The notes under the pieces were generated by a model, which was not told where the DNA came from, did not search any database, and saw only the letters and a program-made list of their open reading frames with translations. A stretch of DNA of 64,000 bases from Heliopora coerulea (lineage: Eukaryota; Cnidaria; Anthozoa; Scleralcyonacea; Helioporidae): positions 100,945-164,944 of the forward strand of contig JASJOG010000449.1 of assembly GCA_030142905.1 (NCBI GenBank). The letters are read 5' to 3'. Numbering within the stretch: the first letter of the stretch is position 1; every line of letters starts with the position of its first letter. The position numbers were made by a program, and so were the translations under genes. Positions 1 to 64,000 of the stretch are shown here, piece after piece.

Positions 1-1324
1 CGTCTTGGCGGATTATCTGTCTCTGTTATAAATTCAGCCTTAATCTATTTAGACAAATAGCACAGGTTCTTCGCGTGAACTTTCGATTTTATTTAAATCA
101 TCTTCCGACTGCAAATTCGCGATATTTATGCGTTACAAGTGACTATTGCAAATAACTATAGGGATTGTTGGCGTGTGTCATTCATTAGTTATAATTGGAG
201 TACTCTTGCACCCTTTAGTCCATTGCTGAGAGAATGATATTAAGAACTTCTTTATAATGAGAGTATTCCAATCGCACGATAAGTCGATGATTTATGTTTG
301 TTATTTATCGAAACACTGTAGATGATGCACACTATATTCGGTTTAACTTTAATCCTGTTTTTACTGAAGAACTCAGTTACGAAGGGCTTTTTAAATATCT
401 ACACTGTGTTTAAAATGTACACCCGCCAGTTGGGTTACATCAACTGTAATGTTTTACTACTGAAATTGGAGATTTTTTTTGTACATCCGTATTTAGTATA
501 AAATTATATAGTGAATTAACAAGTCAAGTCCGTACGGGCTAAAACAATTATAGCACAAATTATTACAAAACAGTTGACCTGTATTGCTGTATATTTATAT
601 TAAAATGTATATGAATTTATATTAGTGTATTAAAAAGGTATATGATGAAAAGGGTTGGATTGTAAATATTTTTTTGCGCCTACATGCAGCTAATATTTGT
701 GCTTAGAACAGTACCTCGTAACTTTACGCAGCCATTTTTTTTGACAACCTTAAACACGCTTTTCCCCTTTACACGAACGAACCGTGTCAAACGTGAGTCA
801 GAAATCCCGTTAATGTTTGGTCAAGCAAGTGCAGCAGTAGAGCAAGAAACGTACTCCAGTGCTCAAAAAAATAGGATAAATACTAATAAATACTATGGAA
901 ATCCACCCTTAATTAGCATATCATTTTGACATCGTTCTGCCTGATTTTCGCCAAAACGAGGGATTTGTTTGAGAAGCTACATCAAGTTCTCGAAAGAGTG
1001 TTTCATCTTCTCTTCAAACACCTCGAATTATCTCGGAAAAAACTTGGCTTCGACTCCTTTCACATTTCTCGGGGTCTGGAAATCGAACGGAAAACTTTTT
1101 CTCTGGTTTGATCCGTTTCATAAAAAACAGGGAACATTAACAGAACAATAAGACAACCCAGAGTGCAAACAGTTGATATATTGAATTACTCATGGGTGAT
1201 ATTAAGGTACTGACATTGACCTACAAAAAGAGCCTTACTAAATGAGCGGATTGCTGCCGACTGTAGCTCGCTTGAGTCTACTTCTCTCTCAACCCTCATT
1301 CCCAGGCCTAAGCCGAGAAATTGG
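1..1324. other. Spacer beyond DDX20, no gene seen
   Basis: AT-rich sequence with only short unrelated open frames (up to 81 codons at 684-929). No conserved domain, splice-consistent exon or clear mobile element was recognised. Confidence 0.5.
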
Positions 1325-1330
1325 TTTATT
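1325..1330 (-). promoter_or_regulatory. Candidate poly(A) signal of DDX20
   Basis: AATAAA reads on the minus strand about 200 bases past the stop codon. It is the first such hexamer downstream, and its use is inferred. Confidence 0.45.
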
Positions 1331-1528
1331 CTCATTATGTTATTTGTTGGCCGGTACATAGTTGATCCAATTCTGTTGTTTTCCTTCGGATCATCTCGCA
1401 GTTAGTAAGCGGGATAGGGTTAGTAGTTTAGTAGGCGCAGTTAGTTTTTTCCCGGCCAAATAGTACATCCCCTCTTTCGGTGACCAAGGTATTACGGTAT
1501 CAAGCGTCCGCAAGGCAACATCCTTAAC

Positions 1529-3798
1529 TTACTGGACAGTCTTCAAGTATAACTCAGTGTAAGTCGATATCAATTTCGTTTGTCCTTCATACGATCGATA
1601 CCAAACCTGTTTCCATTTAGCCGGCAAAGCAGATAAGTAAGCCGACAAATCGTCTGCCGAGGCACCATAAAACATTGTATCCTCGTAATTTTGTTCAGTT
1701 TCCTCAAATCCGCGCGGGTTAGAGTTATTTCCTTGAACGGAATTTCTATTAGCACTGGTATGATCAGATTGCTCTTTTGCGATATCATCCTTATCTCGAT
1801 CAGAGTTCATGTCACCCGTTTGAAATGGCTGTTCCTCTGACTTTTCATGAAAACCAATTGGAAAATATGATTCATTTTGGAATGGTGATCTCACGTTCGT
1901 TATTGGCTGAAATGACTGTTCAACCAGCGTCCGTGGCTCGTTTGCTACCATGATTCTTTCTGACATGTCGTGGAAATGCTGGTCGATGTCCTCGGATTTT
2001 CCGCTCGCTCTAGCCTCCAAGTAGGCTTCAAGAACATTGCCGAAATCTTTACCGGAAATTGGCACGTTTTTCGGGTCGTGTGGGGTTTCATCACAAGAGC
2101 TGTCAGATCCAGTCTCCTCACAACTTGAACTCTCGGATTCATCAGAACTGCCCGGCAACCAAACGGTTTCCATTTCCGAGAAAGAGTCTTCCGATTGATT
2201 TCGACGGTAGATGATTTGGTGTTTCTTAACGTCATGCTCATCAAAACATCCAACACCGTGGTGAAGTGTTGCACTATCCCTACCAGTACCATGGGCATCA
2301 TAGCTTTCCTCGTCTACCCCGTTGACCTCACTTGTATCAAACTGTTTCTCGAAAATACGCATATCGCATGGCTGATTCAGAAGAGGTTTTTCACCGCTAC
2401 GTTTTCCCTCGGGAAATTTCGCAAAACCATTTTGTTTCACTGAAATCTCTACATTGCCATTCTTCTCCAAAAGCATCCCTTCTTGGTGAAACGGTTGTCT
2501 TTGAAGTTCCTCATCATCGTCAGAACCCTCATCACTGCGTTGCTCTTCAAGACGATTCTTACTGTCATTCGTTTCCACCAAAATCTCTTCATTACCACAG
2601 ATCTCCTCGCAAAACCAATCACTGCATTGCTCTTCAAGACGTTTCTTACTGTCACATGTTTCCTCGAAGATCTTATTACTACAGACCTCTTCAGAGGCCC
2701 CATCACTGCGTTCCTCTTCAAGACGTTTCTTACTATCCCATGTTATCTCCAAAATGTCCTCATTTCCACGGATCTCAGGAACCCTATCCCTGCAATTTTC
2801 TTCAAGACGTTTCTCGCTATCTGATAGCTTCCCAGCATGTTCCTCAGTACCACAACGTCTCCCAAGAGACACCTTAGTACTACACTGTTCTCCAAGACTT
2901 TCCATAGTATTACACCGTTCCACAAGACATGCCGTAGTATTAGACGGTTCCCTGACTCGTTCTTTATCATTCCACTGCTTCCCAAGACATCCCTTCCCAT
3001 CAAATTGGTCAGGAAGATTCTGGCAATCACTTTGGTCCTTCATACCCTGTTCTTTCTCCCGTTGTTTTTCAGAAATATTACCAAAATATTCCTTATGATG
3101 TTTGTCTTTACTAGATTTCCCCTCGAAGCTCTCGTTTTCAACACCTCCACCCTCAGACATTCCCAGATAACCACCGTTGTGCTTAATACATTCCTTATTA
3201 TTCGTACCAAAATTCTCGTTGAAAATTTCTATGTACCCAGTACTCTCCTGAAAACCCTCCTTACCACGTTCTTCCTTCAAGATTCCCCAACAACCGTTAT
3301 GCCTCTCAACAGGTTCCGTTATATCAAGCTTCTCGTCAGAAATCCCCGCATAATCTACATCACCTTCTTGTCGTTTCTCACTTCCAGGTTTTTCGTCGTG
3401 CTTGCTAAATTGCTGCTGAAAGCTTTCCACACTGATAGCTTCGCCTTTCTCTTCTTGGGCAACCTCAGACAGGCTCTGACCTTCACATCCATCTCCTTTA
3501 ATCCCATTTACTTGTTCGCCAGCGCTTCTTTCTGTCTCCGTATTATCCTGATACATCTCCTTACATCCTGCTTCACCCTCTGTATTCACTTCGTTAACAT
3601 GTGTAGTTTCCTTCACCTTGTCCTTATGTTTTTCTTCAAATGTCTTGCAGGTTATTCCACAACCTTCTAAGCCTCTTGGATCTCGGTTAACATCCTTAAC
3701 ACTCGTAGTGACACTGTTATTAGGTCGCTTAACATCAGATATCACTGGCTCCGACAACAATTGGAAGACGTCCTCTAGAAAATGATACGGCAATATTA
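1529..3798 (-). CDS. DDX20: Terminal exon of DDX20: long acidic C-terminal tail
   Basis: This exon codes residues 400-1155. It starts in phase 1 after an ACAG acceptor and joins exon 11 through a split Val codon. The tail is rich in Glu, Ser, Asp, Lys and Cys and has no recognisable catalytic domain. Residues about 726-825 form tandem repeats of 28-29 residues, each opening with DSKKRLEE or a close variant and containing SD, a CxN/CGN and an EETC/VETN-like end. The final part ([14 protein letters not shown], then a Tyr/Leu-rich end) and the stretch around [18 protein letters not shown] may correspond to the conserved C-terminal segments of vertebrate Gemin3, but that match is weak. Assignment to DDX20 rests on strand, order and frame continuity with exon 11. 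Confidence 0.85.
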
Positions 3799-5707
3799 CT
3801 GTTGGTAAGATGTGCGCCCGTCAGTGCGAGGGTAGGTGTGCACAGCGGGCGTCAGCGAAAGGTACGTGGGGACAAAACAGGTTCCTTGTATTACTAATTC
3901 ACATGGTACAAAGACAGTCTTCATGGCAGATAGATGTACATACAATCGTAGAAAAAAACATGTCAGCCATTGAAGCATTGTTTTTCTTTGTTTTGAACGC
4001 GACATTGAGTAACCAGGAAGACAAAGAGGTACTCTGCCAAAAAGAGAGAATGAGGTATCGACGTTTCGATTGAAAGCCCATAATCAAAATAAAATGTATG
4101 GAAGTATGAACTAATGTTGAAAAAATTTAAAGATAGTGTTCTTGCACAAAGACGAGGGAACAAGATACTGACGTTTTCTGGCAGAGCACTATCTTTAACT
4201 CTTTCGAGGCGGGAGCTCCCCAGTTGACAAGTAAAATCGCCTGGCGTCAGCCAGAGTAAAATAATAGAAGCCTTATGCCGCCGGCAAAGAGTTTAACTTT
4301 TTCTGCTACGTTCAGAACTGTCTGTGCAACCCTCCATTATTTTCATATCGACTGATGCATCGCTCGAAACATCAATACCACATTCTTTCCAGCTTTAAAC
4401 TTTTCCCACAGTATTCAAAACTGGCTATGCAGCACTCAATTTTTTGATACCAGCGTCCAACCATTCCGCCAGATAGGCAGATTTTGTACCATGGGACTAA
4501 GTCATGCACAGGGTTTATTTTGCATTAGTGAAAATCGTGGCAATAAACTGATACCAGTTAAACCAAAGTCAGCTTTTAAAACCAGCTGGTTGAAGACGCC
4601 CGCGAAACATACGAGATCTTATAACTTTCCTGGTGTTCTGTATTGTCTATATGACGGATACCTGGAATAGTGCCGATCATCACTCCACATCCAGCCTCAA
4701 TTTCATCCAGACTAGCAGTTTCTTTTCCTTCCGCAACAAAGTTTACGGCGACACCGTAAGAACCTGAAAATTCAATAGAATGTTCTTAAATGTAGGGGAC
4801 TGAACTAGGAAGCATTCCTGATGTGTCAAGAAAAGGTGAGCAAGTACACGGATTTAAAGGTAGAGGAACTACGTCCAATGTTTGTCACAATCATTTAATG
4901 ACAGTCATGACAGAATATATATAAACTGAGTCAGAAAACAAACGAAATTTTTCAAGGACAGTTGGTCCTTCTTTTAACGATTTTTCATCAGAGTAATGTT
5001 TGTACATAGACCGCTATATTGGAGGGTATGATAGGGACATTGGGAATGAGTTTGAGTCAGGCAGATCGTGTACAAAAAACCAGCTAACGGAATTGGGTTT
5101 TCTCCAGCTCAATTTTGGTTGTTTTTGTCGAGAAATATTATGAAAATGTGCCAAGTTACTCAAACGACATAGATCATTCGACCTTGAGTTATAATTGGAT
5201 TTTTGTAAATATTTGAGGAGTTTCTGGACAACTTCAAGGATTTTTCACATAGAAAACTCTATATTTCAAAACCAAAGATCTTAAGGACCCTCACGTTTTC
5301 AAGGCTATTTCAAGGCCCTCTGTGAACCAAGCGTAGTGAATGTTGTTGTGTGTTTTCTTGTGCTACTTGGTTCTCGTGTTCCTGTTGTTTTCGCTTTTGT
5401 TGTTGTTTTTGCTGCTGCTGCTGTTTCTGCTGATGTTTCTGTTGATGTTGATGTTAATGTTGATGTTGTTGTTGTTGTTGTTGTTGTTGTTGCTGAAGTT
5501 GTTGTCGGTATCTTGCTAGTATCAACATGGTAGTTGCTTTCTTCGCTGTAGTAGTTCACGTCTTTATTGATCACGATTCTTTGTACTGCCGAGCAGCAAT
5601 GGTTCCAAAGTGGGGAGGCTGATAGGCTTAAGGTGCCCCGAAGGTTTCCTTCAAATAATAATAACAATACTCGCCACAGACCATGTGTACGCCCACAGAT
5701 TTTGGGC

Positions 5708-5754
<47 letters not shown>

Positions 5755-8700
5755 TTAATCGAATGCATCTTAAGTAAGAAAAATAAAATGGATTTACAAT
5801 CAATTCAAAGGTAAAAAGTATTATACAATAATCACAATAATTTAAAATGAAAAAAAAAACATTAAAAAAGCCTTAATTACTGCCTAAATTACTTAAAAAT
5901 ATCACAATGTCAAGAAAATAAGTTTTGGTCGGGTAAGAAATATTTACAAGCACGAGTAATAAAGGATTGTTTATGTCTCTCAGTTCCCGTGAGTTTATAT
6001 CTACTACTTTTATTGTTTTTCCGTAAGTTATATTGGTGGTCAACCAGAGCTGGCAATAAACTATGGCAAGGATGGCTAGGATATGCTTGAATCCTAATCG
6101 CCTCTCTCCTGGTGGCAGTTTCTCTTCTATCTTTTAATGATGGTAAATTTTTTTTTTCCAGACCCATGATTTTCAGACATCTAGTCTGTACACGCTCAAC
6201 TTTATCTTGACGGTATTTAGGTTTACCACCCCACACTGGAGGAGCATGCTCTAGTGTTGGTCTAATGATAGACTTAAAAATTGTAAGACCTACATGTGTT
6301 GGATGATAGGATTTCCTACAATCTCTCAGGTGGTACAATTTCCCGTTTGCTCTGCGCGTGATTTCTTCGACATGTTTATTCCACTTCAAGTTGTCTTGTA
6401 GCAATACACCAAGTAGCTTGAAAATATTGACTCTTTCGATTATTTCATCCCCTATATGAATACTCGGTAGTTCGTCAATTAATTCAGAGAAACATATCCA
6501 CATATCCTTGGTCTTTTTGGCGTTGATGATCATCTTACTGTTACAAGCCTAGTTGGATACAGCATTCATTACTTCTTGCATATGGTTACTATTTCCAAAC
6601 CCAACCTGCTCATCTTGCGAGCAGTCATCTGCGTACTAGCATGTATCTATATTTAAATAATTGGCAATTCCATCTTCAAGATCGTTTATATGTACATTAA
6701 AAAGAATGGGCGAGATTACTGATCCTTGAGGAACGCCCAACGGACAAGATGCAATTGATGAGAGTCTTCCACATATATTCACCTGTTGCGATCTACCTGT
6801 GAGAAAACTTCGAATCCACAGCCAGAAGTCTCTTATAATATTCATAATGGCTAGCTTCTATAAAAGAATTGTGTGGTTTACCAAGTCAAAAGCTTTCTTG
6901 AAGTCAATGAAGGTAACATGAATTCCTTTCCTTCCTGATTTCATGTTATCTGTAGCGTCATACTATCGTCGAGTGATCGAAATTAGAGCCGAGACGGTAG
7001 AGCGGCCTTGGATAAAGGCATGTTGGTTGTCTTTTACCTGCAAATCATGGCTGTTTAGCAAAAGCTGAATCTTTTCAAGATCCTTGGCTAATTGCGGGAG
7101 CACAGATATTTGGCGGAAATCGTTGTTAATATCACGTGCTGATCGCACTTTCGCTATGGGGGTTATCAAAGCGTGTACGTAAAGAGAAGGATATTTGCAG
7201 TGTCTTATACTTTGCACAATATTATATACTACAGGAGCGAGATCATCACAAAAACGCTTGAGGAGTCAGGCAGGAATCTTGTCTGTACCAGTTGCCTTTT
7301 TGGGTTTCAGATGCATTAAAGTAGTTCTACCTTGACCAATAGAAGGTAAGGGAGCAGGATGAACTTTGAGAAGGCTGTTAACTTCATCGACATGTGTACC
7401 AATATCGGTGTCAAGATTCGCCCATGGTTCCGTGAACACTGTATGTAATTTTTCTGCCAAGTCTGTGAGGTCTTCAGTTGACGGGGAAAAAGAGTTGGAC
7501 ACACCTTTATCAGCACCCGCTAGGGCGTATATGGTTTAGAACCATTTCTTTGGGTTAGATGAGCGAAGATCCTTCACCTTTGTTTGGCAATAGGAAGCTT
7601 TGGCTCTGGATATAAGAATTGATTCCTTTTCGCACATAAACTGATAAGACGTTTTATCTCCTAGTAAACGCCAGTTGTCTTGCTTTGATCTGAGTTTTAA
7701 TACAGCCCGTTATCCAAGGTTTATCCGAGGGATGAATACGAACTTATCTTAATGGCATAGCTTTATCAAAAATATCTGCGATAATAGAGTTGAATGTTTC
7801 CACCTTTAGGTCGATATCTTCAGCAGAAAATACTGCGTCCCAATCTGTATTCATAATCCTAGTGCTCATATCGTTGAATTTACCAGTCTGCTATTCTAAC
7901 CATTTTTGACACAGGAGGAATCTCGATGTGTTTTCGGTTTAAGAAACAGACACTGGTGATCCGACAGACCAAGTGGAAGAAGGTGGGATACATGGTCATA
8001 TAATTCCGACATATTAGTCAGGATTTGATCAAGGATGTTAGACTCTCTTGTTGGTGCGGCGACGAACTTTTTGAAAGCAAAGTGGCTAATAACCGGACCC
8101 AAGATTAATTTTTTAAAACCTCCCGCTGTTATTATTCCTGATGCCGGGCGTTCATTAAGTAAAGTGTCCAAACTATTGGTAATGTAATCTATCATGTGGG
8201 TTGCCCTTTCACCCGACTACCCAAGCCAATGATACACCAAAGACACAATAATCGAGCTGTATTGTCTAGGCGTCCTATGAGGTTTTGAAAGAGCCAAAGT
8301 ACTTCCTTACCTTCCTCTTCTAAAGTTGTTATACGTTCGGTTGGAATACTCGAGTTGACATACGCAAGGACTCCACCTCCTGGAGATTTTCTATCCAGAC
8401 GATACAGATTATAAGCATTTCCAATCGAAATTGCCGTATTTGAAACAGTTTCCGGTAGCCACGATTCAGTTATTAAGACCAGTGATGGATTTTTGACAGT
8501 TGCAACACCGGTCAGTTCATCCACTTTATTTATAAAGTGGCATACATTCAACAAAAAGACGGATGGTACGGTGGCTTTCTTTTTGGGAGCATAGCAGGGG
8601 TATAGATACGAAATTATTCAAATTCCTACACTTAAAGGGGATCGTTGTGAGTGTCTGATGCGGGCGGTGAGTAATTTTCATGTGAATACGGTGCTCTGAG

Positions 8701-11700
8701 TTGTGTCTTTTTTTAGTGACAAGTATTCGGTTTGGGACATTTTTATTTTCATTTTCTCCACGAAGAGATGTTAGTGCGTCATCAATTGGGTATGAACTAT
8801 TGTACCTAGGTTCACATTGGCCCCAGTTACGATCGCGTTGTATGACTAACAAATTCTAGGTACTTCAGCCAACTGCTGGTCTGGTTGTTCGTAGGTTGTT
8901 CCCGAAAAAAATCCTGGCTGTACGTTTTGTGGTTTGATCCATTGAACAATCTTGTTGGATATTGTCGCTGTTGATAGGTCACTTGGTTGTTGGTGTATTT
9001 GCCCCGAGATGATTTGCGGCTGTACGCCCTACGGCCTGTTTTGTCGCACAACCGTGTTAAGTGTTGTCGTTGCTGTCTCTGTAGATAGGTCGCTTCATTG
9101 GTGGTAAATTGACTCCGATAGAAATTCTTGCTTTGCATCTTCTGCTTTACTCCACAGGACAATCTTTTAGACTGTTGTTGCGGTCGACGGTTCGCTCAAT
9201 TGTTGGTGATATGGATAGGTAAGTCCTGTGCAAGCAATCTCTGAGTTGTTCCACTGGGCGATCTTCTGGACTTAGATGTTGACACAGATGTATTATGAGA
9301 CAGCAAGTGAAATTTCTCATACTGTTTCTTCCTATAAACTTGCATTTGCCCGGCAATTGATTTACAGCAACTATAAGCGGTATTAGACTTTTTCGTTGAT
9401 GAACTTGGTTTCGAAGACAGCCTTTCGGCTTGGGGGTAGGCAGACACACCAGTAATTGTGCGTGAATTTGAATTAATCGTTGGGTGAATTTTCTCGTGCT
9501 GTTTCTTCTTGTAGTCTTGCATCTATTCAGCAAATGATTTATTACAACGAGTATTTAATTCCTTTACTGACGAACTTAATTTTGAAGACGAACTATCAAC
9601 TAGACGGCAAGAGAGCACATTCATACTTGAACTCAAATTATTTGATGTCATTGAACTAGAACATTCCCCTTTGAGGGTTGAATCATTAATAATATCTTCG
9701 ATTTTACTGAGGGTAGATCTTACTGTTGCGAATAATTTTCGGTAACTTTCGGCTCTTTCTTGAGATTCGTATTTGATTCTTTCCATATCACGTTCTAGGG
9801 GACAAAAGTTAACTGCAATAGTTAACTAGGGGACAAAAGATAACTGCAATAGTTCTTTAAGTTAGTTAATCTTTCGTGAAATTCTCGGCGGATTTCAGAT
9901 ATCGTTGCTTCATTTGCTTTAATTCTGGCTTCTGCTATAGCTTAATCCAACTTGATTCCTTCGGTACTTGTTAAAAGCTCATCGCATCGGCAAGAGCACA
10001 CAAGCCTTCTGTCTTCACCCGAAGCATAACCACTTGTATTCAGGCAATAGTTATCGCCAACAAACGACAGCAAGGTTCGTAAGATGCATCCCTTATTTCC
10101 ACTCTCACATGCCAGATATTTCTTGTTCTTCCACCAAGATATCACGACTCCATCGCTCGTAAATTGTTTTTTCTCTCCATAAGGCGAAGTCCATTCACCC
10201 GTAACGTTTAATTTATCCTTAACGGAATTCTTCAAGGATTGATAGTCCGCACTCCCAGATAACTTTAAATTTGACATAGCCGAAGTAGCTGCCGTCAACA
10301 ACTGCACTTGTACCAGTGATCTTTTTGCATACAAGCGTTACGTGCATTTTAAACGGACGATACACTTTCTCGACGTTGCATAAGAAGTTCTTCTCCTCAC
10401 ACATCCACCCCCCTGAACAGCCCCCCTAACTCTTTAGCCTAGATCCGCTACCGCTACCGAGACAGCAACGATGATAAATAAGAAGCATCAACCTAATGTA
10501 AGTCACTTACTTACCAAATCGTCCGGCTCGTCCCACCCGATGAAGATACGTCTCACTATCACGTGGAACATCCATGTTGACCACTAGATTAACTCTTTCT
10601 GCGTCGATACCACGTGATGTCTACAAGTGGGAAAAACAAACATTGCTGCCATAGAATAGTCAATACGTAACTCCATTTACACTGCACAAACGACGGAGTA
10701 TAATGGGTATATACAAGATCGAGCAAAGTCAGACCAGTACAAAGTGATCGAGGTTGTCACTACTGTTAAACTACAGGCGGAACTATTAAACTAGTTGAAC
10801 TATTCTATCTACTCTTCTGTCTACTATCTGAACTATATCACGCTTACTAAATCAGTCGAGATTAAAATTCTGCACTTGAATTCTCTCAGCTTCTCCATTG
10901 CTTTTAACCGTTCGTTCTGTCCTTGGCTTCCTGAACAACGAAATCAAGCAAGAAGACATGCATTAGAACGGACGGAATGATACTACAAAAAACTAGTGAT
11001 TACTCTTTCTGGGAGGATGATTAAATTCGTCCGGTGTTGTTGGGAAATCACTATAAAAGGTTAATTTACAACTAACTTATTAATGCAAAGACTTATCGTT
11101 TGACACACAGGAAACATGCTGTTGGTGTCAATTTGATTGACATTTTATTACGAACAGGAACTTCTTGATATTTTTGTTTGATAACTTGTTTGAAAGAATC
11201 TTCAGGTGAAGTCACCTGAAGATTCTTTCCCAAGATGAAACAGGCTGTAGTGACTTTTTGAGGTAAGCGATATAATATATATATAAATATATATATATAT
11301 GTATGTATGTATGTATTAAATAAACAAACAAAACGTATGAAAGTTAACAGGTGTTTACCAGAGTAAAATGATACAAGTGTATTTCCGTTGGGGAAGAGTT
11401 AACCGAGATAGGTTTAACTCTTTCGCATATATAAGATGAAAACAAGTGCGAGAATGGCATGCATTATAATCCGTTTTTCGTGCGCGTGGGTATGCGAGTG
11501 CGTGTACGTGTACGCGTGCGGATGTGTATTACTAGGAAAAGCCGCGTAGGGTAGCGGAGCCATTGGTATGTTAGATCTGGGGACAATCGCCTATTTGACA
11601 CGGACTGGAGAAACTCACAGTTGTGCTAACACTTGAGCCTTACCTGAAATGTAAGTCGATGGCCAGCCATTTTTACCCAATGTCTCACTTAAATTTCGCG

Positions 11701-14700
11701 CTCTATTTCAAGAGAAAAGAACTACAGATAACGATATCAGCACGAAAAAGGCAATTGAAGGCACGAGGAACTGCAAATGGCATGTTAGTGCCGTCGTAGG
11801 CCGCCTGCAAGTCGGTGAGAATTGCCGAGTTGGACTTGTTTTCAAATCAGCATTGTCGTCCTTATGCAATGAATCCTTAACGTGTGGTGGATCGCTGTAA
11901 TTCAATTGTTATCCTCTACGGACTACAAAAGATGATCATTTGTTGTAAACGAAGATTCGGGTGTCTCTTTCGGGATAATAGAAGACAATCTTGTCGAGTT
12001 AAGGTGTCTTCCTACAGTTTTTACGTTTGCATGTAATAATTAATAAGGCCTCCATTTTCTATGGACATTTCTGTCTAAGATAACTGTAAGTTCCTTACAG
12101 TGCGTACCCAAGGCGCTGGACAAACGAGAAAACTCTGTCGGGGAAACATGAGATTCTCAATGTTTCCTCGAATGTTTGTCCGTTTGCCCACCACAACGTT
12201 GCATAAACTGCTCAAGAATCCTTGGCATGTCTAGTTCCAAAATGTTAATCTTAAGCCGTGTTCATATATTCCACTTACCTTACTTGATAATTTGAGAAAA
12301 TCAGACATTGATGGAATGGCATTTTGGATAATAACACGAGCAAACTTTTTACCTAAACGGCGAGACAGATTGTTTTTGATTTGCCAAAAAGCACAAATCA
12401 ATAATAGAAGCTAAAATATGCGAGAAAAAAAGCACGTGTTATTTTCGATCACATGATCTGGAATGTCGGGTTTTGTACCAGGAACTTCAGAATAAAACAA
12501 GAACTTCCCCAGAACTCCTAGTGTTAAGGATTTTCTGGGGCTGTGAGAACATAGGAAACAAATCGACGAACCTTTTCCTGGAAAACTCTGTGTGGTAGGG
12601 AATGGAAAGGTACGATGGACCGAAAATGACGTATTCCTAAAAGATCGAAATAAAAATAAAGACATCGAGCAAAAGATTTGTTGGGAGAAAATTTCCATGA
12701 TCTGGGCGAACAGGGGAAATCTCACACCGCTTATTTCAATTCAGGACCAAACTATTCAAGCAACAAAAGGAAAAAATAACTCTGTTAGCTAATGGTAATT
12801 ACAAGTTTTTGTCAAGTGTTGAATTAAATAAACCCAGGTTGACGAACACTAATCAAAGCCAAGTAACCAACCTAGTTCTACGCTGACCGACCATCAACCT
12901 AAAAAGCTCTTCTAACAACCAAATTAAAAATCCGACAAACCAACTCTCTTATCCGCCTACCAACTAGTGTGAGGTAGTTATTCGGTTAACAGGAAAAGAT
13001 CAATTTTATTTACAGATCGGCTTTGTCGTTCACGTCCAAAACCGAAAAACGGGTTCAGCATTTATCGATTTGATTTTATCGGCTTTGCATTCAATGCGAA
13101 TTCGGATTCAACGCGCGTAGCGCTCTGTCGGATCATAGGTGCGATCATTGAGACGTCAGGTTAATGTTTCGGATACCAAGATCAAAAGCATTTGCATTAA
13201 ATACATAGAATTTCAAATTATAATGTACAAACAATAAAGGTTAAATAATCTATTCTGATTTCAACAATGTTATCGCTTCATAAAGTAAACACGTGTTGTT
13301 TTAATTTCTTTTCATCCACAATAAATTAGTTTATGTCAAAGATCGGTTATGTCGGTTTTATCGGGGTTTTTTTCGCGACGGTTTCCGAAAACCGACTCAC
13401 ACTACAATCACCACTGACACCCATCTATCGATCCGTCATAGGGATGAGTGACCCCTGGACTGAGTGACCCCACGTTAACTAAAATTCAGGGGCATAAATC
13501 CCCAGTTTTTTGGGGGGTGACTCCTCACTCAAGCTTGAATCAACCTTAAACTCAACAATTTTAAAGTTAGGATTAGAGTTAGAATCAGGTTTAGGATGAT
13601 TATTAGGATTAGAGTTTAAATTAGGATTTGGATTAGGGTTAGAGTTAGGGGTAGGTTCTAGATTAGGTCTTCACTCTTGGACATGAATTGGGGTAAATTT
13701 CAGTTTCCCACGGAAGTCAGGGATGCCTGGATAGGTCATTCACCTCTAGGGATAAGTTACCTAGGGTCACTTATCCCTGAGGGTTAGCTCCTGTGACATC
13801 AGTCGGCTCATCCGCCTACCAATTAGGGAGCCTACCTACCTCTCTACCTATTACTTGCCAGCCAGACTGACTGTCTGCCATGCCTGCGCGCCCGCTCAGC
13901 TGCGTGCTCATCAGCCATGCAGCTTGCCCTTGTAACTGCCTACCTTTCTGCCTCCCCGCGGGCCTGCCAGCCAGGCAACCAACCAAGCAGCCATTCACTC
14001 ATAATGCCTACTGACCAATTTAAATTCCCGCTTGCCTGCCCACCTTGAAGCCCACCCTACAATACACACCTACTTAGGAAGATGGCGGCCAAAAGGACAT
14101 CAAGGTAGTAAGTAAAAAAGAGTGCACCTTCTAAAGCCGGGTCTTCAGCATTCAAGCGAACGAATGTCGGATCTTTCATGTAGTTTCTTAAATGTTGGGC
14201 GAGATGGTCCGTGTAAGTTGCTGATAACGCCAACATTTGTTTACTACTGGGAAGGGTCGAGTATATCCAACTAAAATGCAGGAACATATCAATATCAGAC
14301 ATCCGAAAGGAAAAGGAAATTAACCATTACATACTGGGGATGCTGGTGGCATAGTGGTAGTGCACGTGTCTCTCACCACTGCGACTCGGGCTCAAATCCG
14401 GCTCCCTGCAGTAATCTGATTAAAATTACCTTGGTCACATGTGGGAAGAGTGTTGTCCAGTTTGACTCGACCAAGCATCGCAGGTTTTCTCCGGGTATTC
14501 CGGTTTCCTCCTGTACTAATACTGGACCCATGAAGGATGCCCCTTACTGGACCTTTACGGAGAACCGCTTAAGTAGTTGATACAGTTATCCAGTATAAAT
14601 AATGGTACTTCATATAGAAATATGGCAAGTACCTCTTCGCACGAGGAAAAAGCCGGAGTTTGCTCCCATGAACCTCCGATGTGAAATCAAACCCGTAAAG

Positions 14701-17700
14701 CCGGCCGTACATTGTGCAATTCTGTGATTTTTTTCCAGTTATTTTCTGCGATGTATTACCCCAATATTTTCCATAATGAACATGCACTTCTGCGGAAAAT
14801 CCATCGTGGCAAACCGTCGAGGGAATTCCCTCGAATGCCATAATTTTTTGAGATTTCTTAAGACCAGTAAAGATCTTAATAGTAATAGTACTTCGGCTCT
14901 GTTTCAAAGTCATAAACCAATCTGATTTTCATTTCGATTTGATGATGACTTTGAAATATAAAGTCAAAACATTACCACTACAACGTCGTTTATTCTCTTC
15001 TTTAAGTGAGAAGATGAATATTAATCGTTTGTATTTTCGTCTTTACTTTTTTAAACTGATGGCGAATAAACGTTTTTACTAAAGATATATTCTCTGTAGA
15101 TCCAGAACCCCCGTTAAAGACCCTCGGGGTGAAACACTTTGAAGCAATTTTGTAATAATACCACTTGAGTTAATTTTCAGCTTACTATTGATTGATTTTC
15201 TGCTACCATTATTGATTATCAACCAACAACAATTTCACTTGATGTTTCGACAAAATTGCTTTGGATTAACGTTGTAAAGTGTTTAATAAAACGTTGAATC
15301 TTTACGCTGAAGCGTTGATTATCTACTTTAACTGGGACTTAACTTCTTCTACTCAATGACAGCCTATTAGTTCCTTGTACGCCGTCTTACTTTGTTTGAC
15401 TTTGGAAACTCTCGTCCAGCAACTTGTCAGCTTCGTCAAGAATGAACAATCGGATGAAGTCAGGTTTTAAGTACTTGTTTTCAATGAGAAACTTGACGCG
15501 ACCTGAAAACAGAGAACGGGAAATATCGTTACTGTTAGTTCTAACTGTACTGCTGTAGAATGTACTCTCCTTGAACGGCATATACAATTTTTAAGTACGA
15601 GTTTTAGAGATTTGCATGGCGAACACTGTCTTTCTATCCATAAAACTAGAACTCACCAGGTGTGCCTATTGCGACGTGGCATCGTTTTAAAGCACGCTTG
15701 TCTTCTTCAACGGATAGTCCTCCGATAAACACATGCACCTGAAGTCCTTCCATGTGCCGCCCAATAGAACACACCACGTCTTTTATCTGTACCGCTATTT
15801 CGCGTGTTGGAGCAAGCACAAGAACCTGGGGCAAACAACATAAAGTACAAGAGTTACTACAATCAATGCTAGATTCGCTCTGACTTGGCCTCAACGTGTT
15901 TGTTGACGTGACACGTACAAATATACCTAATGTGAACAATGAAAGCCATTTAAAAATAAAGCGGGACGGATATTAAACAAGCTGAATCAATTTACTCATT
16001 CAAAAATTTGTTGAAACAGAATTATATATTTGGTACCCACACTTAACTACCTATGCACTCAATAAAATGATAACTGTTAACGCTGGGGTCACACCTTACA
16101 TATTTATTTACTTGTATGCATTTTGTAAATAGTTAGTAATTAATTTTGTATATAGCCTTAACTTCTTCTCTTTATGTAATTTTATATTCTTGGACGCCCC
16201 TCGTGGAAATCAACTTTTGTTGTCGAGGCTAGCGTCTGTAAATAAAGTTTTACCATACCATACCAAGTGATTGCTGTAGTTGGTTGATTGCTGACTAGCT
16301 GGTCAAGAAGTGGAAAAAGTTTAAAAGTAGTACTCCGAAAAAAAAATGAAAGAACGAAGTATTGACGTTTCGAGCAACAGTGCTTCATGACAGTCAAATG
16401 TGAAGAGAAATAAATTCAACAGATTACTGATAGCAAAACAAAAATGATCAACAGTGAACCAAAAACGACCAAAAGTGAACGAAACTCGATCAACAGTGAA
16501 CTAAAAGCGATCAACAGTGAACCAAAAACGACCAACAGTGCGACCAACAGTGAACCAAAAACGACCAACAGTAAACCAAAAACGACCAACAGTGAACCAA
16601 AAACGACCAACAGTAAACCAAAAACGACCAACAGTGAACCAAAAACGACCAACAGTAAACCAAAAACGACCAACAGTGAACCAAAAACGACCAACAGTGA
16701 ACCAAAAACGACCAACAGTGAACCAAAAACGACCAACAGTGAACCAAAAACGACCAACAGTAAACCAAAAACGACCAACAGTGAACCAAAAACGACCAAC
16801 AGTAAACCAAAAACGACCAACAGTGAACCAAAAACGACCAACAGTAAACCAAAAACGACCAACAGTGAACCAAAAACGACCAACAGCCACGTTATGCTTC
16901 GTATTTATCCTACCAACTTCCTATTGTGCGTGTAGGTGACTCACTGTTTCTTGTTTGAGAAACGTGAGAGCTTGGATATATTAAGGTAGATGAACGATCT
17001 TCAAGCTCGATACTCAGAAAATGATTTCTGAGCCCCAGACGGGGATCGAACCCGCAACCTTCTGATGACCGGTGAGACGCTCTAACCATTGAGCTACCGA
17101 GACTCAGATGGTGAGCTAAGGTGCAAATTCGATATATATGTGCGACCTAAGCGGAAGCCACTATATATAAATAATGATTGAAGCAGTTTAATGTTTGATC
17201 ACCTACCTTAATATATCTTGGATATATTAAGATCGTTCACCTACCTTAATATATCCAAGCTCTCACGTTTCTCAAACATTAAACTGCTTCAATCATTACT
17301 AATATATAGTGGCTTCCGCTTAGGTCGCACATATATATCGAATTTGCACCTTAGCTCACCATCTGAGTCTCCTTAGCTCAATGGTTAGAGCGTCTCACCG
17401 GTCATCAGAAGGTTGCGGGTTCGATCCCCGTCTGGGGCTCAGAAATCATTTTCTGAGTATTGAGCTTGAAGATCGTTCATCTACCTCACTGTTTCTTCCT
17501 TAAATGAAGAAGGGTTGCTTTTGTGTGTTTATCAAAAGCTACATCAAAAAGTGTTTGACAATTATTTTTTGGTCTGTTACTTGCCGCTCCTGCTGCTTTC
17601 ATTCCCCAGCTATGTATGGAGTGTGGTATAACACATATGTAATAAATAGTAGTAAACTTGATGAGCATATTTTGTGACAGATATGCCGAGAGTTGCATCT

Positions 17701-19260
17701 TGATTTCAGTGGCCAGGAGGGGTCCCACCCCCCTAAAAATTACTGGGCCACCCTCAGGGACCACCCCAACTTGTAGAGCAATATATCAATCAATCCCTAT
17801 AAAGTTGAACATTTTGACAATAGCAGATAAGTAAGATGACATATTTCAAAGTTTGAGAGACATTTCCTCAAATCTGTACAAGATAATGTCCCCACAAAAA
17901 AAAAAAAAAAAAAAAAAAAAAAATTCCTGAGGCCCCATCAAGGCCCACACTAAAAATGTTTGAGTTCCACCACTACAAGATATTCATTAGAAACTACCTG
18001 AAATACCAACCTGTATTCCTGTTAATGTTAGGTTGACATTCTCAAGAGCAATGACACTGAAGACACATGTTTTACCAGTTCCTGACTTAGCCTGGGCAAT
18101 TAAATCTGGTAGACAAAACATAAACTTTTGAGAACAAAGATTGAGATGAAGAAGTATTACCACACAGGAGATTTGTTCAAATTCTTGTATTTTGGATCAT
18201 TTAGCACATCTTGTAATTGGGCAAGTGGCACATTATTTTGAATGTAGATACTTGTGCAGTGAACATATATTTGTCTGGGGCTTGTTGTGCAAAGCCTGGG
18301 TATTTAACCCAGCAGATATGACCAACAGGGTGAACACACTAAACAGTCCAATGAATACTAGTACTCAAAAGACCAAACTTAAATGGATGAAATTTCAGTT
18401 TCATTGGTCAACAATGACTGTAATTTTCACTTATGTAGGACTTACATGTATGTCACCTTTGATAATGCCCTTATCTTCTGAATTCCATTAAAAACCCCTG
18501 AAATATGTGACTTGTCTGCAAGGCAAGTGATAACTAACCTCCAGGGGATGAGTACAGTGTTGAATGAATCATCAAGGAATCAATGACCCCCCTCTGGATG
18601 CAGATACACTATCCACAATACAAACCATAGTCTTAGCTCTTATTCTAAATTTAATCATAACACTAATCATAACACTAATCATAACCCTGATCCTAACTCT
18701 AGTTCTAACCATAAATGTATCCCTTCAGGTTTCAAAATGTTCAGTTTCTACATTCAGGTCAAGGGTGGTTACATGGGTCATGACCCATGTAACCCACACT
18801 TACCTGAATGCTAAGAAATAATTTCATCCAAAATCACTTGACCCACATCACCTCTGCCTGATCACACTGACAGAAACAATTTTTTTCTTCAATTCCATGA
18901 ACACTGAGTCAAATTTCTTTGCCAATTGTTTTATCTCAAACTAGACTTAGCCAAACACTTCAAGCAAAGTATAGTTCTAAAACTATGACTGTCAGGCCCC
19001 AAATCATCATTCTATACAAGTCAAAAAAGCCTTATTTTAGGTTTTATTCATCATAGTTTTGAGTACTTACCAAGTCCACACCTTCCAAGAGGGATTGCTT
19101 TTAACTGTATGGGTGACGGTCGTTCAAATCCAGCGCTTTTCAGGCCTTCCAAGACCGTGCTTGATAACATCAATCCAGAAAAATCCACCTTCTCGTGGGT
19201 AACCACATCGGCCGTACGGCGCTTGTCACCAAAGCGATGGGCAGTCCGTCGTTTACGCAT
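1529..19260 (-). CDS. DDX20: DEAD-box RNA helicase DDX20/Gemin3, 12 exons
   Basis: ATP-dependent RNA helicase; the family member DDX20/Gemin3 belongs to the SMN complex that assembles spliceosomal snRNPs. Exons on the minus strand: 19260-19071, 18105-18011, 15825-15657, 15502-15391, 14270-14128, 12636-12572, 12352-12279, 11702-11644, 10930-10848, 10620-10515, 4763-4662, 3798-1529. All introns are GT-AG and all phases match, giving 3468 coding bases and about 1155 residues. Motifs in order: Q motif GFERPSPIQ (44-52), AKSGTGKT (69-76), PTREIA (101-106), DEAD (174-177), SAT (205-207), LIFSN (exon 7), STDLTSRGID across the exon 9/10 junction, [10 protein letters not shown] (exon 10). The words [18 protein letters not shown] and [12 protein letters not shown] are characteristic of DDX20 rather than other DEAD-box proteins. 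The tail is longer than in vertebrate DDX20 (about 820 residues in total). The exon 6 donor (GTTCGT) is the weakest junction. The start is the ATG opening exon 1; an in-frame upstream extension was not found. Confidence 0.93.
5390..5520. repeat. Impure trinucleotide (GTT/GCT/GAT)n tract
   Basis: A run of GTT-type triplets with interruptions inside DDX20 intron 10. Both strands give low-complexity open frames (Thr/Ser runs on one, Val/Asp runs on the other), which are artefacts of the repeat. Confidence 0.85.
5711..5755. repeat. (TAA)n microsatellite at the 3' end of a LINE
   Basis: About 15 TAA units. On the minus strand this lies just past the LINE coding remains, so it may be the element's simple-repeat tail. 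Confidence 0.75.
5760..9790 (-). mobile_element. Degraded CR1-like LINE (ORF1-like, endonuclease, reverse transcriptase)
   Basis: Lies within DDX20 intron 10 in the same orientation as the gene. Read on the minus strand: 9786-8827 holds an ORF1-like basic, Ser/Gln-rich segment with internal repeats (KKQHEKIHP and [20 protein letters not shown] and [11 protein letters not shown]). 8554-7896 is an apurinic-type endonuclease ([21 protein letters not shown], a decayed GDFN-like GGFKKL, and LSDHQCLF). 7502-5910 is reverse transcriptase ([48 protein letters not shown], then YADD) with the usual C-terminal region ([24 protein letters not shown]). Several stops and frameshifts make it non-functional. 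CR1-like is a guess within the LINE groups. Confidence 0.85.
9942..10404 (-). pseudogene. Open frame of unknown origin next to the LINE
   Basis: Two overlapping frames (10404-10219 and 10334-9942) share a stretch and probably descend from one reading frame broken by a shift. The product is rich in Trp, Cys and Gly (for example [13 protein letters not shown] and [10 protein letters not shown]). Past its stop the same frame continues as a charged helix ([19 protein letters not shown]). It may be the 5' part of the adjacent LINE or a captured host fragment. I do not recognise the domain. Confidence 0.4.
11192..11229. repeat. Perfect 38-bp palindrome
   Basis: Two 18-base arms starting GAAAGAATCTTC pair perfectly around a 2-base centre. 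It lies in DDX20 intron 8 and is followed at about 11270-11315 by a (TA)n/(GTAT)n tract. Confidence 0.9.
13555..13670. repeat. Degenerate TTAGGG/TTAGGATT-like repeat
   Basis: Short interspersed units of GTTAGG, ATTAGG and GGGTTAGAG type in DDX20 intron 5. Similar tracts occur at 18640-18720 (opposite strand, CTAATCATAA units), 19855-19900 and 31375-31395. They are far too degenerate to be a telomere. Confidence 0.6.
14338..14620 (+). repeat. SINE-like repeat with tRNA-type box A and box B, copy 1
   Basis: Starts GCTGGTGGCATAGTGGTAGT and carries a box-B-like GGGCTCAAATCC, followed by a body containing CCGGTTTCCTCCTGTA and a tail ending near ATCCAGTATAAATAATGG. Related copies occur at 48934-49730 (interrupted) and 52346-53035 (broken). 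It lies in DDX20 intron 4, antisense to the gene. Confidence 0.75.
16444..16887. repeat. 21-bp minisatellite, about 21 copies
   Basis: The unit is ACCAACAGTGAACCAAAAACG, with a G/A alternation (GTGAACC or GTAAACC). The first few units are more diverged and one unit is shortened near 16540. Because 21 is a multiple of 3, long open frames (up to 163 codons) appear in several frames; these are artefacts. It lies in DDX20 intron 2. Confidence 0.95.
16930..17492. repeat. Fold-back element with a tRNA-like sequence in each arm
   Basis: Two arms of about 250 bases are inverted copies meeting near 17220. Each arm holds a tRNA-like unit (left arm about 17036-17102 on the minus strand, right arm about 17374-17440 on the plus strand) with D-arm TAGCTCAATGGTTAGAGC and T-arm GCGGGTTCGATCCCCGT. 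The acceptor stem closes with GU wobbles, but the anticodon stem is imperfect, so this is tRNA-derived and not a working tRNA. The motif CTCACTGTTTCTT flanks both sides (16932 and 17484) and may be a target-site duplication. Confidence 0.85.
17897..17925. repeat. Poly(A) run
   Basis: About 29 consecutive A residues in DDX20 intron 2. It could be the tail of an old retro-insertion, but no element body was recognised next to it. Confidence 0.8.
18747..18812. repeat. Near-perfect 60-bp palindrome
   Basis: It is centred on GGTTACATGGGTCATGACCC and extends outward through CATTCAGGT and ACCTGAATG with few mismatches. It lies in DDX20 intron 1, and its origin is unknown. Confidence 0.85.
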
Positions 19261-21885
19261 TTATTAGGACTTAAGGTAAATCGAAATCGCACGAAAAAGT
19301 AAGGAAAGAAACAATTTTAAGTTTAATTGCTTGTCCGAACATCTAAGCCATTTTTGACCACTTCTGCCGCCATGTTGAATTACTAAAATAACTCCTTACC
19401 AATCTCTGGGTTCCACCACGCGATATTCGGCTGGGGCGTGGCACAGGCCAGATAACGATCGAGGTTCGAGGGCGAACGTGCGCAATTTTCCACTAGCAAG
19501 GAATGTTCATAGAAATATTCCAACGCATATTAACAATGAGTGTATGCCAGAACATGGAATGACCTCGAAGCACAGTCATTCCGGTAGATTTGAAATCCAG
19601 GTACTCAGAGATGCAATAGGGATCGCTTTGGGCGGGCATTAAAAATCAGTGTTGCCGGTGCTCAGGAAATATTCCATATTTAGCTCACAGGGAAAACGAG
19701 CAGAAAATGAAAAAGCGGTGGACTTAAGGATCACTCAAACAAAAGGTCACCTCAAATAGACAATATAACCTCAAGGGACAATATAACAGATGTAAGGCTG
19801 ATAGTCAGATAGACAGACAACACAGAATTGAATCTTCCGATTTGGAACTTATTTAGTATTAAGATTAGATTCAGGGATAGTTAGGATTAGAGTGAGGGTT
19901 TGGTTTGGTGTCATGAATAAATTAAAACCACCGATGTCTAAATTTGTCGTCAACGAAAGGAAACGCCCACCCACCGCCCACCCGTTAATCGTGACTCGCA
20001 ACAGAAGAACACTCCCTCTCGCCACAGCCTCAACTTTTAATGGCGCGAAATTTGTACATGTTCTGGCAATATGGAGGTAGATATATCTATTTACGCCGTC
20101 AAAATTGACTTATTATTTTTAAACGAAGGAAGAGAGGTTGACCAAAAGATGTATTTTAAAAGTTTAAGGTTAGTAAACGACTGAAGTTTCAAATATGCTT
20201 TATAGAAGTTCCCAAATTGGGAAGGTGAGGTTTGTAATGCAAACACATATTTTTATGTCTACGTAATAATATGGTTTCGAGTACAATTTGTAAAAAAACA
20301 TGTACGAGAGAGTTTTTCAAAGACTATGAAAGTTTGAGTTCGAAGAACGAGTGCTATTTGAAGTCTTTGAAAAATTCTCGATTGAGTGTTCAAAATTGCA
20401 GGAGAAACAACAAACAACGGCGGCGCGAATGGGGGAGAGGAGCATGGGAGGCATTTGTCCCCCGAAGAAAAATTTTGCCCTTCCCCAAAAACACGTAAGG
20501 AAAGTATAAGATTTGTATATCTTAGTTGCTATTTATTCATGGAACACAAATTTTTTGAAGGATATGATATTTTATATCTGATATTTTATAGGAGTTGTGG
20601 AAGCTGAAAATTCCATTATCCCAATAGTTTATGTATTTTGCCATAGTTTTGCATATGTTCCAGGGGATTTGCCCACCTTAGAAATAGTGTTGCCGCTTGT
20701 TTGACTCCCCTTGAACTTGGGCCTCTGGCACCACCTTTAATGTTATACTTAAAAAAGTAATTGAGTACCAAAATAAGGGATGATTTAGTGCAAAGTAATG
20801 TTACTTGTTATACTCACTATGTTACCTTAAAATTGCACTGCGCTCAGCCAATCAAAATAGTAAAATTTTTTCATGTATGTTATTAACACTTAAATCGCCA
20901 ATATTTCAAGGTATTTCCATTCACATGAATATTTTCATCTTCATAAGGAGCTTTTTTATCAGAAACTTTGATAAATGTTCCTTTACAGAAGGATGTCACA
21001 AACCAGCTATGAGGGATTGGCAGTTGGGACTAAATTTTCAGTGGACAGCAAGTAGTTTCTTGATTCGACTATATTATAGGAGCGAATTTATATATGGGAA
21101 ACTTGCACTGTGACATTTAATTTAGTATTGGCAATGTTTCTTTGTGGAGATAATGTATTTGCATTTTAGTACAAGCTGTTGTTTATTGTAGAAGTCAGGG
21201 ATGAAACTTTTAGGCCAGATGTGTTTTTTTAGTGGCCTGGGAGGGGCATGTGGAAAGTGTAAGGCCAATATCTCCATCATTTTATATACTATTGCATCCA
21301 AAATTTCACTAGCTAGCCTTCATGTTGCCATGGTATTTATAAATTGAATTTGAATTGTGAGGAAAATCTAGAATCTCAATGTTTCATACTTGATTTGACA
21401 TTTTTTATACTCCTTGAGATATATCCAACAAGCTACTAAAGTTATTAACATTTAATTGTAAAACTAAGCATGAGTACTTTCTTCTCCATGATCTGGTCAA
21501 GATTAACAATCCTCCACAAAATTCCATAAAAACTCAATAACTTTGACTGACCAAAAGAATACTAATCCTCTGAACATTGAAAAATTGAATAATTTGATAT
21601 GCCATACAGAACTTTCTCTTGGAAGTTTATTCTTGACTGTGTATTATCAAGAAGTCACTTCAAATAAGACTACCTGTTAGGCATTGATTGATTGTTGATT
21701 GTTGATTTCCAGTTCCCAAAGCAGGCTCATAATCTTTGGCTACTCAATGTTTATTTTGTGCATTGAAATTGTTGAGCAGCAAATTTTCATTTTGTTCAAC
21801 AATGGAATAAATTCAAAGTGGGCTGGGGGCAAGCTTTCTAAATTATCAAACAAATAGGTACGTCTACTTCAAAATTATCCTCAAG
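19261..21885. other. Region upstream of DDX20, no gene seen
   Basis: The DDX20 promoter should lie just above 19260, but no TATA box or initiator stands out. A scrap at about 20270-20490 codes for EFFKDYESLSSKNECYLKSLKNS-like text that recurs, inverted, at 55290-55517, so it belongs to a dispersed repeat family. The rest is AT-rich with no supportable exon. Confidence 0.5.
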
Positions 21886-21889
21886 GTAA

Positions 21890-22225
21890 CATGAACAGAA
21901 TATTTCATGAATTGACCTACACTGCTAAAGTCAACTAGAAAAGTTGACCCGAGCAGGATTTGAACTTGCATCTTCGGGATACCAGACCACTGGTCTACCA
22001 ATTGAGCTATTGAGTCAACTGGGAACAGTCTGCTCATTTTATCTGGTTTAAGTGCACAAGAGATTCTTGCAATAAAGTTGTTCTGCATACCATTCCCAGT
22101 TGACTCAATAGCTTGATTGGTAGAGCAGCAGTCTGGTAACCTGAAGATGCAAGTTTGAATCCCACTCTAGTCAACTTTTTTAGTTGACTTTAGCATTGTA
22201 GGTCAATTCATGAAATATTCTGTTA
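21890..22225. repeat. Fold-back element with tRNA-like arms, second family
   Basis: Inverted arms share GAATATTTCATGAATTGACC at the outer ends and a tRNA-like unit bounded by GTTGACTC and GAGTCAAC-like sequence, with AATAGCTCAATTGGTAGA and a box-B-like AGTTCAAATCC. A diverged single arm of the same family lies at 51575-51760. Confidence 0.8.
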
Positions 22226-22635
22226 AAATATTTCTATATAAGCAAGTCCTCAGTGGCACATTAAAGAGGGGACTTAGGGTGCTTACAACCCTCCCTAAGC
22301 AGCCACAAAAATGATTTCCACTTGTCTCCATGGAAAAAAAAAAATAGAAAATGTTATGTAAAATTAACAGTGGTGAGGGTATGATACCACTGACAGGTTG
22401 CCATGATATGCTATAACTTCCCCATCACCTTTCAAGGCCTATTGGGAATCAGTTTTGACTAAACCGTTACTGTGTTTAAATAAGTTTAAACAAATAAAAT
22501 AAATAAATAAATTCAGGAGCATCCGCTAAACTGCACTTGGCCTTCGATTTCTGACTGGGTCGTATTAATCCTAATACGACCCGGTTTGACGTCACCGGAG
22601 GTAGTATTAGTTGAATTTTGGCAGACATGACATTA

Positions 22636-23294
22636 CAAATTAATACCATGAAATTTCGGTGCATTAGCTATTAAACCTCCCGCTTGATTCGGGTCGTTTA
22701 TTAACATAACATAACATTACATAACATAGCCCTTTATTAATGTGTCTGGTCGTTCTAGCGCCATCGGCACTAATGGGGGACACGAATTAAAATAAACTGA
22801 AATACAAAGATAAACTAAAATACAAGATTATTTACAAAACATTTCTTAAAATTACGTAAAATATGTACCTTTGAAATTAAGATTATGTAACAACGTTTTT
22901 TTTTTTATAACTGCCTAAAATATGCTACCAACTAAAACTATAGATACATTATACAACTAAAAATTAAAAGCTGTTTATGGCGATACAGTAGGACTAAGTT
23001 GAACATAAGTTACAGTCTCTCCCACATCCCTCTACAACAGCAGATATGTTCTTTTTGCGTATCATAGTTCTGAAAATTGATAGAGACTTGATGGTCCTTT
23101 CCTTTTTAGTTAGCTTCGCCCATGGCGATGACCCCAAGTATCTGATGGAATGTTTCCCATTTGTGACTGTATTGTAACGAGGCAGCCCAATTAAAATTTC
23201 GGGTCTTCGGCCCACTGGAATTTTACTAAACGACCCTCATCGAGCGGGAGGTTTAATAACTAATACACCTCATTTCATGCTATTACTTTTAAAT
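22636..23294. repeat. Inverted repeats (about 70 bp) around a LINE 3' fragment
   Basis: The left arm (22636-22704) and right arm (23222-23294) share ATTAAACCTCCCGCT and GGGTCGTTTA in opposite orientation. Between them, on the minus strand at 23215-22994, is a LINE C-terminal scrap (PRYNTVTNGKHSIRYLGSSP, then WAKLTKKERTIKSLSIF). A separate hairpin, GGGTCGTATTA with TAATACGACCC, lies just outside near 22557. Confidence 0.7.
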
Positions 23295-23957
23295 ACTTTA
23301 CTGTCTTGATTTCCAGTACAGGTGATTTCCATTCAAGAGGTTATAAACTAAACGATACTGCAATAACGTTTGAGCGATAGGCTTCGTCTCTTAATTTGGG
23401 CAGTTTTATTTCACTCTTTCTACTGTTTTTACAAACTATTCTAAACAATCGCCATTCGTCATCGATAAATATTCGATTGTGCGATACCAAACCCTTAAGT
23501 TACGACCAACTTATGGGTTTACCTGCGGAGTAGAAACTTACTCTGTAAGTAATGTGACCGGTCATCATAACAGGCGTCAAATTTTGACCAGTCATTGACC
23601 GGCCGTTGCTTTTAGCGCAGCTTTAGAATTAGAATCCAAAACAATGAACTTTAAAGAGTGAGTTGTTCAGGAAATGTAAGCGAAAACAACCCTTTCCTCC
23701 TCCAGACAGAGACAAAAATGTTGACAGAAACCACGCTTCAAACAAACACCCACTCTGGTGTTTTGTGAGGGTGAGTCACACCCCCGGTATAATCTTGGGC
23801 AATGCCATTGTCGAACAATTCATTCCTCGCTGAAAAAACGAAGTCACGTCTCATCTCTTCCCCAGCCAATCTGCAGCAATGTTGCATCAGTGTTTTGGCA
23901 TCCCACAACACAAGATACGATTCGTTAATACGGGTCCACAGACGAAATGACAGGCTC
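23295..23957. other. Downstream flank of lyase gene 1
   Basis: No coding sequence recognised. A minus-strand AATAAA at 23410-23405, about 550 bases past the stop codon, is a candidate poly(A) signal for the lyase gene. The open frame 24016-23738 is an out-of-frame shadow and its continuation. Confidence 0.45.
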
Positions 23958-26900
23958 TCACGCTTCCACCATGACTTTCGGAATGCGACGAAAATGCACT
24001 TCAGTCGTGAAACCATTGAATAACTTCATGAAATAGACCAGAGACCCAATGTTTGTGTCTGGATAAGTGGGGATAACTCTCACGTGTTCGTTCGCTTCCT
24101 TGGGATCGACGAGTTCACCATCAACGTAAACGCGATAACTGCTGGGTTTCACCTTGTACTTTAGGAGAACCCAGACTCGCTTCTCCTGACTACGCATGTA
24201 AAAAAGTTCCTCGTCTTTCACATCTTTTGTTGTTCTCAACTTCTTTGTCGTGTTGAAATTGAGCTGAGGATAGCTTACGCCAATTACGAACCTTTGACTC
24301 TTCCCTCTGCCATCTTCCACCATTGCAACACAGGGATCGCTTACGAGAATTAACGGTCCGGGAAGTATGACGTTCTTTCTGAATATGCTGTATCCGTAGG
24401 TCGTAAGACCAATTCGCGGGGCGTTGTTGAATTTCACAACGTGCGCATGCTTATCTTGCCGCAGTACTTCATATTTTGGCAAACCACGCAGTTTTTCCTG
24501 TCGACAAGCAAAGTTGTAAAGCTTTTTGAAAGACGTGTTTATCAATATGGCGTACTCATAGGTCTTCCCTTGCGGATTCGCGCCGTGATTCAGCCACGCT
24601 GTAGCGTAGTGTCCTTCCGTTTTCGCGTTCATTAGTTTACTGCTGTACGAAGTTTGATTGCCTATTCGCACGGTCAAGTGCTGTGTCCCTGCCCTGGGGA
24701 CATAATATCCGTTGCCGTTTATGTCTATGAGAATGGCCGGAGAGCTCTTTCCCCACACAAAGCGCTTGGAGTTCTCAGTCTGTTTAACCTGAAGCTCAAA
24801 ACCATTTACGAAAATAGAATGGATTTGATCCTCGATAGTGCCTATATTCTGGAACAAAGTTGTCTCTGCCTCCACGTGACTCGGAAGTCGGGCATTTATA
24901 TCACTGCCTAAGCATACCAACAGTTCATCGTTAAAGAACACGGACTTCTTAAACCAAAATTTATTGTCTTGACTCCCCCGACCATATTGTTGCTCGTAAT
25001 TCGGCCTTTGGAAGTCCATTATGAACACTCCGTTTCTTAAACGGCTTGTACCTTGAAAACTGACTGCTCCGCAAAGGTCTTTGGGGTTGTAGAACCGTGA
25101 TACTTTGTTGATCAGCTGCTTCAAAGGCACACGCAACGTGGTGGTGCCCGGAAGTCGAGTCCAGTCCCAGCCCTGACGGATGTCGTAAGCCTTTAAGGCG
25201 TGGTCGCTATTTCCAATAATTAATTGTCCATGGCTTTGATAGCGACCGTAATGGTTCCCCCTGTAGGAAGCCTCATAACCCCAAACAAAGCTATTAAATC
25301 CTTTTACCGTCACTGCCCAATTATCCCGACGATGTATCGCGAGTGCTGCGAAGTTCTTGGCCCAGTTCCCGACAGGTGACTGCTCCGCCTCAATACCGAT
25401 GTCCTTTGCGAGGCTCTTCAGCTTGTACATGAGCGACAGCGAGCCTAAGGTAGTCATTATTGTTGCTTTGGACGGGCAGCCTACGCCATACGATAAATAT
25501 ATCCGGACATTAGCATCTGACTCATTAAACAGGCGCAGAAATGCGCGAAGGCTGGCTATCGCTTGCGAGGACATTTCGTGGAGTTTGGGCTTCCCATCGC
25601 GGGACCGGTCTTCGAATAGCGCCACGTGCGCAAATGCTGGCATCAGGCAGATTAGGTCAGGTTTCGCGTGATTAGGATCTGTATTTTGTACACTACTGGG
25701 AATAGAATACTTAACTGACACAATTCTCATCAAGTTAATGGCGTTTATTAGATTTCTCCGGCTGGCCTCGTTCACCTGAAACCTAGTCCCGCGCAGTAAG
25801 TACAACACGTGTGAGGCAGTAAGGAAAGCGGGCAAGCAATAGTCTTTGACATAAAACGACTTGTGATGATAACCGACGTAATCTGGCTTGATTACCCCTC
25901 CTAAGGCTGGGTTCACACTTAAGGCGTTCTCGTACCAGCCTCTCAACGCTTTCATATCTCGTAGTTTATCAAAAGCCTGTTGCAGCGTCGCCTCAGGCAT
26001 CACCAAAACACACATGAGCCGATAGAACAGCAGCGTTCTCATTCGATCAGCGGTTGTCCCCTTGTACTCGAACTGGCCCTGATACAGCTCTCCAAACTCG
26101 AGGTACCACTTCATGATGTGAACTAGACGGGCTAACTTCCCAGCTCGTTGGAGCGGCTTTCTTAAAAGAAACACTGACGTCACAAAGCCTTTACTGCTGC
26201 GGTTCATTTCGTGGTCAAGGGAGCCAATCGCACTTCCGACTGCCCAACCTTGATCTAAGATGTGCTCCAATAGACGAAGAAGTCGAAGGAAACGATAGTG
26301 ATTGACGTCCTTCAAGGCAAGTCGAAGCTTTCGTTTCGTTAATGGTTTAATACGGAGTTTAGACGATTCGTAAAATGCTCCCATCAGTTCTTTGTCATAA
26401 CCAAACAACCTTTGGACGGTTTTTGCTGACAATTTTGGATCATTAAGTTTGTGCAACTCTTCTTCGAGGGTTCTCTGAATTTCTTGTTTGCGAGTTAGGA
26501 AGAAATACTCTAAGGATAACGGAAACAGTATTTCGCGCATCACAAAACCGAACTTTAACTCGGGCGAGCTAATATTGAGCTGTCCATACTCTGAATTTCG
26601 CGCAAAAAGAGGCGGTCCTCGGATGAACCCTTTCGTTCTTGTAATATTTAGCGTCTTAAAGTATTGGCGAGCAAGCTTTATAGTACCCTTAATTTGAGAC
26701 CATCGGCTTCGGAAATAGCCTGTGAGGTCGTAGGTTGCTTTCCCTCCGTCGCAAAACCAGTCTCTTAGTCGTGCCCTGATCAATCTCATATCCCTTAGTT
26801 CTTCTAACTGTTCATTATTCAACTCAATTTCGTTGAATATGTCATCTTTTGGTTTCACAAGACTCCAGCGATACGTCTGCTGCCAAAAATCTTTAGGGGT

Positions 26901-27400
26901 TGACGTACGACCTCTGATTGGTGGAACGATATGATCACGTGACTGCCTTCTGATCTTCTTGCGAACTATGCGCAATAGATCGATATAGATTTCTCCATCG
27001 TGCTTACTTGGTGCTCGAAGCTCCATCCTGTAGAAAGGTGACATTGTTTGCCGGAGGCGGCACTCGCCGAATGCCACCCAAATCCCTCGCCATCCATAGA
27101 AATCCAGAGATATATCAAACTGACACTCGGGACCTTGGGTTCTCCGATAATATGCCAGAAAACTTGTGTAAAAAGACAGGGTCATTTTCCCGGGAATACT
27201 TCGAACGAGGTAGAGCCATACTTTGATGCCACCACGGCCAAGCTGTTTTTTCTTGACTGGGTCGTGATACAGATCCAAGTTCAGGGTGTCGCCTCGTTGC
27301 CAAGTCCACTTGAGTGACCTTCCACCGTGTTTGTGGACATCAGATGAAATAGTCAGATTTGAGGTCCTGGATACAGTGAAGTAGTTCATGTTGGATTCGT
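23958..27400 (-). CDS. Catalytic exon of lyase gene 1 (3.4 kb, no internal intron)
   Basis: One uninterrupted frame of 1147 codons including the stop, carrying the complete mature enzyme. The first in-frame ATG (27389) is not the likely start: three residues upstream (Glu-Ser-Asn) and a splice acceptor precede it, and the paralogue has homologous residues there. No frameshift or stop disrupts it, which argues for selection to keep the protein even though the Arg of the catalytic set is missing. Confidence 0.92.
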
Positions 27401-30400
27401 CTGTAAAATAACAAAAGGGAGACGGTGCATGTCCTGTAGTATATTATATCATACTGCACTGCGCGGCGTTGTGGTGTATTGTGCTAGACTATGGTACACT
27501 GTGCCGTCGTGTCCCCTCCTTTGCTGTACCGAATTGCGCTACCCTGAGCTACGCTCGAATGCTCTGCATTGTCCTGCAATGCACTGTACCGTTCGTCCTA
27601 TATTGCATTGTACCATGATTCGTTGTTCTGTGCTGTTTTGCACTATGCTTGCGCTACACTGTACTATACTATACTGCACTCAACTTTGTTGTACTGTACT
27701 CTACTGTACTGTACTCCACACCACACCACACCACTCCACTTCACTCCACTTCACTCCACTCCTCTCCACTCCTCTCTACTCCTCTCTACTCCTCTCTACT
27801 CCTCTCTACTCCTCTCTACTCCTCTCTACTCCTCTCTACTCCTCTCTACTCCTCTCTACACCTCTCTACACCTCTCTACACCTCTCTACACCTCTCTACA
27901 CCTCTCTACTCCTCTCTACTCCTCTCCACTTCACTCCACTCTACTTCACACCACCTCACTCCACTCCACTCCACTCCACTCCACTCCACTCCACTCCACT
28001 CTACTCCACTCTACTCTACTCTACTCCACTCCACTCTACTCCACTCCACTCCACTCCACTCTACTCCACTCCACTCTACTCTACTCCACTCTACTCTACT
28101 CCACTCCACTCTACTCCACTCCAATCTACTCCACTCCACTCCACTCCACTCCACTCCACTCCACTCCACTCCACTCTACTCCACTCTACTCCACTCTACT
28201 CTACTCTACTCTACTCCACTCCACTCCACTCCACTCCACTCCACTCCACTCCACTCCACTCCAATCGACTCCACTCCACTCCACTCCACTCCACTCTACT
28301 CTACTCTACTCTACTCTACTCTACTCTACTCTACTCTACTCTACTCTACTCTACTCTACTCTACTCCACTCCGCTCTGCTCCGCTCTGCGTTCCGTTCCG
28401 CTCCGCTCTGCTCTGCTCTGCTCTGCTCTGCTCTGCTCTACACTGCTCTGCTCTACTCTACTCTGTACTCTACTCTGTACTCTACTCTACTTTACCCTAC
28501 TCTACTCCACTATACTTTACTCTACTTTACTCCACTCTACTATACAGTACACCACTGTACTGTGTTCTATTTAGTGTTCACAATATGAGCGGCCGTTCTG
28601 TGCGGGATCTGGAGACTCGTGGCAAAGCCAAGTTTCTTTAATCACGATACAAAAGGAATACGTATTTTATAAATTTCTTCTAAAACTATTTCTAACACAC
28701 TACAAAAACAGATGGTTATCTCTGGACATTTGCCGAAAAACTATGCGTTGGGTAAGAGTTTCTTCTAATTGGTTGTTCAGAGGCGAGCAGCCATGTGTGT
28801 AAATGCGATGTAAAACTGAAGTTTGATTATTAATCAGTAGTGTCATATTTGCAAATTAAACACTAATTTCTTTTGTATTTACTCGTGAATTTTTAATGAA
28901 TACTGAAAACAAATATTACAGTGACTCACTATGTTGTACGTAATGGCTACTGAACCCGTCAGTCCTTTAACCCTTAAATTTTTTTCTTTTGTTCTTTGCT
29001 CTCTATATGTTTTTCCTTTGTTCTCTTACTGGTTCATTTGTTCTTGGGTGTCCGTTATATCGGACACTGTGATTTAAAGCCTGGTTCACACAAGCGACAT
29101 AAGCATAAGGACAAAATCAATACGAAAACCAAGCATGATATTTGCTCTGAAACTTGCGAAGACAAAAGAACAAGAATTTTTCTATGTTTCGTCCTTTGTT
29201 CGGCTGTTGGCTTATCCTTGGACTGCGATTTTATGCTTATGACGATCCTTATGTTACAGGATTGACTTCATTCCTTCGTTTTGCCTTTTGTTTTGTCCTT
29301 ATGCTTATGCTCACGTGTGAACCAGGCCCAAAGGGTTAAGTTAGTGGATCGAAGCAAGAAGCGGCTAATGGACCGAAGTCGGGTTAAATTACATTCCTAT
29401 TAGTCAAAAAGACCGTTTTCCAATGGGAATTGACAGTGACGTCAATAATTTAGATTATATAGCGAAAGTTGAAGTAATAGATACAATATGAGCGGCTGAT
29501 TTGTATGCGATTTACAAAGCGAGCGGAAGTAAATCGCATACAGATCGGACGCGAATATTGTATCTTTCTTAAAACACGAGTACATTTGAATGGCCATGCT
29601 TACCGGTTATTTTGAAGTTTCGATATATTTTAACGTAGAAAATCGAAGAGAAAAGTTCATAATTCTGATTAGTATTCTGTATGCGATTTACAGAATACTA
29701 ATCTGGGAGCCAATATCGTTGGCGTTTTCTTTATGAATTATTAATGAGTATTTTAAGGCTATATAAAGAGCAATTTTTAGCACTTTGTCCGCATTATAAT
29801 TTCCTCAAAGACGTTGTACTGAGGTTGAACAAGCGTGCTTGTGGTTCAGAGGATGTCAAACTTCTTGTTTATTCCAAATATTTCAGACTTCGGCGAAATT
29901 ACAACAACACTCGTTCGCAAGAGGACAAAATGGCAGTCTGGAAGCGAATGGAAGTAAATGAAAGCAGCGAATCCTTCAACGGAGAATTTGAAGTCGATGT
30001 ACACGAGTCAGGAGTATTCAAGATGGGGAAAAGATGGCTCTTAATTTCCAGGTTAGAATTTCAATGGTGTTTGATAGAAAACTAGGAGTTCGAATGCAGC
30101 GAGGTTTCGTGTAAAATCTCTGCCAATATTACCACTTAGTTCTTTTGGGTGCACTGTTGAGTTAATTGACGACATTTTCATTTAGTGAATGTGGAGTGCT
30201 GCTTCGGCAGTGTTGAAAAAGGCCTGTGAAAAGCGAAACAGGTCAGGGAACTGTCGAAGTGACGTTTTACTTCGACGAAGGGTCTTCGAAACTTGCGACC
30301 TGTTCAGAGTCCATGCCTAGGTACGGTGCCGAGGTACGAGCACTAACTGTAACAACGTTCAGACTGCTTCTCACCCGCTATGACGGTTTCAGGTTTGAGA

Positions 30401-30618
30401 TTGTCATCTTGCTGAAATTGTACACTCGCTTCGTGTTTTACATCCCGATAAAAAGCATATATGTATATAGCATGTAAAGCATGTATTGTATATGTATACA
30501 TGCATATGTATATATGTATATATGAACATTTCTACTGATGATGAAACTTACCATACATCGAGCCCTTTGCGAGAGATAGCAACAGAAAGAAGAAAATGGA
30601 TTCATTGCATAACGCCAT
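23958..30618 (-). CDS. Polysaccharide lyase family 8, chondroitin ABC lyase-like, gene 1 (two exons)
   Basis: Predicted secreted glycosaminoglycan lyase of 1169 residues. Family 8 enzymes cleave chondroitin, dermatan or hyaluronan chains by beta-elimination. Exon 1 (30618-30552) codes 22 residues with hydrophobic core SIFFFLLLSLAKG, a signal peptide. Its donor is GTAAGT in phase 1. Exon 2 (27400-23958) follows a TTTTACAG acceptor, so a split Asp codon joins them. Domain order by similarity to bacterial ABC lyase: N-terminal beta-sandwich (about 30-170), helical toroid (about 180-640), central and C-terminal beta-sandwiches. Signature words: SADRMRT-like TADRMRTLLFY, NWAVTVKGF, HYGRYQSHG, GWDWTRLPGTTT, ETTLFQ, NGNGYYVP. 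Residues matching catalytic His501, Tyr508 and Glu653 of the Proteus enzyme are His535, Tyr543 and Glu732. The Arg560 position is Thr596. Activity is therefore doubtful. It is a paralogue of the divergent gene at 58274-62804. Confidence 0.93.
27430..28570. repeat. Pentanucleotide array (CTCCA/CTCTA)n, over 1 kb
   Basis: Period 5 throughout. The core, about 27713-28500, is nearly pure CCACT and CTACT units with higher-order blocks; both ends decay into CTGTA, CTATA and CTCTG variants. On the coding strand of the lyase gene it reads as purine-rich GGAGT/AGTAG. The 330-380-codon Ser/Thr/Leu/Pro open frames here are repeat artefacts. Confidence 0.97.
29079..29327. mobile_element. Small non-autonomous TIR element (about 250 bp)
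   Basis: The ends GCCTGGTTCACAC and GTGTGAACCAGGC are inverted repeats, extending inward through GCGACATAAGCATAAGGACAA with few differences. There is no coding capacity. The superfamily is not clear because no convincing target-site duplication is visible. Confidence 0.75.
29470..29703. repeat. Two hairpin-forming inverted repeats
   Basis: The first pairs GATACAATAT...TGTATGCGATTTAC (29478-29512) with GTAAATCGCATACA...ATATTGTATC (29529-29565). The second, 29665-29703, pairs GATTAGTATTCTGTA with TACAGAATACTAATC. Both contain GTATGCGATTTAC, so they are probably related. Confidence 0.75.
30297..30435. repeat. Terminal fragment of a TIR element related to 46265-47118
   Basis: Shares ACCTGTTCAGA, CGGTGCC, CACGAGCAC-like and TCAGGTTTGAGAT words in the same order as the left end of the element at 46265. 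No matching right end was found nearby. Confidence 0.65.
30552..30618 (-). CDS. Signal-peptide exon of lyase gene 1
   Basis: ATG at 30618, then 22 codons: a short polar start, hydrophobic core FFFLLLSLA and a small-residue exit. It ends with one base (G) before GTAAGT. The phase matches the acceptor of the large exon. The start is the only ATG giving a signal peptide in this frame. Confidence 0.85.
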
Positions 30619-31760
30619 CGTTCTCTACAAAAAATCAAAATAACGGCTAATACGTTTGAGAAGCACAAAAAGACGTTCGAGTTTGAAGTCCGTTCAGGAA
30701 GAGATCGTGTCAATCTGATACTATTTCACCTGGGGAAGTCAAGTATAACGTACTTTGTCTCTAGTCTTCAAGGGTCTGTTACACGAAGCCCGGATGGCTT
30801 ATCTAATGTATATACTTTTATAGCCATTGGATAGGTATCGCAGAAAAAATAGTGGGTGGCTATGGCAATCAATGCTTTGAACAACATATTGACCTCATTC
30901 TTTTCTAGCCATGTAACTTTCAGCGAGTTTAATAAAAATCCACATTTCTCCGTACCATCCGCCCGTTGAACGACATTTGTCAAATCTAACGCTTATACGT
31001 GAGCAAAATTTTATTTCAGAATAGTGACATGGGAACATTCTAGTCAATTGCAGTGGGAACACAATGTTCTTACAATGCACCGAAAAGCAAATTATGCCAG
31101 TTCAAGTTTGAAAACTTTTACAGGGAGGCACACCCTGAATCCCTGCAATAGACATTTGAGTCAGCCACACTTATTGTTCGTGTCTCCATTAGGAGTCGTG
31201 TTTTCATAGCAACCAGCACTTGCGTTACTCGAACTTGGGACCTGGGTATAATGAGGGCAGAGGACGAATAATCACTTCGTTTAAAGGGTTTGGTTTGCGG
31301 AAATATTATTTCGCTGTTCTCAGACTTTCATTTCGTCAAAAATTTGAATTGAAACTTTAGATTAGAAACTGATCTAGGGTTAGGGTCAGATATGGAATTG
31401 AGGATCAAGGTTAGAGTTTGGGAACGGATTAGCGTCGGTAAAATTGTGAAGGTGTCACCTGTCATTTTGAGGCCAGCGAAATAACGTCTTCCATGGTCTT
31501 CCTACGATATGATCCCTATATCGTAATACGGTAATTGACAGTGAACTCGCACTTAGTCTCTTCTCATACGTCATCTTGACACCTGCCTTATAACATGATT
31601 GCGGAACGTGCGAACATGAGAGGCTTATTGCTCCTAAAGAAACGGTTGTGTCAAATTCTGTTGAGAATCCTGGTACCGTACTTTCATGTACGGTGCCTTA
31701 CTGTACATGAAAGTACGGCAAGCTATACCAAAACAATACTTACGATATATACTTAGATAC
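30619..31760. other. Upstream flank of lyase gene 1, no gene seen
   Basis: The promoter of lyase gene 1 should lie here, but no core element is obvious. It contains a strong hairpin (about 31676-31719) with stem CCGTACTTTCATGTAC and an 11-base loop. Open frames are short and unsupported. Confidence 0.5.
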
Positions 31761-31761
31761 A

Positions 31762-31769
31762 TACATACA

Positions 31770-31817
<48 letters not shown>
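31762..31817. repeat. (TACA)n/(TA)n microsatellite bordering the Penelope-like element
   Basis: TACA units pass into TA units directly before the left arm of the Penelope-like element. A matching (TA)n tract sits at its right end (35187-35218). Confidence 0.85.
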
Positions 31818-31821
<4 letters not shown>

Positions 31822-31849
31822 CAAGAGCCCGCTCAACATAAAGCTTAAA

Positions 31850-34800
31850 AATCATATAATCATCATACAAACTTTATTTAAAAAAAGAAGAAACAACTAC
31901 GTTTCGGACACCGGCCCCTTCTTCAGCAGCTCACAGTTAAAGAGTAGAGTCCTTACATACCTTGTCGTTCTTCCTTAAATTTACATAAATTTCAAACCTC
32001 CATTACATTTAATCCCAGAGGAGCATAACATTTTAATTTTTCAATCCAAAAACCTTCCCTTGCTGTCGGATCCCTAACATCGGTAACATCAATTATTGTA
32101 ACAGATAAATCTTCCAGACCTATATGCTCATCTTCAAGAAAATGTGCATACAGGTGCTCCCCACAAATTCCCCTTTGTTCCCTTTCACATCGTCTCAAAG
32201 AACTCTTATGGTTATTGAACCTTAACCTGAATGGTGTTGTTGTGCTCCCACATATTGTTTACTACATCTTTTGCACGTTAAGTATACCACTCCTTGAGAG
32301 TCACAGTCAAAGGAATGATTGATATGGAAAGACCGCTTTTCTACATTACCCATAAATATCGATCCAGTTTCAACAAATTTACAAACTTTACATCTGGCCT
32401 TTCCACAGCAAAACATTCCCTTGGACCCCTCCTCCATAGGTTGTATTTTAGTCCTCACCAAAATATGCTTCAAGTTCTTCGCTCTCCTAAAGCTTAGCCT
32501 CGGAGTAACCGGCAAAAGCTTTTTAAGTACAGGCACCAATTCAACCAAAGTTTGCAATTCTCGAAGGATATTATGCACTACCTGAAGTGCAGGATGAAAG
32601 TCCAAAGTCAAAACCAACCTATCAGGCCTATCTGAATTTCTCTTTCCCGTTCCATTAAGCAAAACTTCCCGATCAAGACCGTTCACTCTGCCGATCTGCT
32701 TATCAACAAAACCCCTCTCATAACCCCTTTTCCACAAGAAACCTTTTAATTCTTTCTCCCTACTTTTGAAAACATTTTCCGAATCGCAAATTCTTTTCAA
32801 TCTCAGCGCCTGACTATATGGAATAGCTTTTTAACATGCTGAGGATGGCACGATTTAAAATTCAAGTACTGATATGTATCCATCGGTTTATAATAAACAT
32901 CAGTACTGAAAATTCCACCATTAAAACTAATCATCACATCTAGAAAAGATATTTCCCCATTACCAATCTCCCACGTAAATTTGATAGATCCATGATACGA
33001 ATTCAAGGCCAACAAAAATTCATCCAATTCCTCCCTGCCATGAAGCCATATCATAAATATATCATCCAGAAATCGCCGCCAAACCCACAGTCTATAACTA
33101 CAAGTCTCCAAGAACGAATTTTCAAAACTCTCGATGAAAATTTCGCAAAAGCCGGGGCAAACTTTGTTCCTATTGCCGTTCCCAATTTTTGCCTATAAAC
33201 TCTTTCATCAAATTCAAAATAATTGTTTTCCAAAATAACCTTTGCCAAATTGAAGAGGTGCTCCGATGGAGTCTCCACTTCACCATCATTAATTGCTTTT
33301 TTAAGTGCTTCCAAACCTTCACAATGAGGTATATGTGGGTATAATCCCACAACATCAATCGTACAAATAATAGCATTCCGAAGGGCACCACCCAACAAGA
33401 AATTTTAAAAGGAAATCATTCGTATCTTTAATTATCGAAGAAACCAAATCTACTAATGGTTGAATATAAAAATCCAAAAACTCAGAAATCCTTTCCGTTG
33501 CTGTTCCACAATTTGAAATAATTGGGCGCCCTGGTACCTTTTCCAACCTCTTATGAATTTTTGGAAGCAAATCCCAATCTTGGTCTCGGATTCAACAAAT
33601 ACTTTCTATTCTTATTAATATACCCTTCGTTCATTAATAAATCCAAACTTTCAGCAACGAGAGAGGGTACCTGATCCAAAGGATCATTTAAAATTCTTTC
33701 ATATACATCACTATCCCGAAGCTGATCAAACGCTTCTTTTCAATAATCTTCTCTCCCCCATATAACCACTGCTGAACCTTCATCCGCTTCTTTGATAACA
33801 ATATCTCGATATCGCTTTAAATTTCCCAAGGCTTCCCTCTCTGCCACTGAAATATTACTAAAATTCCTACCTCTCTCGTTGATCAAACAAACCCTTTCCT
33901 GTAATGCTGAAAGATATAAATCAATTTCTGGCTCTACTTCTTTCGGTACCCAAGCTGATTTTTCTTTAAACCTATCCAAACTCTTTTGTTCTTCATAATC
34001 TTCAACCTTATTTAAAAAATACGCCCTACATTTTAACTCGCGACCACACTCTCTAAGATCTTTTTGAATGGCATAGCAGTCTAATTCTCTAGGAGTTACA
34101 CATATTTTCAAACCCTTCGATAGCAAAGAAATTTCAGCTTCGGTCAAATTCCTATTAGATAAATTGGCAACATTATCACTTACAAACTTACTACATTCAT
34201 TCAAATTAACGATCCCTATTTCGTTTTCCATATGTTCTGCCTCTGAAACCAGAATATCAAGCATGTCTAACTTATCTTCACTCTTTTCTTTCCTCTCCAT
34301 TACTTTGCTTTCATCTGCTTCATAGCCAACTCCGTCATCACCTTTTTTCCCGGCATTTTCTCTTGTTTATTATGCGACAATGATTCCACCAAAATTCCTC
34401 TTATCCGTTCAACCGAATCCCTTGTTAAATACCGTCTTCCTCTCCGCGACTTCCACCATCCAAATTTCTTTATAATATCCTTCGAGAATTGCAAACTTTG
34501 GTTGAATTGGTGCCTGTACTTAAAAAGCTTTTGCCGGTTACTCCGAGGTTAGGCTTTAGGAGAGCGAAGAACTTGAAGCATATTTTGGTGAGGACTAAAA
34601 TACAACCTATGGAGGAGGGTCCAAGGGAATGTTTTGCTGTGGAAAGGCCAGATGTAAAGTTTGTAAATTTGTTGAAACTGGATCGATATTTATGGATGAT
34701 GTAGAAAAGCGGTCTTTCCATATCAATCATTCCTTTGACTGTGACTCTCAAGGAGTGGTATACTTAACGTGCAAAAGATGTAGTAAACAATATGTGGGAG

Positions 34801-35184
34801 CACAACAACACCATTCAGGTTAAGGTTCAATAACCATAAGAGTTCTTTGAGACGATGTGAAAGGGAACAAAGGGGAATTTGTGGGGAGCACCTGTATGCA
34901 CATTTTCTTGAAGATGAGCATATAGGTCTGGAAGATTTATCTGTTACAATAATTGATGTTACCGATGTTAGGGATCCGACAGCAAGGGAAGGTTTTTGGA
35001 TTGAAAAATTAAAATGTTATGCTCCTCTGGGATTAAATGTAATGGAGGTTTGAAATTTATGTAAATTTAAGGAAGAACGACAAGGTATGTAAGGACTCTA
35101 CTCTTTAACTGTGAGCTGCTGAAGAAGGGGCCGGTGTCCGAAACGTAGTTGTTTCTTCTTTTTTTAAATAAAGTTTGTATGATG

Positions 35185-35190
<6 letters not shown>
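31850..35190 (-). mobile_element. Penelope-like retroelement with GIY-YIG endonuclease and inverted arms
   Basis: The minus-strand coding region runs about 34494 to 31992 in several frames. The N-terminal part lies at 34494-33740 (LTEAEISLLSKGLKICVTP; KEADEGSAVVIW). Reverse transcriptase lies at 33570-32803 (PKIHKRLEKVPGRPIIS; CTIDVVGLYPHIPH; GTAIGTKFAPAFA; RRFLDDIFMIW). The C-terminal linker and GIY-YIG nuclease lie at 32800-31992 (CKVCKFVETG; GVVYLTCKRCSKQYVG; AREGFWIEKLKCYAP). At least three frame breaks make this copy defective. The 3' portion (31850-32573) is repeated in inverted orientation at 34468-35190, starting exactly where the N-terminal frame begins. Such inverted terminal copies are typical of this retroelement class. 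Confidence 0.9.
34468..35190 (+). repeat. Inverted arm of the Penelope-like element
   Basis: It repeats the linker and GIY-YIG region and the 3' untranslated part of the element, near-identical to the left arm but with a frame break near 34620 and another at the same spot as in the left arm (after QQHHSG). It ends in AATAAAGTTTGTATGATG and a (TA)n tract. Confidence 0.88.
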
Positions 35191-35218
<28 letters not shown>

Positions 35219-35220
<2 letters not shown>

Positions 35221-35492
35221 TTGACAAATTGGTGAAGGAAATATCGGGTGCCCATTATCCTCGACTCGATTCTAAATTGGTGAGCCCACCTCATAAAATC
35301 ATGAACTCGTGGCCATGCTCTCGGCAACGGCCTCCGTAGCTCAGTTGGCAGAGCATCGCACTAGATTCGTGGGGTCACGGATTCGATTCCCAGCCGGAAG
35401 GCCGGCGTTGCATTTTCGCAACAGGTTCCGGTTGGGTCTTAAAAAGTCGAGGATAATGGGCACCCGATATTTCCTTCACCAATTTGTCAACT
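35219..35492. repeat. TIR element (46-bp ends) carrying a tRNA-like unit
   Basis: The ends GTTGACAAATTGGTGAAGGA and its inverse at 35473-35492 continue inward as AATATCGGGTGCCCATTATCC, giving inverted repeats of about 46 bases. In between, 35333-35405 resembles a tRNA (CCGTAGCTCAGTTGGCAGAG; GGATTCGATTCCCAGCC) with a bulged acceptor stem. It abuts the (TA)n end of the Penelope-like element. Confidence 0.85.
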
Positions 35493-36690
35493 TATAATAT
35501 TCTAAGGAAAGGTGCCAATGTTTATGTATGTATGTACCTAATAAGATATCTACTTACTTCTATCTATAAGGTATATACTTACAAAGACTTACGGAGAACC
35601 AGACGAACTTGGCAGGCTGAACTTACTTTAACAGGCATCAATATGTTTCGGGGACAGACAGTGATCCATAAGGCGTACTCTAAACAAACAAAAAAACTTC
35701 AGCATTTGATGCATTGACCGCTGGATGACTGGACTGCGGTGGGACTCCAAAAGTGTTCCCAAACTGACAGTGTCAGTTAGGCTTAGATTTGGTACTTGGC
35801 GTTTAGACATCATCGGAGCAGGCTGCAAAACACATGTAAAGAGTCAAGAGAAGTCAGAAGGAAGAGGAGAGAGAGTGACGCTTTAGTGTGCAAACTAAAA
35901 GAAAGATACAGTCCCTTTAAGGGAATCGACGGAACTAACGAACTTGCGCCGTACAATTCAACGAGAATTGTGCGACAATACATGATGCGATATGAGGTTT
36001 GGCAAGGATTTTGTTGTAGATTCGAAGTATCACCTCCGTCTCGTCGCGTCTTTTCTATTAACTTGAATCTCGATTTTTAACATGATACTTTTCCTTGGAA
36101 TTTGTTTGGTATTTTACTTCTTGAAATTGTCGAATGAACGGAATCAGTACAATGTCGAATACAAGATACTCGAAGTAGACATAGTGTCTATCGGAATATA
36201 TAGAGAAATCGGAATAGACAGAGTGTCGCCTTCTGGTGATTCAGGTCGTTCGATTGCTTTTTGCGATAAATTGTCCCATCAATAACCTGAAAACATAATA
36301 TTGTTTACACATGGCGCAATGTCTGTCCAAACACGTACTCATCCGGCAAGTTGTTGAAGCATTGGCTTTTCAACGTTCTGTAACATTGCAGTTATCATGG
36401 CTTAACATCGATGATGGATCAACGGTATTGTTAATCACTGTTCCGACAGTATTTGCAAGTGATTGATGAAACAACTTTCTTCACCTTTTCTGGAACAGGG
36501 GACAACAGTTATGTTTAATGTCATAAGAAGCGAACCGCATACACTGTTATCGCAACACATCGAAACGCGCGGCTGAATGTTTCTCGCGCCTTGGCACTAT
36601 GACGCTAAACAATGCTGTCGTTTAAGATCATCAGAAGCGAAGAGTATGTATTTAAATTTTAGCTACATACTATTCGCCTCTGTAAAGGCC
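35493..36690. other. Spacer, no gene seen
   Basis: Short open frames only (up to 94 codons at 35796-36080). None has recognisable domains or splice context I can defend. Confidence 0.45.
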
Positions 36691-37320
36691 CATTTACACT
36701 GGAGATTTTTGATACAGTTTTCGTTTCAATTTCTTCTGAAATTTTTGTCGCGATAAAATTGCATCAGATTTTGGACTTTTGACACTTTGACTATATTGCG
36801 GTGACAAATTGCATTGAAATCGCACTGACAAATTGCATTGAAATCGCACTGAAATCATCGCTAGTTTACACGAGCGATTTTAAGCTGTACCGTGTACGCG
36901 ACAAAAATCGCAAAGGAAATCGCAACAAAAATTGCATCAAAAATCGCCTGCTTAAAGGACCGGACCGGAAAGGGTTAAGGGCTGTTTACACTTGCGATTT
37001 TGTGCCTTGCGATTGACATCTTGGAGTATGTGTTAAACTGACGAGAGTGACGAGGACAAACTACAGCGAATCATAAGAGGATATCTTGCTTCATAGGCTG
37101 AGTTTATTACATACACCAGGATGACAATCACAACGTGCGATTTTGTGCCTTGCGATTAACTTCTTGGAGTATGTGTTTAACTGACGACAGCGTCTAAAAC
37201 AAACTGCAGCGAATCCTAAGCGGAGATCTTGCTGCAAAGATTTTTGTGTTTACTGCATATACCAGGATGACAATCGCAACGTACAAAATCGTACGGGGAA
37301 ACGGACCTTAAGGGGGACCT
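36690..37320. repeat. Remnants of TIR-type repeat with a 138-bp tandem duplication
   Basis: GCCCATTTACACTGG at 36689 and TTTACACTTGCGATTTTG near 36986 resemble inverted ends of small elements rich in GCGATTTT words. From 36998 a unit starting GCGATTTTGTGCCTTGCGAT is repeated at 37136, so the period is about 138 bases and there are two copies. Confidence 0.6.
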
Positions 37321-37599
37321 TAAATCTGACCACCCTGATAATGTTGCGAAAAGCAACGAAAGGTTACTAATATTATTCATGAGATATTTCACTTTTGTCT
37401 TGTTTACTTTGCATTTCATTTAAAAGTCTTGAGCTGGGTTCTCATCTTTATATTACGTTTGTGGTAAGGTTTTGACGGAACCAGTCAGCCCGACTAACCC
37501 GCTTCATGTAAACAGTTTTCTGAAGGTTGTCTTCATTAGGATTTCGGCAATCGAGATACCAGGCGGAAATCGAAGTCTAGTAATAAAGATTACTGTCCA

Positions 37600-38425
37600 G
37601 CATATAATTTTGAAGAAGCCCATATCTGAAATAAACATATCAGGACACTTTGAAAGATACTTTAATGAGGAACTAAAGTTTCGTCACTCTACAAGCAACA
37701 TCATCAGAGTGTCTATTTACACGAAAACTTTCGGCTTAAATAACCTATACGATTACAAAAATAGAGGTGAGAAAAGGAGAGAATGATAAATGAGGTGTCA
37801 TAACAGGGATTAAGGTGGAGGAGAAAAGAAAAACAAACCAATTAAAATAACATGAGAGGAAATGACCTTACATTTACGTTGACAGGGATTTATTTTTGCG
37901 ATCAAAAAACTTTCTCGAATGAGAGTACCAAATTCTGAACGGCCACTAGCTAAAACTGAAAAATCATCGAAAGAAATCTCTTATGTGCTAAAATGCTGGA
38001 CAAAGAAGAGGGGTGAGAGATCACATTTAGCACATACAAGAGAAACTGGACACCCGATTTCTTTCGATGATTTTTCAGTTTTAGCTAGTGGCCGTTCAGA
38101 ATTAGATACTCTCATTCGAGAAAGTTTTTTGATCGCAAAAATAAATCCCTCTCTCAACATAAATATAAGGTCATTTCCTCTCATTTATTTTAATTGTTTG
38201 TTTTTCTTTTCTCCTCCACCTTAATCCCTGTTATGACACCTCATTTATCATTCTCTCCTTTACTCACCTCTATTTTTGTAATCGTGTAAGTTAAGCCGAA
38301 AATTTTCACGTAAATAGACACTCTGATGATGTTGTTTGTAAAGTGACGAAACGTTAGTTCCTCCTTAAGGTATCTTTCAAAGTATCCTGATATGTTTATT
38401 TGAGATATGGGCTTCTTCAAAATTA
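37600..38425. mobile_element. Penelope-derived palindrome with GIY-YIG domain fragments
   Basis: The left half (37600-37985) and right half (38045-38425) are inverted copies, from CATATCTGAAATAAACATAT at the left end to its inverse at the right. The plus frame around 38030-38160 reads as the end of a GIY-YIG endonuclease (HTRETGHPISFDDFSVLASG, then ELDTLIRESFLI), and the left half holds the same text on the minus strand. Both copies contain CTGATGATG...CGAAAC, similar to hammerhead cores found in this class. The reverse transcriptase part is absent. Confidence 0.78.
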
Positions 38426-40729
38426 TTTGCTGGGCAATAATCTTTATTACTAGGGTTGTCTTCAGTTCTGGTCATTCAAATAGCCGCTTCCCCTTATTAC
38501 GTCAGCTAATACAAATACCAGAATACTTTGCGGTTTTTCATTTTTATGCAAACAGTGAATTCCCAAAGCGAATGGAAAGACAATTTCTCTGATTAACATT
38601 GCAAACAAGATTTCGAAAGGCATTCTGGTAGTTGTATTCAGCACATGTATAAGGGCAACCGGCCGTTGAAACCATTCCAGAGCTTGAGAAACGAGGAGGA
38701 TCCCTTTCTCCTATAACTTCTTTCCAACATTTGATGTGAAATACATTTCAGGGAAAATGCACCAAACCCACTTCCTTCGCATCAAGGGAAGCACTTGAAC
38801 CCGTGAGCACTTCTCCTACGCATCTGGGCACAATTTTCGCCCTTTGTGCCGCGTTTAATTTCTCGCTTCCGGAATTAATGCAGTCAGAGTGGATGTTTTT
38901 TTCGGGTAAATTTCCAAGTGGTGAGATTAAAAGCATATGTAATCTAATTAAAACGTATTCCTTCTGAGAGTCATTGAATGCCCATTTGAAACCCTTGGCG
39001 GTCTACTTAGTGCCATTTTCTCTCCGTTTTATAGTTTTTAGCTCCCTTTTTATGGGGGCGACGTGTAATGAATTCAACTCAACATTTTAGGATAGCCGTC
39101 TTTGCCGAAATCGCTAAGGTGTGGCACGAATGGAGTACATGAGCGCGTGGCATCTGAAAAGAAGAGAAACGAGCCCGATGGGATATTAATTTGCTTGGCC
39201 AACGGTAAGAATCAATTGAAAAACGTGTGGCAGTTTTGTGTTGCCGTAAAAGTTTCAAGGACGACTTGAAGAGTGTGTGACAACTAGCAGCTTTCAGGTG
39301 CACTGCGTTGATAAGGTTGAAAGTCGAGCATGCGCATTCTTCGTCATCGGATCAACACAAATGATTCAGATAATTGACGACGGATGCGCGGATTACGTAG
39401 GCGTATGCGCATTACAGTTATCCATCAGCACACTAATTTTGCTCCGGAACACGTTCTCATGCAGTCTCGAAAGTTAATTAGTAATGTTACCACCAATTGG
39501 CTACAATATTTTTCGATTCTATGCCCGGATTAAAAATTATGTAGCTGCAAGAATCCATTTGGCTGCGATGCAAAGGCTGGACATTTTTCTCTTCGTTTTA
39601 TGTTAATGTTATGATACAACGACGCTTTTTCGTTTCAAAAGAAACATTCACTTCTCGGTTTTAACTCCATTCTTTAAAGGAGCATCATCTGGTGAACATT
39701 GTTTGGAACAGTGGTTCTTGAGCTTTTTTTAGATGGACGCAAACCTTGGCTGAGAAACGGTAGTGTAGAACGTTTTATTTTTATGGCGAGTGGAGTCAAC
39801 GAATGATTCAGATCACGAACGAACAGATTATAAACGGCGCATTGATCTTAAACATAAACGCTCTGATTTTTTTTTTTTCCCCGAATGATGGCGCAGTGTC
39901 AACCATCACATGGTTTAATGATCCTTTCGGAAAATGTGCAGATGTTAGAAATTCGGTTCCTCGTTCAATGATTTTCCTATGGAACCATGAGAATCGTTTT
40001 TGTTAGCTTTTAACGAAACATTCTATTCTCGGTTTAGACTCTTTTCTTCGAAACGACAATCTTTTGACGAGTTTTCTGGAGTACCACAACGTGTCATTTG
40101 CCTTGCACTTCTGTTGCGTTGCGGTTATGGCGGGAAGAATTAACATAAATTAACCAATTATTCTGGTTGATGGTTGATGCACAGTTTATCCCATTATTCG
40201 CGATCTTCATGGCCGAATGTGTCATTTTTCATCACCGTGAGGTAGTTGGATAAGTCGCTGAAATCGTTAGTTGTCATTTGTCATCAAGTGAAACACATGA
40301 ATATCTACTGTCACGTTCCGAACTTTTCACTGAGTTTCCAGAATAATGACGCTTCGTAATTGAGATTTCCTGGACAAACAAAATTATCAAAACTGGTTCC
40401 ATTTGTTACCCGGTGTTGCTGACACATATTGCAATCGTTACTAGAATGTCTGAGCCACTTCAAGTATACGTGGACTCGATTTAGGCTCATCGGAGATGGA
40501 TCCAAGATCGCATGAACATCAGATGATCTATTTTTTGCCTTTTTTCAAAAATTGTTTATACACAAAGATTTCAGCATCAATCAATCAATCATTCCCAATT
40601 AAATACAGCGTCACTTCATTAACAAATGCTCTTCCAATGAGCTGTGTAGGCGTGTACCAGTATTACATACTAATCTAACTGATACAACATTTCCGTACTT
40701 AAATAATTTTTTCCTTCATTTTTAACCGA
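38426..40729. other. Spacer with a faint tandem duplication
   Basis: No gene recognised. The text GAAACATTC followed by TTCTCGGTTT and CTCTTTTCTT-like words occurs near 39645 and again near 40015, suggesting an old duplication about 370 bases apart. Other open frames are short. Confidence 0.45.
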
Positions 40730-40794
40730 AGGTTTAACTACAAAAAATTTTAAAAGGTCTTAAATCTATTTGAATTTTTGCATCTCATCGACAG

Positions 40795-41525
40795 ACTGAA
40801 TTTATGTTGATTAGTTCTAAACCAATGATAAAAAGTATTTCAAATCAACAACCAAACATTGTGATAGAAAATAACGCAATAAAACAAGTTTGTGGATCTA
40901 AGTCTCTTGGTCTAACCCTAGATCAGCACTTGTTGTGGAACTAAAATACTGACAATATTTGTAAAAAGATTATTTCAGGGATATCGGCCCTTCGTCGGGC
41001 AAAAGATTTTGTTCAAGCAGAAACTCTGATTTCTATTTATAACGCTCTCATTCATCCCTACTTTACCTATTGCTGTTAAGTTTGGGACGTTTTGGGGGAG
41101 ACACAATCCAAACGCTTACAAAATCTCCAAAATAGAGCAGCTCGAATCATTGCAAATATGAGCAATGCTATTGACCAAGAAATTGCTTTAAGTGCTTTAA
41201 AATGGGAACCACTTAGAATTCAAAGACCAAAAAGTAAAGCAAAACACACGTTTAAATTACTTAACAACATGGGTCCAACATCGCTTACTGATTAAATTTA
41301 CTTTCAAAAGTGAATCGACAGACTATGAACTTCGTGGTATTAAAAGAACACTTTGCCTACCTCAGCCACGTACCAATAGGATGAAGAAAAAGCTTTGCAT
41401 TTAATGGACCACAAGTTTGGAACTCATTACCAAACGAACTTAAAGAAATAAATTCTCTCAAGACCTTTCTAAATAAAATCGCTTCCCACATTCTCAAAAC
41501 AAATACGGACGTCATTTAATAGTTA
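40795..41525 (+). mobile_element. LINE 3' fragment (end of reverse transcriptase ORF)
   Basis: The plus frame reads SISNQQPNIVIE, then KSLGLTLDQHLLWN, ISGISALRRAKDFV, IYNALIHPYFTYCC, KRLQNLQNRAARII and finally FNGPQVWNSLPNELKEINS. This is the standard C-terminal region of jockey/CR1-type non-LTR elements. Stops and one frame change make it dead. Confidence 0.85.
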
Positions 41526-41624
41526 ATGGTCGCTCATACTCTGCTATACTTCACGTAATGTTCTTTATAGTATGTATTTTAAAATGTAAATAGTATAGTC
41601 TACATCTTATAATTTTGTTATAAT

Positions 41625-41955
41625 TATATATACGAAAACTCTGACTGCCCCAGCCGGGAATCGAACCCAAGGTCTCCGAATCTACGTATCGGTGCTCTGA
41701 CCACTGAGCTACTGAGACACAGCTGGGACAGTCAAAAATTTTCATATATACTGAATTGGCCACGATTTTCAATTCTCTAACCGGAAGACATCTCATCTTC
41801 ACAACGTAGAATGGTGGCCAATTCAGTATATATGAAAATTTCTGACTGTCCTAGCCGTGTCTCAGTAGCTCAGAGGTCAGAGCACCGATACGTAGATTCG
41901 GAGACCTTGGGTTCGATTCCCGGCTGGGGCAGTCAGAGTTTTCGTATGTACAATT
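41625..41955. repeat. Fold-back element with a tRNA-Tyr-like unit in each arm
   Basis: Arms of about 135 bases are inverted around a 70-base centre. The plus-strand unit at about 41863-41933 folds as a good cloverleaf: acceptor GTCTCAG with CTGGGGC (wobble pairs), D-arm GCTC/GAGC, anticodon loop ACGTAGA (anticodon GTA if position 33 is C) and T-arm TTGGGTTCGATTCCCGG. Position 33 should be U, and the unit lies inside a palindrome, so I treat it as tRNA-derived repeat. The left arm (about 41648-41718, minus) is nearly identical. Confidence 0.85.
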
Positions 41956-43185
41956 ATGATTGTATCAAAATCCTCTCTTCATATAAATTTTGTTATTGTT
42001 CACGCCACATGTGGAAATCAACTTATGTTGACAATGGTTAGCGTGTTAAAATAAAGATCATCATCAGACCATTCCAGAGGACCGCCTCCTGACGATTTGT
42101 TTAAAGTCTTTTTTTTTTTTATCCCACTATTTCCTAAACCTTGTTAGGAAAGTCATTTACATAAAAGGAAAACATTCGTACAATTGATTATAAAGAGGAA
42201 TGTATGCCCGCGTCATTCCGTTTTGGATATTTTTTCGCTGTTTAACGTGATTTAACGACAGCTCGTCTCATACGTTGTCATCATTCCTCCTTACAATCCA
42301 CGTGGCTTTAAGTATAGTCCACGTCATGCACGTTACTTGTATACAGCTCATTTATTTGCACTAATGTAGTATCGAAACTTACCACTTTTTTCGTGAAATT
42401 AGCAAACTTAGTCGCGTTTACTAGTGATCTTAAATGTGCTTGCATGAAGAAATCGTGGACAAAAAGCGATTTACATGTTAGCCGCAGCGACCGTTTAACT
42501 AAAATTGAAAAAGCGGAAAGTAAGCGATAAGTTTACCGGCCCGTAAGCTCTGATCCAGCTAACCTGATTCCCTGAGGGACCTTGAAAAGCCACGGGAACC
42601 AAGAAAGGAGCTGGGTTTGTCCACGGGGCAAAACAGGAAAAGGAATGTAATGGAACAGCACCGCTTTATACAGGCTGTCCAAAATTGCCGTAACGAAACG
42701 TGCGTTACCAGCGCGTTAGCGCAAACTTAGTTTATTGCAACGATTTTTCATCAACCAATATACATTTCCCAAAGTACTATCTGAATTTTGTTTGTCAGAC
42801 TGTGAAAATAATAAAATGTTTTTACCTTGGTTATTTGGCCACTTCACCTATAACTAATCCATTTATTAAGCTGTTGAATAACAAAATTAAACACTCCTAC
42901 GTCTCAACCTTGATGTGATAATTTTCTATATTAAAACTCCTGTTGTCAATCATTACCCCTATATGTCTGCGGTAACAGTGGGGTAAGCACGTTTACCTAA
43001 ATACTGATCTGCGTGAACGAAACTTCGTTTACGCCAACATGATCTGGCGGTAGTGAAACTTCGTTGCTGCCGAGTTTAATTTTGAAAATCCCGTTAATAT
43101 ATGTTGGTAGTCACTGCGACGTCAGAATGCCAGTAATTAATACACTTAGCCATTTAAGAGGTTTTCCTTCATCAAAGGATTAACG
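41956..43185. other. Spacer, no gene seen
   Basis: AT-rich. The start (to about 42060, ending in AATAAAGATCATCATCAG) may be the tail of the fold-back insertion. Nothing else recognised. Confidence 0.45.
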
Positions 43186-43710
43186 ATGGTAAAGACATCA
43201 CATGACGTTACAGCTGGCTATTTTCAATTTCTTGTTCAATTTTCAGGATACATGCACTGATTGCATTAAAACATATAAAAGAGGTTGTCTTTCAACTGAG
43301 GATAAACCATTCTATTAACTAGGGATAAACGTTACGAAGTGCTCAGACATCATACGGTATTGAAGTGCACTATTTTTAGTTTCTTGTTAATCATTGGAAT
43401 GAATTCATATGATTTCGTTGTACAACAAAAGGCTAAAAAAGGTTCTTAGTCAAAAGATTAATGAATTTACAGATGTTACGTGATGTTACAGTTGGCTAAT
43501 TTGAATTTCTGGTTCAACTTTCAGGACACAGGCTCTCCATGCATTAAGACAAATAAGGTGCCCTTCTTGAGCGCAGTTTAGGAAGGCTCAGACTTCACAT
43601 GATATCGAAGTACCTACTGTCTCATTTCTTGTGCACTTTCAGAATGCGTCCACTTAATGTCTCGTCATACAAAAGAGATTGTCCTTATTTATTTAATCAT
43701 CTCTTAACAT
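43186..43710. repeat. Decayed tandem repeat, four copies of about 120-150 bp
   Basis: Copies start near 43190, 43338, 43466 and 43586. Each shows a CAGA(C/T)(A/T)T...ATG/ACG...TTC motif followed by TTTC(A/T)(A/T)TTTCTTGTTCAATTTTCAGGA or a variant, then a TGCATTAA-like word and AAAAGAGGTTGTC-like text. Divergence is high, so this is an old array. Confidence 0.55.
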
Positions 43711-46264
43711 GGTAGCTTTGTCAAGCTCAGAAGAATCTAAACTAAAAATGGTTGTTTTTCACAAGGCCGTGTATAACTGTTATAAATAGTTAGAAAAAAC
43801 ATAAATATATTGTTCAGGAACCCACACTTATTACTACTCTAATCTATATAAGGTAAACATAAGTGATCATAAGTGATAAATTGTAATAATTTAAAGGAAT
43901 TCCTCGGCACCTAGGAAAGCCCGAAAAATCCGTCTTGAAATATGTGAAGTGACGAAATTGCGGACGCCTTAGTCTGGCTGCACGTTAGCATCTGGTTGGT
44001 GTGAAAACTAGACAACACTGATAGGGAAAAAAAAAAAAGCCGATAGTCGAAAAGAAGCTTCTTCACATTTTGGAAAATTTCCAAAGGGTGACACGCTTGG
44101 TGCCTTTACCCAACTGTGCCCTTACCCACCTTCAATGGTGCCTATGATGTATTCGATTAGATAAACACATACTTTTAACTAGCCTTTCCAAGTTTTTGAA
44201 AACTGCCCATTCCAGACCTCAGCGTTGGTCGGTCTTGGTTGCTGAGGATTTGTTAAACCATAATGAAGCAGTTTGTCAGCGCTCCACTTCAACTTGTCAG
44301 AACTTTAGAGAGGCTTTGTTGCCAGGTAATGTAGTATCTCGAGCAATGAGGCAACTGCTCTGTGGAATAGTTACAAGGTACGTAAATTTCCCGATTTCTT
44401 ATCTCCATTGAGAAATCGAATGCGCGGTTTTTTTAATTGTAATCCAGCAACAGCAGAAACTGCCCTGATCTATTTTAATGGGCCGGGAAGTCATCCACGA
44501 TCACTGTATCGGTTTTCGTACGGTTTGGTAAACAGATTCATTTCAACACATCAAAGCGTGCTGCTTTCTTGTATTTTATTAGCCTACGTGAATCGCAGAA
44601 AGCATGGAGCGATTTGGTGCCCCCAGAGTGTGCAAGATATGTATCGTACGAATGCGACTAAAGAGGTAAATTTACGCCACAAAGTAAAGAGTGGAGACAA
44701 AATTTAACAAAACTGCGTAGAAATCGATCATGTTTATCGACCAACCGGGGATTAGCACGTCCTCACTTGTGTTGTAAATTTTAATAGGCATTTTCTGATT
44801 AACAAAAAAAATCTTGGTGAGCAAAAGTTTTGGGTATACGAATAATTACCTTAATCAGCCATCCTGTCTTCAAATCCAGTATGATCTTTGCGGTTAGAAT
44901 GAGCTGTGGTCTGCGCGGGCTGTTCAGTCTTCTCTAGTGAGGAAGAGTAGAATAAACCGCTGGGTATTCGATTTCACTGGTTATCGTTTCATCGCCGTCA
45001 AGAAATCTCAATGACGGCAACCTATTAGGATCCATGACGAGAGGAAGAAGGTAACTCAAGACCCGCTGTTTGATAACAGGAAGCCGACGTAGATAAATCG
45101 GCCTAACAGCTGGCGAGTAAATCTTCGAGTGACGAGAAGTTTCGTTCCAAATTCAACCACCCCACGAACTCTTCGTTTCTAGAACTTATCGAGTGTTGAA
45201 GGTTGGCACTGTCAATGCGCTTTATGCTATGGTTCGTCATTACAAGGGTAAAGAACCTCCAACTCAGCTGAAAAACCACGTTCATATTCATAATGAACTC
45301 GCAGCTGGTAGTAACATTTATGTTTGCACTTCATTGTGATTACGGACTGCCTGTTAAGATAACAAATAGGAAACAAATTGTTTCAAAATCGCAATTAGGA
45401 TTTCAAAAGTAGCGAGTGGGCGCATTCCAGCTGTGATTTTTGACCTATTTTTGAGGTTGGTGGTCAATGCTACGATTTTGAAGCCAGCACGTTTATAGCA
45501 TACAAACCTTCGCTAAAAATAGTCAATAGTCGGGACTCATCAATTTGTTTGTGTAATATCTTCGTTGAGAAGTCGTTCGGGGAAAACTACTCCGTTTTAA
45601 TATCTTTTGTGCGGTGATGGTTCATAGTCATACCCCCCTTCGATTCTTCGATGTTTCCGCTGAAATTTTCATGGATATTTCTGTGGGGTTGTTAATCACT
45701 TGCAAACAGTCGCGAACAGTTCACGACAGCTTGATCCCCAAACCGTTTGCGATGACACGCAAAAACTGTTTGCGATGACACAGTCTGTTTGCGATGACAC
45801 AACCTGTTTATAATCATATTTTGTACCGTCGTTCTCTTACAGTGGCAACACGCGGCAGAGTAAACAAGGCCAGGCAGAGCCAGTTCTCTCTTCACGCATT
45901 GCTTGGGATCTTCGAGGGCCAACACCTTCCTGAACATAGCGTGGCAGAAGGTTGTGTCGGAGGGAGGAGTCATCCTTGGGCTTAGGCCCTCAGGGCAGCC
46001 TAACAGTGAAACGGAAAACAAAGGCGTGAAGAAACTTTCCGCTTTCGTAGTTTTTGTCTTGCAGGTTGACCACCATGTAAGCTCTTCCAGAGCCCAAGAA
46101 TGACCTTCTCCTCCTGCACACAATTTGTCCTTGCTTTGGCTCTTGCGCAAACACAGCGAGCAGTTTTTGACGTTTTGGTCGTAGACTGTTTGCGATGGCT
46201 CGCTAAATACTCACGACTATATGAAAATAACCGATATTGGGGTGATCAGAATATTGCCAATTTA
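43711..46264. other. Spacer, no supportable gene
   Basis: Contains open frames at 44408-44707 (99 codons, plus) and 46150-45692 (152 codons, minus). Neither matches a family I know. The latter covers three copies of GTTTGCGATGACAC at 45747-45800, so it overlaps a short repeat. Confidence 0.45.
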
Positions 46265-47118
46265 ACGGCCTGTTCAGACTCGGTGCCCAGTTGCGGTGCC
46301 CAGGCACGAGCACAAACTGTAAGAATGTTCCGACTTGGTCTCACCCGGTATAGCGATTTCAGGTTTGAGATCGTCATCGTACAGAAATCGTACACTCGCC
46401 TGGAGTTTATCCTCGAAACAGCGCTAAAGTGGCGATATAAATCTTTAATAACATGAGGGAACTGTCAGTTTCTTTCTGCAATATAATTATCTTACGTATT
46501 AATTCTGTACAGAGCTATTTTTTTTTCCAATATTCCAGAAATCTGCCGAAACATTTCGATTAAAGGCGGACTTCCACTTGCGGCAAAATGTCGCGCGCGC
46601 GACATTTTGCACCTTTACAGTCCATATACAGTCCATATACAGTCCGCCTTTACAGTCCGCCTTTACAGTCCGCCTTTACAGTCCGCCTTTACAGTCCGCC
46701 TTTACAGTCCGCCTTTACAGTCCGCCTTTACAGTCCGCCTTTACAGTCCGCCTTTACAGTCCGCCTTTACAGTCCGCCTTTACAGTCCGCCTTTACAGTC
46801 CGCCTTTACAGTCCGCCTTTACAGTCCGCCTTTACAGTCCGCCTTTACAGTCCGCCTTTACAGTCCATATTCCTTTTTTATTGAAAGGCGCAAACATAAT
46901 TGTCAAATCTGCCGGTAAACACGCGGTAAAACAACGAGCTCTGGCAAAATCGTGTTCACACTGGTGCCATAGTGCTCAAGTGCAAGATTTTTGAAGCACT
47001 GACCGTGTTAACTGAGGTACTGATGCCCAGATTATCGTTCGGGCACCACGGAAATGTTGTGTCCACATTGGTGCCCGTGCTGAGGCACCGTACCCGGGCA
47101 CCCAATTGAACAGGCCGT
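46265..47118. mobile_element. TIR element (about 850 bp) containing a 13-bp minisatellite
   Basis: Ends ACGGCCTGTTCA and TGAACAGGCCGT are inverted repeats, and similarity continues inward for about 60 bases (GGTGCCC, CGGTGCC, CACGAGCAC-like words). No transposase is encoded. The internal half contains the tandem array. A related left end lies at 30297. Confidence 0.75.
46640..46870. repeat. 13-bp minisatellite, about 17 near-identical copies
   Basis: Unit CAGTCCGCCTTTA, almost without variation, opened by two CAGTCCATATA variants and closed by CAGTCCATATTCC. Its near-identity suggests recent expansion. The 98-138-codon open frames over it are artefacts. Confidence 0.97.
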
Positions 47119-47799
47119 AAGAGGCAAATAAATATGGAAACAGCCATAGAGTTGGTTATACGTGTATAATGGTATATAGAGCATCTGGAAGACAACAAGG
47201 AGGTACCTTTTAATACCAAAAATCTACCGGAAAGGGGGTTTGTCGCACTTGACTGACCTTTCTCTCGTGTGTTGATCTGAAGGCTCGTACGTACGTTGAC
47301 CGTGAATAATCGTGGTTTAGTAAATGAACATTTTCATACGAGCCAATTAGCCGAGAAGGAGGGAAGAGATCAAGAAAGAGCAATGAGGTGGAATGAGCTG
47401 TTCCTCAGAACATAAGCGTACGGGATCGATTTCAACTGGAGGGGCTGAGGCGAGTCGCCCGAATTTTCAAAATGAACCAACCACTAAGCCATGCCTTCAC
47501 CTAAACTGCGCTTATTATATATTTTACGCAATACTAAAATGACATCGAAATAGGTACAAAACAATATCAACTGACAATACGTTGTCTAAAAGTGCTGATC
47601 TTTTCCTCTCAGGTCCCAGGTTATGAGAAGATAAAGATTTCTGCTCGAAAAAATTGACGATGCCCGAATCTAAGAGGGGCTGCAGCCTCCTCTGACTCGT
47701 ACGCCTATGCCTCAGAATATCACTGACCACGTACTCAAATTTTTGGTGAACAATCTTCTGAATAATATCTTTTCTCTAAATATCGTGTTTCATGAAATT
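47119..47799. other. Spacer, no gene seen
   Basis: No coding or repeat signal that I can defend. Confidence 0.4.
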
Positions 47800-48180
47800 G
47801 CCTACTCCAGGGGTGTCCAACCTTTTTGTGTGAGGGGCCACATTCCCATTTTTTCCCAGAAGGAGGGCTGCACAGTAAATGTGGGCAAGGCAAGACGATG
47901 AGACAGATAAGCCATGATTCTATTTAGAGTTTAGCTAAACTGCTAAAGAAAGTATAATCATACAGTTATATAGTATCTACTGTACAATACTAGTCATGTT
48001 ATATTACTGCAGTGTACACTGTACAATGGCTTGATTGGCATTTTAGTGAGATATCTGGCCATCTTTGTTTTGATAAGTATTTTGAGGTGGGACTAGGCAT
48101 TAGCTGGTGGGCTGGATATATTCCCTTGGCGGGCCTGACTCTGGCCCGCGGGCCGTATGTTGGACACCCCTGGCCTACTC
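47800..48180. mobile_element. Non-autonomous hAT element (365 bp) with perfect 8-bp target duplication
   Basis: The element, 47808-48172, begins CAGGGGTGTCCAA and ends TTGGACACCCCTG. It is flanked on both sides by GCCTACTC (47800-47807 and 48173-48180). An 8-bp duplication and CAG...CTG ends are the hallmark of hAT transposons. There is no transposase gene. Subterminal GGGGCCACA and GGCCCGCGGGCC words are also typical. Confidence 0.93.
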
Positions 48181-48930
48181 TGTGGCAAATATTTTAATGA
48201 GAATTTTTGGTGAGGTTTTTTCAGTTTTGCCGTTAAAACATATACAATGATTATATGCCAGATACGATGTCTGGTAGCTTCCAGGTTCAAATAATTGTTT
48301 TCTATTAGTCACTTAATGTACGATTTGTTTGATTTCAAAGATCGTTAGCTAAAAGATTTATGCATCCTAGTATAAAGGCCTAGGCGAAGAGCCATGTAAT
48401 TGTATATGACTTAATTCATGAGATAAAAGAAAGAATCTGTTGGTAGACGGGGAGGTCTTGATATGTGATCTCGTTTGCCATAAAATTTTGCCAACTTTCA
48501 ACCTGATTTTCTCAAAATACAGATCTGTGTGGAGGGCTATATTTAACACCCGAATGAGTGTTCCATTAGATATCCAAACTCTTCAAGTTGGTTAAAAAAG
48601 CTCGACTTAGTCCCGTTTTTCCCGCAACGCTCTTCAGCATCAGATAATGCACTCTTTCTCTTACTCTGCATTAAAAGCCTAAAGATTGACTAGATTCCCG
48701 TGTGAATCCAAGTGAGAGTTGCAGATGCGTGTGCGAAGAGGTCAGGGTCCAGAAGAGGATAAATACATAAACATATTTAAAAATCCGTGTTGATTGAAGA
48801 TAAACTGACACAAGAAGGTAAACGCTCAGAATCCCATGTTGGGAGGCTGGGACAAGCTGATCAGGGAAAGTTGTATAAGTGGAGCCATGGTGATTAGGGA
48901 GGATCCATGTAGTTTTCAAATCTGCAGTCA
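48181..48930. other. Spacer, no gene seen
   Basis: Short open frames only, with no recognised domain. Confidence 0.4.
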
Positions 48931-48933
48931 GCA

Positions 48934-49730
48934 GGTGTTGGTGGCACAGTGGTAGTGCACGTGTCTCTCACCACTGTGACTACGGTTGGATTTCGGCTCG
49001 ATAGAGTTACCTGATTACCGTAAAGTTACCTTGGTCATATTTGACAAGAGTGTTGCCCAGTTTGACTTAATGCTGCTCTCGATTAATCGATTATTTTTTG
49101 GCAATCGATTATTCTTAAAAATCGGATCATCGACAACAACTACGCACAGCAATATATTCACCTGAACTTTCTTTCTGCAATTAAAAAAAATGCGAAGAGA
49201 GCATTCTCGCGCTCTCATTGCAGTCAATAGTGGTCTCGAAGAAGCGTGCAGCACTTCAGCCAGCTGTTCTTGATGCACTGTTATTTTTAAACAAAAACAA
49301 TATGTAGGCAGTCAAAGTGCATATTTCTTTATTTTGGCTATTTCTCTGCGTTTATATAATTATATTATATAAGTTTTTTTCTTGAGTTTTTCTACTGGAA
49401 AATTTCGAAACTTTAAAAACATTAAAACACACTCCTTTCTTTGAAAGGACAAACCACTGTGGACGTGTCATGATTTAATTTATTCAATACGATTAATCGA
49501 TATTAATCGATTGTTGACAGCGATTAATCGATTACGGATATAAACCGATGGGAGCAGCACTAGTTTGACTCTACCAAACTTGGCAGGTTTTGTTCGGTAC
49601 TCCGGTTTCCTCCTGTAGTAACATTGGACCCATGAGGGTGACCCTTACTGAACCTCTAGGGAGAACAGCTTCGGCAACTGATAGGATTATCTAGTATAAA
49701 TATTGACACTTACCATAAAATCAATCTGGT
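48934..49730 (+). repeat. SINE-like repeat, copy 2, split by an inserted element
   Basis: The 5' half is at 48934-49067 (GGTGGCACAGTGGTAGTGCA; CTTGGTCATATTTGACAAGA) and the 3' half at 49571-49730 (TCCGGTTTCCTCCTGTAGTA; AACTGATAGGATTATCTAGT). The halves together match copy 1 at 14338. The break is explained by the element at 49068-49562. Confidence 0.8.
49068..49562. mobile_element. hAT-like TIR element (495 bp) nested in the SINE-like repeat
   Basis: Ends TAATGCTGCTC and GAGCAGCACTA are inverted repeats with one mismatch. The 8-bp word GTTTGACT flanks both ends (49060-49067 and 49563-49570). Subterminal sequence is rich in ATTAATCGATT. There is no transposase, although 49278-49015 gives a short open frame. 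Confidence 0.85.
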
Positions 49731-50144
49731 TTGAAAAAACCAAGACTGGAAAGCACGATTGCACAAAAGCTGTCTACCAACTCTCATCTCTTTTGATTAG
49801 AGATTAAAATGACCGAAATACTTCAAGCATAATGTACTTTTAACTAAGCACTTTTCTTTTTCCTTTTATCCAGTTAGATTTTTTTAAAAAATCGTCCGTC
49901 TATAGGTGGAGTGTTTTAGTTAATCTCTCCACGTCAGAACCAGCAAGATTCGCATGAAATGTGCAGTCATTTCATGTTCACTAGTAATGACCCAGAAAGG
50001 GATTTCTTAATGCCCGTAAGAAAGTACGAAAATCCGATTGACTATCCATTGTGTGTGACAGAAATGAAGTCGATGTGGCAGTGTACGAATGGGCTAAAAA
50101 CCTTATACAACTACAAGTTAGGTGACTTCGAAATTGACACCTAA

Positions 50145-50440
50145 ACTTAAGCTGCATTTCCATTTGTACGGATACGGCAAAAATCGCAATGACTTAAAAT
50201 ATTGGGAATGTTTCCTTATGTACGTATCCGGACGCGGATGCGAATACAACATAGGGACGCGATTTTAAGAATCGGCCGTATTCGTATGTGGTTGCATATA
50301 AATTCTCTTTAAAAGACGGAAAAATCGCAATGGAAAACCGTCTAAGTGGAAACAAATGAAATGTCTGTAATCAGGATGCGAAGTCGTATTATGATCGTGT
50401 CCATGTGCATATCCGTACAAATGGAAATGTAGCTTTAAGC
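50145..50440. mobile_element. Small TIR element (about 295 bp)
   Basis: Inverted ends of about 32 bases: CATTTCCATTTGTACGGATA on the left, with its inverse ATCCGTACAAATGGAAATG on the right. The interior is rich in GTATCCG and AAAATCGCAATG words. No coding capacity. Confidence 0.75.
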
Positions 50441-50469
50441 TATGCTAACTACATCTAAACTTTGGAAAT

Positions 50470-50520
50470 ATTCATTCTCTGATGATGTGGTGAGACGCGA
50501 CGAAACGTTACAAATATTAA
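50470..50520 (+). ncRNA. Hammerhead-like motif, non-canonical stem II
   Basis: CTGATGA at 50479-50485 and CGAAAC at 50501-50506 are spaced as in a hammerhead core, but an extra base precedes stem II and pairing there is weak. The same CTGATGATG...CGAAAC pattern occurs in the Penelope palindrome at 38320-38360, so this is probably a Penelope remnant. Confidence 0.3.
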
Positions 50521-50524
50521 AACC

Positions 50525-51150
50525 TTTTCAAGATGCCTGTTCGTATTTTTTTGCTCGGCTTTTTTGTTAATTTTAAGATTAAGATTCCCGCCTGGTACCT
50601 CTATAGCTGACATCTAAACTAAGCGTTTGACTTAAGCTATACTAACTAGTCCTTCTGTTGCACTCTTGCAAAATGTAGGGGGTGCAGCTGCGTCATCACG
50701 CGACCACAGTTCGGGTTTTTGGGCTCTTCAACTGAATTTGCAAATACGATTGTCCTGCGTGCAATCCTATTAGATTCGATCATGTGTGTAATCTCTTTAA
50801 GACAAATTTTCTGCGGTGCCGAACTTTGGTCGGTAAACACAGTTTACTTACCAGGGTAATACCTTTTTGGTTTCTTGCACACGTTTTCATTTATACAATA
50901 GCAGACGTTTGGCCAAACATTTACCACTCTTTACTTCGATCAATTTGGCCATCGTTAGCCATTTTTTTCAAAAATAAGCTTGATGATTCAAATATTTGTA
51001 TAATCTTAAGCAAATAAATGGTGTGTATTTTGGTACTTAAAATAATATGAACATGTTATGAGATTAATGCCACGCATGTAGGATCGCTAACAACATTAAC
51101 ATGTCGTGGCAGCCGCATAGGCAGCTAATAAGTCGAACTTGCGCCTAGCC
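50525..51150. other. Spacer, no gene seen
   Basis: No recognisable coding sequence or element. Confidence 0.4.
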
Positions 51151-51154
51151 ATCT

Positions 51155-51235
51155 GAGTCTAGGTAGCTCAATACGGTTAGAGTGTCTTATTGGTTGAGAG
51201 GTTGCGGGTTGGATCACCGTCTGGGGCTCAGCAAT
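51155..51235 (+). repeat. Diverged tRNA-like unit, family of 16930-17492
   Basis: TAGGTAGCTCAATACGGTTAG and GAGGTTGCGGGTTGGATCAC match the tRNA-like part of the fold-back element at 17374-17440, with several changes. No inverted partner is visible nearby. Confidence 0.7.
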
Positions 51236-51574
51236 AGTTTTTCTGAGATTAGAGCTTGACGAACGTCCAATCATGAATCACGATCATCTGTTTCTGAATT
51301 TGCCAGCAACCGGTGTAGTGCAGTCATCTTGACAGAAGCTGTTTAATGTCAGCTATCACCTCAGCTGGTGGTCCCCAACTTTGTTTATGTGATGAGCTTA
51401 TCGCGGGGGTTACCGAAATGTTTCTTCTGAGGAACACCTCAAAGAAGCTGTTGTTCCCAGAAAATGCAGGCGAACTTCACTAGATCCTAATATATGTTCA
51501 ATCAAAAGTATGACTGGATAACGCGGCAAGCTTTTAAAACAAACTTTGATAATTTAGGTGGCTATATGAAGAGA

Positions 51575-51760
51575 AAACTTCATGAGTAACCTACACTGCA
51601 AAAGTCAAGCTGGAAAAGTGAGTTGAGTTGGAAGAGATTTGAATTCGTATGTTCAGGTTTCCCGACCGCTGCTCTACCAGTTGTGCTATTGAGTCATCTG
51701 GGAACAGTACGCTTGTTTAATCCATTTTAAGAGCACGGGAGGTTCCCACGACAACTGAAC
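51575..51760 (-). repeat. Single arm of the fold-back family seen at 21890-22225
   Basis: Contains CTACACTGCAAAAGTCAA, GAGATTTGAATTCGTATGTTC and TGCTATTGAGTCATCTGGGA, in the same order as the left arm of the earlier element, but with no inverted partner. Confidence 0.65.
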
Positions 51761-52769
51761 GCAAGAATCTACCATGGAACAACTTAATGAGAACGACCAT
51801 CGTTTCGTTTTTGGGGACGGTTGGAAGAAAGATTCAGCCCGAGTCAATATGAAGCATTAAAGCCTCATAAGAAATTAAAAGTTTACTGGAGAGGTGAGAG
51901 GTTGGAGACCACCTCTGAGGTTAATTTGGTTATACCCTACAGCAGTGTTTTTTTCCTGACTTTTATTTTCGTCGCAATTGAAAAATCTCATCTTGGGGAG
52001 AGCTCACTGCTGTGCGACGTGATCCTCTTAAGGTCCATGTCCTATGTGACATATTTTGCTATTGGGAAAGAGCTTTCTGTACGTAAGGCCTTTCCTTTTT
52101 CTAGAAGTACGGGCAGAATTTTTATCCGATTATCCGATTCATTTGGACCTCAAGGAGCTGAAGAGCCTTTGACTGAATCGTAGTTATCATAAGACGAAAG
52201 AATATACGCCGAACATGTGAAATACTTTAATAATAAATGTTTTTGAGCACAATCTGATGCTTTTAAACTGCTTTTCGATCGTATCCTAGGAGTAATGAAA
52301 TTAAAACATGGCCAAATACTACCCTGGTTCCCAGATCCTAGGACGGGTGCTGGTGGCACAGTGGTGTAGTGAATTGCATGCTTGCGTTAAAGCAAACAAT
52401 GCTTTCTTGTCTAAGCATGGACTGACATAAATCGTCACAAATTTTATTGAAAGTAACGCCGGACAACTGAAAAAATTTCTTTCCGTTCTTTATTACACCC
52501 CCTGCTAAAAAATGTCCCACCATTGGCTACTTCGGCTGTTATACACAAAAACGAGAAAGATTTCTCCGGAGTCTTAGCTGCCCGGATTCAAAGTATCTGG
52601 ATTCTTTTCCGGATTGGCATTATTCGTATTTGTCCAGATTCGTGAGTAAATCCGAAGACTTTCTGTACCGGATTCGTTATTTCAGTGTAAACGGCTATTT
52701 TGAATTCGAATAAAGTCTCCGGATTACCCACCGCTCGAGTAGCGATTTGAGCACTCTGGTCCCTTATCA

Positions 52770-52835
52770 ATCCAAGTTCGTTCCGAGCTACCCTGATGAG
52801 CTGTAATACAGCGAAACGTACGTCTGCAGATTGAA
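52770..52835 (+). ncRNA. Candidate hammerhead ribozyme (type I-like core)
   Basis: CTGATGA (52793-52799) is followed by a perfect 5-bp stem II with a 3-base loop (GCTGT-AAT-ACAGC, 52800-52812) and then GAAA (52813-52816). A minimal stem III, ACG with CGT around a TA loop, leads into GTC at 52822-52824, the expected cleavage triplet. Stem I pairs only partly (upstream CTACC against TGCAG after the triplet). Hammerheads with very short stem III are known from Penelope-like elements and retrozymes. Cleavage is not demonstrated. Confidence 0.5.
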
Positions 52836-52837
52836 CA

Positions 52838-52880
52838 TATATGTATGTATGTATGTATGTATGTATATATATATATATCT
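52838..52880. repeat. (TGTA)n/(TA)n microsatellite
   Basis: TATG/TGTA units grade into TA units immediately after the hammerhead-like motif. Confidence 0.9.
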
Positions 52881-53035
52881 ATCACATTGCAGGTTTTGTT
52901 CTGGTAGCCCGGTTTCCTCCTGTCGTAACACTGGACCCATGAGATGTTGCACTTAATGGACCCCAAGGATGAACAGCTTAGCTAGTTGGTAGGGTTATCC
53001 ACCATAAATAAAGACACTTAACTTCCCTTACTTAT

Positions 53036-56000
53036 CCCTGAAAACTGTCCAGTGTTGTGAAAAACATTTTTTCTTACGTTCTCCGAAGCAAGTTACCTGA
53101 ACTCCTGTGGGGAGGAGATGCTACTGGGAGATCGATCATTTCGAGTGAAGTAGATCTACGTGGCTTTGGGAAATGAGGGCAAAAAGCTGTCATTAAAAGA
53201 CCACATGTACAATTTCGCACGAAAAGGGCAGGGGTCGCACCCCCCGCATCCCCCTCTAGTTGGGGTCTGGAAGTCAGTTAACGTGTACGTAACCTATTAT
53301 CATTGGGGGAGTATAGCAAGGAGTTTTTAAATTGCTCGACAAACATATAGAAATGACGAAATTTTGTTAAAAAGTACATGAATACCTTAGTGCGGTTAAA
53401 AAATAAGTTTATCAACTCCCAGAGAGCAAAATAAATTGAACCAAAGATGATATAATTTATACCACATTCTACATAATTAGATGAATTTCATCTGCCATTA
53501 ACTACATGAAACCAGAGATTAGGACAGTGAATGACGTGAAGTCTGTTTGATGGATTGCCTCTGTCCAACTTGTAAACAAGTTGTATCGATCCTGACTCAG
53601 GATTCCTGAGTCTATTTTTCGCTCTGCTGAAACTGAGTCTGTTATAATTTGCTCCCTGAAGAAAAACAAAAATACGTCGCTTGTCCTGAAGTATCTAGTA
53701 AGTACTGCTTTGGCTCTTCCTCTGCATGAATTCCGCTTTGAGACACGTTCCATCTCTCTAAAATTTACTTGCTAATAGCTATTTAAGTGCCGTCTTACAT
53801 GAGTATGAAACATAGAGTCGGTCTTGTTTCATGGCATGTTTAATTTTCAGTTCTACTGTACGTTTGAATATGTGTATCATCCATGTCTTCTGTGGTTGAG
53901 CTCATGAAAGAAAATGATCGGACAATTAGTGAAGACGAGCTTCGACAAATGTATGTTTGCGCCTCAACTCGTACGGTCGAAGCGCGGAGAATGCTAAGGT
54001 CAGAAGCTCATAGCAGAAGAAAACCATGCCAACTTGGACAATTTCGGTTTATTTAGCAAAATTCTTTGTAGATTGCTAGCGAAACTGGATTCGTTGACCG
54101 ATCAAAACTTATTTGATAGATCACAAACTCGATCCAAGGGATCGGGTGTAATTTTTTGCTGTTGATATTCGTTATGACGCATAACACGCGCAGCACTGAG
54201 CACACAAGCCAGAAATTGGGGAACGCTAATTTCAAGTTAAATCCGAGGAAATTCATTCGAGTACCTTACTGATCTTAAAGCTTTCTTTGTACTGTAAACA
54301 CACTAGTTTTGCTCACAAAATGTCTGTATTGGGGACATGCATTGGATGTCGATATCAATTACATGGAACCATCATGTTTAATTGTTTTGTCTGGCCCGCG
54401 ATAACTGGTGGCCTTCCAAGTCTGCTAAATTCAACAGTCCGAAGTCTTTCCTTCATGCTGTTTGTAGCACAAAATTTACACCCCTCCGTAGACGACAGGA
54501 CAATTAATAGATTAAGTTGACAAATTCTGCATCGAACAGAACCCTAGTACTTTTATTCACTGAGCGGTGCACCTCAAACAGGTTGTTGTCATAAGTATTA
54601 TTGCGCAAAGCAACGATGCTCATTAATGTCAGAGACTAAGACCCTCAGCGAACACAACGCGAAATTCATCAGTGGCGTGTGCTACCCAAGACTTTTTCAT
54701 CCAAGGCAAAGAGTACGCACTTCTCGATGTTTGGATATCCGGTCAGGCATTTCTTCTGGTGCAAGATATACTACCCTAAGGCATTTTGACTTTGGGAGAA
54801 ACGAGAGCTGCTACGTCGTGTTTGATGTCAACCTAATCGACAAAATTCTTCGAAAATTTTCACTTTTTGGATGTCGAAAGGACATGCAGCAAATATCCAA
54901 TGCAATGTCAATGATTCGTGATATCTTTTAACTTTTCCGTATTCCACTTTTTAATTTTACTGTGGCAAACGTCAGACGAGTTTACGATGGCTTGTACCAG
55001 CCGAGTTAAATTATGGACAACGCCGAGTGGTTTTTACCCAGACCAACAACGGACGATTTTACTCCAAGCAGCCCAGGGCAGATTTACTCGGGCCAGCGTC
55101 AAATGATTTTACTCTTCATGGGGAATCGTCCCAGACCGGGAAGGGTAAAGGCGACTCCCAATTTACCAGAGGTTTCTACATGTTTGCACTCGTCAGTTGG
55201 GGCAAGTTATATGATTTGAAACAGTTGTTTGATTAATAATATACAAGAAAAAAATTTTTCGATTCTGATTGGCTAAGAGCAGTGCAACTTCAAGGTAACA
55301 CAGTACCGAAAAAAGATATTACAGTAATTTGCACTGAATTACCTTGTTTTGGCACTGCAATAATTTTTCCATGCATATTAATTGTTAATAGCATGATTTC
55401 TCGTGCAATTTGGAAAAACACTTGCGAATTTTTCAAAGACCTCAAGTAGCACTGGTCCTTCTTACTCGTGCTCTTTTGATAGTTTTTGAAAAACTCACTC
55501 GTGCGTGTTTTTTCCAAGTTGCATTCGAAACCGTGCTTTTTCCTGTACTAATAGTGAGCATATATTTCATATGAAGGACAGCATGACGGCCAAGTTGGTA
55601 TACTAAAGAAAACCTAATTCAAATCTGTTGATAGCTCACCAAAGTCTAAATTTTTACAGATTTCTACCACAGAAAGCTCCATAACAAGGCTGACTTTTTA
55701 TTGTTGAAAATATCTGTAATCGTGTGAACAAATTTTGCTAACATCACCCCATACAACTGTATCTCTTCAGTTGCATGTTAGCAGATATTTTAGGAAAGCA
55801 AAAATAGTCTCTAAATTGCTGCGAATTGCTACCCAAAGCGTTTATACATTGGAACAGATTCGACAAAAGGCTGTTCCGTTCGTTGTTCAATCGCATTCCA
55901 AGAGTGGATATCCGAAGGATTGAATTACCAGCCGCACCCAGAGTTCGTAACGTCCCAAGGTTTATTATGGCTGATGTAGTGTGTATCGAAACCACCTATG

Positions 56001-58070
56001 CATAAAATTATTCTGCACTTGTTCAATTTACATAATGCTTTTTCAGCCTTTCTGCTCGACACAAGGCATGTTTAATGGATGACAAAAGGAAGTCTCGAAG
56101 GACGGTAACATCAACATTTTATCCAGAGGTGAGTTACTTGAGGGCTGAAAATCGTTGGTTTACTGTCAAGGGTCCGGTGTTACGCCTCTTCAGCTTAAGA
56201 CTTTCTTGTCTTTTCGATGACCTTCGTCGATTTGAACGGATAGCTTTGTTGAACCGACGAGAGTGAATGCAATATCGATTCCGTTTTGTAGTTTATTTTC
56301 GTTTACAAAGCAGTGGCGGTTCGCTACTTTTTTCATATGTGTCTAATGACGGGATGAATAGTCAATCATCGTCTACAGAAATCAGGGAAGCGCGTATGGT
56401 TTTCGCTTCTTCGAAACCCGTTCATGCGTTCATAATGTTGTATTCCTTCACGAAAACTTTCCTTCAGTAATTTTACCTAATATCATCACAAGAACTGACG
56501 AAAATCAGTTACAATGCTGGTTTTTTACCTTCTGTTTCGCTTTTGCGATCAAGATACGGAGTGACAGTAATTCAACTACTCGACTACACGATTACTAGTG
56601 AAGCATACATCTACACGTCTTACACAGCATGATGGTTGCTTAAGGTTGTATATATTTCTAATGTATGTGATTCAGTGGTAAGAGTCTTCAGGATGTGTTG
56701 CAACATTCACAAACTAATCATGAGTAGAAATTGTGTTCCTGAGAGATAATCATATACTCCAGGGCGAGAAATCGTATGCGACAATAGTTATCGTGTGGAT
56801 GGAGCTTTAGACTGCTTCAGCTGGAAGCGTTTTAAATGCTATGCCAATCCATATTTTGTAAACTCTTGTTGCATGATATTGCTCTGGTGTGACTCTGGTG
56901 AGAATTGGTTTGGGCTTCAGAATGATATTCTTGATACAATGAAACTACGACTTCATTTCGCTTTCATAATGTACCATCTATCTACATCGAATGCACGTGA
57001 ATGATTAAAGATGTATGTCGGAAGTAAATGCCACTTGAGACATTGAGAACAAACAATTCTACGCAGTTTGACTAAAGACGTCTTAATTTAACGGTAAACC
57101 AATTGATGGAATCTAGCGAATCATGATATTTTGTTCATCAGTTCAACTCTTACATTTTTATTCCAATTCGGGAAGAGAAAATGCGGTTGCAATGCTCTTT
57201 GAATACTGTTGATCTGTAATTGTACTAGATGCGGAGATTCAATATGGACCTTGTGATATTCTTCTATACACAGCTGCATTCACGTGCTAAACTGAGGGTA
57301 TTATCATTTATAATCGTAATATAACGAACATCCTTAAAACGAACCGGCGGGAAACTTATTGGATGACAACATTTCCCATTTTTTCCCCAACATTCACCAG
57401 TCGAAGGCTGTTCAGGTAGTCGAAAGCTCGTCAATAAAAATCTCAGGTCAGAGAACGCCTTGTATTCAATTATTTCCCATTTTGTTGGGGGACTGAGTTC
57501 GATTTTAAGGGGATATCCCAACGTCTGAATTTAATGTACGAAATTCCCAACATCCATCAACAGCCCACCCGAACCATTGGTCTTTGTTAGTGCTGGGCCA
57601 TGCACTTAAACGTCGCCGCAGCGATAGTATCTGGAGGACAATAAAAGGAGTTTGTCTTTGAAATACAGGAATGTCTCCAATTTCTATCAACCAGAGCTAT
57701 ATAGTGTGCACGAAACTATAACAGAGCAATTCAGAATACTAATTACTTTAAGCAGTTCTGTGTTTTCCATATCTATCGTCGATGTATTCTGTATGGCTCT
57801 GGAGTTACATCAATTTATTCTCAGTACAAAGGTATCTGTGAAAACCCTTTGAAACGGAAGAAAAGAGTAAAATTAGACCGTAAAATTAGGACAACTCGAT
57901 CTTTCAACGTTCACCATTAACCAAAGAATAAGTGACATGATTTCTATTTTCCAACAGTCACCAAGTCCATTGTGCAGGTAGGGATACCCAGGGATCAGAG
58001 TGAAGCGGGAAGAACTGTGGTTCTGTCGCCAGTAGGTGTGAACAAATCAGATATGCATTAAGAACGAAAT
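53036..58070. other. Five-kb interval without a supportable gene
   Basis: Only short open frames (up to about 101 codons at 54626-54931). The scrap at 55517-55290 (minus) codes SEFFKNYQKSTSKKDQCYLRSL-like text also seen at 20271-20498, so it is a dispersed repeat. 55050-55170 has repeated GATTTTACTC words. An 85-codon frame at 57521-57264 (minus) has no recognised domain. Unseen small exons cannot be excluded. Confidence 0.45.
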
Positions 58071-58145
58071 GTAGCTACCCAGCCGTGTAAAATGTTGAAC
58101 CCGCGACCCTGCGAATCTAAAGCAGTGCTTTGCGAGCTGAGCTGC
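58071..58145 (-). repeat. Degenerate tRNA-like sequence
   Basis: The minus strand carries a D-arm-like GCAGCTCAGCTCGCAAAGCA and a T-arm-like TCGCGGGTTCAACATTT. The acceptor stem does not pair well. It lies about 130 bases upstream of lyase gene 2. Confidence 0.45.
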
Positions 58146-58273
58146 AAAGACAGTTGTCGAGAACATGGTCAACAGTTCTGTGTTTATAGAGATGGTAATG
58201 CCGGTATTAGTGAGGGGTATATACAAGGAGTATAAGTCATTTACCTTTGATCTAATAAATGGAGTAAACAGGA

Positions 58274-58382
58274 ATGCTTTTAATTTTTTTTTCGCAGCCA
58301 TTTAGACTTCCACATCTTGTACTTTTGTGTGCGTTGATAGTGATCTGGTTGCGGATGTGGAACTATTTACATTTGGAAACTA
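58274..58382 (+). CDS. Signal/anchor exon of lyase gene 2
   Basis: An in-frame stop lies 9 bases before the ATG. The ATG is followed by 36 codons and one extra base before GTAAGTATT. A T-rich tract ending CGCAG (58284-58297) inside the exon looks like a splice acceptor in the same frame. A more distant 5' exon joining at 58298 is thus an alternative, and then the first eight residues would differ; the hydrophobic segment stays in either case. Confidence 0.75.
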
Positions 58383-61300
58383 GTAAGTATTACGACTGTT
58401 AGAAATTACGTTTTTTGTGGAAAATATACTCCAAGGATGAGCTAAAACTCAACGTCGTGCCCAGGGCCTTTCAAGAGCCAAGCAAACATTACGGAAAATT
58501 CTGAACAGCGGGAGCAAATGCCTCCGGCACAGGCTGTGGTCTTTAGTTGTAACTGGAATTTTCCTTGCTTGAACAAGATTCTTTTACCGCGCGTTTTGAG
58601 CGCATAGAAAGGACGAATTTAACACGAGCAATATTTTGGGTGTTTTTTTAAATTTTTGTTCAAGGACGTGCGTCCAAGTTTACAAAGTGAGCAAAATGCT
58701 GCTTGTTTTTGTCAGCATTTTTCGGAGCTTTTATCTCACGGTAGATGGCCAGTTATGGAGCATCTCAGGACCTGTGTTTTAACGTCGTCGGAAGAGACAT
58801 GAAAGTCTAACCATTTACTTATGTTGACGTAATAAACACCTCGATTATTCTGGGGCGTTGAAAAGTCGTCTGACCGAGCGCCAAGCGTGGATGTTGCAAC
58901 AGGACGATACTTGTGATGACCTCTATACTTCAAAAGATTATTTCAACTCTGCACGTGATTTGTCTGATGCAGTGTCAATTATTCATCCAATTTTGAGGGC
59001 CACGAGTTTAATTGTTACCTTCTTCAAACAAAGTCTGTTATTCGGCTCAATGCCAGCAAACCGAAGACATGGCCAATATGAAGTGGAATCCGTCACTGTA
59101 TTTGTGAAAATGAAAATTTGCTAGCAACACGTGTCCAGATTAGTTCCTTTCTTCACGATCTTTTTCAGTTTTGAAAGATTGCGAACGTGTCGGATAGTAA
59201 TATATGTACATTACAAAATCAATAAATTCAATATATTTATTGATTAATATTAAATATTAAAATTGATTAATAAGTCAAGTATTATTGTTTGAAAGAAATA
59301 AGGCAGATTTTGCTCAAATCTAATTCATATCTAAAGGGTTAAATTAACTTTCTCACAGGTCCCTCACTTCATGCTGTTCCACCAGTATTATCATTCGAAG
59401 ACCCAGCGGAACTCGCTTATTTTGAGGTCTCTGCGACCTCCGACTTAACGACGTCTGTGAAACACTATAAAGATGGATTCCATTCACTTCTCTGGCAGTG
59501 GCAGCCTGGGGACAGATTAACCTTACGGTTAGGAAGACGTGTTTCAGGCAAAATGAGCGGAATCAAGATTTGGATATACCGCAACCAGTCTTCAATTTCT
59601 AACCTCACCATCTCCCTTATTGACTCAACGGCATTCTCCAATCAGGCGATGATCATCAGTTTAAATTTTTCTCTGAATTTCAAAGGATGGCGCGCGGCAT
59701 GGGTTGGACTTCGAGAAGCCGAATCGCTTCCAAAAAATCCGGGATACGATCAAGTTGTTATAGACTCTCCTTCAGAAAATGTAACTTCCAAAGTAATTTT
59801 TGTAGACTTGCTGTGTCTGGCCACAAATGTACATAGGCAGTCACGTGACGAAATCGTTCCACCTATCGGCAAAAGCATTTACACAATAACAAGTCTTTGG
59901 CAGCAGGTTTACAAATGGAGTCGGGTTATCCCACCGCCTGTGGACGGGACAACGCCACTAAACCAAAGTGAAAAAGAGCACTTGGGGAACTTGACCCTAA
60001 TTGAAAAACGCCTCATGAATTGGTTTGCAAACGAAAGCCTGGGACCTAGCCATTACACTGGCAATTTAAAGAAGCGATGGGAATCGTTGGTTGTTCTTGG
60101 ATTTCACCAAGCAAGGAGGCTAATAAAAGAACTGAACATAACAATTACTGATGGTATTCTTACTGGGTCTCCTCTTTTTACGAAATATTCGGCATTTGGA
60201 AGTTCCCAAAAAATTGGAAGAAATAAAAAACTCGGATTGGTTACTAACGAGGTTCTTTTCCCCTTAACTTTGGAATACTACTTTTCAACGAAACCACAAC
60301 ACCTAAGGGATCAAGTTACCAGAGAGTTAGCGAACGTAAACAGACCTGTCCAACGAAGAGCTGCCGTAATGAGGATTACTAAAGGAGATGAAATACTTTG
60401 TGAATTTATGTTGGCAGAACTGGAGGCTTATAATACGCCGATTTCTCCCCGTGTTCTCCGAAACGTCCTTGATAGGCTAAATGAGAAAAAACTTGAAACT
60501 ATATTGCAGTTACTTGAGTATATTTCTGACCAAGGCTGGAGTGAAGGAAGCGGTTTTGGTTCGTTGGATCATGAGATGAACAAAGCTGGTTCTGGTTTCA
60601 TGCATTCGTTATATCTTCTCAAACCGGTGCTCGCACGGAAAGGCAAACTCGAGTCTGTGATAAAGACTATGAAATGGTACAACGAGTTTGGTGAGGTTTA
60701 CCAAACTAACTTCGAATTCAACGGTACCAGCGCCGATAGGATGCGCACCATCATACTCTATCGATTGGAAACAGTCCTCATGAACCCTGCGCGAACGATT
60801 AAAGAGCAGAGAGAGAAACTTAGAGACATGGCAGCGTACAGCCGATGGTGCAACAACGCTTTGCTTGTTAACACAGCGTTTGAAGGCGTTTTTAAGCCTG
60901 ATCTTTCGTGCTTTCACCATCTAGCAGTCTACGGTCCGGCCTATTCGCCGGAGGCTTTAACTGTAGCAGCGCTGGTATATTATTTGCTGGATGGCACGTC
61001 GTTTTCACTCAACCCAGATTCGAGGAAGAACATACGAGACAGACTCGATTCCTATCAGGAAATGGCTTTGCTGTATTCTATACCAAACTCGATCGCAGGT
61101 CGTTTTCCAGGTTATTCAAGCTCAACTTTAATTAAAATGCTACCTGCTTTTTCACATCTGTCGGCCGGTTCACAAAATCTTCAAGCTAATGGTGAACTTG
61201 AGCCTTTTTCACTAGGCCCGGATATTGGCATGGTGGAAACATTTCGAAGGTTATATCGCCCACACTACCCGAACGTAGTGGAATATTTGAGAAACGGCAC

Positions 61301-62804
61301 TCCGGGTCCAACGAATGAGTACTTGTTCTCGTTAGGCGCGTTGGAAACTATGGAAGCCATTTATAGCAAAGCTAAGCAAGCTAACATCACGGCGAGAAAG
61401 TCCCCAACGGGACACTGGGTACGAAATTACGCCGCATTGTCCATTCACCGTCGGGAAAACTGGGCGGTTAGCGTAAAGGGATTCAACCGATTCATTTGGG
61501 ATTACGAAAGTTCAAATGATGAGAACGTCTATGGCCTTTATGCATCACATGGGGCGCTCCAAATTTCCAACAGCGAGGAAAGCTTGAAGGCGTATGACGT
61601 AGAAAATGGTTGGGACTGGACACGAATTCCCGGAACCACAACTGTGAAAATGAATCTCGACCAGATGGTCAGCCGACCGTCAGCAAGATATTACCAGCAA
61701 TCGAAGTTGGTTGGGGGAGTTACTCTCGTGAGCAAAGACGCTAAGTTGGCCAATGGAGTATTCGCCATGCGGTTTCAACAACCACGTTACGATTTTCCGG
61801 CCCAGACTTTCAAGAGTAAAATTGAATTTTATTTCAAGAAGTCCGTTTTCTTCTACAACGACTTGATAGTTTGTCTTGGAAGTGATATAAATGTGGAGAA
61901 AAGTGATCCAAATCGCACGCAGACAACTTTGTTTCAGGACAAGCTTGTTAAGCCATCGGCGACTTCGACGATGTACATCAATGGCGTCACGAAGTGGCTT
62001 CGTCACGACCTACGCCTGCGCACTGATATTTCCGCCGCCATGTTGGATACAAACGGAAACGGTTACTACGTTCCAAAGGATTCTCCTTTAAACATTCAAA
62101 TCAGTCGACGACTATCACGAAAAAGTAGTGGAGAAGAAGTGAGTAGTGCTCGGTATGCCACCGCTTGGTTGGATCACGGAGTTAATCCTTTAAGCGCGCA
62201 TTATGAATACGCAATTCTTGTGGCCACAAATGCTGCGGACATTGAAGCCTTGAAGGCCGCTCAAAATTCCTCCTCTCCTCGATACGTAGTTCTGCAGAAG
62301 AACTCCGAAGCACACGTGGTCATGTTTACCAATTCGGTTAGCGCTTCCAGACTGTATGGCTACGCTTTCTACGACCGCAAGGCACTTACTAACGGTCCAG
62401 TTCGCCACGTTAGCGCCGAGTGTATCGTAATGGCCGAAGTCGATGGTCCAAATTTTTCCGATATTAACATTAGTATCAACTCGCCTGATCTTAACTTCAA
62501 CACCTCCAAGATACTTAATACTAGCGAGGACAATGGTGTGAACGAGTATTTTTACATGAGAAGTCAGCCGGTAGAAATAACAGTGGAGTTAAAGAATCCT
62601 GTTTCCTTGAACGTCCAGAGGGTTCTAGTCGATGGGAAAACAATCAGTAAGTCAGAATTGGGCGGCTACGTTGAAGTAGAACCAGATGACCCACTTCATC
62701 GAAGTCTAGGAGGGAGACGCGTCATTTTCAAGAGGCTTGTAAACGGTGAAAGTGTGGAAGCCCATCTTGTTGGGCGAGGAGACTTGGAAGCCGAGCTAAT
62801 ATAG
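58274..62804 (+). CDS. Polysaccharide lyase family 8, chondroitin ABC lyase-like, gene 2 (two exons)
   Basis: Predicted glycosaminoglycan lyase of 1184 residues, secreted or anchored at the cell surface. Exon 1 is 58274-58382 and exon 2 is 59359-62804. Donor GTAAGT and acceptor CTCACAG are both phase 1 and create a Ser codon. Exon 1 codes 36 residues with hydrophobic stretch HLVLLCALIVIWL followed by RMW, which looks like a signal anchor or an inefficiently cleaved signal. The large exon covers the N-terminal beta-sandwich, helical toroid and beta-sandwich domains. Signature words: SADRMRTIILY, NWAVSVKGF, NVYGLYASHG, GWDWTRIPGTTT, QTTLFQ, NGNGYYVP. All four residues matching the Proteus chondroitinase ABC catalytic set are present: His557 (His501), Tyr565 (Tyr508), Arg618 (Arg560), Glu753 (Glu653). 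It is therefore probably active. It is divergent from its paralogue at 23958-30618. Confidence 0.93.
58383..59358 (+). other. Single intron of lyase gene 2
   Basis: 976 bases, GT-AG, phase 1. The open frame inside it (58858-59124) has no recognised domain, and the AT-rich stretch 59195-59290 repeats TTAAATATTAAAATTGATTAAT-like words. Unlike the intron of gene 1, it holds no satellite. Confidence 0.75.
59359..62804 (+). CDS. Catalytic exon of lyase gene 2 (3.4 kb, no internal intron)
   Basis: Begins after the CTCACAG acceptor with GT completing a Ser codon, then PSLHAVPPVLSFEDPAELAY. The frame is open to TAG at 62804. The stretch from GTG at 59457 gives the longest computed open frame, but that GTG is an internal Val: 33 codons upstream are homologous to the start of the paralogue (AYFEVSATSDLTTS against NYFTVSRTSNLTIS). 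Confidence 0.92.
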
Positions 62805-63009
62805 ATCCTTTCCGCACTGAGTATGCAGTATCAAAATACTGTATCAAACAGTGGCGAAGCTAAGCATAGCGATTGATCATACTATGCGAATTTAAAATTA
62901 TCTCAAAGGTCTTTCAATTCAAAGGTCTTTATTGAATTCATAAGATAAAATAACATATTCTATATTACAAGTGTGGATATAAATAAATTAAAATACCATG
63001 TTATACTTA
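62805..63009. other. 3' flank of lyase gene 2 and 3' end of a LINE
   Basis: The last 100 bases appear to be the 3' untranslated end of the minus-strand LINE that follows. No gene. Confidence 0.5.
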
Positions 63010-64000
63010 AATTATTCAGTTTAAAAAGGTGTTCATAAATCCATTAGTGTTTATCTTTGGACGTTGACTAAACTTATTCCTTAAGTTATAATTAGTGTTT
63101 TTTGCTTTTGGTACATGACAACAGATTGGATGATTAGTGAGTGTAGATGCTTTTTTAATTATTTGTTTATCCTGATTTTCCAAACGTTTGCGTACATCCA
63201 GATATTTCGAAATGTATCTGCGTTTATGACAACGATCTAAAAAACACTGTATTGTGGTTAATTCAGAGTCAACGGCGCCGTAGACAGATAAGCCATAGGT
63301 AATATTAGACAATACAATACTGTTAAAAAGGTAGTCAATCTCGGCTTGCTCACAACCATCCTTACGTAGTAATCTGAGGACATGAAGACATCTGCTCGCC
63401 TTAGCTAGCTTATTTTTTACATGCAATGTAAACCTGTTATGTTGAAAAGTAACTCATAGTATACAGAGAGATTCACACTGTGGTATGTTCAACGTATTCG
63501 GGAAGGTCGCCTTTTTCCCCTTTTTTATAAAACGTCAGTTCTTTACATTTCTCGGAATTACATGACATGGAATTTATATCCGACCAATTCTTGAACTGAG
63601 TAACAAGCTGCTTTGAGCAATCCCTTTCATTCCATACTGGTGCTAATATGGTGTCATCATCAGCATATTTACAAAGGGCGTCTTCACTGCCTTGTTTAAC
63701 TTCCAGGTCATTAAGAAATATGTTGAATAAGAATGGTCCATCTTGCTATCCATCGTTGCTATCTTGGCATAGCAACAGGTCAAGCTCTCCATATATGAAA
63801 TTATGTACGACATTCAGACATCAAGCAAACCACATCCATCAAGTATTTTTGGAGCAATTTCTGGTAATGCTTAGCATCACTGCTTGCTTGACCATCAATT
63901 GTTGCATTTTTATATAGTGACCTTTGCGTTGGTGGATGTATGTGGCTTGATAGCTGAATATCGTTGATCATTATAAATTTGCATAGCATGATCGGTTGCT
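63010..64000 (-). mobile_element. LINE 3' part (reverse transcriptase), runs off the window edge
   Basis: Minus-strand reading from the edge: [27 protein letters not shown] (the YADD catalytic motif), [20 protein letters not shown], then, at 63426-63016, KLAKASRCLHVLRLLRKDG, LSNITYGLSVYGA and NTNYNLRNKFSQRP. These are the thumb and C-terminal parts of a jockey/CR1-type reverse transcriptase. A frame break near 63430 and stops near 63740 show it is decayed. The 5' part lies beyond the window. Confidence 0.85.

Follow-up and report, generated by a model that had tools for sequence, protein, structure and literature searches.

What do two chondroitinase-like genes in a coral encode, and how did they come to be there? 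Chondroitin breakdown in animals is thought to proceed mainly via hydrolases such as hyaluronidases; a lyase route in corals and anemones, if true, would represent a different chemistry of animal matrix turnover. We analysed a 64,000-nucleotide stretch of the genome of Heliopora coerulea (blue coral, an octocoral), hereafter the window, in which a divergently oriented pair of genes, A and B, encodes family-8 polysaccharide lyases. Our main reading, to which we give a probability of roughly 0.6, is that a bacterial lyase was acquired by an anthozoan ancestor, and that B cuts chondroitin while A is impaired and may bind it.

The original prediction described two full-length family 8 lyases lying head to head, and this agreed with the open frames and with the Pfam and PDB matches (Table 1). 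The 5' ends of the genes are 27.7 kb apart, and the long open frames span 23958-27443 on the minus strand (1161 aa between stop codons) and, on the plus strand, 59343-62804 (1153 aa). Spliceosomal introns had also been proposed, and GT..AG borders were found at both junctions, 30552/27400 in A and 58382/59359 in B. The junction in A was spanned as one continuous frame by P0017 (MMPHYELIVYSLLISMVKGSTYDESN...) and also by the NCBI Paramuricea model P0068 (...VSVVKGDLYDE...), both of which have N termini resembling that of A. Near the junction in B, the relatives P0004, P0006 and P0014, taken as genomic, lose similarity. The frame of B stays open upstream through PFRLPHLVLLCALIVIWLR to another Met, making the start at 58355 a minimal reading. 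Both N termini were hydrophobic by a simple hydropathy score; a secreted product is predicted for A, and the N terminus of B could be a membrane anchor instead of a cleaved signal.

Table 1. Positions of the lyase genes, their active-site residues and a neighbouring exon in the window
Feature	Position	Strand	Remarks
Gene A, whole	30618..23958	-	intron after hydrophobic N terminus, then one ~3.4-kb exon
Gene A exon 1	30552..30618	-	carries the start codon and a presumed signal peptide, MALCNESIFFFLLLSLAKGSMY; read from sequence
Gene A intron (GT..AG)	27401..30551	-	contains TACTC pentamer satellite, 27692-28545
Gene A exon 2	23958..27400	-	Lyase_N, Lyase_catalyt, Lyase_8; stop codon at its end
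Gene A His534-His535	25863..25868	-	His535 corresponds to general base His501 of cABC-I (role: PMC8684500)
Gene A Tyr543	25839..25841	-	corresponds to cABC-I Tyr508
Gene A Thr596	25680..25682	-	occupies place of catalytic Arg560 of cABC-I
Gene A Glu732	25272..25274	-	corresponds to cABC-I Glu653
Gene B, whole	58355..62804	+	intron after hydrophobic N terminus, then one ~3.4-kb exon
Gene B first exon, minimal	58355..58382	+	MWNYLHLET plus one base
Gene B intron (GT..AG)	58383..59358	+	borders read from sequence
Gene B exon 2	59359..62804	+	Lyase_N, Lyase_catalyt, Lyase_8; stop codon at its end
Gene B His529-His530	60915..60920	+	catalytic His pair
Gene B Tyr538	60942..60944	+	catalytic Tyr
Gene B Arg591	61101..61103	+	corresponds to catalytic Arg560 of cABC-I
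Gene B Glu726	61506..61508	+	catalytic Glu
DDX20-like exon	15646-15972	-	Pfam DEAD 2e-10; best PDB match DDX20, 2oxc, 1e-19

Both proteins exceeded the curated Pfam cut-offs for Lyase_N, Lyase_catalyt and Lyase_8 (E 1e-23 to 1.5e-45) and matched the solved chondroitinase ABC structures 2q1f, 1hn0 and 7eip (E 5e-49 to 1e-67). Pfam, PDB sequence and Foldseek comparisons thus placed both in PL8, with its Lyase_8 super-sandwich and catalytic toroid, and with the three-domain architecture of the ABC type; the structural alignment of A starts at model residue 1. Scores against the NCBIfam chondroitinase-AC and HylB equivalogs stayed below cut-off (46.4 and 60.6 bits against 1000, and 36.4 and 36.1 against 1350). 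The AlphaFold model of B had a mean pLDDT of 90.8 and matched 2q1f at 7.1e-56 in Foldseek, and a chondroitinase-ABC fold is predicted for each protein.

Among characterized enzymes, BactnABC of Bacteroides thetaiotaomicron (2q1f) was the top Foldseek match, the best sequence match for B and the joint-best for A. It has the same His-His, Tyr and Glu as the coral proteins, and its Arg is common to B but not A. Identity was 22% in the Foldseek alignments, and the coral genes have an extra N-terminal exon that BactnABC lacks. A was 26 and 25% identical to chondroitinase ABC I (cABC-I) of Proteus vulgaris (1hn0 and 7eip; PL8) over the structural alignments. The coral proteins have His in place of Arg500 of cABC-I, and the His-His pair of the Proteus enzyme at 388/389 (hand count on the alignment) is Asp-His in A and B, as is the other His-His pair of BactnABC. 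Asp-His was found in most animal sequences and in 20 of the 79 bacterial loci; exceptions are the animal-like P0099-P0101 with His, P0011 with Asn, and P0079, P0024 and P0026 with Glu or Gly. The bacterial chondroitinase ABC type assigned by the original prediction is therefore right as to ABC-type family 8, but most animal members depart from the classical His-His of Proteus and Bacteroides. Given this change and earlier work on a second active site, dermatan activity of A and B appears doubtful.

The two genes differ at the main catalytic site. B carries the complete set of His, Tyr, Arg and Glu, whereas in A the Arg is replaced by Thr596 and the other three are present. Tyr508 and Arg560 of cABC-I are the proposed proton donors to the glycosidic oxygen, and activity drops significantly or disappears when Arg560 is mutated (PMC8684500). 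This Arg was missing in all 13 A-type sequences (Ala in 8, Thr in 2, Ser in 2, a gap in 1) and present in 172 of 173 others, namely 94/94 proteins and 78 of the 79 bacterial loci, one having Lys. These counts left out P0012, a model with two lyases. The A-type set comprises A and 12 others, those bearing a name being from Paramuricea (P0068) and Dendronephthya (P0067); with P0018 identified as A itself, 11 A-type relatives remain. Of the columns with conservation of 95% or more among the 173 others, the A type had lost 1 of 55 (the Arg) and the B type 0 of 53; at 90% conservation the losses were 2 of 81 for the A type (the Arg, and a Leu that has become Ile) and 0 of 74 for the B type. When 19 clades of 5-16 sequences were compared, near-invariant columns were lost only in the A clade and in a pair of subclades within it. 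What is new here is that A-type octocoral proteins lack the catalytic Arg while the rest of the site is intact.

With the predicted fold and the other residues kept and the Arg gone, A should bind chondroitin but cleave it poorly or not at all, and we predict a chondroitin-binding paralogue with impaired catalysis or a new role. Judged on its sequence, A is a homologue by descent of chondroitinase-ABC-type PL8 lyases and should not be called a chondroitinase. An alternative that we consider unlikely, though with a real chance, is that both proteins are active chondroitin lyases of different specificities, the cleft of A compensating for the missing Arg, for instance with a water, a Lys further downstream or some other side chain, and Tyr alone serving as the acid. 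Consistent with this, His-His, Tyr and Glu were retained in 13/13 A-type sequences, the predicted fold of A is unchanged, and terminal branches of the A clade are similar in shortness to those of the B clade; this absence of any sign of decay fits the main reading as well. Against the main reading, the stem branch is longer for A (0.83) than for B (0.55). Six residues beyond the lost Arg, 9 of the 12 A-type sequences with a letter there have a Lys, but the other three have Glu (one) or Gln (two). The near-universal Arg elsewhere, distant bacteria included, and the mutational results on cABC-I also argue against full activity of A.

To place the genes, a tree was built from A, B and 29 further proteins on the animal side, with 29 of the 79 bacterial loci, these 79 being the best of at least 379 relatives, and a further 7 bacterial proteins. 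Proteins without a species name were labelled animal or bacterial from tree position and similarity. All 31 animal sequences formed one clade (SH-aLRT 100), P0079, P0024 and P0026 clustered with anthozoans, and A and B each fell in a clade of their own with other octocoral-type sequences. Proteins annotated as 'chondroitin sulfate ABC exolyase(-like)' in Paramuricea, Xenia, Stylophora, Pocillopora, Montipora, Oculina and Nematostella belong to the same family, and those placed in the tree to the same clade. The pair is thus not a Heliopora novelty, as annotated relatives exist in corals and anemones, and the duplication in the original prediction holds as two paralogues but is not Heliopora-specific. 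The kinship of A and B varied by tree: they grouped together in one (74/93), B joined hexacoral sequences in the 31-animal tree (85), and A joined P0079/P0024 in the outgroup-rooted tree (92). AU tests of the A+B grouping gave p values of 0.429 and 0.444. An octocoral duplication and an earlier split are neither shown nor rejected.

Horizontal acquisition had been proposed together with a family 8 tree as its check. In a tree rooted with 10 other family-8 lyases, 17 animal sequences fell inside 27 bacterial ones, with SH-aLRT 99 for the 30-member group (quick search). The outgroup consisted of 10 high-scoring Lyase_8 matches among those listed, which were assumed to be AC, hyaluronate or xanthan lyases; two were truncated at locus ends. 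The best rooted tree shows the proposed nesting, but AU tests did not reject a single clade of all ABC-type bacteria used, apart from the animals (p 0.368 and 0.301), so the direction and the nesting rest on the best tree and the taxonomic distribution. Transfer from bacteria is the most likely reading of these trees, with the AU tests allowing a root outside the bacteria. The best of the bacterial sequences used were ~33% identical to A or B and spread over several phyla, and no single donor stood out.

The same AU results leave room for old eukaryotic inheritance with loss in most lineages and no transfer to Anthozoa, which we regard as rather unlikely. The choanoflagellate Salpingoeca rosetta, a unicellular relative of animals compared here by description, has two bacterial-like chondroitin sulfate lyase genes, which would fit such inheritance; both are called transfer candidates, one being unique to choanoflagellates and the other not (PMC7971027). 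Against it, all animals with a readable name among the matches listed were anthozoans, the animals nested in bacteria in the best trees, and the Asp-His motif is shared with bacterial loci.

Under acquisition from bacteria, an ancestor of Anthozoa would have taken up an extracellular chondroitinase-ABC-like family-8 lyase, which would have acquired an exon for N-terminal secretion or anchoring and given rise to several paralogues, two old lineages of which persist in octocorals. B is predicted to cleave chondroitin-type glycosaminoglycans by beta-elimination: His530 would abstract the C5 proton of the uronic acid, and Tyr538 and Arg591 would protonate the leaving oxygen. A, with the same predicted fold and with Thr in place of Arg (Ala, Ser or Thr in its relatives), may be a chondroitin-binding pseudo-lyase or have altered chemistry, perhaps antagonizing or regulating B, or serving as a protein of the matrix. 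The 'glycosaminoglycan-degrading system' of the original prediction thus fits B, given its full catalytic set, but not A.

One form of altered chemistry would be a shift to a uronate C5-epimerase-like reaction, in which the proton is removed and returned with no elimination, owing to weaker protonation of the leaving oxygen. A still has the base His and the Tyr, and those who solved the structure of human DS-epimerase 1 suggest that a lyase can become an epimerase through minute changes in its active site (PMC8006597). Human DS-epimerases 1 and 2, compared by description, have an (alpha/alpha) toroid and a beta-sandwich, resemble bacterial lyases in structure and act on chondroitin (PMC8006597), but their families and chemistry differ from those of A and B. 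We see only a slim prospect for this proposal, as it is purely inferential and DS-epimerase 2 is already present in cnidarians (PMC8006597). Taking impaired cleavage and altered chemistry together, we hold about even odds that octocorals have a conserved pseudo-lyase or lyase-turned-epimerase, derived from a bacterial chondroitinase through loss of the one catalytic Arg, that binds or remodels their own matrix or skeleton chondroitin beside an active sister lyase.

The position of the genes in the assembly was also considered. Position 64000 of the window is the contig end, and B lies near it. Window positions 52714-63726 recur on a second contig, C51 (bases 1-11006), at 99.4%, with B open there, which argues against misassembly in this region. 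These contigs carry the same stretch, and two separate B loci were thus ruled out; a whole-genome search with A as query returned only A, B and the C51 copy, with no third locus. Between the copies, exon 2 of B showed only 6 differences (1 silent, 5 not), too few to inform. Although B is near a contig end and symbiont sequence had to be removed from the assembly (PMC10267220), contamination (which the original prediction had also dismissed) or misassembly is very unlikely on present results, given the GT..AG introns in both genes, the DDX20-like exon on the same contig, the 11 kb of matching sequence around B on the second contig, separately deposited P0001 and P0018 at 99 and 100% identity, and relatives in many anthozoans. 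The predicted DDX20 neighbour was borne out, but nearby 'animal retroelements' were not: no retroelement domain was found at E <= 0.01 in eight window frames scanned with Pfam, the DDX20 exon included.

Among the open-licence papers listed, no published description of the anthozoan lyases was found. No chondroitin lyase was found in the available sections of red coral skeletome and Acropora disease papers, and none is named in Table 1 (41 genes, some entries being unnamed proteins) of a survey of anthozoan transfers, as far as its available text goes (PMC4878875). For A-type genes the label 'chondroitin sulfate ABC exolyase' used in databases may be misleading, as it does not show the lost Arg. 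Loss of a single catalytic residue across the A-type sequences found, in an otherwise intact site, would offer a natural experiment in the evolution of a binder from an enzyme or of an epimerase from a lyase. In red coral, also an octocoral, the matrix of the skeleton was found to contain glycosaminoglycans (PMC7853314), and A and B may therefore be relevant to skeleton building in Heliopora.

The original prediction of two lyase frames in divergent arrangement, with their splice borders and a DDX20-like exon, was borne out by open frames, GT..AG borders and Pfam/PDB matches. The animal retroelements it had placed beside them were not recovered, as eight frames, the DDX20 exon included, gave no retroelement domain in Pfam. 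Genes A and B are built alike, with an intron after a hydrophobic N-terminal segment and then one ~3.4-kb exon, as might be expected if a bacterial gene had gained a secretion or anchoring exon. The splice junction of gene A is spanned by two database proteins, P0017 and the Paramuricea model P0068. A whole-genome search located only A and B, plus a second B copy on contig C51, whose bases 1-11006 repeat window positions 52714-63726 at 99.4% identity; exon 2 of the two B copies differs at 6 bases, and both frames are open. The end of the window's own contig (C389) coincides with window base 64000.

Exons of the two family-8 polysaccharide lyase genes
Feature	Position	Strand	Remark
Gene A exon 1	30618-30552	minus	start of 1169-aa protein
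Gene A exon 2	27400-23958	minus	rest of 1169-aa protein
Gene B first exon	ends 58382	plus	candidate start Met at 58355, giving 1157 aa
Gene B second exon	59359-62804	plus	

According to PMC8684500, His501 of Proteus chondroitinase ABC I (cABC-I) abstracts the proton at C5, the glycosidic oxygen is proposed to be protonated by Tyr508 and Arg560, and mutants in these residues show significantly reduced or no activity. We aligned 186 sequences, comprising 13 A-type rows (gene A and its octocoral-type relatives), 94 non-A proteins and 79 bacterial loci. At the Arg560 position, Arg was present in all 94 non-A proteins and 78 of the 79 bacterial loci (one Lys), and in none of the 13 A-type rows, where Ala stands in 8, Thr in 2, Ser in 2 and a gap in 1. 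Since P0018 is the same gene as A, the A relatives number 11. The His-His pair, Tyr and Glu were retained in 13/13 A-type rows; elsewhere the second His was changed in one bacterial locus and the Tyr in one, and one other protein carried Asp for Glu. In the 173 other sequences, 55 columns reach 95% conservation or more; of these, this Arg was the sole one lost in all A-type rows, and B-type rows lost 0 of 53. At 90%, A-type rows lost 2 of 81 columns (the catalytic Arg, and a Leu replaced by Ile) and B-type rows 0 of 74. When, as a control, 19 clades of 5-16 rows, which overlap and are not independent, were treated likewise, losses appeared only in the A clade and in two of its subclades, again at this Arg. 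Alignment of this segment is clear-cut in almost every row, reading N[TAS]xP in A-type rows and GRxP in others; Dendronephthya P0067 is one residue shorter here. A Lys six residues downstream might compensate for the lost Arg; of the 12 A-type rows that have a residue at that site, 9 carry it.

Gene B most likely encodes a lyase for chondroitin-type chains, working extracellularly or in the secretory route. The gene A product most likely binds the same chains, with cutting predicted to be poor or absent, and may block, present or modify chondroitin; the boldest reading would be a lyase-to-epimerase conversion. End branches of the A clade were as short as those of the B clade and its stem was longer (0.83 vs 0.55), and A therefore looks maintained after an early change. 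The two lineages joined in one tree (support 74/93); B grouped with hexacoral rows in the 67-row tree (85), and A with animal proteins P0079 and P0024 in the outgroup-rooted tree (92). The AU test gave p = 0.429 and 0.444 for A and B as one clade (two sets).

The animal lyases most likely came from a bacterium, by a transfer that preceded the anthozoan radiation. In the 67-row tree, a single branch (support 100) set the 31 animal rows apart from the others. Rooting with 10 other family-8 lyases grouped 17 animal rows with 13 bacterial rows (99) and left 12 further bacteria and two deep bacterial rows outside, but the AU test did not reject keeping all ABC-type bacteria used together (p = 0.368; second set, 0.301). 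Beside that non-rejection, the cABC-I His388 position provides a separate character that helps the transfer reading. It holds Asp in 28 of 31 animal rows, Glu or Gly in the remaining three (P0079, P0024, P0026), and Asp in 20, His in 46 and another residue in 13 of the 79 bacterial loci; His occurs in 15/16 of the far bacterial group, Asp in 8/18 of the sister group. Most animal enzymes thus resemble the Asp-His type rather than the classical enzymes of Proteus/Bacteroides; His is found in the unnamed animal-like fragments P0099-P0101. The trees drew on animal and bacterial rows and, in the rooted one, the outgroup lyases; choanoflagellates have two lyases, one of them not unique to that group (PMC7971027).

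Endozoicomonas bacteria are symbionts of marine animals, and two of their loci (L028, L034) encode ABC-type family-8 lyases; L028, the one in the trees, did not come out as closest to the animal proteins. A Planctomycetota MAG lyase (P0027) has the LDHEM word in common with animal proteins and, among the matches listed, outscored other named bacteria in one protein search; it branched with a Verrucomicrobia locus in both the 67-row and rooted trees.

Protein searches returned at least 59, 53 and 61 matches. The name-bearing animal matches among those listed were all Anthozoa (Paramuricea, Xenia, Dendronephthya, Pocillopora, Stylophora, Montipora, Oculina, Actinostola, Nematostella). Several anthozoan matches are annotated "chondroitin sulfate ABC exolyase", so the family's presence in corals is already in databases. 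No description of the coral family was found among the literature matches listed, and no chondroitin lyase is named in Table 1 of a survey of gene transfer in anthozoans, though it includes unnamed proteins (PMC4878875). One Actinostola sp. gene model (P0012, 2005 aa) carries a tandem pair of lyases and may be a fusion or an annotation artefact.

Six Rfam matches formed three opposite-strand tRNA-like pairs (17031-17439, 21945-22173, 41646-41931), four of which matches ARAGORN retained (two Thr-GGT and a Tyr-GTA pair). The first pair sits in a self-inverted 503-bp stretch (16984-17486, 92%), which suggests palindromic tRNA-bearing elements. The gene A intron contains a TACTC pentamer satellite (27692-28545, about 170 copies), and three long plus-strand open frames overlapping it look like repeat artefacts. 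Between the genes, a 721-bp inverted repeat (31854-32574 and 34472-35191, 99.3% identical) is perhaps a recently inserted mobile element.
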